NCBI GenBank assembly: GCA_905221615.1
Contig: CAJNDT010003435.1
Location: forward strand, 205,937-269,936
Reading direction: 5' to 3'
DNA length: 64,000 bases
DNA from: Symbiodinium sp. CCMP2592
Lineage: Eukaryota > Sar > Dinophyceae > Suessiales > Symbiodiniaceae
Position 1 is the first letter of the stretch. Each line of letters begins with the position of its first letter. Below the pieces are notes generated by a model. It was not told the DNA's origin, did not search any database, and saw nothing but the letters and a program-made list of their open reading frames with translations. Shown here piece after piece: positions 1 through 64,000 of this stretch. The position numbers were made by a program, and so were the translations under genes.

Positions 1-400
1 CACACGCACACGCACACGCACACGCACACGCACACCCACACGCACACGCACACCCACACCCACACGCACACGCACACGCACACGCACACGCACACGCACA
101 CGCACACGCACACGCACACGCACACGCACACGCACACGCACACGCACACGCACACGCAAACGCACACGCACACGCACACGCACACGCACACGCACACGCA
201 CACGCACACGCACACGCACACGCACACGCACACGCACACGCACACGCACCCGCACACACGCACACGCACCCGCACCCACACACACACACACACACGCGCA
301 CCCACACACACACACACACACACAGTCACACACACACACACAGTCACACACACACACAGTTACAGTCATACACGCAAGCACAAACACACAATCACAGATG
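1..400. repeat. CA/CACACG microsatellite
   Basis: An almost pure array of CACACG units grades into (CA)n with scattered CCCACA and CAGTCA variants. No gene is visible in it. Confidence 0.97.
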
Positions 401-470
401 TTGAAGCTTTGATAAAGCTTATGCCTTTATGGTTTGTGCCTCTGCAGCCGTAGCACCTTGCACATGTCAG

Positions 471-543
471 GATGGTATGACGACGAGGTGTACGACGAGG
501 ACGAGGTGGGCCATGGGAGCCTGGGATCACGCAGCTTCAGTGG
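471..543 (+). CDS. possible orphan exon, acidic peptide
   Basis: An open stretch lies between an acceptor-like CATGTCAG and a GT donor at 544. It reads WYDDEVYDEDEVGHGS and continues to SFSG. The codon content looks coding and the flanks turn at once into telomere-type repeat. I do not recognise the protein and no neighbouring exon could be phased to it. Confidence 0.22.
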
Positions 544-2270
544 GTTCAGGGTTTAGGGGATTTAAGGCTTTGTTAAGGCTTTAGGGTTTAGAGTTTGCCC
601 CTGTGCAGAGCGGCACAAAGGCCCCAAACCCGCATTGCGGCGTTCATTCAGGATTTCTGGCGCAGGCTTTTGAGCCTTAAAATCCTCCTCACTTTCGGCT
701 CCTGGCTTCTGTGAGCGATACCTTTCTGGCTGGTTCTCACTCCCCTTATGCTTGGGGAGTTGCTTCTACAGGGGTTTCGGCTTTGGAGTTTCGGTTTGGG
801 ATCATTGAATTTCGCTATCTTGTGGGTCGGTCGGTTTTTGGGGCTTCGGTGCTGACGGCCTTGCAGTAGATTTCGCAAAGAGACCATGCAAGGAAGCCCC
901 CACCCTAGGAACCTCCAAATACAATAATGAGAAGGTTTTATGCTACAGGGTTCTGTGGGGCAGAGGGGGTGAGAACGCTCTGATTCGACGACTTTCCCGA
1001 AACCCGGAACCTCCAACTGGCCAATCCTCAGTCCGAAACCCTACACTCTTGAGCCATGTTGCCGTCACCCCTACTGGAAATCCTGGGCTTTAAACTCTGC
1101 TTGACCCCCAACAGGCCGTCTCTGGTAAAGCCTAACCATGTCCCAACACAGCCCCAGAAAGGACAGAGAAAGCATACCGGGGATGGGCGGAGGCGGGGCG
1201 GGAGTGTTGCTGATCATGTCACGATAGTTGCTGTCGAACACCTGTATCATTGCCAGAATGAAGTTGCATAGGTGGTCGTCGTTGCATAGGGATCCGCCTC
1301 GACGAGATCACTACTGAAAACCCATGCATCATACATGGACCTCATGCAAGTGCACGAAAGTTGGATCAAAGTGGATGCCGAACATAATCGCGATCACTGC
1401 AGTTGCTTCTTCACCTTTGAAGCGTAAAACGGAATCCATTGCGGATCCCATACAAATCGCCTAGAGAGGACATCATGCTCGAGCGACTCTCTGGAGAAAT
1501 GCGCCGGTGCAGCTTGCTTAACACAGTGTCGGAGCTCATCCCACGAATGGCCAACTTGATGACAGATTCCGCATCTGATCTCTTTTCCAGCACGCTCTAT
1601 AGCCCGCACTTTTGCACTTTGGATGGCCCCCGTGACGAGGCAGAACCCCACGTTGCGATGCAATCGTGCCTTCTGCCTAACTTTGGTACATCTTTACTCT
1701 TCGTATGGTGGGATCACTTCGCCCTGCAGCTCATGCCTATTACTGGCGGCCAACTTGCTGTAATGCAATCGACGCCAGGATTCCCGTAGCATGTGTCCCA
1801 CTCGATGCGCATCCGAACTCAGATTGAAGAAACCACAATCCGCATGTCGCCAACCGTTTCCCTCCGGAGTCCACCCAAGCTCACCAAGGGCATCACGGAC
1901 CAACGACCGCATGAAGTTGCATACGACCATGGCCTTTCGCGCCCTTAAACCGGAGCGGTAAACCCCTGTAAACCCTGAAGCTTATAGATCATATCCTGGT
2001 ACCCGAAATTTGGGGGGCTGGCAAGTTTACGCCACGCTATGCTCGTCAAAGAGAAAACCCCAAAAGTTTACGGTTTGGGGGCTTATTTAGGGATTCAGGA
2101 GCGGACCGAAAAGCTTACATAATCCAGCAGTCACCCCGAAATTTTGCGCCCCGAAGACACGGCGCAAGTTTTATTCTCGGCTGTAGTGTTTAGGGTTTGG
2201 GGTCTGACAGTTTGAGCTACGGTTCAGAGCTGCGCATGGCCCCATTTCGGAAAGCCGCAACGGTACACAT
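544..2270. other. no gene recognised
   Basis: Mixed unique sequence with short TTTAGGG-like pieces near 547-595. Minus-strand open frames at 1394-1663 and 1694-1930 resemble the minus-strand frames in the duplicated block at 3.2-5.2 kb (a shared W/VDDL-HC pattern). They may be remnants of a decayed repeat family, but I cannot name it. Confidence 0.4.
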
Positions 2271-2282
2271 ATTATGTGTTTT

Positions 2283-2353
2283 TCAATGAAGCTGTTGCTG
2301 TTGTTGAAGATGCTGTTGCTGTTGCTGATGATGCTGTACTTTGTTGCTGATGA

Positions 2354-2415
<62 letters not shown>

Positions 2416-2416
2416 T

Positions 2417-2473
<57 letters not shown>

Positions 2474-2600
2474 CGCTGCTGCTGCTGTTGTTGTTTTTCT
2501 TGTTGCTGTCGCTGCTGCTGCTGCTGTTGTTGTTTTTCTTGTTGCTGTCGCTGCTGCTGCTGTTGCTGTTGTCGTTGTGTCTGTTGCGGTTGCTGTTGCT
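2283..2600. repeat. TTGCTG microsatellite
   Basis: Long (TTGCTG)n array with interruptions of TGTCGCTGCTGCTG type and two TTGTTTTTCTTG insertions. Every long open frame over it (poly-Leu, Val/Ala or Thr/Ala) is a product of the repeat. Confidence 0.96.
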
Positions 2601-3234
2601 GTTGGCGTTGCTCTTGTTATTGTTTTTGTTGGCGTTAGGTAGGTGCTAAAATCCGTTTTGTCGGTTTTGCACTTGTGCGCCAGGTTGTGCTTTCTCCGGG
2701 AACTTGGTCCTGCGCACGCCAGAGCACAGATGGTCAAAACAACACTCGCGGGCATGACGAGAAGTTCATTGGTTTTTTCATCCGTTGGGAAATACGGTCC
2801 GTCGTCAGCAGCGCGTTGACCTCCGGTTTTCGTTTGGCACAAACAGGTTGCAGGATCTTTGCAGCTAGATTGGATACGTTGATTCTGACCGAAAGATCGG
2901 CTGATGATATTGAACATCATCCATTGCTGTTGGGCTGTGGAGGAGTAATGACACATGTGACAATATTAAAGATATGAAACCTTCCAGTCAAAGAAGCGTG
3001 TTCGGTCTGATTTGCGCGTGTCTTCAGCATGGGTTCTACATGCTCAAGAGTTTTTTCAGCATGGGGGCGGTGGTCTTCTTGAACAGAGATAGATTTAGAT
3101 GCACCTGAAGTTCGGTTATCACTTTGTGTTCCATATTATGATTTGTTACTTTCTGAACTGTTTGAACTGAGCTTAGTTTGAGTGCAGATTTTCGGGTTGA
3201 TGTTTAGAGGATCATCCAAGCACGGCTTAACGGA

Positions 3235-5160
3235 GATAGTGGTGTCAAACCGTCAGCATTGTCAAAGGGGAAGCCGAATCGAAAAAGCTACCAAGAATGT
3301 TGAGCGGCGTTGTTCACATTGCATGCGACCGCAGCCGTTTTTGTCCACAAGGTTGCATGGTTGTTTCGTGCACGAAACCGATCGGTGTATTGGAGCATCT
3401 ACTATTAGCCAACTCCGCAAGGCGACAGTATTGACAAATAGGTTTCAGTGGATGTAAGCTTGTGGCAGTCAGTACTGCACCGGCAAAGGTTCCAGAATTT
3501 CTTGACATGCAATGCTGTACACGTGGAGCAAGACCGCATCTAGCTCAAACGTGCACCCTCCACTGATTGTTTCTTCCGAGTTACTACAAGGTTCAAACAA
3601 TGCGAACAGTTTTCAAAGATGTTGAAACGTATCACTGATGCGTTTCGCTGTAAGAGACGAGAAACACGACGCCTTGCATGTCTATGTGCCAAATTTGCAC
3701 ACCAGCGCCGCAGCAGAATGTGCGGCCCTATCTTGCAGGTGCAGTTGGGATGATGATTATGGAATCCAAACGTGCATCGGGTATTGAATGGGTATTGACA
3801 AGCCGCCCGAGCATGGGCGCCAAAAGCTATTGGTTCTTTTGACGGCACATTGACGGCAAGATCAGGAATTTCGGTTCATGCTTCGTAGTATGAAGAACGT
3901 CGTAGCAAAGGATTCCGACTGGCGGGGCCAGGCAGACTCCCGCATGTTGCTACGTACGCTTTGGATGCAATGTTGTAGGTCATCAACTCCCGAAGCAGTC
4001 CTCCCACATTTCCCAAGCAATTCCCAAGCAAAAGACCGCGTTACATTACGTGTGCACAGCAAGTGTCTTTCGACAGCAGGCAGAATTCACAATGGCGAGG
4101 ACCGTGGACTGTGTGCTTGCCTTCGGAGCTTTTCAGGGACTATGGTTTGCAAGCTTGGTTGTTTGTAGCTGGTCCAGTACTGCACCATCGCCTGTGCAAG
4201 GTTGAAAGCTGCAACCGCAACACACTAGCTCGGCTCTTCACCGTCTATGCTATAGGTTGAAAAAGCTGCAGCTGTCTGCACATGTCGGGGTGACCGACCG
4301 TGTCCGCAAGGGTTTGCGTGCCAATCTTGCTCGAGCTGCTGGATCATCCGTTTCCCGGGTGCTGACAGATGTTGACAGGAAGTCGGGACAATGTCAGTTC
4401 ATGGATGTGTGCCGGCTCACCACAGCGTTTGCAAAGATTTCCGGGCCGTGTTGACATGAACAACTGTTTACCTGGAGCACCAAGCTTTACTATGCACCTT
4501 GCACTAGCCACTGCTTCCCACAAGATTTTCTATCGTTCGAACTGCTCAAGCAGCCTTCAAAGCCTCTGATCATGTACTGTTGATGGGCTGTGACGTAGTC
4601 GACGATACGACTCGACACCAGTTGTCACTTTGCCATTGTGCCGACCAGCGCAGCAGCAGAATCTGCTGCTTGACCTAGCTTGCAGGCGGGTCGGAATGAA
4701 GTGGGCGATATCATTTCCACATGCAGAAACGAGTCCGTAATTCGCAAGCCGACAAAGCATTTACGCTACCGCAAGACTCGTGAGCGATTTGCTCTTCTGA
4801 CGTCGTTGTGCTTACGGGACTATTGTCAAGTCGTTCGCCTTTTCCAGTAACAGGCTACCTGCATTGGCATTTCACATGCGCTGGAGTGTTCATCGCCGGA
4901 GGGTCCCAAACATACTGCCGCATGTTCTGAGACCCTAGATGCACCGTCCTTGGCTGGCGAAACGACTCCTCGAGTTGCACTGCCAAAGCAATCCGACGAT
5001 TGCCAAGCCAAAGATAAAGCCCTTCTTGGGGTACAGGCGACCTCGACAATGGCGAGGACTCTGAGATGCAGCCCTGTGGAGTTCCATCTAGAGATCGTTG
5101 AGCCAGGGCTGCCCGTAGCAGATCTGTCCAAGCTTCCAAGAAGCCCGTCGCAATGTCACC
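3235..5160. repeat. diverged ~955-bp tandem duplication
   Basis: Two consecutive blocks, about 3235-4190 and 4195-5150, can be aligned by eye with a steady offset of roughly 940-980 bases. Paired landmarks are ACAATGGCGAGGAC (near 4089 and 5046), CCGCATGTT (near 3940 and 4918), CAGCGCCGCAGCAGAAT versus CAGCGCAGCAGCAGAAT (near 3701 and 4641), and TTGACATG..TGGAGCA (near 3503 and 4453). Divergence is large, so the duplication is old. Open frames on both strands are short and broken. Confidence 0.7.
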
Positions 5161-5995
5161 TGGAATTTCATTCTGAGACAAAGTCCTCTTGAAAGTTGCA
5201 GCCAGCGACTCAGACGTAGGAGCTCTTCGTCGTCGCTGCTGTTCCCGGCTGCCACTTGCGCACGATTTGCATCCGCCTACTTACGGTGTTTGAGGTGTTG
5301 AATTAGATCATGTGTTTGATTCATATGGTTGTATTGTTTCCTTCGTCGGGACTACATGATGGTTCGTTTTCCGATCAACAGAATAACAATAACCAAACTT
5401 ACAACACCCTTCCTGCCTGACCCTGAGCATTGTTGAACCTTATAAAGCCCTCCAGAGCCTTTCAAGCGGATGTTATTCCCAGTTCTTCCTCGCGCCTAAA
5501 GCTCGAAACCCTACACCCTCAAACTCCTCGCTTCCATCACCTCGTAGTCACTGCAAACTCGTAAGGGACATTATTCCTCTCACTTTATCTCTTGAAGCCA
5601 AGCCCCTGCAAACTCCTTCAAAGGAGACATTGTGTCGAATATTTCCTCTTCCTGCCCTAAATCCTCGACCCCTTAAGCCCCAAACCCCTCAAAGGAACGC
5701 TGAAAAGGGAAGCTTTTCCCCTTCTCTTTTCTCAGCTCTTTCGCCAGGTTCTGCTCGGCAGCTTCCTTTACGCCCTCTGCCCACGGGAGGCCAGGGCTAT
5801 GAGGGCTCCTTACGAGTTCTACACAAGTTCAGCGGTTTAGGGTTTAGGGGGATTTAGGGGGGGTTCTACACAAGTTCTTTAAGGGTTCTAGAAAGGGTCT
5901 ACAAAGGTTCCGGAAAGGTTCTTCAAGGATTTCGATACAGCTTCTTTAAGGTTCCACAACGGGGTCTGTAATGAATCCCTCCGGGTTCTAGAATC

Positions 5996-6122
5996 AAAGG
6001 GGAAAAGGAGGGACTCTTAATGGGGACCCCTACTCTATAATGGGCTATATAATGGGCATATAATACCTTTATTAAGGGTATATACCTAGAGGTCCTTATT
6101 AAAGGTCCCTCCTTTTCCCCTT
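5996..6122. mobile_element. palindromic MITE-like element
   Basis: The arms AAAGGGGAAAAGGAGGGAC (5996) and GTCCCTCCTTTTCCCCTT (6105) are inverted copies. The interior holds a second inverted pair (ATTAAGAG/CTTATTAA type). It has no coding capacity. Confidence 0.7.
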
Positions 6123-6164
6123 GGATAGAAGAGATCTCGAAAGGTTCCAGAAGCTGGCGCCCCA

Positions 6165-6250
6165 GCTGCAAAACCCTAAAACCCCCAAACCCTAAAACCC
6201 CAAATCCCTAAACCCCCAAACCCTAAACCTAAAACCCTAAACCCTAGAAG
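6165..6250. repeat. telomere-type CCCTAAA cluster
   Basis: About ten degenerate copies of AAACCCTA/AACCCCCAAA, the complement of TTTAGGG. Confidence 0.9.
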
Positions 6251-6699
6251 CCCTTCGAGTCCTGGGGCCCCATGCCCCTGAAGCCCGAAAGCCTTAAACG
6301 GCCAAACCCTACTCGTCCGAGGCGTTCTTCCTCCCCAGCGCCTGGCGTTGCGGGCTTAGTTTTTGTGGCGTCAGTCGGGTTTTTTTGTCTTCAGGGTTTC
6401 GGGTTTAGGGTTCAGCGTTGTGTCACGTAGTACTACGGGTGTGTCTGTGTCAGTGTTGTTGTCTTCCTTTCGATGTTGGTACATGTTGTGGTGTTAGTCG
6501 TTTTTCGTGGCTGTTTATGTTTTCCTATCTCTGTCGAAACTGAGCTCTGAAGAATCAAAACCCTCAGCCCTAAACAACCCCTGATAGAACCCTTTGTAGA
6601 AACCCTTTCTAGAACCCTTATTGAACCCATGCAGAGACCATATAGAACCTGTCTAGAATCCCTCTAGAACCCTTAGAGCCGGTGCAAACAAAACGCCAA

Positions 6700-6850
6700 A
6701 CCCCTAAGCCTAAACTCTAAACCCTGTAAACCCCGTAAACCCTAAACTCTAAACCCTGTAAACCCCGTAAACCCTCAACCCTGTAAACCCTGTAAACCCT
6801 AAACCCTAAACCCTAAACTCTAAACCCTGTAAACCCTAAACCCTAAAACC
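6700..6850. repeat. telomere-type CCCTAAA / CCCTGTAAA cluster
   Basis: Alternating CCCTAAA and CCCTGTAAA units. The variant unit suggests local expansion within the intron or spacer and not a former chromosome end. Confidence 0.9.
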
Positions 6851-7493
6851 TCAGCCTACCAGCCTGCAACGATTTCCGTTCCTAGCAGGATCGGAGCCGG
6901 AGGCCCAGGAAGCGGCGCAGCCCTCAGTGGAAGATCTTGTTAATACAATCATTACTATGCTTCTACGACGACGACGACTACTGGTAAAACTATTATTGTG
7001 GTGATTACTACAACTATTAAGAGTTTCTAAACCTTCTGAGGTTCATAGCGTAGTCGCAGACATGACAGTATAGCCAACATTCATGTTGGCAGCTCGCATG
7101 AGTTGTTTAGTTAAGTTATCAAGTTATCAAGACGTGCAGAACTGAACGTGTAGCTATGATACATGCACCCGCATTCGTAGCATTTCTTCCGTTAGCTTGT
7201 GGTATGGTGATAACAATAAAACAAGCAGTTCCTGTACTTGTCAGTTGGATTTTGTCAGGCAGTTCGAGGTTGTCGTTTCTTTCCAAGACCATGTGGCTTC
7301 GGGATGCAACAATGACTCCGCCAAAACCAAATGACTAGTGTTGCTGTTTTGAATCATATTTGCAACTGCTACTGCTGCTAGAGAGGTTATGAACACAGTT
7401 CCTGTGATTGCTGCTGCAAGGAATGATACTACTGTTGGTATTGTAAGTTCCGCTAAAGTTCCAAAGCCCTACAGAGCCCATGTAGCAGCCTAC

Positions 7494-7604
7494 CCGGAGA
7501 CTCCAATATCCCTTAATTAAGGAATATTCAATAAATCATATTAGGGATCCGACTATAATTTAATGTATATTCCTTAGTTCGGGGATTTTGGGCTCTCTGG
7601 GAAA
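7494..7604. mobile_element. palindromic element, family F copy 1
   Basis: GGAGACTCCAATATCCCTTA opens the element and an inverted AGTTCGGGGATTTTGGGCTC closes it. It matches the copy at 44904-45011, including the inner TTAATTAAGGAATATTC. Confidence 0.7.
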
Positions 7605-7774
7605 CGAAATCCTATTGACATCCTACGAAGTCCGAGGAAAAGGGCTTCGTAAAGCCTTCAAAAGCCTTCCAAAACCACATAAAGCCTTGTGAGACATCCT
7701 GAGAACCCTTTAAGAACCCCTATAAGTCCCGTAAGAACACCCTAAAAACCCTTTTAAGAGCCCGGTTGCCGCAG

Positions 7775-7861
7775 CTCTTTCGTGCCTGCGGCGAGGCCGC
7801 TCCCAGCTCGTCCCGCCGGTCGCTGCTCGCCGGGGCTTTGGCAGTCGGGCCCTCAGCCAAC
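7775..7861 (+). CDS. Deg exon: twin-Arg lumen-targeting leader
   Basis: After CCGCAG the frame encodes a Ser-rich stretch, then [17 protein letters not shown]: an Arg pair followed by a short hydrophobic Ala/Leu segment, typical of Tat-dependent thylakoid-lumen leaders. The exon could end at 7843 (GT), 7855 (GC) or 7861 (GA); all keep phase 0 with the next exon. Linkage to the protease rests on order and phase. Confidence 0.55.
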
Positions 7862-10800
7862 GAATTACATGTGTATGCACATATATATATATATGTATGT
7901 TTGTATGTATGCACGCATGCACGCACACATGCATGCATGCATGCGTGTATGCACGAATGTATGCATTTCAAATACACACACACACACACACACACGCGCG
8001 CGCAAGTATGTTTGTATGTTCGTATGTTTGTATGTATGTACGTTCGCATGTGGCACATGGCCGCCACACCATGGAGTTGTTCTCTTGTTATGAAGGTCGC
8101 TGCGCCCGAGCGGGCCAATGCTCTCACCACCGAGGATGCGCAGCGATAAATGGGTTCCGAAAGCCTTCCGAAGTTTTTGGTGGCGTTATACTGCGATGTA
8201 TCCCGAAACTCTTGTCGGCCCATGTGAACGTATCCGTTTAGTGACTACTGCGGTATGGCCCCCTGCCCAAGGCTGCGCGAAAAGGTTGTGAGAAGCTGTC
8301 GGGATCTACTGGGTGTCCCCGCTCTAGGTTGCGCCTGATATCGTCACTTTGTTTAGGATCCAGGGTTTAGAGTCTAGGGATTCCAAATTCCAAAGCTGAC
8401 GATGGCAATTCTGGCGAGTATGGTGATAGTGAAAATCATGAAGCTGACATTGAAGTTGATACTTGCAAGGTTGAACCTGGGGACGATGATGGTGACGGTG
8501 ATGGTGATGATGATGAAGAAGATCGTGAGAATGATGCGGATGATGAGGATAAGGACGAGGACGAGGATGATGAGAGCGAAGGATGGTAGTGATCGTGATC
8601 TTATTGGCCACAATGAAGGAGACATAGAGCAATGTGACTGATGGTGCTGCATCATGTAATGTCCGGTTCTCCACCAGGCATGTGTGAGTCTCCGAAAATA
8701 GGGGACCTTAATATGGCACCCTAATAGTACGATGCTTATTAGAAGGACCCCAAAATAAAGGTACCCCTATTTTCGAAAACTCCCATGTGATGGCACGGAT
8801 GTCAACCGCCAAACTGGTGAGTCCCCATCACGGCCCGCAGCCCCCATTGCAGGAGCTGCGTGCGGCCAACCTCTTCCTGACGGCCTCACCGAGTGTTCCA
8901 TGGCTGAAAGAAGGATTGTGGTGTAGGGGCTATTACAAGGATTTAGTATAGGGGCCTTAATAGTTAGAATAGGGTTTGGGACCCATACATTCTACTATAA
9001 TCTGTGCACAGACTGGAGTTTGTGTCCAGGAATTCATGCAGGTTCAACCTTCCAGCAGGAAGAACCTACTGACTGGCTTGCTTTCGCAGATGAATGGTTA
9101 GATTGTATTCCGATGCCCGGCTGCTCTGCCATCCTGTGCCGAGGTTCTCAGCGTTTCAGAAGGCAAGAAGAATGCCGGAAACTCGGGAGGTTTGACCCTA
9201 GCCCTGACCGCGAAACTCAGAGAAGCTTCTCAGCTGCATAGCCCCGCCTTCAAATTGGAGGTTCCCAGAGGGAGTCAATTTATCTTCCTTTGGGGTTGGA
9301 GGGTGTGTAAGGGGGAAGAAATTAGAGGACATGAGGCTTCAATCTTGTTCTATAGGGAAGAGGCAAAGAGAGTCCGAACGTGCAGGATTGCTGACCCGCC
9401 AAGAGGGAACGTGTAGTTTTGCTTGGACCGTCGCGAAACAGATTTGGGAGTTTCCGAAAATTAGGGGTACTTTTTTGGGGTCCTTATAATAAGGATCCTA
9501 CTATTTAGGGTACTAGATTAAGGTCCCCCTATTTTCGGAAACTCCCATTTGTATAGTGTCTTTCGCATGCATCGGGCTCCTCCACAATCCAAGACCCAAG
9601 CTCTCTAATGCACCCTAACCCAAAGATCCCTAAACCCTCGAACCCCCAAGCCTGCCACAATCGCAATCCTTCATCCTAAATGGAGATCCCCCCCAAAGTC
9701 ATCAGACTGATCTTGGCTGCTGGGATAGCAAGTTTTGACAGGTACATGTTTTCAAGCCTCACTAGTTGCAGAGGCCTTGTCAGTCCCTGTCACGCCTGAC
9801 ATTACTCACGACATCTCGTTGAGAAGAAAAGTGTATGGACTGCTAAATGTATGAGAATAGGGCACCAGGGATCCCTGTCCGCTGATAGTACCCCGTGCTG
9901 AACTCGAAATCAGTGTAGCACGTGGTCTGCAACCTCGCTGCACTATCACGGTCACCACAAGACATGCCGGCCGTGCAACTCGTAACATCCGGGATCCGTG
10001 GTTTTCTCGTAGGCAAGACATTCACTACGAAATTATTAGTACTCTGTTTCTATGTGCCAGCATTTTTATTGTTGTCATTTTTGTTGGCATTAACTGTTGT
10101 CACTACAACCGCTAGCATTAGTATTCATATCAGTCTTGTTCCTCTTCTTGCTTTGCTATAATTGTGTTTGCCGCTATTATTATTGTATTGTTCTTCGTCT
10201 TCTTCTTCATCACTTGTCATCATAGTCGTAGTGTTCGTGTTTTTGCTTCCTAGTGTTCGTCTTATTCCCTGGAACCCTTAAAGGAGCCCTTATGGACCCC
10301 TTACAGGAACCCTTAAAGGAGCCCAAGATCAAAGCTCGAGTCGTTACCTGAGGCGCCGGGTCCCACTGGCACCGGCTTTGTCTGGGATGCCTCGCATGCC
10401 TGCACCTCATCAGGGCGTAAGAGGGGCTTGGGGTCTATAGGCTTTTGAGCTAGTGGGCTTAGGGTTTATGAGGCAAGGCCGAGCTGTGGGGTACCAGGAA
10501 AATGCCAGTTTGCCACAGTAACCTCGCACCAAGCTTGAGACCTCTCCACCCCTTCGGCCTGCTGGGGTGCATCCGAGCATCCTAGTTTTGTTTGAAACGG
10601 GTGGCCGAAAGTACGCAGCGGACGCTGAGCCGTGAACCCTGGCACATGTGAGAGGTTGTGACGAACTTCCACGTGGTGAAGGAGTTGAAGAGCCCCCACG
10701 TCACATTCCTCCGCAAGGCCTGAGTGGCCGCGGTGGTGACAAAGTTTATCCACTTCAGGGCTGTTGTGCCATGCTATGGTGTGAGCTTTGTTGGTGTGGT

Positions 10801-12361
10801 TGAGTCTTTGTTACTATTGCCATTGCTTGCCCCAAGATAGATTTCAAGCATCGACTCGGATCACAATTACAAGGACCCTTGACCCCAAACCCTATATAAT
10901 CACTAACCCTAAACCCTAGACCCTAAACCCTAAACCCTAAACACTAAACCCTAAACCCTAGACGCTAAACCCTAAATCCCTGAAACCGACTCCGGGCGTC
11001 GCAGTGCTGTGGCTGCCAGGACGAGTCCGGCAGCGAAGATCACATCACCGTCGGTGCCGGACCTCCCTTTATTTTGGGGCTTCCTTATTTTAACTATCGT
11101 ATAATAGCCCCAAAATCCTGTTAGAACACAGGAGCGGGGCCTAGTTCTTTATAATATAGGGGCCTACTTCTTTATAATATGGGGGCCTACTTCTTTAGAA
11201 TATAGGGGCCTAATTCTTTATAATATAGGGGCCTAATTCTTTATCATATACCTATAGTCTCCATTGTAGTTCCTCTTTTTGGTTAACCCAAATCTCTATT
11301 ATCGGTTCCTAACCATGAAAAACTCGTTAACCAAAGAAGGGAACTACAATGGAGACTATATGTAGGGGCCTAATTCATTACCGATACTATTTTGGGGCTT
11401 CCTTATTTTAACTATCGTATATAATGCCCCCAACATATTGTTCTAATTATTAAGGCCTCTACATCATGTGGGTTTAGGGGGTGCCTCCCTTGGTTACGAG
11501 AATCGCACCGTTGGACCAGAAGGGAATGTTATACTAAGTGCGCCATGGTATATGTCCGCTACATATTGGGATTGTAGGCGTCATAGGGCGACCATTTCGG
11601 GCCTCCATCAAAGCAAATGCTTTCCTGCCCCAACCCCATCTCGGTTTTCGGAATTTAACGCCGCCCACACTAGAGTCTTCAGATTTGCTATCTTCGCCCT
11701 GACGTGTCGGGTCAGAAGGTAGATTTAATCTTTTTCATGAATATTTGGGAGTCCTTCGTGTTGTTACATTTTGTTTCAGCGTTTAGACCTTAAAAGCTTT
11801 AGGGCTGAGGGTTTCAATTTCTCAGTCCCATGATGTCCCATGTCTTGATGCTCCGCCGCTTTACGCAGATGAGCCAACACATGACGTTGTTGGGTGTTCC
11901 TAGCAGTCTGTGGGTTTTGCAGTCATACGGAGCCAGGCATTCTGACCGGTAGCGTGCAAAGAAGCGTTTGTGTAGAGCATCCGGAAGTTTAGACACATCT
12001 GAAGGCATGTTCAAGTTAGGACCATTTAGGAGGCAGGATGCCTGTCTTGTCGAAACATCTTTTGCTTGCGCTATGTTGCGCCGCTGCATTCGAGACTCGG
12101 CAAATGTCGTATTTGCTGGGTGGAGTCTCGCGCACCGGCTCTCGCCTGATGCTTTCAAGTCTAATGTTGGATTGATATTAATAAACCCCTCCCCCCCCCC
12201 CCTGAGGTTGTTTTGCGCGGGCGTCTCTTGGGGCAGGGTCTGGGGTCCGGGTCGCAATAGTAAACCTCTGGCCTGCTCCGGGCCTAGTATACTAGTAGTA
12301 ATAGTAGTAGTAATAATAGTAGTCATAGTTGTAATAGTAGTAATAGTAGTACTAGTACTAA

Positions 12362-12438
<77 letters not shown>

Positions 12439-15400
12439 ATAGTAGTAATAGTAGTAATTAATAGTAGTAATTAATAGTAGTAATTAATAGTAGTAATTAA
12501 TAGTAGTAATTAATAGTAGTAATTAGTAGTAATAGTAGTAATAGTAGTAATAGTAGTAATAGTAGTAGTACGTGAAGTCTCAACCTGTGGCATTCGCGGC
12601 ACTCTGGCTTCTGTGCCCTCGCCCCTTCTGCTTTCCTTCTGAACTCCCTCTGACGCCACTGGACTGAAGCAAGGAGTCTGCCCGGCTCAAGTTTAGCTGC
12701 TGCAGTTCCTGGAATCCGGAGTCCCTGGCTTCTTGCCAAAGTTGCCAGAAGAAGGGCTGCAAAGGGTTACCCTTGCCGGGTTTGTGAAATGGCTCCGTTT
12801 ATTTAGAACTGGAATAAGGAACCGACCTCAAGTTTAGCTGCTGCAGTTCCTGGAATCCGGAGTCCCTGGCTTCTTGCCAAAGCCTGCAGCTTTCGAATAC
12901 CAAAGCCTCTGGCTTCTTGTCCAAAGCCACTGGCTTCATAGCTTTCCCAACAGCAAGGCTTCCCATCGGGAGCCCCTCCCCCGGATGAGTTTATTATTGC
13001 CACCCCGTTTATAATTGCCAGAAGAAGGGCTGCAAAGGGTTACCCTTGCCGGGTTTGTGAAATGGCTCCGTTTATATAGAATTGGAATAAGGAACCGACC
13101 TCAAGTTTAGCTGCTGCAGTTCCTGGAATCCGGAGTCCCTGGCTTCTTGCCAAAGCCTGCAGCTTTCGAATACCAAAGCCTCTGGCTTCTTGTCCAAAGC
13201 CACTGGCTTCATAGCTTTCCCAAAAGCAAGGCTTCCCATGGGGAGCCCCTCCCCCGGAGGAGTTTATTATTGCCACCCCGTTTATAATTGCCAGAAGAAG
13301 GGCTGCAAAGGGTTACCCTTGCCGGGTTTGTGAAATGGCTCCGTTTATATAGAATTGGAATAAGGAACCGACCTCAAGTTTAGCGGCTGCAGTTCCTGGA
13401 ATCCGGAGTCCCTGGCTTCTTGCCAAAGCCTGCAGCTTTCGAATACCAAAGCCTCTGGCTTCTTGTCCAAAGCCACTGGCTTCATAGCTTTCCCAAAAGC
13501 AAGGCTTCCCATCGGGAGCCCCTCCCCCGGATGAGTTCATTATTGCCACCCCGTTTATAATTGCCAGAAGAAGGGCTGCAAAGGGTTACCCTTGCCGGCT
13601 TTGTGAAATGGCTCCGTTTATATAGAATTGGAATAGGGAACCGGTGTCCCTGCGAAGCTGCAGCGGTATGTGCTGAACAGACTGCGTCTGGAGCTGGGTC
13701 TGCCACCTAAGGCAGCCTGAGTTCTTCTGTTTCACAGCTCTCTGGATGCCATTGGATCTGCCGAGGGGTGGAGTGAAACAGTCTGGAACTGCACTCTGCG
13801 AGCTAGTACTTCAGTGTCGTCTGTGCCGATCTGCATTCTGCTGGCTGGTTTTCCTCTGAGTTTGAGCATTTGCCAATTGATTAATTACTCAACCTGGATC
13901 CTAATTTTTTGGTGATTTGGGGCCCTGAATATTTTAATTGTCACCCCTTTTATAAATGTAACCTCCCATCTATGATAAGTTGTTTGGGGCATTTGGGCTC
14001 CGCCCTTTAAACTCCTCTTCCGTCCGGAAATTCTGGCCCAGGAAATATTTTAATTATCACCCGGTTTAATAAATTCAATTCAACATTACCCAGGAGCAGA
14101 CTCAAGCAAGTGAGGGCCTCGAAACGCTGGTCTGGGATGATGCCTGCCTTTTGAATGTGGCTTGGCCGCAGACAAATATGTTGAACCCTAGATTTGCTGG
14201 TGCGACTTGCGCCGACTAGCATTGTGCCGCAAACGGTCCAATGTCAGCAATGGTCTTCTGGTTTGTTTTGTTTTAGTGTGAAACTTCAGACATTCTGCAA
14301 CCCTCCAGTCGAACCGTTCTCTCACGGACAACTTGTTCGATCATGACACGTGGGCTCAGGCATCGTGCGAGGAAGGCGCCTTGGCGTTGCGAGGCTTTTT
14401 ATGTTGCTGATTTAGGGTGTAGGTTATGGGGTAATGGATTATCGAAGCACCACAGTGTTACCTGCAGCCTGTTGCAAGTCTGTGCGGACATGGTCCATGT
14501 TGCTGCGTTTAGTAAGCTGCCCACGAACGAGTCATGTCTGGCACAGACCTATGCACCCTGAGCCCTAAAAACCATGACCCAGAAACCTTTGCGGTGCCCT
14601 GTGGAGCTTAGCGCAGAACAAGAGCTTGACATGCCATTGGACCCTAAACACTAGCCTGGTACAGGCCCTTCTTGTACGTCCCCCGCTGACTGCTCTTTTC
14701 GGTGGCCGCCCGACACCTTGATCATACGTACGCAGGCACGCATGCATGCATGCCTGTTTGTTGATCAAGGTGCCTCTTGGCGCCAGCTCCGAGCAAAGGC
14801 GTTCGCCGTGCGAAGGCAAGGAGGGTTGAGGAGGGCACGAGAACTCTTGAAGGGTTTTCCAGGAAACGACAGGTTCAGGAAAGCACCAAGTCTGTTTTGT
14901 GGCTTTCTCCAGGTTTGCAGGAAGATGCCAGAAGAGAATGCAACATGATTTGTGTACCGCGACCTGCGTAGAACCATGCACAAGCCGCATCGGAAATGCT
15001 CGTCTGTGAGGGGAACCCATAAACCCCAAGCCCCTAATTTCCTTAAGCCCTAAACGAACCCCCACACAAGAAACCCTAAAGTCTGCAGCCATGGGAGATG
15101 ACGATCTCCCAGTTGTGGGAAAGGCTCGGGCTCGGGGCAGGTCAAAACTTTCAGAACGGGCATGGCATATTTGCAGGGATCCATAGGGTTGTGTAGGGTT
15201 TAGGGTCTAGGTTAATTAGATAATTAGTGAATATATCTGTTAGTTAGCTAGTCAGTCAGTTAGTTGTTAGTTAGTTACTTAGTTAGTCAATTATTCAGTT
15301 AGTTAGTTTACATATATACACATACATATTGTATAGTTTTCATGTTTGGTGAGAAGCCCGATATATGCTCTGGTCGGGAGCCCAGTTACGCTCAGCAGAA

Positions 15401-17444
15401 ATATATGTATACATGTATGTATATATATACACATACACATGTATGTATGTGTGTATTCATTTATGTATGTGTATATATATACACATATACATAGAGTGTT
15501 GTGTAGGTACATGCGGTTACTTCCACGGGGGTTTGGTATTCCAGATCCCAGCAGCCACATCTCGGAGCTACATCTCGGGCTGTCCACGTGGGAGTTTCCG
15601 AAAATTAGGGGTACCTTATTTTGGGGTTCTGAAGATAAGGATCCGACTATTTAGGGCACTATATGAGGATCCTACTATTTTCGGAAACTCCCATATGGAT
15701 CCTTAAGACCTTAATGACCCTAGACTGTAGGAATTTGAATATTCCTTATTCTGGAGCGGGGTACTATATTAGGGTCCCCCCCTGTTTTCGGAAGCGCCCA
15801 TGTCAGGCCCCCGAGCCCTGCGGCCGAACGCTATCTCGGCCTGGTGCCCTCGATGGAAGTTCCCCGGAACCCCAGGGCCTTCCATGGAACCAGAACCCTA
15901 AACCCCTAAACCCTAAACCCCAGGGGAGATGAGGACTGTCCTTTTTTTGGAGAGTGCAATGAAAGGACTTATGTGTGGTGCATCCTTGAAGGCGACCTAA
16001 AGAGGCCTCAAAGCTAGCAAGCAGCAAGAAGTCAGGGTTTGTTGGTGAGCTGGAGCCATGGAAGTCTGGAGGCTAAGCTTAGGCCCTAAGCACAAAGCCT
16101 ACTGCTTGACTGAGGTAGATGCTTTCTTGGAGCGGCAGCCGCGACAAACCTTCTTGAAGCCACTCAGATGTTCACCGACCGAGGGAAATAGGGTTTCAAC
16201 GAACCCTATAAGCTCTGAACCCTACACCTTTCTGTGGCTTCATATGGCTCCTCAAGGGTCTGTAGGATGGCACCTTGCCCGTCTGAGGTAGATATGTTGA
16301 GGTGCGATGAGACTGTTGATATCATCTTGGTCATCACCAACACTCCCTGCTTGAGCACATGTGCAAACTTGAGCGCACGTGATGTGCCGCGACTACTCAG
16401 TGCTAAATCAGTTGCTTGTTGTCCTATTTCAAGATCTGCTGCGATGCTGGTGACTGGTTACTCTCACGGTGCGTTGAAACCTGTAAACTTTTTGTAGGCA
16501 GCCTCAAACCCAGGAATGGTGCAGGGCTGCTGCAGACTTTTGGGCCCTCACTGGGTGGCGGTGACTGCGGTGACCTCTGTGCACTGCCTGTGCTTGGTCG
16601 GCATCCTATTTTTGAGGGCTTTGGATGGACTGCGGCGACAAGTAAATTGGGGTCCCTTCGGTCGTAAAGCCCCCAAATCACCTTGCACGGCTACTATAGG
16701 ATCGAGAGGCATAGAGCAAGCTTGAGGTGGGTGAGTGTCACGTGACTGAGGTTTGAAGACTGTACTAGAGGGGCCTTAATAATTAGAATAGGGTTTGGCG
16801 GCATATTATGCTACATAACTATAGTAAGGAACCCCCGAAACCTTATGCCAACTATTAAGGCCCCAAGACTAGCTCAGGAGCCAGTCCGAGGCACACCCAT
16901 CGTCCTCAGTTTTTGACCAGCTTAGCTTAGGTCAGTTGTCACAAGCCGTTCACGAGAATCACCCCAGATCTAAGCTCCACACCCTTGATGTAAGTTCGAC
17001 ACCTTGGCAGTACGTTATACTAAGGGGTTCTTCTTACAAGACTGCCAGATTGAAAATCCGTTCCTTCCGGGAGCAGCCTACATCCACGGAGCTTGGAGCT
17101 TTAGAGTTCCTTCTGAGGCCCCCTGCCCGGAGTTCGGCGTTTCGCAGAGATGTCGCTACGACGCCCTCTGGTGGCAATGTGGGTCCTTCCCTACTTGCAG
17201 GATCATGGGACTTAGTAAGCATGGTGACCAGTACCGCAATTGGGGTGACAAGTAGTTATATGTATGGTTTTCCTAGCACTAGCCCCAGTTGCTAAGCCCC
17301 ATGATCCTTGAAGTACTCGCAGATCCCTTTCGGTCTCCCTGGTGCCCGAAGCCTAGGCTCGAAATCCCCAAAGCCGCCAGTAAACGTGGTCCCAACCCAC
17401 AAGATAAGCCTGGACAGGTCTGAAATATAAGTATAAATAAATAA

Positions 17445-17482
<38 letters not shown>

Positions 17483-20400
17483 ATATGTATATGTGTTTTT
17501 TGTGTAGTATATGTATATATATATATATATATATAAATACTTTTTCAGAGAAAAACTAAGAAATACCTGTTCTTGTAAAAAACATACCTTGGATTACCTG
17601 CGGCCCTGGCGCTAGCCCGCCACGTTAGCCTGGGCACTGTACAGGTTTACGACAACGCCGTGGCTGCGCGGCTCTCAGTCCGGAGCGCGGAATCCTACAG
17701 CCGAGTGCTGCGTGAATTCGAACTTTCTCGGGTTCATCGTCGTCACCTGCAGAACCATCGAACAAACTTGGAAGTATAGTTCTAAAACCCTAAGAACACT
17801 ATGTACATGAAGCTAGCGGCTTCATGTCAAAATTCTTAAAACCTCAAAACCGAACTGTAACGCCCCGAAGCCCTAGAGCCCTAAAGTTTGCCCCAAAGCT
17901 TCGAAACACCCAAACCCTAAAACCCCAATGCACTGAAGACCCTAATCCCAAGACTCTTTCTTTGGCTTGACCCGGCTAAACCCTAAACTGATGGAGCACA
18001 GGGTTAAACAGTACGTGGGAGTTTCCGAAAATTAGGGTACCTTATTTAGGGGTTCTTATAATAAGGATCCTACTAGTTTGGGTACCTTTTAGGGTCCCCC
18101 TACTTTCGGTCACTCCCAAACCTTAAACCCTAAACCCCAAACCCCAAACCCTAAAAACCAAACCTTAAACCCTAAACCCTATTTTTGTAAACCCCCAAAT
18201 CTCAAAAGCCAGGCCCTCTACTTAACGAAGCGGGGGAAGCTCGTGGCGGCCCGGCGGATCCTCGATGCGTTCCTGCATCTGCCTGGCCCCCAAGAGAGGG
18301 AATCGCAGAAAGGGTTCCGTAAGGGTTGAGTGGGCGCGTCTTAAGGGCTTTTTGAGGGTTCTTGAAGGCGTATGTTTTGTCCGAGAATATACATGGTGAA
18401 CTCAGCCCCGAAGTAACCCTAAACCCTGGACCCTAAACCCTAAACCTTAAACCTTAAAACCCTAAACCCTGTAAGCTCTAAACTCAGTGATCACTGTCAG
18501 GCTCTATCCGCCGAAGCAAATTCCCCACCTGTCTTTCGGCGCTCGCGACGGCTTGGCTTCAGGCCCTCAGTTCGTTCTTCTTTTGCAACAGGGGCTCCTA
18601 ATCGGAAGTTATAGGATGTTTTGGGGGGTCTAAATAGAGAGTTAAACCCTAAACCCTAAACCCTAAACCCCTAAACCGCTCATAATAATACGGTATAACT
18701 CAGTTATAGGATGACCCTCGCACTCGACCCCAATAACCGGGAGTGCCACAAAAGACCCTAAACCCCGAACCCTAGAACCTAACGACCCCCAGCCGTAAAC
18801 CCCAAACACTAAACCGTAAGTCCAGAACCCTTACAGCCCTATGGACCCCTGAAAGGAACCCTCAAAAGCCCGATAGATCTCTCAAAAGAACCCTGGAGAG
18901 CCCATAGACCCCTTAAAGCTTCAAGGAAGCCTTAAAAGGAAGATCGGAACAGCCTATCCCAGCCGGAGGCCGGTGGCTCACGCTGATCGGATCGTCCTAC
19001 ACTGAGCAGGAGGCGCAGCATACTTTGGGGATCTCAATCTCTCTAAATGGGAGTTTCCGAAAATTAGGGGTACCCTATTTTGGCGTCCTTTTAAAGACTA
19101 TCCTAGTATTTGAGATACTATATTAGGGTCCCCTACTTTCGAAAGGGCTACTTCAGCGGTTCTTAGAAAGGGCTTGGTATCGGGCCTCAATAAAAAAACA
19201 GGGTCTTTGTGCAATATTAGATTGTAATTGTAGTCAGGAATCTTAACCCTAAACCCTAAACCCATAAAGGCCCCTATGCTACTTGAGGGTCGCAGCGTGC
19301 GCGTCGATTCCCTTCAAGACTGAGGCTCTTTGCATAGGTGGTTGTCAAAATTATGGCCCCTTTTTGGGTACACTAAATAGTCGGTGCCGTAGTATAGTAG
19401 GGATCCAAAAAGGGACCATAGTTTTGACAACCACCCGTATGGGTGTTCAGAACGAGCCGAGAGTTTCGGTTTCGAGGGATGCAAGCAACCGTTTCGCCAC
19501 ACGAAGCAAGTCCTCCAGCCGCAAATCCTGAAACTGCGAACCTGAGCTGAACGGAAAATTGCAGAATATTGGTGTAGTGGAGGTGACTGCTGGCAGCTAC
19601 TACGGCAAACACGTCGTGGACGGCGGAGTCGACACAGGCGCGGTCTCAATCAATCATGAATGTCAGAGTTTCAGAGAACAAGCGACCCTGACTAGCCCTA
19701 AACCCTAAACCCTAGACCAAGCCCCGATCCTCCACGCTAAACCCTAAACTCAACCATGAGCACAAGGACCCCTAAAACAAGGGATCCCTCATCGAAAGAA
19801 ACTCCGGAGGTTTCAATGAGCATCTGATCTTGCAACGCTGGGCTCGGAAGTTTCTCCAACCCCTTTTGACCAGACAGTCCCTTTCGAATCCCTTGAGGAC
19901 CCTAAGCCCTAAACCCTTTCTGAATCCTGTACTTGGAGGATCATGGGACTTAGCAAGTAAGGTTATAAGTACCATAATTGGGGTTACAAGTAGTTATAAG
20001 TATAGTTACCCTAATAATAACCTTAGTTACTAAGTCCCATGATCCTTTAAGTAGGACCCTACTACTTCAAGTGCTCAGCTGCTCAAAGCCTGCAGGAAAC
20101 AACGCCTGGGTAGCTCTGGCGCTGGCGAACTTCGCCGCAGCATCGGGGGAGGAATGCTACCTGGAGCCATGGCAAAAGATGCGACACCCAAGGCTCTATT
20201 AGGGTTTAGGGTTTAGGGTTTGGGGTTTAGGATTCTTGTTCTTGCTTTGCCTTCCTTTTTTTGTCAGGACCCCCCCTACTAGGACTATTGCTGTTAGTAT
20301 GACTGTTACTATTGCTGTTGCCATGGCTCTCATTCTCACTGTTACTGTTCCTACTGCTTTGAGTATTTATTATCATCATTTACTCTAGCTATTACAAATA

Positions 20401-23400
20401 CTATTGCAGTTGTGATTACGTTCTCCTAATACCTTTTTTTACGTATTACGTATTTCTTATAATGCGGACTATCATTAGTGTTGTTTGTCGTAGTACTGAG
20501 TTTTCCTACCTCCATCCAGAGTATTTTTTTACAACGTGAATATCACTAGAACCACTGATATCGATTATTGTCAAAAGCCTTCTCAATACCAACGTTATGA
20601 ATATTCGCATCAGTAGTACATGGTCATTGACGGTCACATTCATACTACTCTTCACACCAAGATTGGAATCCCTCTTATGTTATTGTCATTATTCTCTTCC
20701 TCCTTCTTCATCGTGTTGCTGCTGCTGTGTTTGCAATATCTGTTTTTGTTTTTGTTCCTTTCTTCAAGCAACCTGTCGTGAGAATGATTCTACTTTCTCT
20801 TGTTGTCTTCGTCATCCTCGTTTCCGATCATCGCAACCGTTGTTCTTCGTCTGCCGCGGTTCGTTTGGCAGCGTGGATCCAGTGTAGAGCTACACCTCAC
20901 GACAGGAGCCACATGTTCGAAGGAATGTTGGAGCGCCTAGGCTTGGAGCTGTAGCCAAGGTGGCGGCGCACGACATTCTGCACGCGTTGAAGCGCACGGC
21001 CGTTTGCACCCTTGCCTCGGATTTATCGGTGCAATATAGATGCTTGAATAATTGCCAATCTGATTTCTTGAGTCTTAAGGTTCCGTACGATAAGTATACT
21101 ACGACTACCATATACCCCAAACTCTTCATTCCAAGCATTGTGGAAGAAGGGTCGTTTGGAATCCCTTAGTCAAAGAACTGTAGCCTAAAACCTTGTTGGG
21201 CTTCGGAGCCACGGATGACGGTTTGGGTTGTCAACGAGTATTCCCGAACTTTGAGGCTTTATAGTTAAGTTCCAAGCTCCCAACCCCAACCTCCAAACCA
21301 GAACCTTTGTTGTGTCTGCAATGACCCTGTGCGCTTTCTTGTGTGTTTACAGGAGGATGTACATGTCGTGGTTTTCCGGTGTAGGACCCCAGTTGCTATG
21401 TGGACGGTTTTGATAGTTGTCCAAGTCGTTTGATTTTAGGGATAGCGCGGGAATCTTGAGCTTGAGACGCTGATTCAGGAACTTCCTGCTTCTCTGACCG
21501 TCTGCAACCCCCAGCCGTGGACCTACCTGTCAGCCTTCAGCCCGCAAATTCTGAGCGCTGAATCACAGGCAAGCTTCTAAGCTCTCTAGTGCAGGCAACG
21601 ACAAGTTGCTGGGATTCATGGCCAAGCTGAGGCTGGCCTCATGGGTTTAGGGCTTAGGGATGCGGTTTAGGGTTTAGGGGATTTAAACATTAGTGGATTC
21701 AGGGTTCGTGGCTGCAGGTCGCCTTCCAGCACAAGGGGCTGGTGTTTTTAGGGTCCAGGGCTTAATGGTTTGCGATCATGATTTCCGGGCTGCGGCGTGT
21801 GCTTCAAGGTTTTGGCTTTCCCACGCTGGCTGTGGTTGCTTTGCGTCCGGTTTCCCTGCTTGCAAGCGATGCGATGCATACTGCAGGGCTTTTCTGTCAC
21901 TTTTCCTTGTGACTAGGCTTCGTGAAGGGAGGAAAGATGAACCTCGGAGATGCACTGGCGCTATTCTGTGGACCGCTATGCCATGCGAGACACAAGGAAT
22001 GGGAGACTGTGCAAGAGTCTGAAGGTAGGTAGTACCACAGTGTGTTGGCCGCCTTGCGCTCAACAACAAACGGGCGGTCGCCGCCTTGCTTAGCAATGGT
22101 GCTCCTCTTACGAGTAAGTATGTCCCCCCAAGAACGCTTATGATGGTGACGTGCGAAGCCAATGCTTGCCCCTGCAAGGCCATATCCCGCAAACTACCGT
22201 TCTACTGAGCTCCTGGGTGGACAATTCAGTGTGCATAGTCGGGCATCGGGAGTTGAGGGTTCAAGGTTTATGCGAGAATCAATGTCGATAAAGTCCTGTT
22301 GATGGCAGCTGCGTGTTGAAACAATGTATATGTAGCTGCGTGGCATCTCAGCTCAGCTGAACTGAGTTGCAGCCTCGGCTGCAGTGGTAGTAATCAGCTG
22401 CCATTGCGACTTCAGTCAAGATGCCTACGTACCGGCCCGGCGCACATTGCTCAGGGGCGTTGGCTTGCGAAGATGCACTGCCTGCCAACGCAAAGGCACA
22501 ACATCGACATGTACGCACTGGCAAAGGTCCTGGGTGACGAGGTGCTTCCTGCACTGCATCCGTGTGCAAGCTTCCACTAATGCTTGTTTTGCTCTTTGGC
22601 CCTGCTCAGCACTGCACAGTGTAAATACGGTAAAACCCCCTAAAGCTGGAAACCGGGTTAAGGACAATTAGTGCTGAAATTCCCTCTCCATGACTCTCAA
22701 GGTTTGAGGCTATTAGGTTTCCAACTTGTCGGCTTCTACTGTATTTTAAGTTGGCGTAATAGGGATCTATAGTAAATAGCATGGTTTCCTGATGATGGTC
22801 TACCCCCAAGGGTCCAAGTACCCAATAATCATATACTCGCCAAAATCCTACATAACTACTAATCCCAAAACCGATTACCTAATTATCGGGTGCTTTGGAC
22901 CCTTGGGGTACTGTATGTTATCTCAACCAGCTAAGTTCAGGGAGGGCTGAACATCCGCTGCCCTTTAGCCAGAGACTCCAAGGCACGCTCCATTCAAGAA
23001 AGAATTTTAGGGGGGCTATGGAAGGCTTCTTAACCCTAAGGCTCTAAGGACTCATATATTAAGGCTTTTGGGCCCAAAGACCATACTATATAAGGCTTTT
23101 GGCCTATTTTGAGCCTTAGGGTAATATAGTATAGGCTAATAAGATCCTTCATGAAAAAGTTGTTTCCCACTATCATATAGGCAAATAAGTTCCTTCATGA
23201 AAACGTTGTGGAGTCTCTGTGTAGCCTCTGATGCAGGATGCTGCAAATCGCGCCCGTGTCTTCGTCCAAGAGATGTTTGGATTCAACACAAGGCGAGCGA
23301 CAGGGCTCTGAGTCCGGACAAGAGTGCGTGTGCAAGCTGCAGCTTCGGCCTGACCAACAGTACTTTATTATTTTGACTGCTAGAAGATCTATGCTTCTTG

Positions 23401-24923
23401 TCCTGAGAGGTATCCGCAATCTTTTGCCATGGGAACGGACGGCGAAGTACCTTGCGACGTCACGGCCGGAAGGGCGGGGGCATTTCGAAGTCTGGAGTTT
23501 CTGAGCCACTGATCTTGTGATGGTTCTATCTTGTGTGCGCACCACGAAGAAGGCTCTAGTTTTGTAGGCGTCGTCAAACTCCTCCGGCTTCCAAAGCCAG
23601 GAACGCCGAGGCAAGTAGCCAGCCTTCACCCAAGGGTCTGCAACCCCGTTTGAGTTTGAGATAAGACCACCTGCACAGATTAGATTCGCCTGAGAGCGTG
23701 AGCTTTCAAGCTTCTTACATCCTCAACCCGAAATCTCATTTCCCTTTCACAGGCTTTCTTGAGTAGAGCGCTTACAGGGCTCTTTTGGAATACCGTAACC
23801 CTAAACCCTAAACCCCTGCAGAATCCTTAACACGGCTGCAACTTTGTTCGGCCTGCAGTTCATGAAGACGGCGGTGCCAGCGGATGGTGTGTGGCTTGGC
23901 GCAGGACGCATTGCATGACGGGTCCAAGGGTTCAGGCTTTAGGGCTTCAGGGTTTGGAGATTTTCGTTCAGTTCAGGGTTCAGGATTTTCGTCCTGACGC
24001 CCAGAGATTTTTGGTAAATCTGGGTGCGCAGGTGGAGCAGGTGGAGCATGCAAAGCCAGCTCAAAATGTCTCGTGCTGCAGTTGTTGATAGTTGGGCGCT
24101 CAGCCTTATACTTCATACAGTTACGGACCCAGAGAGCCCAATACCCCTCCATCGAAGAACATACGGTTCATTACGCATGGCGTTTTAGTACTGAGCTGCT
24201 TGGTGTCGGGTTTTTCTCTTCGAAACCGTCACGAGGGATGCCGGGTCCTCTACTCAACGCTGATAGTAGCCCTTATGAGAACTCTTGAAAGTTATAGGAC
24301 CGGAGAGCCCCACATGAGTGTGCCTGTGCCTTCTTTATTCTAGTCAAATACAGGCGGTGGTGGCCGTGGTGGTGTATAGATGTGTGCGTGTGCGTGTGTG
24401 TGCTGTGCTGTGCTGTGCTGTGCTGTGTTGTGTTGTGCTGTGCTGGCGGCTGGAGCGGGTTGGTGGGATGGCGGGAGTGCGACAAGGCAAACAAAACCCT
24501 GCGATAGTTTTGGACAAATCCTTTAAAATGAACGCATATTACCAAAGCTTGCCAAGGTTTTGGAATCTACTGGCTGGTGCAGAACCGGCTAAGGAACGCA
24601 AGGCATCGTCTGATTATTGGACTTTTGGGTGCTACCCTACTTGACCCTGGCCATAAACAGGGTGACCAATTCAACCTTTTTGCTACGGACTACAGCCTTC
24701 ATGAAGTTGTGGCCTTTTTCCTTACGGGTTGAGGTCGGGTCTTCGACCGCAGGGCTGTGCTGCGTTGCTTTGCGATTGATTGCTACTGTAGGCCATTTAT
24801 TCTGAGAAGGGGTATTGGTACTTCGGGTTGCATGGGTACACGATGGCACAACTGACGCTTCCAATCCCGTGGAGGTCCACGACATGCGTAGCGAGAGAAG
24901 CATGGCGCAGCATGGCATCGGGC

Positions 24924-24999
<76 letters not shown>

Positions 25000-27900
25000 C
25001 GAGAAAGGAGAGATAAAGAGCGTGACTCCCTCTGCAATTTCAAAGCCAATGCAGGAGAGACTTAGTACGACCCTCTTGTGTTTTGTGTGTGTGTATGCAT
25101 CTTCTACATCTTCTTGATCCGGCAGCATCGGGGGGAGAGAGAACTCGGGACAACGAGACTGACGTGACTACTTCTTCAGCTGGGTGATTTCATTTACAGA
25201 ACGCATGCATCCCCTTGTTCCAAGCGCATTCCTGGCACGCCCGGAGACTGCGGCGGTAGCGGCGGCGCTTCAATCCATCGAGGACGAGGGCTTGCTCACC
25301 TGGGACGAGGCGCAGTGCCCAACTCGCTGAAGCTCGCTTGTTCGAAGGCGTGTGGTATCTTGCGATACGTTGTGGTTCTTTCGATCGTGTTTCTTGTTCA
25401 GACCAAGTCCCAAAACGCAAGTCTGCTTGCAAAGTGCAAATTAGCATCAGCTCTCGTCAGCATCCTACAGTGGGTATGTGTGTGTGTGTGTGTGTGCGCG
25501 TGCATGCGTGTCTCTGCGTGCTCGCCGAGATGTAAACAGATAGCCCCCCTAAAACCCTAAACCCCAAGCCCCTAAACTAAACCCCCACACCCCTGAACAC
25601 CCTTCAACCCCTTAAACCCTAAACCCCTGACCCCTTGAATCCTAATTGCCTCGTCTTGCACCATAAAACAGAGCTCCAGGATGTTATCGGAAACACGACC
25701 GGCGGCCGTCCCGAAAATCTCCGCGGAATGCGCTTCAGCAACTGGGGCAACGGCGTCCAGTGACTGGGCAAAGAAGCACCAATAAAAGATACTTATCATA
25801 GCAACAATATCACTCCTCCTACTACTACGACGACTACTACTACGAATAGCAGCAGCAGGAGTAGTACAGTAATAGTAATAATTATAATGCTAATCATAAC
25901 AGTATTCCCAATAATGTAGTAGGAACAATAATGGAACTAGCATAATATACCAACAGTAGCGATAACAATAACAATAAACAACAATAGCAATAATACCAAT
26001 CACACTAGCAATAATAATAATATGCAGCCTGTACCCAGAGGCTAAAAGCGTATAGATGAACCCAAACTCGGTAAACCGCTAAACAACCCAAGCAGAATGC
26101 GCATTGGAGTCATTTTTGCTTTGCTTTGGGCCCGTTGTTGCAGTGCCAGAGCTGTTGCTTGCAGGTGGGAAAACACGGCAGCTGCAGTTATGGCGCTGCT
26201 CCAGTCTCATGAAGAGCTCGGTTCCCAGTTGTGGGGTTCGAGGGTTTTTGGGTTCAAGGTTGGCAATTATGCAGAAACAAACACGTCTTTAGTCAGAAGA
26301 TAGCACAATGCATGCTGTGCTCCTTAGTTAATGGCTACATTGGGCTCTTTGTTACCTGGTTTGCCGCAGAAGTCAGAGGGTTTGCCCGGGCAGGTCATGG
26401 GGCATATTTCTTAAGGTAGCTCGGGTACGTTTCATAGATCTTGAGATGAACCTCGATTCGAGAGCTATTTCTTGAACTCGTGCAAGGCGTGTTGTTGCTT
26501 AGCACGGTTTTCGATCGAAGAGTGGAAGAGTGCAGGGTATTGAGCTTTCTTGTCTCTGGTTCCTAAGTTCCCAAAGGCGTGCAGAACGCCACAAACCGCC
26601 CTATGCAACTCGTACAGAACCGTGGTTAGCGTTTTGTCAAATGCTTTCCAGATCTTGGGAAGGTTTTTTTGTTTATCAACCCTTAAACGCGAACACCCGC
26701 ACCCGAGACCCTACACTGCAAACACCATCCCCTCACCAACCCCTAAGCCCGTAGATCCCTGAACCCTAAAACCCCCTAAGCCCTAAGCTCTGAACCCCCC
26801 TAATTAAACCCCTTTAGCCCTAAACTCCCTCTTTGACCCTAAACCCCAAGATCCCAAAACCCCTAAACCCCCTAAACCCTCCGAACCCTTAAAACCCCCC
26901 CTAAACCCTCTCCCTCTGAAGCCTCGCTGGTCGGCCTCTGAGGTTCGAAGACGGCTTATCACAGGTAGAGCTCCACGAGGCAGCCCTGGGCTTTCTTCTC
27001 TCTTCTTGGAAATATGGGGTTCAAAGTTTAAGGTTTGCATATTTTATGGGTTCAGGGTTGAGGTGGAGGGGGGGGTTTTCTTTTGAGTTTTTCGTTCGGG
27101 GGGTGGGTGAGTTTAGAAGGAGTCATAAGGGTTCTATATGGGTGCTGTAGGGTTTGGCGGTCCTAAACCCTAAACCCTACATCCTAAACCCTAAAGGTTT
27201 GGGATTCACCTTGAGGAGGCCTTTGAGCAAAATTAACCTTAAGAAGGGTTGTTCTTCCCAGTCAGCTAAACCCTGCATATTTTCGATTCAGGGTTTGGGG
27301 TTCTGCTGCAAACTTGCAAGAATCACCTGGCACGCCTTCCTAGAATATCGTACAGTTTTCATGAAGCAAATGGTTTACTAGCTTGTATTCGGCATGTAAC
27401 TCTTATAGTACGATCCTGCAATGCCACACGTGCAGCAGTAATGACATTCAGGAGGGTGATGCCAGCAACGCGGTCAATGATCGTACTGGCAATTGTTGGT
27501 ACGTGAAAATCATAGTCATAACCATAGACACAATCATCATAATAATAGCAATAGCAGTTCTAGTATTAAGAGTTCGTAAGTAGCAAGGAGTAGTACCAGC
27601 AGAAATTTCTAGCATGTAATCGTTTAAGTAATCGCAGTAACTCTAGTAAGTCCTTCTTCTTCTTCGCTGTGCGACTTCGGCGTCCGGCATAGTTAACACC
27701 CTGAAGCCCGGAACCCTAGACGACACCCCCAACGATGCTGTCTAAATCCTTATAAAGCCCTATAAACACGAGAAGGCCTAGAGCCTAAGCCGTTCAAGGA
27801 AATCGACCACATGCGGAGTTCGATTCTGAAACTGTTGGACACGCTGCTTGCCGCAGGGTCGAGTGTAGGGTTCAGGCTCAGTTTCCAGCATCCAGAGGAT

Positions 27901-29030
27901 GGAGGCTATGGATCAGGATGTGGGGTTGAGAGTTTCGGGTCTCGGGATTCCCGTTTGCGTGGCTTTTGCAGCAGCGCCGGAAGGGTCTGACGAGCGCTTC
28001 TTCAGTGTGCGTCGTATGGCTAGCTTGCTGCATAGGATCACCTTGCTAAACAGCTTTGCTTGTCTATCCTGAATTTGGAGAGTTGAGGTATGGGGCAGTT
28101 CCTGCTTCCGTGCTGGGTGGCAACTACCAGGCCACCGCAAGCTCTGATGATGTCCTAAGAAGCTGAGTCGCTCTTCTCTTTCAACCTCTTTCGCCATTTT
28201 GATTTAAACAGCAGAGTCGTCGCAGGGAGTGGGAATCTTGCCAGCTTACGGAACAGGCATGGCAGAAGAACGAGCATCGTCGAACGTTTCCTGGTGGCTC
28301 CGACACAGGCCAGGCTAGCTTTTGTCGCAGCTGTCGGACGTTCCGAGCGCAAGACTCATCCAGCGACGTGAGACGATTCTCATGGTGGGGTTTTCAACAG
28401 CGGGTTAATGGTGACCTTTGCAGGCTGCCGTCTACTGTCACAACAAGTTTCAACGTTGGGCAGCCAAGAAATGGTAGGACGATACCAGCGCTACAATCTT
28501 GATTCTGAACCGTGACCCGCAAAACCCTACCTGGATTATTCCGCACAATTTCCACAGGCATCGGGTGGACGTACTACCGCTATCCGCACGTGGCCCTGAC
28601 CTGAGCACTCTGTTTCTTGTGGCGTCTGCGAGGGTAATCAGTGGGCCTAGGGCCGAGGTCGTCCCTGAACCCCTAAACCGCGAGACCCTAAAGTCCCAGA
28701 CCGGACCCTAAACCCTACGCCCTAAACCCCGATATCACCGAAAATGTGTAATATACACTAAACCATAACCCTCCTTATATATCCTGCAACCCAGAGTCCG
28801 AATTTCTTAGACCTCCAAAGCCCCGAAGACCCGGACCCAGAAATCTACCCCCCCACAATGGCATGTTTTCTGTGTTTGAGAAACTTTGAGGCGCAAAAGG
28901 ATGGTATGGTTTTTGAGCCCGGAAACCTTCAAACCACCTTAAAAACCCTAAGCTCTAAACCCTCGTCAAAAAAGCTCGAACCTTGCTACCAAAACCCTAA
29001 AGTTCTAAAGCCTAAACCCCTCAAATCCTG

Positions 29031-29113
<83 letters not shown>

Positions 29114-32100
29114 AGGGCGAGCGAGCGAGCGAGCGAGCGAGCGAGCGAGCGAGCAGAGGCCGCCACAGCCTGGGCCGGCCTCCTTTTGCTCTTCCAGTTT
29201 GACAACGCCACGCAGGTGCCTTTGCTAACCTTTGCTCAGTAGGGAATGAAGGAATGGGGTACAACTATAACTACTATTACTACCATACTACTACCATTTA
29301 ACTATCATATTACTACCGTTATAACTATCATATTACTACCAGCATAACTACCATTACTACCATTATAACCACAACTACTACCATTCTTCCATTCCCTACT
29401 AACCAAAGGTAAGTTTGGGGTTCCAGGGAGATCCCGGGGGCCCCCACAAAAGAGCCTTAAAGCCCAATAACATGGGGGGTCTCAAGAATTAGACTGGGGT
29501 TTTAGGGGCCTCTTCGTAGTATAACTATAGTTCTTTGTAGTATAACTATAGTAAGAGCTCTGAAGAATACTAGTATTGGGAATTTCTTGGGCTCCTACAT
29601 TACCCTTGAACGAAGAACCCTCAAGCTCCCTTGAGCTTTCAACCCCAAGCAATCATGCACGGCACTCGTCCGTGGTAGGATTTCTACTCCGGCTTAGGGT
29701 TCAAGGCAAGCTTGAAACTCGAAGTTGAAACTAAGATACCCTACACCCGAAAACACCGCACCTTAACTGCAAGTAGGAAAAGGGCTGAATCACAAACCGA
29801 AGACCCTGCGCCTTTAGACCCGAGACCCTCCAAAACCTGGTGTGAACTTGCTCGCAGCGGAGGTGAATGAGGCCGCCAATCCCTACTTCCCACCGGAGCC
29901 GCCTTTGCCAAGGAGGGGTTGAGGGGGTGTTATAGCACCAAAAGCCCACCGCCTGAGCTGTCAAAATTCAGCCTGTCTTCATGTCCCCTGTGCCCTGAGA
30001 GGAAGCCGAGCGTGGCGGACTTGACTTGCATGGCTCGCTAAGGAGATCTCCGCGGGAGTGCGGCACTGGTTTTAATCGATACGGGAACTTCTCGGGAATT
30101 ATACCACAAGTCTCCCAGTGACGAGGGCCGGGGAGAGGGTGATTTTGGGTGACGACCAGGACTCCTGAACTAAAGTGGAGTTCCATTGTAAGACCTTAGT
30201 ATTGGTCCGTGGCCAGGAGGATTTCCAGAGTTGAGCCGCTGCAGAACTGTACATAGCCCTGACATTAGCTGTGTCACCACTCGGCCGATCAGCCCTGAAC
30301 AGAGGCAAGCCGGGCTTTGCATCGGCCAGCCCAGCCCAGCCGAGCCCATAAGCCACAAACAGAGCTTTCGCTCAAAACGTTTCGCTCGAAACTCGGGACC
30401 CGAACCCTATACAGTTTCTATAAGCCTTGACCCCCTAAACCCGAAACCCTAACCCCAAGCTCTTCTGTTCTGATCTCTACAAGAGATCACGCCAACTCCA
30501 AGCTCAGTCGCTGCCCAGCTCTCGCCCAGTAACGAAAAGAGAATATCGATTTAGGGGTTTGGGGAGTCGTGGTTTGGGGTTTATAGGGTTTATAGGGCTT
30601 ACCGGGTTTAAGCGGGTTTCTTTAACAGGTGCGTGCTTTGGAGTGTAGGGCTTTACGGTTCAGGCGAAAGGGTTTTACGGTTCAGGGTTGAGGGCGTAGG
30701 GTTTTTCGGTTCAGGGTTGAGGCTGTAGGGTTCTGTTTAGGGTTCAGGGTGTAGGGTTTGACGGTTTGGGGTTGAGGATCTTATGGTTTTTGATGCTAAG
30801 TACGATCCCTGGTCCAGGATCCCTCCGGCCAAAACGCTGTGCCCAGCGGGCAGGACAAAAACAAGCCGTGACTCCCAAGCTGAAACCTGTGAACCCTTTT
30901 TTTTGGAGCCTCCAAAGTCTAAACCCTAGGCCCTAAACCCTTGCAGTGAGTCGGATGCGGGTGAGATCCTGGCGCATACATGTTGATTCGCATCAGAAGA
31001 TTGGCACAGACCATGAGTTGACAGAGGGAACCTTTGTTGTTGATGCACGCAGAGAACACAGACGGCATGAGACCAGACCGAGAGTGTGGACTGGAGGGGT
31101 TTCGGTAATCCAGGGCATGGACCAGAACATCATTGAAGACCTTGCTCGTACATGTACCAAGCCAGTCAGGGGTCAGGGCTACAAAGATCCAGAAGAGGTA
31201 CGAAAAGCTTTCAAGATGGCCAAACAGTCCGGGGTAGCGGCGAAGTGGAAGGCGGCATTGAAACTACGGAGGGAGTCGCGTCAAGCCTGGGAAAAGGCGC
31301 GCCTTGAGCGGGCAAGTCAAGGGGAATGGCACAGCTTTCGCGCTCTCAAACCTCGCCGGCACGAGGGGTGGGACATTGCCTTTGCGGAGGTACAGGTAGG
31401 GGACCCGCATGAGATTGTCCACGCGCACCTCGCAGGGGTTTACAAGGGTCCGATGCAATCTCCCCCGGTGGCACGATGGGATGGTGATGTGCGCGCTTTC
31501 ACTCTTGAGGAGCTTCGGGTTGGTATAAGCCAGATGAAGAAAGGGAAAGCAGTCGGTTCGGATCTCACGTCCACGGAGCTCATTGTCGGCCTTATGGAGG
31601 TTCAAGGCGGCCCCGAACACCTCTTGGAATGGTATAACCGAATCCTTACCACGGGTGACATCCCCCAAAAGTGGAACGAGCCTGTGCTAGTCCTCCTGCC
31701 CAAGATCAAGCTCCCGCAGAAGGCAAAGCAGCTCAGGCCCATCGCTATGGGGTCCTCGGTCTCGAAACTTTTTAGCAGGCTCCTCCTCAATCGTGCTATC
31801 CGCCAACTCAGTCCCCAAACTCCCGCTCAATGCGCGGGTCCAGGACGACAGACCTCAGACTACCTGTACAGCATCATCAGGTTATTTGAACTCAGCAGGG
31901 AATGGGGCAATTCGTTGGTGGTATTTAAACTCGATTTAGAGAAAGCCTTCGACAGTTTGGACAGGGGCATGCTGCTGAACAGGCTGGAGGCGAGACTCGG
32001 CAGGGGTCCAGAACTGACGTGCTGGAGAAACCTTCTGAGGGAAACCACGGGCATCCTCCAGACCCCGTGGGGGAGCTCCCGGCTCCCCATGGGAAGAGGG

Positions 32101-35100
32101 ATAAAACAGGGAGCGGTCGAAAGCCCGACCTTCTTCGCGCATATCGCAGAACTGGTGTTGTCGGAAACTATCCAGAACCGCGGCTGGCGTGATCATGTCC
32201 CTCTGTTCCCGGATCTCTCCCCAGAAGAAATGCTCTTCATGGACGACGGTCTGTTGTGGAATGGTATGCGGTCGGTGGTCGAAACTCGTGCCCAACAGCT
32301 TTCGGTCGCTTTCGCACACTACGGACTCAAGATGAACCCCGCCAAGTGTCAGCTTTATGTCACACCGAACGTCTTGGGTGAGCACAGTATTCTCCTGGAT
32401 GGGATGAAAATTATGGCCTCCCCACAGCTAGAAGTGATGGGTATCGCACTGAGGGTTGGCATGTCCACGTACGAGTTGGTGAGTCCGGCAATGACAAGGG
32501 CTAGGGCAAAGTTCTGGGAGATCAAGCACATACTCAGGGCTAAAGGGTTTATGAAGAACCGGGCAAAGGTCATGCAAAGGGTGGTGGGGGCTACGGCTCT
32601 TTGGTTCATTTGCTGTGTACCTCCTGACAAAGCGACCATGACGGCACTCAACGCTACCCAGCTTCAACTCATGATCTGGCTGCTGAGGTTCTCCAAGAAG
32701 GCCACTGAAACGTGGGAGGAATTCCGCAAGCGAGCATTCCGAGGTGCTAGGTCGGCGTTGCATTCGGCGGGCCTGGAGAGGTGGTCCACTATCTGGTTGC
32801 GTCGCTATTGGCAGTACGCTGGTCATAGGGTCCGCACAGTCCTGTCGGCACATCCACCCATAAGCTGTGACTTCGAAAACTTCCGTACCCTCCCATGGTG
32901 GAATCATCAGAAGTCCTTGCCCAGAGGACGCGCCATCACGCACAAGGGGCACCACTTCGCACGCCTCACCCTCCTTGAAAAGAATATGGACCATGTGGCA
33001 GGCCACCCGTGGAGGGTTCTGGCACACGACAGGGTTGCATGGAAGGGTCGGGAACAACAGTGGCTTGATCACATGGACGTACCGTGGTCTTCGGGTCGAC
33101 AACTCTCTCTTGGTGACCTCTAATCGACTGAGCCAGCAAGTGCAGTCTAGTTTTTTCTGAATTCGTGATCTTGGCAACCTCCCTCGGCCCACCCCACACT
33201 CCAGAGAGAGACAGGGTTTGCAGAGGTATCTGAGGGTGCGTATCTTTCTTTGTACAGTCTCCTGAGGGATGTGTTGCAGGGCTTGCACGCTTTGTGAAGG
33301 GGTCTTGTACGCCTGATGCCAGCGATCGAGCCGTAGCGCGCCTCTCGCACCCTCCTTTTGTTACCTGGATCATGGCTTTCCGCCTCCGCGACATGTGGAT
33401 GGCGACGGTTGTGATGGTTTTCGCGGGCGGCGCCCCACTGGGGCGCAAACGCTCACTGAACCTGACGACGGAGACTTCTGAGGCACCCGTGATGGCTGCC
33501 GATGAGGACCGAAGCTTGGAGAACCCGACATCTCATCCCGCCCCAGTGGTGGGAGCCAACTACCCGCAACTTCCTGGAGCTTCTACCTCTTCCGTCTCTT
33601 CTATGATGAATGCCTCGGGTGGTTCAAGGTCTCAACCTGAGGATGTGCATGATCTTGGAATTCAGCCTGAAGAACAATCACGTGCCACAGTGGAACCCGT
33701 GAGTGTACCTGCTGATGATGGACTTCCTGCTGCTCGTGACGATCAGGAACATCGTTGCCGCGATCGGCGAGTCCAGAACCCCCCGGAGGCCCCGAATTAC
33801 ACGATTCGCCGCTTGAACACCAGGATCTCTGATGAGTGTCAATGGATCCAGTCGGTCACGGCTCAGTTGCACAAGCTCCGAGCACAGGGACGAGGGCGCG
33901 AACCAATGTGGTTGGCAGTTCTTGCAAGAATTCGGAGCAGGGAGGATACAGAGTACTGGAACTGGTGCAAAGGGAGACTCTCGGGTCTGCGGGCATCATT
34001 CGAAGCTCGCCTCAACCCCAGCCTCCACACGAGGCCTCTATCGGAGCCTGAGGTTCTATGGGCGATTCGGGTGGAACATGCTGCTGCGCAGGACTTCTAC
34101 ATGCACCGCCCCCACATTGACCCTGTTAGCTCGGTACCGCAGGACACGGTGATACTCGCGAACAACGTGCCGGCAGCGGACCCCCAGTACCCCTACGGCC
34201 TCTTCCACGCACAGCGAGTGTATCCTGAGTCGGGTACTTGGAGCCCGCGAACTCGCTCTCCTTCACCAGCGCCGGAGCCAGAGGACACGGAGGACACCAC
34301 CTCCCTCCTTGGGCTGTGGATGATGAGTGCTCCGTTGGTCTTTGCCTTTGACCGGCCGTGGGAAACAGAGGGAGAACCGGCATGGTTTGGCGACTGGGTG
34401 GAGAGGTTGGAGCAGCTGATGGATCGAGGGCTCCTAGTAGGTAGCCTCCGGGCCGCCATCCACGAGGAGCTGGCCAGAATCACGGACGATAGATTTCACA
34501 GGGACAATGACCTCATCATCGGTGAGATGTACCGACGGGTAGATGCATATGAACCATACGAGGTGGACCTCGTTGCTTGGGGCATGGGACATCCTTCGGA
34601 GGTGGTTGTCCGGCAAAGGGTTCGGGACTTCTTGGAAACAATCAAGGACAGGTGGTATCAGAGGCTATGTCCCGTAGCATGGCGACACAGGCAGAATGAG
34701 CTTGCCTTGGCATCGCGGGGACTCTTGGACGCCACCCGCTTCCCGCAGGAGTACTACGAGGCCGAACACAGGGAGCGAAAGACGATGTCGAGGTCCAGGT
34801 CACCGTACTATGGGGTAACACGGCGGCCCCGTCAGACAGGGTCCACACTCGCAGTCAAGACGGAGCAGAAGCAGGGAGAACAGCTGCCCCAGCCTGACAT
34901 GCCCCAGCCTGACATGCCTGGACGTGCAGAGGGAGATGGACACTCTATGTTCCAAGTTCCACCCAACTGGCAAGGCCGCTGGCATGAGTTGATGGAACAG
35001 CTAGAGGACTGGTTTGTTGAGGGCAGGGAGGTTGGTATGGCTGTTCGCATGGTTCGGTACCTGGCGAGGCAGAGGGAGAACGAGGCCTATACTACATGGG

Positions 35101-38100
35101 CTGAAACGCCCATCTTCACTATGGGATGGGGCAACCCAAACGCCAATGGGATTGACAGTGAAACCTCCCCAAGGGACTTCTATGCATGGGCAACCACGGT
35201 CGAGGAGTTCATCTGGAGCTTCTACAGACGTGAGAGGGACCAGGAGGAAAGTGAAGCAGCGGGACCCGTACCAGTCCCGCCGACTGACTCGGAAGCTTCT
35301 GCCAGCGACTCAGTTAGCCTGATGGCTGACAGGTACAGTCACGGACGACGCCGCATTCGTGACTCCCGTACGCCTCGACGAAATGAAAGAGCAGGTCCTG
35401 CTTGTCGGTCCGGGCACCAAGAACGGCCACAAAGGGGAGGAGCACGGTTACGAGAAGCAGCGACAGGGTCTAGGGAAAGCAAGCCCAACCGAGGGCGACC
35501 TGCCGGTGCACCGCGCCCTACGGCGCACAGGGAGGAGCCAGCCTCTGGTTCCACTGGAGCGCAAGGCAGTTCAGGCAGTGCAGGGTCCCGTGATGCTGTC
35601 TCGTTGTCGCCACTGGCACCGGACCTCACCAGACCAATGACCTCCGTGCAAGCCACTTACCTATGGCGACACCTGCTGTTTGATGGCGACCGATGTGGCC
35701 CGGATTTGCAGGGCAACTCGCAAATACCCAACAACTTTTTGCCCAGGCCTATGCTGCAATCGATCAGTGCACATCACGAGGCAATGTCGAGACAGAACAG
35801 ACTGGTATCCACATGCTCGCTCATCACCGTTTTGAGGTACATGATGTCGGAAATTGCCCAAACCTTGGACACCGCAGAGGCGATCGCTCAAACGGGTGAA
35901 AGGGCCGAAGGGGACACTGTCGAGGTGGAGGTTCCTGAGGAGGATGACGTGAACCTCCTCATGCAGCACTTCTTGATGACCGACGGCCGCGACACGATCG
36001 AACAGCGAGGAATACGGGCACTCACACGGCTGCACAAAGAGTTGCTCTCCCACACGCGGGAGGCCCAGCTGGCTCATGTGCGGATGCTGTCTGTGAGCCT
36101 GCAAAGTGGTTCGCATGGTTCCACGCTGTCGGACTGGCAGGAGCAACTTCAAGCACTCTTGGTTGCCCTGGGCCCGTCCTCCGCTGAGACGGTGAACATG
36201 GAGTGCCTGGACAGGGCCTGGTTGGACCAATGGGTGAATGAAATTGCCGCGTTCATCCCGGGATTCCGCCTCGCTTCCTACCCGATCCAGATCGAGACCC
36301 AGACTGCCTCAGCTCACGGCTCTGAGTTGGACAAGGAGCTGGAGCGGCTTTTGGAAGATGAGGAAAGCGAAAAGGCCTGGAAAGCCGAACGCGAAAGGGA
36401 GGAAGCAGAGGAGAGGGACCGTCTGGAAAAGCATGAACTGGCATGCATCCAGGAGCTCCGTGAACTACGAGCTGACGCTCAAGCTTTTCGTCGATGGGAA
36501 CAGGATCAGATGGAACGGGCTATGCAACCATCGGCAGGCGCCGCTAAGAGACGCTGCGTGATGACAATGGAAGCGTCGTCTGGTTCGGCGGACAAGCCGC
36601 GGGTGATGCACACGCTTGCCCTTGACATCCCGGTGGACGGCGAAGCGGTCACCATCTCAATCAGGGCTAGGATGGAACCGGAGCCTGAGAATGTGACAAC
36701 CCAGGCGGTGTCGGAGGGGGCCATGCCCATGCCGGGAGAGCCAATGAACGGGGTGGCAGCAGCTGATCCGTGCAACGACCAGCAAACCGGGGATGCACTG
36801 ATGGACATGGAGTTTGGGGAGTACCAGGAGATCTACGCTCGTTGGAGGCGAGGCGACCTCACCTTGGACGATATCCGCAGGGAACATGGTACACAGGTAG
36901 TGGAGCTCTTGGAAACCCAGCACATGGCTTTGATGGAGGAAGCCACGGGGTGCCCACCAGTGGAGGCACACGAGGTCACGGGGGCCGGCGAAGCGGAAGA
37001 TTCCTCGCGCTCTGCAGCCCCTTCCGTCCCCACTTCACCGCTGGTTATGCCGGGAGCTGAACGGCCAGGCTTTGGTATTTTCGAGAATGTGTATGGGCAG
37101 TGGAAGGATGGCCATAGAACCTCGGCTGACATTGCCATGTGCTTCGGTGACCGTTGGGTCAGTCTCTTTACACAATGGAGACTGTGGGGACTTCCGGCCA
37201 TCTACCACCGACTCCATGAAATTCTCGACATGCGCAGGGACCCGGACCCACTACAAGCAGGGCCGACAAACCCACCGTTCGGCTCGGTCGCACAACCTCT
37301 ACGAGTTCCCTTTGCTGTGGTCAAGCAGGTGTTTGAGAGATGGACAGATGGCCACATCTCCGACGACACGATCCAGACCATCTACGGGGACAAGTGGATG
37401 CGTTTGTTTCTGACGATGAAAATGGCTGGAGTCGCGGCATGCAGGGAGGAGCTGTCTGAGTATGTGGAGTGGGAACCGGAAGCACTGCAAGAGTTGGTGG
37501 AGCAAGGGGCAGGCGAGAGTGGAGCTACTGGTTCCCATGTGCACTCAGGGGTCTTTGCTGTGGAAGGGGGCTTCGGCAACGGACTTGGAGAGACGCAGCT
37601 TGATGAGAATAATGGCGAGTCAGCACAACGGTCATCAGAAGCAGGACCTCAACAAGACCACAAGGGGGATCCATCTACGTGAAGTTCTGAGGGCAACCAC
37701 AGCCTTTCGCAAAGCGAATTCCTGACTCCTAAAACTTCTTAGGCAGACGGAAAAAGGTGCTCAAAAAAAAAAAAAAAACCCTTGAATCCTTGAACCTCCA
37801 AAGCCGGAGCCCTACTTTGTAGGGCGGGTTCATTACCGGCAGAAATTTTCGGAACGCAGAATCCGCCAGGTGCTTACGTGGTCGGCGCAGATCCCCTGTC
37901 GGACATTGCAATCCTCCAGGTCAATGCCGAAGAGAACGTTGGGCCGGCATGATTCTGCGAATCAAAAAGCTAAAAGGCAGCCCTGTAAAGGCCATATCTG
38001 CAACTCAAAGTACCCTGCAATTGCAAACCCCGCGGCCTAAACGCAAGCTCAGGCCAGCTGCAAATTGTTGCAACCTCCTTGGATGAGGCTGAAAGGTTAG

Positions 38101-41100
38101 TGGGGGCAACTTATTGTTGCTGGCTTGATGCATCGAGGAATCGAGGTCTTTTTCTCGCAGAAGGATGGTTCGGTATGTCTCATTTAGTGCCTTTCCTAAA
38201 CCCTAAACCCTCCATCCCTAAACCTTACCCCTCCAAAACCCTCTAACCCTAAACCCTCTAAAACCCCTGCCGAAAACAGACAAAACCGAAGAACCGCCTT
38301 AAAGCCGAAGCCAGACGGACGTGGCCTCGCTGATGCAGCCGCTGAGCCGGGGGGCCTCGGAAAATCTCAAGCCGGGCCAAGAGGCCCCGAGCCTTTTTCC
38401 TTTGTGTTTTTGGTTTGAGAGTTCTGGTTTGGGTAGGGCTTGGCATATATATATATATATACATGTATGTATGTATGTATATATATATATATAAATACAA
38501 ATATAACTTATATATATATATATATATATTTATATTTACGGGGTGTAACTGTTTGGCAGGGCTTTAAGAGGTTAGGTTTTCCGGGGGATGTAGGAGCTTT
38601 TGTTAGGTTTTTGTAGCGCTTCAGGAGGCCTGTGCATATACTTTTTTTGGGGGGGTGTTTTGGGCCGGGCTTTACACGATTGATGGTTTCGGGAGTTTTA
38701 CCCTTTTTAAGGATTTGTGTAGGGCTTCGGAGGGTGTCGGGTTTCGAGCTTTACAAGGTTGGGCCTTATGGTACAAGTAGCTCAATAGGGTTTAGGGTTG
38801 AGGGGGTTTTGGAGGGTTTTATGGCCCTAAATGAGGGTCAAGAGCTTTAGTGCTGGGCTGATTCAGCGTTGAGGATTTCGTTTTTGTAGGCTCCTTGCAA
38901 AGATTTACATGGGGTGTAAAGGGGTTGGGTACAGAGCTTGCAGGAATGCAGGAGCCTTAAGAGTTTTTTTCTAGGGTAGTGTACAGTTTTGACAGGACTC
39001 AGGTTTAGGGGCCTGGGGCTGTAGGGTTTTCAGCTCGGGGGATAACTCGGGGTTTCGAAGGGGAGGCGGAGAGTTCCAGTGGTTTTTGATGGTATTTGTA
39101 CGAAGGATTAGACAGGTTGTCTAGAAGTTTACGCGGGTCTTCCCATTGTAGGCTCGTGTGGTTAAAGAGGTGGTGGGATTTGAGGTTTTGGGGCTTGAGG
39201 TATGAGGTGGATTCAGAATTGAGGGTTCAAGGTGTAGACGGTTTGGGGTTTGTGGGTTTCGGTCTGGCGTTTATGCTTCGGCATGTTGCAGAAAACGGTG
39301 ACCTAACATAGAACCGCCAGTGATCGGATCCTCAATACAAGGCCCCTTCGAACTGCCACCATCTGGGTAGCTGTCAAAATTAGGATCCTTTTTTGGACAC
39401 CCTAAGTATTAGGTGCTGTATGATATTAGGGACCCAGAAACGGACCATAGTTTTTCACAACCGCCCAATTAGAATAGGGTTCCTTTAAGGGTTAGTATAA
39501 GGGTTCCATAAGGGCTCTGTAGGGTTCTTTGGTGGACCATAGTTTTGACAACCGCCCATATGGGAGTTTCCGAAAATAGGGGACCCTAGTATAGTACCCT
39601 AAATAATAGGATCCTTGTTATAAGGACCCCAAAGTAAGGACCCTAGTTTTGACAACCGCCCATCTGGCAGGTCTTCGCTCTTGGCAACCCGTTTGGCCTC
39701 GAGCACAGCATGAGTGGCGCCCTTGGGGTTTTGGGTTTCGGGGTTTTGGGTTTCGGGGTTTCGAGAGCCGATAGTTCGGCATATAAGACATACCATGTAC
39801 AGAATGTATTACGCATGCTGCACCGTGTACTACATAGTCAACTCTAAGCTCCAAAGTGTGCGTAAATCCTAAACCCTGCCTTAACCCTGAATAACCTACC
39901 TTTTTAAGGACTTATATAAGAACATCATAATAAGGATCCCTAAAAAGGTAGGGTTTTTCAGGGTTAAGGTAAGTCGTAGCCTACTGTCCCTAAACCCTAA
40001 ACCCTAAACCCCTAAACCCTAAACCCTAAACCCTAAACCCCTAAACCCCTAAACCCTAAACCCTAAACCCTAAACCCTAAACCCCTAAACCCTAAACCCT
40101 AAACCCTAAACCCCAAACCCTCAACCCTGGCTCCTGGCTGAGGCAAAGGAGTGATTAGTGGCGTCTCTAGGAGCATGGAGGCACAGCTGCGCTTGTCTGC
40201 AGGCTTCACCTGCCTGGAGGATCATGGGACTTAGTAAGTATATAATACGTACCTTGTTTGGGGTTATAAGTGATTGTTATAAGTATCGTTACCCGAATAA
40301 TGACCTCAGTCGCCTTAGTTACTAAGTCCCATGATCCTTTCAGCACTGGTGCTACAGGGAGAGTGCAGGAGGGAATATAGGGACTAGTTTTGGGGAATAT
40401 ATAGGAGTTGTTATAGGGATCCACTCTCGCACCAGTAAGTTCAGAGGCTTCATGTTTTGCTCTACAGCTGGGTTTGGGCAAAGCTAGGGCTGTTAAAACG
40501 GAGCCGAGCTGGCCAGGCCGTCTTGAGGAATGTTACACCATACATCATGTAGCATCGCGCAGAAGATCTGATGCTCCCTTACTTGGAGGATCATGGGACT
40601 TAGTAAGTATGGTTATAAGTACCCTAATTGGGGTTATAAGCAGTTATAAGTACAGTTACCCTAATAGTAACCTTAGTTACTAAGTCCCATGATCCTTTAA
40701 GTAATTGCCATTAAGTTTAGAGCAGCAGCCCAGCTCTCACATCACAGGGCACGGCTGGATGGCCTATGAGCGGCAGCTTGGCAAGCACTTTCGTGGAGTG
40801 CTTGTTAGCCTCGGTGCTGCTTTCCATTCACGAGCTCCTTGTCTCCTCAACCCTAAAGCCCTGAACCCTATTATGGATCCCTCATAGAACCCCTGAAAGG
40901 AGACCCTATTATAGAACCCTTATAGTACGGGAACCGCAAGCCCCAGGTATCATCCAGACGGATGCTTCCATCAACCCTGGAAACAGCGGAGGGCCTCTCT
41001 TGAATAGCGAAGGCCCGCGGGGCCACGTCTCACTTACTCTAGGGCCTCAATAGTTAGAATAGGGTTCCTTTACAGGGTTCCTTAAGGGATGCTATACGGG

Positions 41101-41385
41101 TACTATAAGGGTTTAGGGTTTAGGGGCCTTACTAAGTTAGAATAGGGCCGAATGTGTTATACGATTGTTCTCAAAAGGATCTCCCCCTTCCCCCAAAAAT
41201 AGTATTTGCATTTGTTTAGGGCGCTACATTACAGCCTCTGCCTGTAACCCCAGAAGACCTGCCTGACCTATCTTGTTTGAGGTTTTAATTACTTTTAGAG
41301 GATTTGTCTGAGGGATTAAGTATATAGTATATGTAGAGGTTTCATGGTGAGGAATTCCCAAAGCAGGTTTGTTAGGTTGCAGTCA

Positions 41386-41416
<31 letters not shown>

Positions 41417-42612
41417 GTGGTTGATCGGAGGTCCTAGAAGATGCAGGATGTAGGGTTCGAAGAGCAGTAGAAGCGTATGCACAGAGTGCCCTGCCAGGAT
41501 CTGTGGTTGGTGTCAACACGGCCATCCTGTCAACAAGCGGTCCGATTCCCTGCTTGTCGATCGTATTGTGGAGCTTTAGCACATCATTCGTCAAATTTTC
41601 TACACACCACATGATGCCCATGCTGCGTATCGCACACCAAAGTGCGCTGTTGCACATCGTGCTACGTCCTACGTCGTCGAATCTTCCTCGGATCCACCTC
41701 AGGAGTCAGGAGTGCAGTGCAGACTCCAAGAAGTGATCTCTTGGTAAACTTACCTTTGGTTAGTAGGGAATGGAGGAATGGGGTACAATTATAAGTACTA
41801 TCACTACCAATCTTCCATTCCCTACTAACCCAAGGTAAGTAAAATTAAGTAAAGCTGTGGCCTCCCCCCCTCCCTCCCTAAGCATTATTCTTCTTATTAT
41901 TATTATGTATATATATATATATAGTATATTGTGTATATTATTATTATGGTTATTGTTATTATGATTATTAATATTATATATACACATAGTTAGGTATACC
42001 CTTCTCCCCACAAAAGTCGAGAGATCGACTCCGAGACCCTCATAGCCCCGAAGGTCAGGCAGGCTTGAGGAGAAGCTGAGCCCTAAACTGCAACCCTAAA
42101 CCATAAACTGCAACCCTAAAACATAAATTGCAAACCCTACACGAGAAACTGCAAGTCCGAAACCCTAAACCCCAAATTCAAAAAACCGCCGAGGCACCTT
42201 TTCGGGAGTGGGTTTCGCCCTGCCCATCGACACAGTGCAGAAGAATGTGGAGTCCATGATTGAGGAAGGCAAGGCTCACCTAACGTTCCTGTAAAGGGAT
42301 ACTATAAGGGTACCATAAGGGTTTAGGGTTTCGGGACCTTAACAATTAGAATAGGGTTTTGGGGGGCTCCTTCAATATTTATAACTATAGTTGTAGTTAT
42401 AGTATATTATACCCCCAAACCCTAGTCTAATCATCAAGGTTCCTTATTTATGGTTAGAATTTAATGGTCAGAATATAATAGGATATACCCCAAACTCTAT
42501 TCTACTTGACCCCTACTATCACTATTCCAATCAACAGTCTTCTTATTTTTGCTAGTTTTGTTTGCTGCTACTACTACTACTGCTACTACTACTACTACTA
42601 CTACTACTACTG

Positions 42613-42646
<34 letters not shown>

Positions 42647-42647
42647 G

Positions 42648-42700
<53 letters not shown>

Positions 42701-45700
42701 GACTACTACTAGTACTATTTAGCCGTGATAAAGGAACAGATAGCATAGCTGCATGTAATGCGGTCACCTATAGTCTATAATTGTACGGTAGAGCATTTTA
42801 ATATACTGCCTTCAGTCATCCTGGCACAAAGAAAGTCACAGAAACCTACGCAAGGAACCAGATGAACTGACTCTCTCTTCCACGTTGCCGGGCTCCAGTA
42901 TCTCAGCCTGAAAGTCCTTGACAGCCCAAGTATTCGGTAAAGCCCTTATAGTAGAAGCCAGAAAGTTGGAACATCATTATTCTCATGCCCCAAAGGTAAA
43001 GTATAAGATATCCTAGCACTAATCCTCCCAAAACCATGTTCCAACTTTCTGGGGTCCACTGTACGCGTACCATGGAGCATTGGAAATCTATATCAATCCT
43101 CTTCCACGACCCCTCTAAGAAATGGAGGCTATGTGACCCGGCCCAGCATCGGCGTGGAGCTTGCACCGGACGAGGCAAGAAGCGGATCTCAAGAGTCCAG
43201 CGTTGCAAGGGTACCAAACGGGATTTTTTAGGGTACAACACGCGCCCTTGTCTGGGGTAACCTAAGAGTCGTGGCATTGTAGCCTGAAGTCATGGTATCT
43301 AAGGCTATATTAAATATGCCGTCCTTTGCCCTAGTGCAAAGAGCTTTTGCTCTTTCGGAAGCCTAGTCAAAATAGCAACGCCGCTGTGGCGCGAACTGTC
43401 GGTGCCGGTGACTACAAAAGCAGTCCTACGGTTGATGATAGAAATCCTGCACTACCCAATATAAGGAATGTACCATAATTCCCAGAGTTTAGGGTCCTTG
43501 AGGTAATGCAGGATTTATATCATCAACCGTATGTGCTCTCCTGTTGGATCTTCAGCTTCGAGAACTTCTAGATTCAACGCCTTAAACCCTAAAGCCAGTA
43601 GGACCCACACTCGAAACCTAAACCTTAAACCCCAAACCCTCAAACCCTTAAACCCCCAATCCCCTAAACCCCAAACCCCTAAACCCCCAAACCCCTAAAC
43701 CCCCAACCCCTAAACCCAAACCCCTAAGCCCCAAACCCTTTTAAACAACCCTGAAAGCCTCAGAAAGCCCTGAGGTCTCCGAGTCGCTTGGAGTTCCAGG
43801 CGCCATGGTCATGAAGGCGCAGCGGCGGGCTTCCCCAAGAAGCGCGAGACTTCAAAAAAGAGTCCTCCTGATACATCCCTTAAAAACAGAAGGCACCTGT
43901 CAAAGGAACCCTTAGAAAGACCTAAGAGTTGTGGCATTGTAGCTTCAAGTCATGATATTTAAGACCCCTTTCAAAGGAACCCTTTAAAACCAGCCCTTGC
44001 AAGGAGCCCTTAAACGCCCTACCTACGAGCGCCAAGACTTCCGAAGTGCAAGCTGGGTGTGTAGAAACCCTGAGCTTCACAAGCCCAAGACCTTTTGGAG
44101 CCCTCCTTAATTCTTAGAAGAGGGTTTTGGGGCCCACTATACTCTGATTATAATAAGGAACCCCCAAAAGAGTATACTCAATTTGGGAGCTTCGGAAGAT
44201 AGGGGGCCCTAACATCGCACCCCAAATACTAGGACCCCCCAAAATCGGAAACTCCCACATCCCAGGCAAGCCCGATGGCCCCAAAGTAGTTCCTTTCGGG
44301 GGTTCATATTTAGAGTTGTATAATGTAACCCCAAAAAGGAACTACTTTGGGGCCTTAGGGCAAGCCCTGACTGAAACTTTTTGGTCACGATAGACTGGAG
44401 CCTCCAGGAGATTTAGCTTTAAGGTAGCCTCGCAGCTGCCCCACAATCATCAAAGCCACAGCTGACGAGTTTGATCTGGCAGTCGGGTCAGGGTTGAGGG
44501 TTCAGAGTTCGCGGATGAGTGGCTGATGGACGGCGGTTTAGCTCAACCTACTTGGACTTGAGCTTTTGTCATAGGATCTTCTTATTATTATACAGCACAA
44601 CCTGAAGTTGTAAAGGCCCACACAAGAAAGCGTGGCATGGTAAGTTTAGGCATTAGCCAAGCGAGTTCTTCCTCGCCTGCAAGAGATCTATGGCATCGAC
44701 TAGGATCGCATAATCATAAACAAGAAAAGTTAAGGTATATAGCTGAAAACAGGAATTACCAATGAGGGCATGAGGGGATCAGCATAGTTCAGAAGCCGCA
44801 TCCTGTCTGTTGCGCTTGAATTGCTGCTAAGCTGCGCTGCTGTCAGGTTGTGCCTGGAGGGCCGGCACAGCGAGCCGGAATGAGGCAATTCGTGCTGCTC
44901 CCCAAAGACTCCAATGTCCCTTAATTAAGGAATATTCCTTAAACCATATAGATCCTACCATTATTTGAGGAGTATTATTCCTTGCTTAAGGGATAGTGGA
45001 GTCTTTGGGTCCTATAATTCTGATGGAGCTGAGGGTTGCTTATGTTGCAGTCTATGAAGAGTTACGGTACGATGATTCTCTATTCCCTCAAGGGTAGGGA
45101 GGTTTCAGAGGGGATCTTCGGGCTGTTTTAATCCGAGTAAGAGGCTTCTGGTAGTTCGGTTCATAACCCTAAACCCTAAACCCTAAACCCTATTCTTGTC
45201 TCTACTGCCAGGGCTTTAGGGCTTTAGGCTTGTATGATTTGTACGTCCGGCCACCGGGTTGCAGCGTTTTGATTTAGGATCTCATAGGGAGACCCTTTTT
45301 TTTTGGGGGGGGGGGGGTAGGGGACACACTTCCTTAAATTAGCTTTATTAAGTCCTTATTATAAGTTTTACGGCCCCCCGTATCCCCCTCCCCCTACCTG
45401 TGATGATCTCTAGGCTTTCACAGGACAGGATGAGTGATTGCCGAGCGGCGACATGATAGTCCGAATGCAGACCAGGTTTCGCAGATCCTCCGACAGCTTC
45501 AATAGGTCGATGCCCGGAAGAAGGCAGTATCTCCTTTGAAAGGGTTTCTGATTATCATAGTTACGTTCTTGAGCCCTAAACTAAACCCTGAACCCTAAAT
45601 CGTTTTTATACATTATAGAGAGAGGAGTGGAGAAAGCTGACATGCCAGGGCTCTTCGCAGCGGTCAGCTCGGCGACGTCACGCCCCGAGCAGGACATCCA

Positions 45701-47810
45701 CAGAACAGGACTTCTGAACAATACTTTGGGAATATCGTTATAGGAAAAATACAGTTTCGTAATAACAAGAGTATACAATCCTACTGAATGAATGTTTTTA
45801 TCGCTTTCAATAATTCGCAAGCGCTTGGCGACCATTTGTCTTGGTCGTGGGTAGACTGCGGAGTAGGAGGAGCAATACGGGCTTGCACTGCGAAGAGCCG
45901 CTGAAGTCTGCAGCGTACGAATCGGGGGTGTAGCTGGATGCAGCTCTCCGGGGGCATCATCCGGCCTAGTGTCGGTAATGAGGGGCAATGGTTTCGGGTA
46001 GTTCGACATGTTCGCCAAGAGCACTCAGTCATCCCAAGTTCATATGTGCAGCACAGGCTCACTGACGAAAAGCCCTCCTTGACGTAACTTCGATAAGGTA
46101 CCCGAAACTACTTGAAGGTTCATGGGCAGTCACAAGCATGTTTATGGTTAGTTATTCTGCTAGGTGCCAAGTGCACTGAGATGTACGTTTATCGTATTCA
46201 TAGCCATGCCGCCATACTTAATAAGTCCCCCGACCCGTTAAGTAGGGCCTCTTTGGTGGCAACTTAAGGTAAAGTTCCTTAAGCCCGCTTTGAGGTCATC
46301 GTGAAGATGGGCTCCCGACCAATTGCCAGCTCCAGTGACGTCTTCCGCTACTTGGATCAGCGGCCCGGCGCAAGCAGTCAATTCGACAGAACAAGCACAC
46401 CAAAGGTTCCTGGAAATGGATCTCTAAGGGTTCTTATTAGAAGGGTTTAGGGTGCATGGGGTCGCGTGGGTAGATGCTCCTGCAAAAGAGATACACTTCT
46501 TTACAAGCGGATGTGAGCCCAAAGCGGGACCGACACCGTGTCGAACTACTGACATGATCAGTTCGCATGGCAAGAATGATCAGCGCACCAGTGGCCAAAC
46601 AGAGCAAGCCGAACTCCTTGTACTCCACGCTTAGAACCTGAAATCTGCTTGAAGTAGATACTGCTTCCTTCTTATGACGAGTTCAATGCTCCTACATAAA
46701 CTATACATCCCAAAACCTGTCTTTCAGTCAAGGGATAACTTGGGATCTCCCAGGAAACAGGAACAAAGCCCAAGCCCCTGCCAAAAACCGTTAACAAACC
46801 TAGAACAAGAACGACTAAGCTTCTTCAGCCCTAAACCCTAAAGCGCAAAGCCTTACCCTATAAGGTCTGAACCCTAAACCCTATAAGCCCTGCCAGGAAC
46901 GCCTACAAAGCCGATACAACCTTTGAAACTTCGCTCAAGTCTGAGGCGGCAACCTGGAGAGCTTGTCGTGATGCACCGGCCTGAGGCATAAGGACTTCGA
47001 AAGTTAGGGTTTGGGCGGGTTTAGGGTTTAGGGACTAGGCACCAGTGGCTAGGATTTACGGTTTTCCTATAGACAGCTAAATAATGGAAAGACCGTAGTA
47101 TAGTAATATAGGAGGTCGAGTTTAGGGTTTCCTCACTAGCAGAGAAGGCTAACTAATTACCAATATTGTTCCTTCGAGTTCCTTATTATATTTATACTAT
47201 AGAGGAGCCCAAAACCCAATTGTTGACGCCCCAACATTAGCGTCGAGTCGTAGAACTTCTGGGTCATCAGCCAAACACCTTAAAGCTTAAATCCCATCCC
47301 AACCCCAAGCCCTAAGCCCGCAAATCCATACCCCAAGACAACCCCCCTCCGCCCCTGCAAGCGCAGAAGGTCGGTGCAGCGAGCTTCCTCGGACTTAACG
47401 AGTGACGATCCAGACATCGCTGGCGACTGAGCTCGGAGGGAACCCTCAAACGTTTAAAGGGTTTTGGAGGGATTCATGGGGATGTTATGCGGATTTTATG
47501 GGGGTTTGTACGGGTTCAATAACGGTTCTGGTTAGGGTTTAGGGCAGGAGGGTATCACGGTTTCGAGGATTCGGGCATAGGGTGTAGGGATTTGAATTTT
47601 CTGCTGACCCCAAACCCATGCATGTGACCTTTGCAGCACCTCCGGTCGCTAGGGCGAAATGCCGGCTCTCCTGCCTGAGCCACCCTCCATTGATACTTGT
47701 CCCGGGCTCTGGACTGCAAGCACTGCAAAAGAGACGAAGCCGCAAGCACAGTTGAGGTGGACATTACAGTACGCCTGGGCCGATCCAATTCAAAGATGGT
47801 GGTCACTTAG
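7775..47810 (+). CDS. DEG1: Deg1/HtrA-like PDZ serine protease, multi-exon gene
   Basis: An ATP-independent trypsin-fold endopeptidase of the HtrA/Deg family. In photosynthetic eukaryotes the lumenal members degrade damaged photosystem proteins; that role is inferred here from a twin-arginine leader in the first exon. Joining the listed exons gives the family landmarks in order: [18 protein letters not shown] (His codon 10670), [13 protein letters not shown] (Asp codon 37902), [29 protein letters not shown] (Ser codon 40985), [30 protein letters not shown], then one PDZ domain ([15 protein letters not shown]) and a TAG stop at 47808. Reading phase is kept at every junction except the one crossing 10718-37842, where one small exon is still missing. 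Of the donors that can be fixed, nine are GC, three GT and two GA. The 27-kb gap holds another gene and a retroelement. The N-terminus upstream of 7775 is not known. Confidence 0.83.
7862..8050. repeat. ATGT/CATG/CA microsatellite mosaic
   Basis: Runs of ATAT, GTATGTTT, GCATGCAT, CACACA and CGCGCG. All open frames across it on both strands are low-complexity Cys/Tyr/His or Met/His products. Confidence 0.9.
8402..8640. repeat. GATGAT-rich low-complexity tract
   Basis: Imperfect GATGATGGTGACGG repeats give Met/Asp- or His-rich frames on both strands. Not considered coding. Confidence 0.7.
8685..8786. mobile_element. palindromic element, family A copy 1
   Basis: GAGTCTCCGAAAATAGGGGACC at the left end is inverted at the right as GGTACCCCTATTTTCGAAAACTC. 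It is about 100 bp with the family A core of TAGTA/ATTA. Terminal bases are partly mutated. Confidence 0.8.
8853..8909 (+). CDS. Deg exon: N-terminal ASPSV segment
   Basis: Acceptor CATTGCAG and a GA donor. It reads [19 protein letters not shown], which matches the E..v.LF...SPSVV segment just before the protease domain of Deg proteins. Phase 0 at both ends fits the exons on either side. A further small exon before 10353 is possible because this linker is short. Confidence 0.6.
9445..9547. mobile_element. palindromic element, family A copy 2
   Basis: TGGGAGTTTCCGAAAATTAG at the left and its complement CTATTTTCGGAAACTCCCA at the right. It is the best-preserved copy of family A. Confidence 0.88.
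10353..10397 (+). CDS. Deg exon: GTGFVWD strand
   Basis: Acceptor TACCTGAG, GC donor at 10398. It reads [15 protein letters not shown]. The GTGFVWD signature opens the trypsin fold of Deg proteases. It ends on a complete codon so that it joins VVTNFHVV of the next exon exactly. Confidence 0.8.
10655..10717 (+). CDS. Deg exon: catalytic His
   Basis: Acceptor GTGAGAG, GC donor at 10718. It reads [21 protein letters not shown]; the His codon at 10670-10672 is the triad histidine (TNxHV motif). This is the last Deg exon before a 27-kb gap. Confidence 0.85.
10898..10980. repeat. telomere-type CCCTAAA cluster
   Basis: Nearly regular CCCTAAA array with CCCTAGA and ACTAAA variants. Confidence 0.92.
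11135..11246. repeat. ~24-bp tandem repeat GGGGCCTANTTCTTTATAATAT
   Basis: Four to five tandem units of about 23-24 bp. Another partial unit follows the inserted palindrome at 11363, so the array predates that insertion. Confidence 0.88.
11245..11366. mobile_element. palindromic element inserted in the 24-bp array
   Basis: TATAGTCTCCATTGTAGTTCC at the left, with its inverted copy GGAACTACAATGGAGACTATA at the right. Inner TTGGTTAACC and GTTAACCAAAG are also inverted. The element splits one unit of the surrounding tandem array. Confidence 0.82.
12296..12570. repeat. AGT/TAG trinucleotide microsatellite
   Basis: Pure (TAG)n core with a higher-order TAGTAGTAATTAA period on its right side. The long Val-rich and Ile-rich frames here are repeat translations. 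Confidence 0.96.
12684..13642. repeat. 273-bp minisatellite, about three and a half units
   Basis: Identical landmarks recur every 273 bp: GGGTTACCCTTGCCGGGTTT near 12765, 13038, 13311 and 13584, and AAGTTTAGCTGCTGCAGTTC near 12829, 13101 and 13374. The first unit is truncated. Units differ by only a few substitutions, so the expansion is recent. Minus-strand frames of 66-78 codons repeat with it; they have no recognised domain. Confidence 0.93.
15380..15500. repeat. TATGTA/ACATAC microsatellite
   Basis: Low-complexity ATGTATGT/ATACACATAC sequence; frames across it are not coding. Confidence 0.85.
15589..15694. mobile_element. palindromic element, family A copy 3
   Basis: TGGGAGTTTCCGAAAATTAG at the left and TATTTTCGGAAACTCCCA at the right. 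A second partial right end follows at 15768-15803, suggesting an adjacent degraded copy. Confidence 0.87.
16770..16865. mobile_element. palindromic element, family J copy 1
   Basis: GGGGCCTTAATAATTAGAAT at the left and inverted ACTATTAAGGCCCC at the right, with an internal ATAACTATAGT. Related to the copy at 42332-42443. Confidence 0.75.
17192..17315. mobile_element. palindromic element, family B copy 1
   Basis: TACTTGCAGGATCATGGGAC and inverted CCCCATGATCCTTGAAGTA. It is the most diverged of four family B copies in the window. Confidence 0.82.
17420..17545. repeat. AT dinucleotide microsatellite
   Basis: (AT)n tracts flanking a short GTATATGTGTTTTTTGTG spacer. Confidence 0.93.
17645..17665 (+). 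CDS. six-hairpin gene exon: VYDNAVA
   Basis: Acceptor CTGTACAG, GC donor at 17666. YDNA(V/L)A is a frequent early motif of bacterial six-hairpin proteins. Phase 0 to the next exon. Confidence 0.5.
17645..29922 (+). CDS. six-hairpin (alpha/alpha-toroid) glycosidase-like gene
   Basis: Nineteen phase-compatible exons encode one protein with motifs in the order expected of the six-hairpin glycosidase-like superfamily: VYDNAVA, then [77 protein letters not shown], a DGVWLE segment, [46 protein letters not shown], and a Pro-rich C-terminus ending at TGA 29920. The family match is my reading of these motifs; substrate and location are unknown, and no signal peptide is seen because the 5' exons were not found. 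Introns begin with GC, GT or GA and are crowded with MITE-like elements. At least one exon is missing between 26220 and 27799. The whole gene lies on the same strand inside the large gap of the protease gene. Confidence 0.66.
18016..18117. mobile_element. palindromic element, family A copy 4
   Basis: TGGGAGTTTCCGAAAATTAG at the left; the right arm CCTACTTTCGGTCACTCCCA carries substitutions. It lies in the intron 17666-18230. Confidence 0.85.
18231..18285 (+). CDS. six-hairpin gene exon: RRILDAFL helix
   Basis: Acceptor AACGAAG, GC donor after one base of the next codon. It reads [18 protein letters not shown], an amphipathic helix. Confidence 0.62.
18963..19012 (+). CDS. six-hairpin gene exon: [11 protein letters not shown]
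   Basis: Acceptor TATCCCAG, GC donor at 19013. The two leading bases complete an Ala codon with the previous exon, then [16 protein letters not shown]. Confidence 0.58.
19048..19150. mobile_element. palindromic element, family A copy 5
   Basis: An intact left arm TGGGAGTTTCCGAAAATTAG; the right arm is decayed (CCTACTTTCGAAAGGGC). Intron 19013-19287. Confidence 0.78.
19288..19317 (+). CDS. six-hairpin gene micro-exon: [10 protein letters not shown]
   Basis: Acceptor ACTTGAG, GA donor. Thirty bases, phase 0 at both ends, so it could be skipped without a frameshift. Confidence 0.45.
19336..19440. mobile_element. palindromic element, family E copy 1
   Basis: GGTGGTTGTCAAAATTATGG and inverted CCATAGTTTTGACAACCACC. 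It starts 19 bases after the donor at 19318, nearly filling that intron's 5' half. Related to 39355-39470. Confidence 0.85.
19565..19637 (+). CDS. six-hairpin gene exon: [15 protein letters not shown]
   Basis: Acceptor AATTGCAG, GC donor in phase 1. It reads [20 protein letters not shown] and then GVDT plus a split Gly. Confidence 0.68.
19930..20053. mobile_element. palindromic element, family B copy 2
   Basis: TACTTGGAGGATCATGGGAC and inverted GTCCCATGATCCTTTAAGTA. The right end stops 42 bases before the next exon. Confidence 0.9.
20096..20163 (+). CDS. six-hairpin gene exon: [10 protein letters not shown]
   Basis: Acceptor GCCTGCAG, GA donor. With the previous exon it forms [20 protein letters not shown] followed by EECYL, the strongest family signature in this gene. 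Confidence 0.72.
20960..21001 (+). CDS. six-hairpin gene exon: [14 protein letters not shown]
   Basis: Acceptor TAGCCAAG, GT donor. Continues the helix started by EECYL (Y-L-x-x-A-x-D-I-L-x-x-L pattern). Confidence 0.65.
21515..21554 (+). CDS. six-hairpin gene exon: [13 protein letters not shown]
   Basis: Acceptor CCCCAG, GC donor after one base of a Ser codon that the next exon completes. Confidence 0.5.
21595..21635 (+). CDS. six-hairpin gene exon: [13 protein letters not shown]
   Basis: Acceptor TAGTGCAG; GC donor at 21636 keeps phase 0 with DAANRARVF of the next exon. Confidence 0.55.
22655..22741. repeat. dispersed ~85-bp repeat, copy 1
   Basis: TTAAGGACAATTAGTGCTG, then TTGAGGCTA and GGTTTCCAACTT, recur in the same order at 50425-50497. 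Confidence 0.75.
22803..22919. mobile_element. palindromic element with CCCCAAGGGTCCAAG ends
   Basis: Left arm CCCCAAGGGTCCAAGTACCC, right arm GGGTGCTTTGGACCCTTGGG. Single copy in the window. Confidence 0.8.
23030..23125. mobile_element. palindromic element, family G copy 1
   Basis: Contains CTCATATATTAAGGCTTTTG, GGGCCCAAAGACCATACTAT and AAGGCTTTTG. The copy at 52515-52611 is in the opposite orientation. Confidence 0.75.
23237..23296 (+). CDS. six-hairpin gene exon: [15 protein letters not shown]
   Basis: Acceptor TGATGCAG, GC donor at 23297. It reads [20 protein letters not shown], in phase with the following [10 protein letters not shown] exon. Confidence 0.62.
23859..23898 (+). CDS. six-hairpin gene exon: [13 protein letters not shown]
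   Basis: Acceptor GCCTGCAG, GC donor in phase 1; the split codon becomes Glu with the next exon. Confidence 0.58.
24930..24992. repeat. GA microsatellite
   Basis: (GA)n of about 60 bases; Arg/Glu and Ser/Leu frames on both strands are artefacts. Confidence 0.96.
25200..25309 (+). CDS. six-hairpin gene exon: [20 protein letters not shown]
   Basis: Acceptor ATTTACAG, GC donor at 25310. It is the longest exon of this gene, ending [12 protein letters not shown]; phase 0 to the next exon. Confidence 0.66.
25680..25759 (+). CDS. six-hairpin gene exon: [12 protein letters not shown]
   Basis: Acceptor GCTCCAG, GT donor in phase 2. It reads [16 protein letters not shown] and then [10 protein letters not shown] with a split Gln. 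Confidence 0.67.
26165..26220 (+). CDS. six-hairpin gene exon: [18 protein letters not shown]
   Basis: Acceptor CTTGCAG, GT donor in phase 1. It joins as [14 protein letters not shown]. The next exon in the gene was not found. Confidence 0.67.
26221..27798. other. intron with at least one unrecognised exon
   Basis: CCCTAAA-type sequence dominates 26690-26910 and 27160-27205. A short candidate (VRGFARA, after TTGCCGCAG at 26368) would fit the incoming phase but cannot be confirmed. Confidence 0.4.
27799..27857 (+). CDS. six-hairpin gene exon: [16 protein letters not shown]
   Basis: Acceptor GTTCAAG, GT donor in phase 2. It reads [20 protein letters not shown]. Confidence 0.6.
28424..28473 (+). 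CDS. six-hairpin gene exon: [16 protein letters not shown]
   Basis: Acceptor CTTTGCAG, GT donor (GTAGGA) in phase 1. The first base completes the Gly codon left by the previous exon. Confidence 0.62.
28558..28592 (+). CDS. six-hairpin gene exon: [12 protein letters not shown]
   Basis: Acceptor TTCCACAG, GC donor. The [10 protein letters not shown] block followed by [10 protein letters not shown] is the C-terminal hallmark of this protein. Confidence 0.7.
29033..29155. repeat. GA then GAGC microsatellite
   Basis: (GA)n about 75 bases, then GGGA and (GAGC)n up to the acceptor of the next exon. The polypurine run itself sits where a polypyrimidine tract would be expected. Confidence 0.95.
29159..29215 (+). 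CDS. six-hairpin gene exon: [19 protein letters not shown]
   Basis: Acceptor AGCAGAG immediately after the GAGC array; GT donor at 29216. Phase 0 at both ends. Confidence 0.7.
29222..29413. mobile_element. palindromic element, family C copy 1 (expanded)
   Basis: CAGTAGGGAATGAAGGAATG at the left and CCATTCCCTACTAACCAAAG at the right; the loop is lengthened by ACTATTACTACC-type repeats compared with the other two copies. It begins 7 bases after the donor. Confidence 0.85.
29863..29922 (+). CDS. six-hairpin gene terminal exon
   Basis: Acceptor GCAGCGGAG; reads [19 protein letters not shown] and stops with TGA at 29920-29922. Phase 0 from the previous exon. Confidence 0.62.
   Translation: MNEAANPYFPPEPPLPRRG
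29923..30943. other. spacer with degenerate telomere-type sequence
   Basis: GGGTTTAGGG-like sequence dominates 30545-30780. One exon-like piece, 30818-30845 (after TGGTCCAG, GC donor, DPSGQNAVP), has the phases needed (0 in, 1 out) for the Deg exon missing between 10717 and 37843; this is only a candidate. Confidence 0.4.
30946..33123 (+). CDS. non-LTR (LINE-type) reverse transcriptase ORF
   Basis: Copies element RNA into DNA at the target site. Palm motifs are intact: LDLEKAFDS around residue 328, [10 protein letters not shown] around residue 385 and FMDDGLLW with the Asp pair around residue 433. The preceding part (residues 40-190) is the basic, helical linker usual between endonuclease and RT; the endonuclease itself is absent. 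The thumb and C-terminal region run to residue 725 and end in a clean stop. The frame starts at a GTG at the element's left edge, with an in-frame ATG at 30955, so the real start probably lay in lost upstream sequence. There are no internal stops over 725 codons, so the insertion is recent. No RNase H motif was recognised. Confidence 0.93.
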   Translation: MSRMRVRSWRIHVDSHQKIGTDHELTEGTFVVDARREHRRHETRPRVWTGGVSVIQGMDQNIIEDLARTCTKPVRGQGYKDPEEVRKAFKMAKQSGVAAKWKAALKLRRESRQAWEKARLERASQGEWHSFRALKPRRHEGWDIAFAEVQVGDPHEIVHAHLAGVYKGPMQSPPVARWDGDVRAFTLEELRVGISQMKKGKAVGSDLTSTELIVGLMEVQGGPEHLLEWYNRILTTGDIPQKWNEPVLVLLPKIKLPQKAKQLRPIAMGSSVSKLFSRLLLNRAIRQLSPQTPAQCAGPGRQTSDYLYSIIRLFELSREWGNSLVVFKLDLEKAFDSLDRGMLLNRLEARLGRGPELTCWRNLLRETTGILQTPWGSSRLPMGRGIKQGAVESPTFFAHIAELVLSETIQNRGWRDHVPLFPDLSPEEMLFMDDGLLWNGMRSVVETRAQQLSVAFAHYGLKMNPAKCQLYVTPNVLGEHSILLDGMKIMASPQLEVMGIALRVGMSTYELVSPAMTRARAKFWEIKHILRAKGFMKNRAKVMQRVVGATALWFICCVPPDKATMTALNATQLQLMIWLLRFSKKATETWEEFRKRAFRGARSALHSAGLERWSTIWLRRYWQYAGHRVRTVLSAHPPISCDFENFRTLPWWNHQKSLPRGRAITHKGHHFARLTLLEKNMDHVAGHPWRVLAHDRVAWKGREQQWLDHMDVPWSSGRQLSLGDL
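33294..37682 (+). CDS. long retroelement-associated ORF, unknown function
   Basis: An uninterrupted 1462-codon frame (first ATG 33372) follows the RT ORF in another frame and ends 80 bases before the poly(A). No known domain was recognised. Visible structure: a short hydrophobic start, Pro/Ser/Glu-rich disordered stretches, two similar ~30-residue helical blocks near residues 363 and 561 ([12 protein letters not shown] and [12 protein letters not shown]), an Arg/Pro-rich region near 690-760, a charged coiled coil near 1010-1070 ([20 protein letters not shown]), and three ~37-residue repeats near 1175, 1259 and 1338 (pattern W..G..T.DDI...yG..wv.LF). It could be a nucleic-acid-binding, gag-like protein of the element; that is inference. 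Having such an ORF after the RT is unusual. Confidence 0.8.
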   Translation: MKGSCTPDASDRAVARLSHPPFVTWIMAFRLRDMWMATVVMVFAGGAPLGRKRSLNLTTETSEAPVMAADEDRSLENPTSHPAPVVGANYPQLPGASTSSVSSMMNASGGSRSQPEDVHDLGIQPEEQSRATVEPVSVPADDGLPAARDDQEHRCRDRRVQNPPEAPNYTIRRLNTRISDECQWIQSVTAQLHKLRAQGRGREPMWLAVLARIRSREDTEYWNWCKGRLSGLRASFEARLNPSLHTRPLSEPEVLWAIRVEHAAAQDFYMHRPHIDPVSSVPQDTVILANNVPAADPQYPYGLFHAQRVYPESGTWSPRTRSPSPAPEPEDTEDTTSLLGLWMMSAPLVFAFDRPWETEGEPAWFGDWVERLEQLMDRGLLVGSLRAAIHEELARITDDRFHRDNDLIIGEMYRRVDAYEPYEVDLVAWGMGHPSEVVVRQRVRDFLETIKDRWYQRLCPVAWRHRQNELALASRGLLDATRFPQEYYEAEHRERKTMSRSRSPYYGVTRRPRQTGSTLAVKTEQKQGEQLPQPDMPQPDMPGRAEGDGHSMFQVPPNWQGRWHELMEQLEDWFVEGREVGMAVRMVRYLARQRENEAYTTWAETPIFTMGWGNPNANGIDSETSPRDFYAWATTVEEFIWSFYRRERDQEESEAAGPVPVPPTDSEASASDSVSLMADRYSHGRRRIRDSRTPRRNERAGPACRSGHQERPQRGGARLREAATGSRESKPNRGRPAGAPRPTAHREEPASGSTGAQGSSGSAGSRDAVSLSPLAPDLTRPMTSVQATYLWRHLLFDGDRCGPDLQGNSQIPNNFLPRPMLQSISAHHEAMSRQNRLVSTCSLITVLRYMMSEIAQTLDTAEAIAQTGERAEGDTVEVEVPEEDDVNLLMQHFLMTDGRDTIEQRGIRALTRLHKELLSHTREAQLAHVRMLSVSLQSGSHGSTLSDWQEQLQALLVALGPSSAETVNMECLDRAWLDQWVNEIAAFIPGFRLASYPIQIETQTASAHGSELDKELERLLEDEESEKAWKAEREREEAEERDRLEKHELACIQELRELRADAQAFRRWEQDQMERAMQPSAGAAKRRCVMTMEASSGSADKPRVMHTLALDIPVDGEAVTISIRARMEPEPENVTTQAVSEGAMPMPGEPMNGVAAADPCNDQQTGDALMDMEFGEYQEIYARWRRGDLTLDDIRREHGTQVVELLETQHMALMEEATGCPPVEAHEVTGAGEAEDSSRSAAPSVPTSPLVMPGAERPGFGIFENVYGQWKDGHRTSADIAMCFGDRWVSLFTQWRLWGLPAIYHRLHEILDMRRDPDPLQAGPTNPPFGSVAQPLRVPFAVVKQVFERWTDGHISDDTIQTIYGDKWMRLFLTMKMAGVAACREELSEYVEWEPEALQELVEQGAGESGATGSHVHSGVFAVEGGFGNGLGETQLDENNGESAQRSSEAGPQQDHKGDPST
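37763..37778 (+). other. poly(A) tail of the retroelement
   Basis: Sixteen consecutive A residues, 81 bases after the stop codon of the 1462-codon ORF; marks the 3' end of the inserted copy. Confidence 0.85.
37843..37937 (+). CDS. Deg exon: catalytic Asp
   Basis: Acceptor ACCGGCAG, GT donor at 37938. It reads [20 protein letters not shown], then [11 protein letters not shown]; the Asp at 37902-37904 is the triad aspartate (DIAxL motif). Two leading bases need a partner from an exon not identified with certainty. Confidence 0.88.
38315..38383 (+). CDS. Deg exon: SENLKPGQE
   Basis: Acceptor AAGCCAG, GC donor. It reads [20 protein letters not shown] and GQE, matching the LRPL.LG.S..LxVGQ segment before the oxyanion region. 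Confidence 0.82.
38440..38540. repeat. AT/ATGT microsatellite
   Basis: (AT)n and (ATGT)n runs in the intron 38384-39670. Confidence 0.92.
39355..39665. mobile_element. nested MITE cluster (families E and A) at an intron 3' end
   Basis: GGGTAGCTGTCAAAATTAGG opens a family E element. Its right end motif TTTTGACAACCGCCCAT appears at 39540-39560 and 39645-39661, and TTTTTCACAACCGCCCA at 39451. A family A left end (TGGGAGTTTCCGAAAATAGG) lies inside at 39561. The whole is bracketed by CCATCTGG at 39349 and 39659, a candidate 8-bp target duplication, and the right copy runs straight into the splice acceptor GCAG of the next Deg exon. Confidence 0.72.
39671..39716 (+). CDS. Deg exon: [16 protein letters not shown]
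   Basis: Acceptor TCTGGCAG, GC donor at 39717 (phase 1). GNPFGL is invariant in Deg1-type proteases. Confidence 0.9.
39887..39972. mobile_element. palindromic element, family H copy 1
   Basis: AACCCTGAATAACCTACCTT at the left and AGGTAGGGTTTTTCAGGGTT inverted at the right. Related to 55075-55162 (ACTTATATAA core). Confidence 0.78.
39985..40130. repeat. telomere-type CCCTAAA array, ~20 units
   Basis: The longest regular interstitial array in the window, with occasional CCCCTAAA units. It lies inside the Deg intron 39717-40142, so it is not a chromosome end. Confidence 0.95.
40143..40190 (+). CDS. Deg exon: [15 protein letters not shown]
   Basis: Acceptor GGCTGAG, GC donor in phase 1. GVISG is the conserved activation-loop entry of Deg proteases. 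Confidence 0.85.
40214..40340. mobile_element. palindromic element, family B copy 3
   Basis: GGAGGATCATGGGACTTAGT and inverted ACTAAGTCCCATGATCC. It lies 24 bases into intron 40191-40946. Confidence 0.88.
40579..40704. mobile_element. palindromic element, family B copy 4
   Basis: TTACTTGGAGGATCATGGGA and inverted TCCCATGATCCTTTAAGTAA. Nearly identical to copy 2 (19930-20053). Same intron as copy 3. Confidence 0.9.
40947..41012 (+). CDS. Deg exon: catalytic Ser (GNSGGPLL)
   Basis: Acceptor AGCCCCAG, GC donor in phase 1. It reads [20 protein letters not shown]; the Ser codon at 40985-40987 is the nucleophile. Confidence 0.93.
41498..41539 (+). CDS. Deg exon: [14 protein letters not shown]
   Basis: Acceptor CCTGCCAG, GT donor in phase 1. 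It follows the Ser exon exactly as in Deg proteins (VxGxNTAI). Confidence 0.88.
41749..41839. mobile_element. palindromic element, family C copy 2
   Basis: CTTACCTTTGGTTAGTAGGG and inverted CCCTACTAACCCAAGGTAAG, with GGAATGG arms continuing inward. Confidence 0.9.
42194..42268 (+). CDS. Deg exon: [20 protein letters not shown]
   Basis: Acceptor CGCCGAG, GC donor in phase 1. The [12 protein letters not shown] block closes the protease domain. Confidence 0.9.
42332..42443. mobile_element. palindromic element, family J copy 2
   Basis: GGACCTTAACAATTAGAATA at the left, TAGTCTAATCATCAAGGTTC inverted at the right, with an inner ATAACTATAGTTGTAGTTAT. Confidence 0.75.
42568..42712. repeat. TAC/CTA trinucleotide microsatellite
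   Basis: Nearly pure (CTA)n with a few TGC and GAC interruptions. Poly-Tyr, poly-Leu and poly-Ser frames are artefacts. Confidence 0.97.
42956..43054. mobile_element. palindromic element with AGAAAGTTGGAACAT ends
   Basis: CCAGAAAGTTGGAACAT at the left and ATGTTCCAACTTTCTGGGG at the right. Ends 73 bases before the next Deg exon. Confidence 0.82.
43128..43181 (+). CDS. Deg exon: [17 protein letters not shown]
   Basis: Acceptor AAATGGAG, GC donor in phase 1. VTRPxxGxxxAPD is the link into the PDZ domain in Deg1-type proteins. Confidence 0.85.
43429..43531. mobile_element. palindromic element, family D copy 1
   Basis: CGGTTGATGATAGAAATCCT and inverted AGGATTTATATCATCAACCG. Pairs with 51966-52069. 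Confidence 0.88.
43600..43745. repeat. telomere-type CCCCTAAA cluster
   Basis: Repeated CCCCTAAACCCCCAAA units, a C-rich variant of the telomere-type repeat. Confidence 0.9.
43800..43845 (+). CDS. Deg exon: PDZ strand (AMVMKAQ..SP)
   Basis: Acceptor AGTTCCAG. With the previous exon it reads [16 protein letters not shown], the first PDZ strand and following turn. The donor fixed by phase is GA at 43846. Confidence 0.65.
44184..44258. mobile_element. palindromic element, family A copy 6 (short)
   Basis: TGGGAGCTTCGGAAGATAGG and inverted AAAATCGGAAACTCCCA with a shortened interior. Confidence 0.72.
44279..44354. mobile_element. palindromic element with CCCCAAAGTAGTTCCTTT ends
   Basis: CCCCAAAGTAGTTCCTTT at the left and AAAAAGGAACTACTTTGGGG at the right, over an A/T-rich loop of about 35 bases. 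Confidence 0.85.
44904..45011. mobile_element. palindromic element, family F copy 2
   Basis: CAAAGACTCCAATGTCCCTT and inverted AAGGGATAGTGGAGTCTTTG; the second copy of the element at 7494-7604. Confidence 0.85.
45649..45676 (+). CDS. Deg micro-exon: ALRSGQLGD
   Basis: Acceptor CATGCCAG, GT donor. Only 28 bases; it carries the SGQLGD turn of the PDZ domain and ends on Asp so that GD joins VIVKM of the next exon. Confidence 0.75.
46295..46367 (+). CDS. Deg exon: PDZ core [15 protein letters not shown]
   Basis: Acceptor GCTTTGAG, GC donor in phase 1. It reads [20 protein letters not shown] and DQRP: the second half of a Deg PDZ domain. Confidence 0.87.
47740..47810 (+). CDS. Deg terminal exon with stop
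   Basis: Acceptor GACGAAG. It reads [20 protein letters not shown] and VVT, then TAG at 47808. The V.V.V.LGR pattern is the last PDZ strand. Confidence 0.78.
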
Positions 47811-48514
47811 ATGATCCGCCGGGGGCCCTACCAAGAGAAGCCCCGCGGCTTTTTCCGCGAGGAGTGTCGGAGATGTGTTTTATAATTTTTCAATTCCACG
47901 AATGATACCTGTGGCAAGGGACCCTTGCTTGTAATTACTGGTGATCCTTCTTGGCCAAGGAAAGCCTCAAAACTTGATCTAGGGGCCTTCACAATGGCCC
48001 ATTACTATAATTACATTAGGGAACCCCAAAATACTATAGGTAATTATTTAGGCCCTTTCGTAAGCCCTCCTCTTGCCATCCGTAAGGAGCGCTTCCCAGC
48101 GACCTCACGGCAAGACGGCAAATTTTCAGCTGGTGCATCTTCCGAGGATCTGGTGCACCGGAGCTTTTGAAGTTTTGGAGCAAGTGCCAAATACCAGCAC
48201 AGGTTTCTGAACAAGTAGTGTAAATATCGCCGGAAAATCCCGATACATAACATCTAATGTTTGATTAGGTCAACTAGTATATATGTCGTTCGGGCCTGTA
48301 ATGAGACTGCAATGGCTGTCGGACAGCATGGAGGGAGCAGCATGGTTTGTGGTAGCTTAGACACTGAATCCCCAAACCCCTCTAAGAACGAGTTTGTGCG
48401 TGTAGGCGGGATCGCCAGCCTAATACTGCCACTTCGCTTGTTGTGTGAACTGTTGGTCATTCTTTGAGCTCGAAACGCTTGTGCCCCCATGTCGAAAGGC
48501 AGTGCACTAAGCAA
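47811..48514. other. tail-to-tail spacer between convergent genes
   Basis: Short spacer with a family J-like remnant (about 47983-48056: GGGGCCTTCACAATGGCCCA and AATTATTTAGGCCC). No polyadenylation-like AATAAA is evident; dinoflagellates do not rely on it. Confidence 0.45.
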
Positions 48515-48702
48515 TCAATTATTCAAAAGCGCAGCCACTTGGTCGGCACATATCTTGAAGTTGTCCCACTTGGGGAAGCAATCTTGCGATGCCCTTGGCT
48601 CATTTGAGAAGCTGTTGTGGCCCCACAAGTTGTCTAGTGCTGGAAGCCTCGAATGCTGGTAGCCCTTGTCGCTAAAGCCGCTGCGAATATCCAGCAACCC
48701 CT
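48515..48702 (-). CDS. putative terminal exon of a minus-strand gene
   Basis: On the minus strand, AAAAAACAG precedes an open frame of about 62 codons ending in TGA. It includes LLDIRSGFSDKGYQHSRLPA and FPKWDNFKICADQVAALLNN. Composition is protein-like with no low complexity. Family not recognised. It would converge on the Deg gene, with stops about 700 bases apart. Confidence 0.45.
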
Positions 48703-49741
48703 CTGTTTTTTCCTCGCAGTCCTTGCGAACCTAAACTCCTAAACCCTTGAACTACCTCCCATAACACGTTTATGACGCCAGTAAACCCTGAGCCCGACCC
48801 TAAGCCGATGGAATTCCCGTAAGTCCCCTGACCCATCGCGATGCGTCTGACACCTAAACGAAGCTCTTAAAACCCACCTGATATAGCACTTGTAACACCC
48901 AGGTAAGGGTTAAGGCACCCCTCATACAAACCTATCGGAACCCCTATACAACCTGGCAAAAACGTTTGAAACCGGAGAAAAGCTCGTTCTCCACCTCGAC
49001 ACACCGCCATAAACTCGTCCTGCCGACGAGGAGCTGCTCTGACAGCATCCTCCGGCACCGGCGACTGGGTCTCTGCGTCGTGGGACGGCTGGCGAAAGGG
49101 GCAGCAAATCTGCCAAGAAGGTTGTTTTTGAATCCTTAAAGCTTACAAACCCTATACCCCAAATCCTCGGGGCTAAGGCCTGAACCCCAAACCTTGAACC
49201 CTCAACTCGGGCGCTCCTCCAAGGATTCTAGACGAAAAGGGCCCTGTACTGGTGCTGCGATGATCTGCGATGTAGAGTGTCATGTGGTTTTGAAATATGG
49301 GAGTTACCGAAAATAGAGGACCCTAATTGAGATAAAGCTATGTAGTATGGAACCCCGCAAAAAACCATACACACTCTAAGCCCGAAGCCCGACACCCTAA
49401 GACTTACAACCCTGACTGCTACATGTACATCATAACCCTTACATGACCTTAAATACCTGAAGGCTTCAGAACCCTGACATAAACGCCAATATGGGAGTTT
49501 CCGCAAATTAGGGGTACCTTAGTTTGGGGTCCTTAGAATCAAGATCCTACTGAGCATTTAGGGCTTACGGATGAACACGGGTTCTTGGGTTTGCGAGAGA
49601 ATTGCGTGAAAGTTAGGTTTTAGTGCTCTAGGGTTTAAATTTGGGAGTTTGGGCTTAGTATGGTGTCGGAGAAATGTTCAAGACTTTTTGGGTTCAACTT
49701 TGTCAATAGGGCTTCGTGCAGTCTAGTAGAGATCTGCTTAC
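48703..49741. other. presumed intron with MITE remnants and a doubtful exon
   Basis: Family A ends occur near 49294 (TGGGAGTTACCGAAAATAGA) and 49493 (TGGGAGTTTCCGCAAATTAG). A minus-strand open stretch after CTTGGCAG at 49109 down to about 48990 looks coding in two frames, so I leave it unassigned. Confidence 0.4.
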
Positions 49742-49785
49742 GGTCATGTTGCCAGCCTTGTTCATGTCGACCTCCGAAACCCTTC
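49742..49785 (-). CDS. putative exon with EF-hand Ca-binding loop
   Basis: On the minus strand TTTGCAG precedes 44 bases reading RVSEVDMNKAGNMT, then a perfect GTAAGC donor. EVDMNKAGNMT has Asp, Asn and Gly at loop positions 1, 3 and 6 of an EF-hand. The opposite strand is also open across this stretch (a 75-codon frame from 49722), so strand is a judgement; the splice sites and the loop favour minus. Confidence 0.4.
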
Positions 49786-50084
49786 CTGCAAAGCCTTTGT
49801 TCAAAGAAGGCGATGTGAGACAGACGCTTCGATCCTCTTTCGAACATATTTTCGGCATTTACACGTGTAAGGCAGTTTTTTGTAGTCTGGCCTTTTGGGT
49901 TCATCTTCCTAGTTCGGTTGTCCTCCAGCATGAAATAGGGTCGGAATACTTAACACGAGTGGCCCCTTATGGTTTCTAGTAGTATTGAAACAGTATCCTC
50001 ATGATTGGTTACAAGACCTCCGCATTCTGTTCATTCGACCTCGTGCCCTTCACCTGAACAAAGGGTCCGTGCACTTTAGAACAA

Positions 50085-50152
50085 TTATTATTATTATTGT
50101 GATTATTCTTATTATTATTATTATTATTATGATTATTATTATTATTATAAGA
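50085..50152. repeat. ATT/TTA microsatellite
   Basis: (ATT)n with GATT interruptions. Confidence 0.9.
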
Positions 50153-50239
50153 GGGTTTAGGGTCGTGCCCCAGTTGCTGCGGGACTTTGACCACAGCGCT
50201 GCGCATTAACAGCAGTAGCTCCTTGATAGGATTCCTGTA

Positions 50240-50335
50240 TAGGACCCTAAACCCTGAACCCTAAACCCTGAACCCTAAACCCTGAACCCTGAAACCCTAA
50301 CCCTTAAACTAAACCCTGAACCCCTAAACCCGTCG
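50240..50335. repeat. telomere-type CCCTAAA/CCCTGAA cluster
   Basis: Alternating CCCTAAA and CCCTGAA units. Confidence 0.9.
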
Positions 50336-50424
50336 AACATCCTTACAATAAGGGAAACCGACTAAAAGGCCCACGGGATCCCCATAAACGCCTTCAATCG
50401 AATTGAAAGCGTATGGAAACCTAA

Positions 50425-50497
50425 ATTAAGGACAATTAGTGCTGGGGTTCCCTATACATTACTCTTCAGGATTGAGGCTAACGGGTTTCCAACTTTG
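50425..50497. repeat. dispersed ~85-bp repeat, copy 2
   Basis: TTAAGGACAATTAGTGCTG, then TTGAGGCTAA and GGTTTCCAACTTT, as at 22655-22741. Confidence 0.75.
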
Positions 50498-50981
50498 GGC
50501 TTCTTGTACTGTATCATGATGACCTTCATGTCTCATCGAGACGCCTGCATGCATCGCCCTACATGAGGCTTGGGCATCGCACGTGCTCTAAACCCCAAAC
50601 CCGGGGTTATATGTCGGATTAGACTTTTCTGGGATGTTCTAAGGGCTATCAGAGGCCTGAGTGATTATCCAGACTATTCCTTAGGGTTCCATAATTTTCG
50701 TTGCATGTTTCGATGTTTCCACTGAAGCCCTGCAGCACCGAAGCCTCGAACCTTCGAGCCTAAACCCGTAGAGCCACAGCCCTCTTGACATGACACCCTG
50801 TAGCCAAAAGCCTAGAACCCTGAACCCTAAACCCCCAACCCTGCCCCAAAACCCCTACACCCTACATCCATCAAGGCCTAAACCCTAAAGCAAAGTCCTC
50901 AGCCCTAAAACTCCAAACCCTAAAGTCCAAAGCCTATAGCCCGAAACCCCAATGGGGCTTTCAGCCCTAAAGCTCTAAGCA

Positions 50982-51070
50982 TACCTTTGGTTAGTAGGGA
51001 ATGGAGGAATGGGGTACAACTATAACTACTATTACTACCAGTCTTCCATTCCCTACTAACCAAAGGTAAG
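50982..51070. mobile_element. palindromic element, family C copy 3
   Basis: ACCTTTGGTTAGTAGGGAAT and inverted ATTCCCTACTAACCAAAGGT; almost identical to copy 2. Confidence 0.9.
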
Positions 51071-51319
51071 TTGTAGGATTATTCAGGCCCTGTATTATAG
51101 TACCCTTATAGATCCCTTATAGTAACCGTTATAGACCCCTTTATAAGTAAGGATTCGGTCCGTTTACGTTGCTGTACATTTCAGGGCGCTGCTCGCGAAT
51201 CCCAGGTCCATGTCGTCAAGCTTTGTCCTCGGTGCGGGCATTTTCCCAAGCCCCCATGCGATTTTCATCTCCCAGCCTAGAAGATGAAACGTTGAAAGAG
51301 TAATGAAGCCAGGGGGTAT

Positions 51320-51400
51320 ATATATATATGTGTATACGTATATATATATATATATACATATATTTATTTATTTATTTATACATATATATTTATGTGTACC
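51320..51400. repeat. AT/TATTTA microsatellite
   Basis: Low-complexity (TA)n and TTTA runs. Confidence 0.9.
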
Positions 51401-51849
51401 CGCTATCTATGTGTACCTAAGCTTGGGTCGATGTGTGTTCAGTGGTCCTTACGTACATCCGCAAATCAAATGAATGTGTGCAGGTATGCGTTTGCGTAGA
51501 AATGTACGGCTGATGACACGACATGTCATCGCGCGTGGGGCTTGAGGGGCTCCCAGTGGCTAGCTGGCATTGTATCTACGTCTGAAGCCCATGTCCTAGC
51601 TGTGCTTCAGAGATCGTTCCCGACTCTTGTGTTTGATTTCGGGCTGCCGAGCTCGCTCGGTTTCCTGCGATGCGGTGTCTGCAAATCCTACGCCTAAGCT
51701 TGGTGGGTGAAGGCTCCACGGTTTAAGACTTTCGAGGGTCCTTGTTACAGGTATACGGTAATACCGTGTAACAATACCTCTACTACTATAATAAAATACC
51801 CCTCTTCTTATTCCAGAGGCCCTTATATCAGGCTTTTTGAGGCTCATAC

Positions 51850-51907
51850 CTTTTGGGATCTCCAGCTCGATCCAGCTTCTGTGGGGCTTCCGCGGATTCC
51901 TCGGAGC
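51850..51907 (-). CDS. putative minus-strand exon, Glu/Ala-rich
   Basis: CGCCACAG acceptor and GTATGAG donor on the minus strand. It reads SEESAEAPQKLDRAGDPK plus a split codon. An open minus-strand stretch after TTTGCAG at 51678 continues in the matching phase to a stop near 51570. Not recognised. Confidence 0.35.
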
Positions 51908-51965
51908 CTGTGGCGTGAAACCCAGAAGCCCAGCAGAACAGGGTTGTGGGGTCCCCGGTACACTA

Positions 51966-52069
51966 CTGTTGATGATATAAATCCTGCATTACCCTAAGGG
52001 CCCTAAACTATGGGAATTGTGGTATATTCCCTACTATGGGTAATGCAGGATATATGTCATCATCCGTAT
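51966..52069. mobile_element. palindromic element, family D copy 2
   Basis: TGTTGATGATATAAATCCTG and inverted CAGGATATATGTCATCATCC. Confidence 0.85.
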
Positions 52070-52514
52070 CACCATGTTGATGAATCTGAGTATCGTCACG
52101 TTGGGGATCCCTAGTATCATCATACTGAGGACCCCTAAAGGAGAATAACAATAGTAATACGGGTAATTCTCCAGGCTTCTACATTATGAGCCCCGAAGCC
52201 TGAAACCCTACGACCCTATCGCCCTAAACCCCACCCCCTACGGCGCCAGAAGCTCTGAACGCCCTTGAGATCGAAAACCCTCAAGCCGCGTCTCTCGACC
52301 TCTCTACCGGACGCGTGCAAAGCTGGAATCCGAAGAGGTTTCGCCCGCAGCTTCAATTTTCAGTCGTGGTGTGCCATCCAGATGCAAAGACTCGGACTCC
52401 CCCAGAACCCTAAACCCCCTCCTAAAAAAGCTCCGATTCGCAACACCCCCCCCGCCCGAAGACAAAGAAGACTGGAGCGCCTAAACTCTAAACACTCAAC
52501 CTCGAAGGATTCAA

Positions 52515-52611
52515 GATCCCTAACCCTAAGGATCGAAATAGCTCAAAAGCCTTATATAGTATGGTCTTTGGGCCCAAAAGCCTTAATATATGAGTCCTTA
52601 AATCTGTAGGG
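52515..52611. mobile_element. palindromic element, family G copy 2 (inverted)
   Basis: Carries ATAGTATGGTCTTTGGGCCC and CAAAAGCCTTAATATATGAG, the reverse complement of the copy at 23030-23125. Confidence 0.75.
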
Positions 52612-52724
52612 TAAAATCTAGCTACTCCAGGCCCCTACATAAGTGCTTCCCAACCTCCCAATAAGACTCCCTGAGGCTCAGCACGACGCTGCAGATGGAC
52701 CTAGTGAGTTTTTGATCTTCTATC

Positions 52725-53002
52725 CTAAACCCAAAACCCTAAACCCTATCGGCACTTGATCTGTAGATCTTCTACCCTAAGCCCCCTAAACCCTAAACCC
52801 CTAAACTGTAGATCTTAGATCTTCTACCCTAAGCCCCCTAAACCCCTTGAGCCCTAAACCCCTAAACTGTAGATCTTAGATCTTCTACCCTAAGCCCCCT
52901 AAACCCCTAAACCCTAAACCCCTAAACTGTAGATCTTAGAGATCTTCTACCCTAAGCCCCCTAAACCCCCTTAAAACCTAAACTCCTATAAACCCTAAAC
53001 CG
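52725..53002. repeat. telomere-type array with ~65-bp higher-order unit
   Basis: CTGTAGATCTTAGATCTTCT followed by ACCCTAAGCCCCCTAAACCC recurs about four times: a higher-order repeat built on the CCCTAAA unit. Confidence 0.9.
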
Positions 53003-53020
53003 TTTTTTTTTTTTTTTTGG
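53003..53020. repeat. poly(T) tract
   Basis: About seventeen T residues directly after the CCCTAAA array; could be the poly(A) of a minus-strand retro-insertion, but no body was recognised. Confidence 0.6.
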
Positions 53021-53073
53021 ATGGCTGCCCTGCCGGTCAGTACATGCTGATGTGGAGCTTCGGCCTCCCTTCG

Positions 53074-53215
53074 GGGTTTAGGGTTTAGGGTTTAGGGTTT
53101 AGGGTTTCGGGTTTAGGGTTTAGGGTTTTGGGTTTTGGGTTTAGGGTTTCGGGTTTAGGGTTTCGGGTTTAGGGTTTCGGGTTTTGGGTTTAGGGTTTCA
53201 AGTCCCTTTAGGGTT
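53074..53215. repeat. TTTAGGG/TTTCGGG array, opposite orientation
   Basis: TTTAGGG, TTTCGGG and TTTTGGG units. The orientation is opposite to the CCCTAAA array just upstream, so the two arrays face each other around the poly(T) tract. Confidence 0.93.
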
Positions 53216-53829
53216 TATAGGGTTACTGTTGGAGCGCGTTTCGGGTTTAGGAATTCGGAGGCTTCAGGTTTCGGTTTTGTAACGATTGTAATGAGTTTCG
53301 GGTTTAGGAGTTCCAAAAGCGTGGGACGCGCTCTGAGTCGCAGATGGGACCGTTTTAAGCAGTGGGAACGGCAGCAGCTTAGGTTGTGGAGTTTGGGGGT
53401 TTACAGTCGGGGTTCCTGTAAATCTTGGGATACACCACATCATAGTCGTAGACTTTGTCTCCGTCATCAGTACGTGCCCTTCAGCCGATCAGGACGGCTC
53501 TGTACCCTCGTGGACAGGATGCAGATGCAATGTCGCGGTGGAGTGCCCGAAACCATCAGACGGATCTCCTATTTCAGGCACTCACCTTTCGAGGGCCGGA
53601 GGAATACTTTGGCTCTCCTTTATAGCATTTTCCGGCGTGAACTTGTTTGGGCTTGACTCGGCACTCAGTGGAGTGTGGTGGTGCAAGTCGAGCTCACAGC
53701 TGGCTCGCAGGCGCCCGCACCGCCCCCACGCCTTTTAAAGTTGGGGCCAGCCGTGCCCGGCAGCTTTTCTCAACTGTCAGCAAGTGAACGTATACTAACC
53801 GAAAAGTAGCGGGGTAGGAACCCGTAAAC

Positions 53830-53907
53830 CTTTGTCTCATCCGAAGCCCTGCGAAACAACATGGCATCGTCTTGATGTCTGGATTCTGGCACTTGCAATT
53901 TCTCTAT
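53830..53907 (-). CDS. putative minus-strand exon
   Basis: GAGTTCAG acceptor and GTTTACG donor on the minus strand. It reads IEKLQVPESRHQDDAMLFRR and ASDETK. Protein-like composition, not recognised. A plus-strand frame at 53670-53812 overlaps in space but not in exon limits. Confidence 0.3.
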
Positions 53908-54175
53908 CTGAACTCTATCTATCCGTTTGTTTACGCATGCATCTCTGTTTGTTGAATGCATGCATGGTGCATAGGCTGTTGAACACAGGTTCACCTTTTC
54001 GCATGAATGCCGACATGTAGATGGGCCGATCATTTGCCATCTCCATCGCTCTTCAGGAAGCAGAATGGATGCCGGCCGGCTTAGAATCCTTTGCGAATTC
54101 GTCGACTACGCCATATATTTGGCCGCACAGCTATGACGGCGAGTTTTCGGGATTTTAAAGAGTTGTTCTTGACTC

Positions 54176-54575
54176 ATGTCTGGTTTTGAGCCGCCAACTT
54201 CGATTCAACAACGCCCGAAAACATTGTTGAAAGGTTGCAGGTGGACAGTCACTCATGCACAAGCTAGTGCAGTGGTTCGCGCTCACTGCAACCGTGTACA
54301 GAGGAGGAGCGCCCGATCAGGTTACCATCTGTTGAAACAGATCCTGGACATGCTGTCTGCGTGGGATGTCTTGCAGAATCTCGATGCAGAGAGGCTCTCC
54401 TCCAAGCTTCGTGCCCTTCGACAATCCGACCAACAGTGCCGACTACCCAAGATTTGTAAGAAGCATCGCGCTACGGGGATCCTCTTCTCTGGCCCCCCCG
54501 GAAGGCGTTGAACCCCTGGAACCCCACGGTTCTTGGGATGTTGGCCAAGACCTGAGCCAGGCGAAAGCCGTGTGA
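54176..54575 (+). CDS. possible frameshifted coding fragment
   Basis: Two overlapping plus frames look coding in turn: one with YHLLKQILDMLSAWDVLQNL, the other, from about 54400, with FVPFDNPTNSADYPRFVRSI. A single-base shift near 54400 would join them. No intron features or known domain. It could be a decayed gene or retrocopy. Confidence 0.3.
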
Positions 54576-55074
54576 CAAGAGATCGCAGCGTTCCCTCAGA
54601 TGCGCTTCCTTCTCAATTAGTGAACTAAATCGAACATAGGCAGCTTAACAATCACCTCTACTATTTTGGGTTCCTTATTATGGTTAGGGTATAATGGGCC
54701 CCATAGGTCTACTTTAATTATTAAGGCCCCTATATTACTCTGTATCTACAAATATGTACACTAAACCTGTTCAGTATCCAAAACGGCACTATGACAGTTC
54801 CCCGAACCTGTTTTTTCGGTGCTGTTCAAGCCCTCGAAAGACCTTAATATAGGGGTTGGATCGAATCTAGGGTTCCTTACTACACATGATTGTCGTATAA
54901 TGTATCCCGAAGCCCTAATACAGAAGCCGAAACGATTACCAATATTGTTACTTAGGGTTCCGTATGATAACTGTACTATAAAGGAGGCGAAACCCCTATT
55001 CTAATTATTGAGGCCTCTTGAGTATTCCAAATATGAAGGCCTCTATATAAACATGACCGAAGCGAGACTTAACC

Positions 55075-55162
55075 CCAAGTAAACCTACTTTTTTAAGGAC
55101 TTATATAAATAAAGAAATCATATTAGGGAACCTTAAAGGTAGGTTCCTTAGGGTCCAGGTAT
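55075..55162. mobile_element. palindromic element, family H copy 2
   Basis: GTAAACCTACTTTTTTAAGG and inverted CCTTAAAGGTAGGTTCCTTA, with the same ACTTATATAA core as 39887-39972. Confidence 0.75.
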
Positions 55163-55499
55163 ACCTTGAAATCCCCACAGCCTGAAACCCGCAGCCCTTG
55201 AATGTTTGTTGAATTTGAACTTGGTTCACGGTCACTTCAGCATAGACTACATCCGTGCGATATGTACCCATACTCCGTGCAGGGTCTGTAGGACGCTCGA
55301 CAAAGCGAGGGGCTTGTTGAGGGCTTTTGGAGGTTTAAGGTCTATAGAGTCTAGAGTTCAGGCAATTTAGGGGCTGCTGCTGGACCCTATGGCACAAAAC
55401 GTTAGCAGAACCCTTGCCCATTCTAGGTAGTCGGGCAGTCCAGAACCAAAAAATCCTGGCAGTAGATGTTCAGATCATGCGAGTAGCCGTTTAGCCCAA

Positions 55500-55710
55500 A
55501 GAATGTTGCATACGTGCCAACACTTGGATGATATTCACCTTGAAAAGAGACAAGTCAAGCAGGCAATGTAGGGAAGCCATCGTATCAGTTGTTTTCTCCC
55601 TATGTTTGGACATCATCAACGGACTCATCGGCAATGTGACGGAGGACTGGCTGCCAATGAGTGCTGTGAGTTTCTTTGCAAGGGTGTTGCATGTGCAAGG
55701 GTAGACAGTT
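55500..55710 (+). pseudogene. frameshifted coding fragment upstream of coiled-coil gene
   Basis: Plus-strand frames HLDDIHLEKRQVKQAM and REAIVSVVFSLCLDIINGLI (continuing GNVTEDWLPM to a stop) abut in different frames near 55570. They could be exons or a broken upstream part of the ORF that follows. Confidence 0.3.
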
Positions 55711-55758
55711 ATGTAAGCGTCTCAAACAGGGTCTGAATGACATCATTGTTCGTGAGTC

Positions 55759-56976
55759 TTGAATGAGGAAGCTGTTAGCCTCAGAACCCAGTCATCTCAT
55801 CAACCAGTCAGTTCGCCATCTTCTCAGAGCATGGCATCTGAGGCTATGCAACCATCGCAACATGCAAAACGGGCAAGCATGGCGAACACTTGGCTCGCCA
55901 AAGTGAGCAACCCAGCATCGCAACAAGATGACAGCATTGATGGTTCCGATGATGCAAAGCGCCGCGAGCAAAAGTGGAACAATCTCCATGCAACACTGCA
56001 GGAGAAGAAGCTCAAGTCAGCTGGAGTTCAAGACAGCTCAGCAGGACCCAAGGATAGCCACCCGCCCCCCCCCCCCCCCGGCACGGTCGACGTGGATGCG
56101 AAGATCAAGGGCTATCGTGAGGCAAGGGACAAGCAGCTGCAGACACAATGTCCAAACATTTGCGTGGCATCAGAATCAGAAGTTTCGTCCTTGCCAAACA
56201 CGGTTGACATTGATGCAAAGATCAACGCCAGCCGTATGGCGAAGCAAGAGAAGGATGAGGCAGATCGGCAGAAAAAGCTCCAGGCACAACGGGCAGCGGA
56301 CGAAGAGCGCCGTGAGAAGCTTCGGGCAAAGGCGGAGGCAAAGGAGGAGGAGGAACGGGCAGCGCTGGCCATGAAAGCAGCACGGCTGGCCGAGGCGGAG
56401 GCGCAGGAACAAAGGAGAGTCGCAGAATATATGGCACAGCAGGAAGCGATGGCGCGGCAGCGAGAGAGAGAGCAGGAAGCGATCCGAGCAAAAATTGCTG
56501 CCGTGGCAGCTGCGAGAGAAGAGGAGATGCAACATGAAATTGAGCGCCGAAACTTGCCTTCCGAGCTTCTGCCATTTTTGCGTTCCACTCCTCACGGTGA
56601 AGACTGGGATACCAGAGTGGCCACCGCGAAAGTTCGCATGGAGGAAGAAATGCAGATGATAAAAGAACTTCGTTGGCGCAACTTGTCGCCTGAGCCAAAC
56701 CTTTTGTCAGAACTACGCTCCACTCCTTCAAGTGCAGATTGGAATACCAGGGTCGTCGATGCCTGGCGTGCCGTTGAAAAGGCATCAGGAAGAGATCCAT
56801 ACCCAGATCGGTGGACCCAGGACGAGGAGAGCCAACTGCAGATGATGATCATGTGCGATGCGCACAGTTTTGTACAGTTCAACAAGCGTGAAATCGAGTG
56901 GTTGCAAAAGAAGAAGCGATTTTGCTCAATGCGTGATCACAGTGCTGCTCCATGGGCAATTTATCAGCAGCCCTAA
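55759..56976 (+). CDS. coiled-coil protein with internal repeats, unknown function
   Basis: A 405-codon open frame; the first ATG is at 55831 (residue 25), and the upstream stop at 55753 shows the frame does not extend far. Layout: a Ser/Gln-rich start, a Pro run near residues 101-107, two copies of a TVDxDAKIxxxR motif (near 109 and 149), a long charged coiled coil (about 165-255, Glu/Ala/Arg-rich), then two copies of a ~44-residue module near 262 and 306 (RNL..E.L..LRSTP...DWxTRV), and a C-terminal segment with many aromatic and basic residues. No known domain is recognised. It is intronless over 1.2 kb, unlike its neighbours, which hints at a retrocopy. A plus frame after the stop (LPDVVELVGTPVFVPVAGSW, 56990-57070) looks coding, so the stop may reflect a frameshift. 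Confidence 0.72.
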   Translation: MNEEAVSLRTQSSHQPVSSPSSQSMASEAMQPSQHAKRASMANTWLAKVSNPASQQDDSIDGSDDAKRREQKWNNLHATLQEKKLKSAGVQDSSAGPKDSHPPPPPPGTVDVDAKIKGYREARDKQLQTQCPNICVASESEVSSLPNTVDIDAKINASRMAKQEKDEADRQKKLQAQRAADEERREKLRAKAEAKEEEERAALAMKAARLAEAEAQEQRRVAEYMAQQEAMARQREREQEAIRAKIAAVAAAREEEMQHEIERRNLPSELLPFLRSTPHGEDWDTRVATAKVRMEEEMQMIKELRWRNLSPEPNLLSELRSTPSSADWNTRVVDAWRAVEKASGRDPYPDRWTQDEESQLQMMIMCDAHSFVQFNKREIEWLQKKKRFCSMRDHSAAPWAIYQQP

Positions 56977-57540
56977 AGAAAAGTACAGGACTGCCAGACG
57001 TAGTTGAGCTGGTCGGTACACCTGTCTTTGTTCCTGTTGCCGGCAGCTGGAAATCTCATCAGCAGTAGCCTGGTGGGGAAGCCAGTGTCAGAGATGGGAT
57101 GTGCCAAAGGCAAATCTCAAGCAACTGAACAGTTTTCAAGCTAGGATATCCGACGTGCCACTGTTGTCCGAAAGAAGATGATCGAAGATGCATGATGTGC
57201 CGGACTGTGTGAGGATGTGCTCAGCGACACTAAACTTGTTCACCTTGTCGAACTGCGAGGATTCAGAGGATACCTATTCGTTCCTCATCACGTTGCCTGC
57301 CGTCCATCTGGACTGGGGTTAAGAGTGCAGTTCACCCTAAACCCTACCGTGATTGCGAGCGTCTGTGCGTGGCCGCGTGCGGTGTTGACTTAAATTGTTC
57401 CGCTTACCCCACCGCAACCTGCCACATTATCCTGCGTGAGGAGTCCGACAAATTCCTACCTCCACAAGTGCCATGGGTGGTTCGTGTGCTTTCGCTTGTT
57501 GCGCAATAAATCTTATATACCTGAAAGCCAGCGCAAATCC
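56977..57540. other. unique spacer, no gene recognised
   Basis: Host-like base composition. Apart from the short frame noted next to the coiled-coil gene, nothing is seen. The composition turns AT-rich at about 57.5 kb. Confidence 0.5.
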
Positions 57541-57812
57541 TGCCGTGACTTGAGTCGAAACAAACTATAAAGCTCATTAAAGCCAATGTTTGTTTAAATC
57601 CGTACAAAATCATCTACAAAGTAGCACAAAAGCAGGCCCAGAACAAAAAGCAACAAGCACCGCACAACATCAAGTCTCAAAAGATGAAGTGGGTTTTTTG
57701 AGGCTAGTATTTGCATTAGGTAACAAGCTATGTGTAAAGCATTGGTTTGTTTTTTATTTACACAGTTTATTTCAATAATCTTCGGCTTGGCTAGTTTTGG
57801 AAGGCTTTCATT

Positions 57813-58546
57813 TCACTGCTTCACCATTTTTTGGTATCTACAGAAACCGCGCGTCCAGAAGCTTTCCCCTGCACTATCCGTCACTGATTCAGTTCGTAGC
57901 ACTTCTAGTTTTACATTTTGTTTTTTTGAATACATTATATGTTCAATACTGTTGGGTTCTTGTCTGTTTTCAATGTAGTCACATATCTTCTTTATAATAT
58001 TGGATATTGGTTCAATATGGGAGTTAATATAATCACAAAACCGTTGTTTAGTATCCGATCGTTTCTTAAATGTTTTGTCGTATTCTGTTTTTGCTTTATT
58101 CCGCAATTTGGTAAATATGTTTCTATACCATCTCTTCCATTCCATAGTGAATTATAACAGTTCCTAATTTCTTTATGGATTTTCTGATTGTAAACACCAG
58201 TGTCGCCATTTAGTATATGATTTACAACTTTTTTGTATGTTGGGAATAGGTTTAAATTCACATAATAATAAATGCTCGTGTTTCCTTGTTCTTTTGCACT
58301 TTCTCCATGTTCTTGTATTGTATACATATGTTTATCTTCAACTGCTTCAATGGTATTCTCAAACTTCTTCATGCTACAACCGTAAACGTGACTTTTTAAT
58401 GTTTTTAGTGTTGCACATGTCTCGCATTCAGTGTAACTGAATCTGCATATTGTTTTAATCGCACTTGCGGGTATTGGCAAGCTATACAAGTTAAGATTTT
58501 CTTCTTTACGACACATACTGATTTTTTCATTTATATATGTTTTCAT
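57813..58546 (-). pseudogene. unknown viral-type protein, one frameshift
   Basis: Two minus frames, 58546-58140 and 58145-57813, join by one shift near 58140 into a protein of about 240 residues. The first carries a Cys-rich segment (CRFSYTECETCATLK); the second a basic helical region (WYRNIFTKLRNKAKTEYDKT). Family not recognised. Confidence 0.55.
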
Positions 58547-58699
58547 TTCAATGAATTTACGAATTCATTAATGATTTCTTCCTGTTCTTCTTCGGTGAAC
58601 ATTTCGATTATAATATAAGTAGATATTTCTTCTTTAAATACTTTTCTGAAGAATGTTTATTCCAAAGAATATTAAACCGTCAATAATTCGAATCTCAAA

Positions 58700-59575
58700 T
58701 AAGGTTAGTCCATACCCTCCACATAATAGTGACTTTGACTTAATGTCTTTTCTATTCTCTCAACGGTATACACATTTTTACTATAATTTCCGATCCTTTC
58801 TTTCTCATTCGGTTTTCGTTTCCTAAATATTTTAACTTCATCTCCACGATCTAACTCTGGATATATCCTATTCCGTTTACCACTACTAGCAATATTCAAC
58901 CTGACGGCAAATTAATTACTTGGTTTTCGTGCTTCTTTTGGTGTGAATTTTGCAGCGGAATGTATCATTTGGTTATCATATGTCAACAATATCTCGTGAA
59001 TATAATCAGTCCATTGAATATTACTTTTGCTCTTTTTCTCGTCAGCCTCAACTCTTTTATATAGCATGTCCTTAAAAGCTCTGATCGCCCTCTCACTGAA
59101 GTTTGCATGTGCCCTTGTCCTGTGGTGCTCTATTTTCTGTTCCTTTAAGTATGTTTGATTAGCTTCAGATAGAGCGCCTTCATCATCAGTATAAATCATC
59201 TTAGGTTATTCCCCATCTTATGCAAACACTCAATCATTCCTGAAGCCAGATCTTCTTCCTTCTTGCCCTTTATTGCTACCACATGCATAAACTTATCAAA
59301 GACATCTGTCATCATCATACCAACCTTAAACTTTTGATCTTCCAGATCATTTATAAAAAAACAAGTCCATCTGATACTCGTATGCCGAATGTGTTGCTAC
59401 AAAACTGTTCTGTCCCACAGGTTTTCTTTTTGCCTCAACATTCTTCTTGAAAAACTCATTGACATCGTCAATAGTTATACTTTTATCTTTCTCTCGTGCT
59501 TCCTTTAAGGTCCTCTGTCTGCTCCCATATCCCGGCGATCGTAATACACATCATTAAGTGTTTCTTGTTTACTCA
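58700..59575 (-). pseudogene. retroviral-type (rve, DDE) integrase, frameshifted
   Basis: Joins element DNA to the host chromosome. Read on the minus strand, frames from about 59575 (MSKQETLNDVYYDRR) down to 58705 give YQMDLFF (first Asp), YTDDEGAL (second Asp) and NFSERAIRAFKDML (Glu), then a C-terminal SH3/chromo-like part (DRGDEVKIFRKRKPNEKERI). All three catalytic acids survive, but the frame shifts near 59530, at a T7 run near 59353, near 59205 and near 58910. The SERAIRxFKD spelling is that of Polinton/PLV-type integrases. The protein cannot be made from this copy without repair. Confidence 0.85.
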
Positions 59576-59636
59576 TATAACTACAATACAAAAATATTGA
59601 TGTAATCTTATTTCTCAATTAAATCAGCTGTCTTCT

Positions 59637-59997
59637 GTTCTCATGGACATCACAACTTTAACATTATTCATGTCATACTTCGGTCCTTTCTTATTCTGAC
59701 TGCTGTTGAACTCTGCCAGTTGCTCTTCGGTTAAATCCTCTATTGTGATATTGATATTGTTGTCTTTTAAATATTGCTTTAACTTCTTCTTTTGAATGCA
59801 CTTGAAAGCAGGGTCACTTTTTTCTGCATGTACCCTTCCTCCTGTCTTCGCTTGTAGTAATACAGTCGGTTGTAAATTGCCAACTTTTCTCTTATCTCTT
59901 CTATTGTCATATCCTTTGGGGTTTTCATAGACATATTACTGTACAATGTATTATAGTAATTCGTTAAGAAGTGATTTTTCTGAACATGAAATCCCAA
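59637..59997 (-). pseudogene. small unknown viral-type ORF, frameshifted
   Basis: The 72-codon frame with MTIEEIREKLAIYNRLYYYK ends early; a second minus frame continues with YLKDNNINITIEDLTEEQLA to a TGA near 59637. One shift near 59825, in an A-rich run, joins them into about 120 residues. Not recognised. Confidence 0.5.
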
Positions 59998-60074
59998 TAA
60001 AATATTCAGTTTGAAAAACTTATCTCCACAAAGACATTTAAATATAAAATATGTTACAGTCTAAGTATATTGGC

Positions 60075-60770
60075 ATGAGTAAGACAATGCGGTGTGAAAG
60101 CATTAGAGACAGTGTATGGTTTTTATAAAGGCAGACTTAAAAGTGCAACCAAAACAAAAAACAAACATATCATCGGTTTATTCGATGACAGAAAAATGGC
60201 ACAGTTCACGACAGCTGACAAACTAATAAGGAACTTCATCAATGCCAAGACAGACCAGCAAAAGCAGAAGGCAAGCGACCAATACAACAAGGTATACGAT
60301 AAACACAAGGAAAAGAAACCACTAGGAGAACGAATGCAAACAGCTAAGCGTGACAACAAACCCACAGAAATCCGCAGACGACTAACACAGAAGACCGAAG
60401 TTCAGCGAATGCAGAGGAGGGTGAGAGCGGAACAATCAGAGGAAACACATGCATTTTCCGTAGACCTTATGTCCTTCAAATTTAAACCCCCCACGGATAC
60501 CATCAAAGCATCCTTCAAAGACAGCAAGGGTAGACCACTAATCTCGATCTGGTATGAGACCAAGAGAGCAACTATACAAACAACAGGTTATACAGAAGAC
60601 TTATCTGGCAGACGTGTGTTTCAATATGAGACCAAAGACAGGTATGTTTTCAAGAAACTATTGAAGACAATAATGTTGGACCCAGATATGTCGGCTTACT
60701 GGAGAAGAGCACCAACACTGTATCTAGAAGTTATGCCTTTGACAGTCTACGGGAAGCATTGTCTTATCAA
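60075..60770 (+). pseudogene. N-terminal part of helicase gene or separate ORF
   Basis: A plus frame of about 220 residues, basic in its first half (KTKNKHIIGLFDDRKMAQFT) and beta-rich later (RPLISIWYETKRATIQTTGY). An ATG in another frame at 60075 just precedes it. It runs into the next frame with a shift near 60740-60760 and no intergenic space, so it may be the 5' part of one gene with the helicase. No domain recognised. Confidence 0.5.
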
Positions 60771-62563
60771 CAGCAGGTGGGTGGAAAAATCAACAAGGTG
60801 TCATCGTTTTATGATGAGGAGGTAGATAATGGTAACGATGATGTGGGTGAGTATATAGAGAAGGAGAGTGACAAACACTATTATTGCCTGACTATCTCTG
60901 ACAGAGCCACTCTACGAAATGGATACATTTACATAAAGGAACTTCTTTTACAACACCAGAACCACAAAATGCATGAAGGTTATAGCACACTGATCGCTAA
61001 CCACATAGATGTATGGAGTGTTAAAACCGATGCATTTACGATCAGGAAGGACCACCTCAGTCTAGTAAAGAAGGTTCTACAATTCAATGATCATATCGGC
61101 GGGTGGAGACATGAAAAGGGTAATCATATAGTAGACCCGAGAGACGCGCACAAGGCGAAAGTGAACAATTTAATGCTCATACCCGTGTCAAAAACCGATC
61201 CCTTGCCTATAGAAGATGAGTGGGATACCAAGCAGATTGCAGAAGACATCGATAAGCACAATCCTCTAATGATACGTTCTAAATATGCAGGAGGAGGTAA
61301 GTCACATATCGCCAAATACTTTAGCAAACTTGGTTGCAAGACTTTGTTCGTAGTTCCACAGAACAAGCTATCACAAAACATACCAGATGATGCTGTAATT
61401 AACGACAAACAAGTTTTTCTCTATACCTGTGGGCGATGGAGACAAGCTTCCTGAATTTGATCACAGCCAGTATAATGTGATAGTTTTTGATGAGATTTAC
61501 ATGACCGGACTGCGCGTTCTGAATTGCATAAGAGGGTTTTGTGAACAACAACCCAGACAAAGTTATCATAGGAGCAGGTGATGTGAAACAGCTTCCACCT
61601 GTGTGTGATGATCTGACTAATACAAGGAATGCTGGTGAATACTCTGATGAATGTATAGATCAGACTTTTAAGTATAATTTTTGCTTAAGGTGTGTAAGCG
61701 ACTTGGTCCCAAGGACGACCCAAAGGCAAACACAAACAGAGAAGAATTAGACAGCATGTATGACGATATGTGAATACATCGTATTCCATTAGAAGAGATC
61801 GTGCCTAAATTATTGTAAAATGACAGATGATGTTACAAAGGCATTACACAACATCGCCTATACCAACATGAGATGTCTGAATGTGTCTGTTTATATAGGA
61901 AGCACTTGGGCAAGAAAGATAAATGCGAAGTGGGTGACACATTCATATGCAGAGTGTATAAACAATTGGGTAACCAGCGGTTTAATGTGAACTACAGGTA
62001 TCGGATCATAAGTGTGACACTACCAGCACTTACACTAGAGAATGTAAAATCCAAGCAGAAGTTCACTACTGACATATACACATTAGTTAAGCACTTCGGA
62101 TATGACTACTACACTGAAATGCCACTCAGCACAGGGTGCATCCATAGACGGTCAAATCATAGTCCATGAGTGGGAGATGAAACACCTAGTAACTCGTGAA
62201 TGGATATGGTGTGCCCTTACCAGAAGCACAGACTTTAACAAGGTAAGGTTCTTCAAAAGTGCAACCAACCAGAAGGAATTAAACGAAGAAGCTTTAACAA
62301 AATACATATCAACTAAGATCAAGAATCACCAGATGCAAGATGAGAATGCCAACAGGGTTATAGATGTTGGCAAATATGTTAATCACGAGTGGTTTATGAA
62401 GCGGCTGACTAACACATGCTGTAACTGTGGTTGTCGTTTTGAACTTGATATTAAGAACGGAAACCTAACGAGTAACATGACTGCACAAAGATTAGATAAT
62501 GAGCAACCGCACCATATAGACAATTGTGAGGCATGGTGTCGGGGATGTAACACAAGTGCTTAG
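60759..62563 (+). pseudogene. superfamily 1 (Pif1/RecD-like) helicase with HNH-like tail, frameshifted
   Basis: Unwinds DNA during element replication. Frames on the plus strand give Walker A AGGGKSHIAKYF (near 61290), Walker B VIVFDEIY (near 61480), motif III GDVKQLPPV (near 61580), and late motifs HSAQGASIDG and CALTRSTD (62120-62235). The tail has CCNCGC, NMTAQRLDN and HHIDNCEAWCRGCN, a Cys/His arrangement like an HNH nuclease or zinc fold. Upstream of Walker A a VKTDAF string could be a relic of a polymerase motif, but this is too weak to claim. At least five frame breaks (near 61425, 61540, 61690, 61775 and 62110) inactivate it. Confidence 0.82.
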
Positions 62564-62589
62564 TAAAAAACACTAGTGTGTTTTTTTAT

Positions 62590-63912
62590 TTAATTCTTCT
62601 TTAGTCTTATATTTAAAACGTTTTCTACCTATTATCAACGGTTTCTCTATACAGTTTTTGCAATTCTTTTAATGCTTCTTTCTGAGCAGTAGGAACACCT
62701 CTATTAGACACCCATTTATTATAGAGAATTCATTATAGAGACTTCTATACTGTCTATAAGTTGTAGTGATACTGGCGTTTTTATTATTAGCATCTTCAAA
62801 GGTTTCACGTAGTTTCTGAATTCCTATTTTACTTGGCATAAACAAGGGTCTCATATTCAAGTCTTCTCGTGAAACATCTTCATCTTCTCGGGCACTTTCC
62901 TTTAGGTTGGTCCTCTTTAGTTAGTCTGGTTCGCGGTCTTCTTGGTGGTTGTTCATCTGCTTGTCTTGCAAAACCGTCAGGTCCGTCAGGTTGTCTTGCA
63001 GAACCTCGTGGGAATTGAAAGTTTCTTGACGACGATGATGATGATCCACCTTGTGGAACATTTGGTATCGGTGCTGGTAATGCTGGTTGCTGAACTGCAG
63101 GGGGTAGTTGTTGTTGAGTAGCACCCACATTAGGTTGATGAGATTGTAAAACAATAGATGGCGGTAGCTGTGCTATATTGGGGGTTGCCCTCCATGGATT
63201 ATTAGGCGGTGTTCGGGGTGCTTCTAAATCGAGACAGGGGCGAGGTTGTGGTAAAATCCTTCTCATGACTGCATCGCCTATACCACTTAACACTGGTTCT
63301 GCCAGTCCTCCTGCCACCGATGTTGTTAGATCATGCCCTGATGCTAAACCACCTGCCAATATTTCTGCCTACTCTCATGGAGCCTCTTCCTAGACTTCTT
63401 AATATTCCGTCTCCTTGCTGTTGTTCTCGTTCTACCTCTTGCTGGTGTGCCTGAACGATGTCCTGTTGGTTTGCTTGTCGTGTTTCTTCTGCCCTCTGCA
63501 TAACTCCCTCTAATTCCGCCCGTGCAATTTCTTCTTCTGTGTCAAGAAACTCGTCATTGCCATATTCTTCTTTTGGAGTGCCGATATTATACATTTCAGG
63601 TCGCGCTGGTGTGTCTGTTCCTCCTTCTGCTCCTGCGTCCCACAATGCCCTATGAGTGAGATCGTTGTCCGTAGCATACTGTCTTAACATGTGATCTCTT
63701 ACCACCCGTTCATTAATTCTTTTTTGCTCTGCTTTCAATCTGTCCAAATGGTCACTACCATCAAAATACGATCCTTTATTACTAGCCTTGTAAAATACTG
63801 CATCTCTGTTGGGAAAGGGTTTCAATGCTTCTTCGTTATCATTGACAAGTTCCAAGATGTCTTCATATCGTGACCTTCTATGAAGTTGTATCAGTGTTTT
63901 ATTTCGTGTCAT
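62590..63912 (-). pseudogene. unknown viral-type protein, Gln/Pro-rich middle, frameshifted
   Basis: Minus frames 63912-63331, 63359-62880 and 62878-62669, plus a short tail to about 62590, can be chained into one protein of about 440 residues with at least three or four frame breaks. The N-terminus is charged (MTRNKTLIQLHRRSRYEDIL), followed by Glu/Gln-rich helices, a Gly-rich segment (LAGGLASGHDLTTSVAGGL), a Pro/Gln/Ser-rich middle and a Lys-rich C-terminus. It could be a virion or accessory protein; nothing identifies it. Confidence 0.55.
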
Positions 63913-64000
63913 TCTGTTATATATTCTTATATAGAAATTTACGATTTAGAAATTTTATGTTCACCTAATGTTTCCAAGGTTTGCATTCTGTTTCTTAAAT
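63913..64000. other. AT-rich intergenic end of window
   Basis: Short AT-rich stretch upstream of the minus-strand ORF; may hold its promoter. No motif is assignable. Confidence 0.4.

Follow-up and report, generated by a model that had tools for sequence, protein, structure and literature searches.

Genes nested within introns are a kind already known in dinoflagellates from the report on Polarella glacialis (Stephens et al. 2020, PMC7245778). The excerpted text of that report gives 4,898 (8.4%) and 3,359 (6.5%) intron-nested genes for two isolates and says that the nested structure was confirmed by full-length transcripts. It also states that gene prediction was permitted inside introns longer than 10 kb. 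Its example, for which the excerpt names no strand, consists of 15 nested genes spread over three introns of an alanine-tRNA ligase gene. In human, nested genes and intronic L1 elements cause intron retention, exonisation and cryptic polyadenylation, according to the excerpt of Kaer et al. (2011, PMC3192792). The locus described here resembles those human cases because a host intron contains a gene or a LINE. It differs from them, as that excerpt presents them, in that a guest gene and a LINE-like element lie in one intron. Compared with Polarella, what is added here is one same-strand guest of 33 exons in one intron of a Deg protease gene, recurring across several gene sets of Symbiodiniaceae and in at least two lineages. 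Our searches of the literature on dinoflagellate nested genes, which did not name the pair, did not find the Deg gene and this guest together. Among the matches listed only PMC7245778 stood out, and the word 'nested' is absent from the main text of PMC8045281, a paper with full-length transcript data for S. tridacnidorum and S. natans.

The window is the whole stretch of DNA that was analysed (64 kb, C3435:205937-269936), and it contains no N. Its nearest named proteins belong to Symbiodinium. Along its plus strand come Deg exons, the guest gene, a LINE-like element and the remaining Deg exons (Table 1). The guest, from 12038 to 30041, is located inside the giant host intron, and the reading frames of both genes are intact. 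This anatomy and the in-frame GT-AG join are established, and database proteins of relatives show the arrangement too. We are confident that the guest gene, with all its exons, lies wholly within a single 26.8-kb intron of a plastid-type Deg1 gene on the same strand, and that relatives keep this arrangement. Host and guest are very probably an old and real nested gene pair, not an assembly error. An earlier note on this DNA had proposed to read the locus as a nested gene. The same neighbourhood in three gene sets outside this assembly supports that reading.

Table 1. Features of the host gene, the guest gene and the LINE-like element in the window. Host exon numbers 1-27 exclude the start exon; exons 11 and 12 flank the gap.
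Feature	Position	Strand	Basis or remark
Host start exon	5049-5056	+	ATG 5049, GA donor; placed by hand and by P0132 alignment
Host exons 1-4	5220-5250, 5748-5789, 6322-6346, 6889-6914	+	collinear with P0001
Host exon 5, candidate twin-arginine leader	7796-7843	+	collinear with P0001
Host exons 6-9	8096-8134, 8853-8894, 9144-9173, 10353-10397	+	collinear with P0001
Host exon 10, catalytic His (VVTNFHV)	10655-10717	+	collinear with P0001
Host exon 11, last before the giant intron	11020-11053	+	collinear with P0001
Giant host intron (intron 11)	11054-37869, 26,816 bp	+	GTGCCG...CGCCAG, phase 1
Guest exons 1-7	12038-12091, 14094-14156, 14360-14375, 14770-14815, 15807-15843, 16115-16158, 16514-16589	+	P0121 alignment
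Guest exons 8-14	17118-17162, 17645-17665, 18213-18280, 18501-18562, 18969-19012, 19583-19637, 20096-20163	+	P0121 alignment
Guest exons 15-21	20960-21005, 21595-21631, 22179-22208, 22496-22541, 23237-23292, 23410-23464, 23859-23890	+	P0121 alignment
Guest exons 22-27	24557-24602, 25247-25309, 25680-25759, 26165-26215, 26943-26979, 27799-27842	+	P0121 alignment
Guest exons 28-33	28088-28130, 28257-28308, 28558-28592, 29159-29215, 29863-29912, 30002-30038	+	P0121 alignment
LINE-like element	30937-37778	+	RT ORF, DUF6822 ORF, A-tail
Host exon 12, catalytic Asp	37870-37937	+	collinear with P0001
Host exons 13-16	38315-38383, 39671-39713, 40143-40180, 40748-40772	+	collinear with P0001
Host exon 17, catalytic Ser (GNSGG)	40947-41012	+	collinear with P0001
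Host exons 18-19	41498-41539, 42194-42268	+	collinear with P0001
Host exons 20-23	43128-43174, 43775-43816, 44847-44884, 45649-45676	+	PDZ part from about 43128 on
Host exons 24-27	46295-46359, 46946-46972, 47370-47418, 47757-47807	+	collinear with P0001

The host protein is a Deg1-type protease of 402 amino acids, collinear across the window in 28 coding exons from ATG 5049 to TAG 47808-47810. Compared with solved structures, the draft peptide (read by eye) gave Arabidopsis Deg1 (3qo6) as the best match (E=1.7e-39), then Deg8 and Deg5. A protein search with the host found S. microadriaticum DEGP1 (P0001, 402 aa), S. pilosum P0002 and Effrenium P0003. Each of them is a single protein containing both Deg halves. 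On P0001, Pfam shows a trypsin-like domain (PF13365, E=2.6e-31) and PDZ_2 (E=4.6e-11). The catalytic His, Asp and Ser of this HtrA protease are in window exons aligned to 3qo6, and the trypsin-like plus PDZ layout is common with Arabidopsis Deg1. The gene here differs from Arabidopsis Deg1 by its 28 coding exons and by an intron bearing another gene. Exon 5 presents a twin-arginine stretch, a candidate thylakoid-lumen leader; the Pfam TAT_signal match on P0001 (E=0.12) is below the cut-off. The candidate leader and the His exons that the earlier note had placed at 7.8-10.7 kb are present, although the gene starts earlier than it supposed. Its Asp, Ser and PDZ parts are indeed in the downstream exons, at 37870-47810.

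We made the spliced alignments with a purpose-written aligner that allowed only GT, GC and GA donors and AG acceptors. P0001 aligns in 27 exons over residues 1-402 with no gap, and 387/402 residues are identical (counted with the start not yet corrected). The score was 1626 on the forward strand and 332 on the reverse complement. Five shuffled proteins scored 313-334. With the Deg stretches in swapped order the score was 852, and with the gap excised it was 1626 again. In tblastn and an ungapped exon scan, the segments of P0001, P0002 and P0003 also fall in order between 5.2 and 47.8 kb of the plus strand. The Deg exons on the two sides of the gap are thus in the correct order, as had been claimed. 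Joined to 5220-5250, the start exon restores MARSSSSS, and the P0132 alignment likewise uses 5037-5056 and then 5220-5250.

The genome (1,098,105,373 bp, 5,383 contigs) was searched exon by exon. Among the 29 matches listed for P0001, 10 fall in this window; 19 lie elsewhere, at 25-57% identity. The window stretches themselves read 62-90% in this search because they run into introns. For P0121, the closest relative of the guest, 19 of the 22 matches listed are in this window, and three weak ones (36-55% identity) are elsewhere. A near-identical copy should show like the window itself, so one near-identical locus was found per gene over the matches listed, a search in which a diverged copy could be missed. 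Two tandem broken Deg paralogues are ruled out, the 19 non-window matches listed being only 25-57% identical. As a separate observation, contig C5051 (at least 2.96 Mb) has several uninterrupted, bacterial-looking Deg-like open frames of 491-507 aa. The assembly may therefore include a bacterial genome besides that of the alga.

The guest extends from ATG 12038 to TAA 30039-30041 and encodes a protein of 532 amino acids in 33 coding exons. A search with the draft peptide of the gap gave 11 matches, among them P0121 (532 aa) and S. natans P0122 (528 aa). In the 33-exon spliced alignment with P0121, 523 of the 532 residues are identical. Its score was 2394, compared with 391 for the reverse complement and 369-442 for five shuffles. 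The count of at least 19 inner plus-strand exons in the earlier note was therefore correct but low. The 32 guest introns have a median of 470 bp. None of the P0121 contigs exceeds 1,650 nt, a length that cannot hold an 18-kb gene, and we therefore take P0121 to be a spliced message, either from this species or from a sister species. Intron 1 of the guest contains a tandem array at about 12690-13640, whose repeat unit, judged by eye, measures about 273 bp.

P0121 showed no family in Pfam and NCBIfam. Its 11-row profile against the PDB sequences gave four matches, all with E values of 0.53-0.86. The sole lead on the family is the fold, which is six-hairpin-glycosidase-like. Fold relatives include the methylmannose polysaccharide hydrolase 7qsj, GH76 mannanases and cellobiose 2-epimerases. 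This fold class goes by the name of six-hairpin (alpha/alpha)6 barrel. The guest product is a probably secreted (alpha/alpha)6-barrel protein, glycosidase-like by its fold.

The join of exons 11 and 12 keeps the phase (GTC G|GT GCT); its donor is GT and its acceptor CAG. The junction 11053/37870 was chosen in six of the six Deg relatives aligned (P0001, P0002, P0003, P0006, P0008, P0011). In P0002, P0003, P0006, P0008 and P0011 (356-417 aa), the only intron larger than 5 kb is at this junction. The gap between the two halves is real, as the earlier note had it. However, exon 11020-11053 was overlooked there, so the gap begins at 11054 and not after 10717. A small exon at 30818-30845 had been suggested as a possible bridge. 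It seemed needed because the upstream half ended at 10717; exon 11020-11053 mends the phase, and the small exon is unused. The 26 host introns of the P0001 alignment have a median of 554.5 bp, and the second largest measures 1,287 bp. Subtracting the 18 kb of the guest and the 6.8 kb of the LINE-like element from the giant intron leaves 1,969 bp. This remainder of about 2 kb suggests that it grew from ordinary size.

The introns of host and guest look alike. Host donors (n=26) are 17 GC, 8 GT and 1 GA; guest donors (n=32) are 22 GC, 7 GT and 3 GA. Acceptors read AGG in 55 of the 58 introns of both genes together. Since the aligner permitted just those donors and AG, only the donor proportions and the extra acceptor G are informative in this comparison.

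The introns of both genes are rich in short inverted-repeat elements, MITE- or introner-like, for example with GGATCATGGGACTTAGTAAG. Examples are at 19930-20053, 40579-40704, 11249-11364 and 41748-41840. Between 5 and 48 kb there are 106 inverted pairs of at least 22 nt within 600 bp, AT-repeat pairs counted in. AAACCCT runs, telomere-repeat-like, are scattered in introns (e.g. 40000-40120 and 10900-10980).

The retroelement announced in the gap is present on the host strand, and its end is 91 bp ahead of host exon 12. Its first ORF (30937-33123) has a reverse transcriptase domain (Pfam RVT_1, E=2.1e-14). The next one (33234-37682, 1482 aa) matches DUF6822 (Pfam, E=2.3e-68), possibly a domain of retroelements. 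The A-tail consists of 16 A at 37763-37778, so that the element has the reverse transcriptase and the tail of a LINE. No Pfam match to an endonuclease domain was found in its two ORFs. The 9-bp repeat AAACCCTTG, at 30935-30943 and 37776-37784, is a candidate target-site duplication, and it resembles the common AAACCCT motif. Further downstream, positions 58000-64000 are AT-rich, with a GC content of 0.34-0.41; the retroelement apart, most of the window is at about 0.46-0.50. One match in this region, at 62087-62560, is a weak one to a UvrD-type helicase (E=0.008). The flank ORFs, those of 58000-64000 included, gave nothing above the cut-off in Pfam. The region is possibly a mobile element or other insert.

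The same arrangement appears in P0132, in P0137 and, by linkage, in S. natans. P0132 (EukProt s678_g11.t3) is a predicted protein of 1107 aa. It is close to the window and not identical, with 97% identity in the Deg C-part and 93% in the guest, where one exon is skipped. Its order is eight upstream pieces (the last is the start exon), Deg exons 1-4 and 7-11, guest exons 4-13 and 15-32, two small extra pieces, Deg exons 12-27 and three extra pieces. Deg exons 5-6 and guest exons 1-3, 14 and 33 are missing. For this reason, P0132 looks like a predictor's fusion of interleaved genes and not a real protein.

In the second lineage, P0137 (s2585_g9.t1, 645 aa) begins as a Deg protein, matching the window at 68% identity across 105 residues. 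It departs exactly at the giant intron (HVTLGA) and continues as the guest protein of that lineage. From their names, we read P0132 and P0137 as derived from genome assemblies. We suspect the Okinawa genomes of clade A3 and clade C as their source; PMC6001144 mentions that AUGUSTUS was used.

S. natans has a 141-aa Deg protein (P0044), which begins inside Deg exon 13 and is labelled DEGP1. It also has a complete guest protein (P0122), likewise labelled DEGP1, with no meaningful Deg similarity. Both derive from contigs of 388,993 bp. They are most simply read as one locus; this linkage relies on the equal length and the common label rather than on coordinates.

P0006, which belongs to another lineage than Symbiodinium, shares 97.8% identity with the Deg part of P0137 across 137 residues. 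Its contigs are no longer than 1,431 nt, and it runs on into the Asp-bearing part without the guest. This identity and the short contigs indicate that a mature message without the guest exists in the P0137 lineage or a sister strain. On the other hand, the joined Deg of Symbiodinium, P0001, is presumably from genome annotation, given its contig of 73,328 bp. The contigs of P0002 and of Effrenium P0003 measure 84,536 and 132,848 bp. The host and guest trees are broadly congruent: the window groups with P0132, S. natans falls in the same Symbiodinium clade, and P0137 is outside. Several of the forks are weak; in the tree of the host, P0044 and P0137 enter as partial sequences.

Under our preferred reading, the host pre-mRNA would be transcribed through the guest. 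The spliceosome would then join, in cis, the exons ending at 11053 and starting at 37870. The guest would make its own mRNA, ending before the retroelement. Its cap could be the spliced leader of dinoflagellates, added at an AG shortly before the ATG, e.g. at 12035-12036. We infer this cis-splicing and the separate expression of the guest. Evidence for own messages comes from relatives, namely the P0121 contigs of the guest and the short contigs of Deg relatives. In Polarella, only a small fraction of the full-length transcripts carries the spliced leader, according to the excerpt of PMC7245778, and this counts against the capping step. It is doubtful, although conceivable, that processing from one precursor is what has kept the two genes nested from a time before the Symbiodinium and P0137 lineages split. 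In that case, 5' trans-splicing of the guest would turn the intron into a second message, a coupled switch.

Could the guest exons be spliced into the Deg message, so that one fused gene encodes a protease with a large insert, at least as an isoform? P0132 is annotated in this way (t3), the P0137 model also fuses host and guest, and the phases of host exon 11 and guest exon 4 match. If real, the fused P0132 would resemble the forced exonisation in the human cases, as the excerpt of PMC3192792 describes it. Nevertheless, besides the exons it lacks, P0132 has unrelated ends. P0121 and P0122 are complete guest proteins on their own, while P0001 and P0005-P0009 hold both Deg halves without an insert. 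Moreover, the insert would separate the catalytic His from the Asp. We regard a fused gene as very unlikely.

An equally improbable explanation is a discontinuous Deg gene, in which trans-splicing links a transcript reaching 11053 to another that begins at 37870, with no cis-splicing of the 26.8-kb intron. Dinoflagellates have spliced-leader trans-splicing, according to the excerpt of PMC7245778, and the canonical GT and AG ends would look identical. Under cis-splicing, in addition, the guest must be skipped. Against it, the halves are ordered on one strand, which trans-splicing does not require. We know of no gene-to-gene trans-splicing of this kind in dinoflagellate nuclei. Complementary intron ends, looping out the guest, were also searched for, and only short matches appeared (best E 0.034), so the ends carry no mark of a joining in trans.

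Finally, a misassembly or rearrangement, with two half Deg genes joined round a foreign segment, was the alternative of the earlier note and is now close to excluded. The region is repeat-rich and the retroelement abuts the exon at 37870, but the window has no N gaps, the intron ends are exact and in frame, neither Deg half has another near-identical copy among the genome matches listed, and the same neighbourhood in P0132, P0137 and S. natans makes it very unlikely.

The nested pair is a clean case with a bounded junction, in which the spliceosome would join exons 27 kb apart past 33 competing same-strand exons. The group of this organism also trans-splices. Spliced-leader trans-splicing is not known from human, a further difference from the nested human genes. 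Public dinoflagellate annotations appear to break at this locus. P0132 and P0137 are protease-glycosidase-like fusions, and in S. natans the host is shortened and the glycosidase-like guest is named DEGP1. The same failure may have led to errors in gene names and domain combinations at other loci of these genomes.
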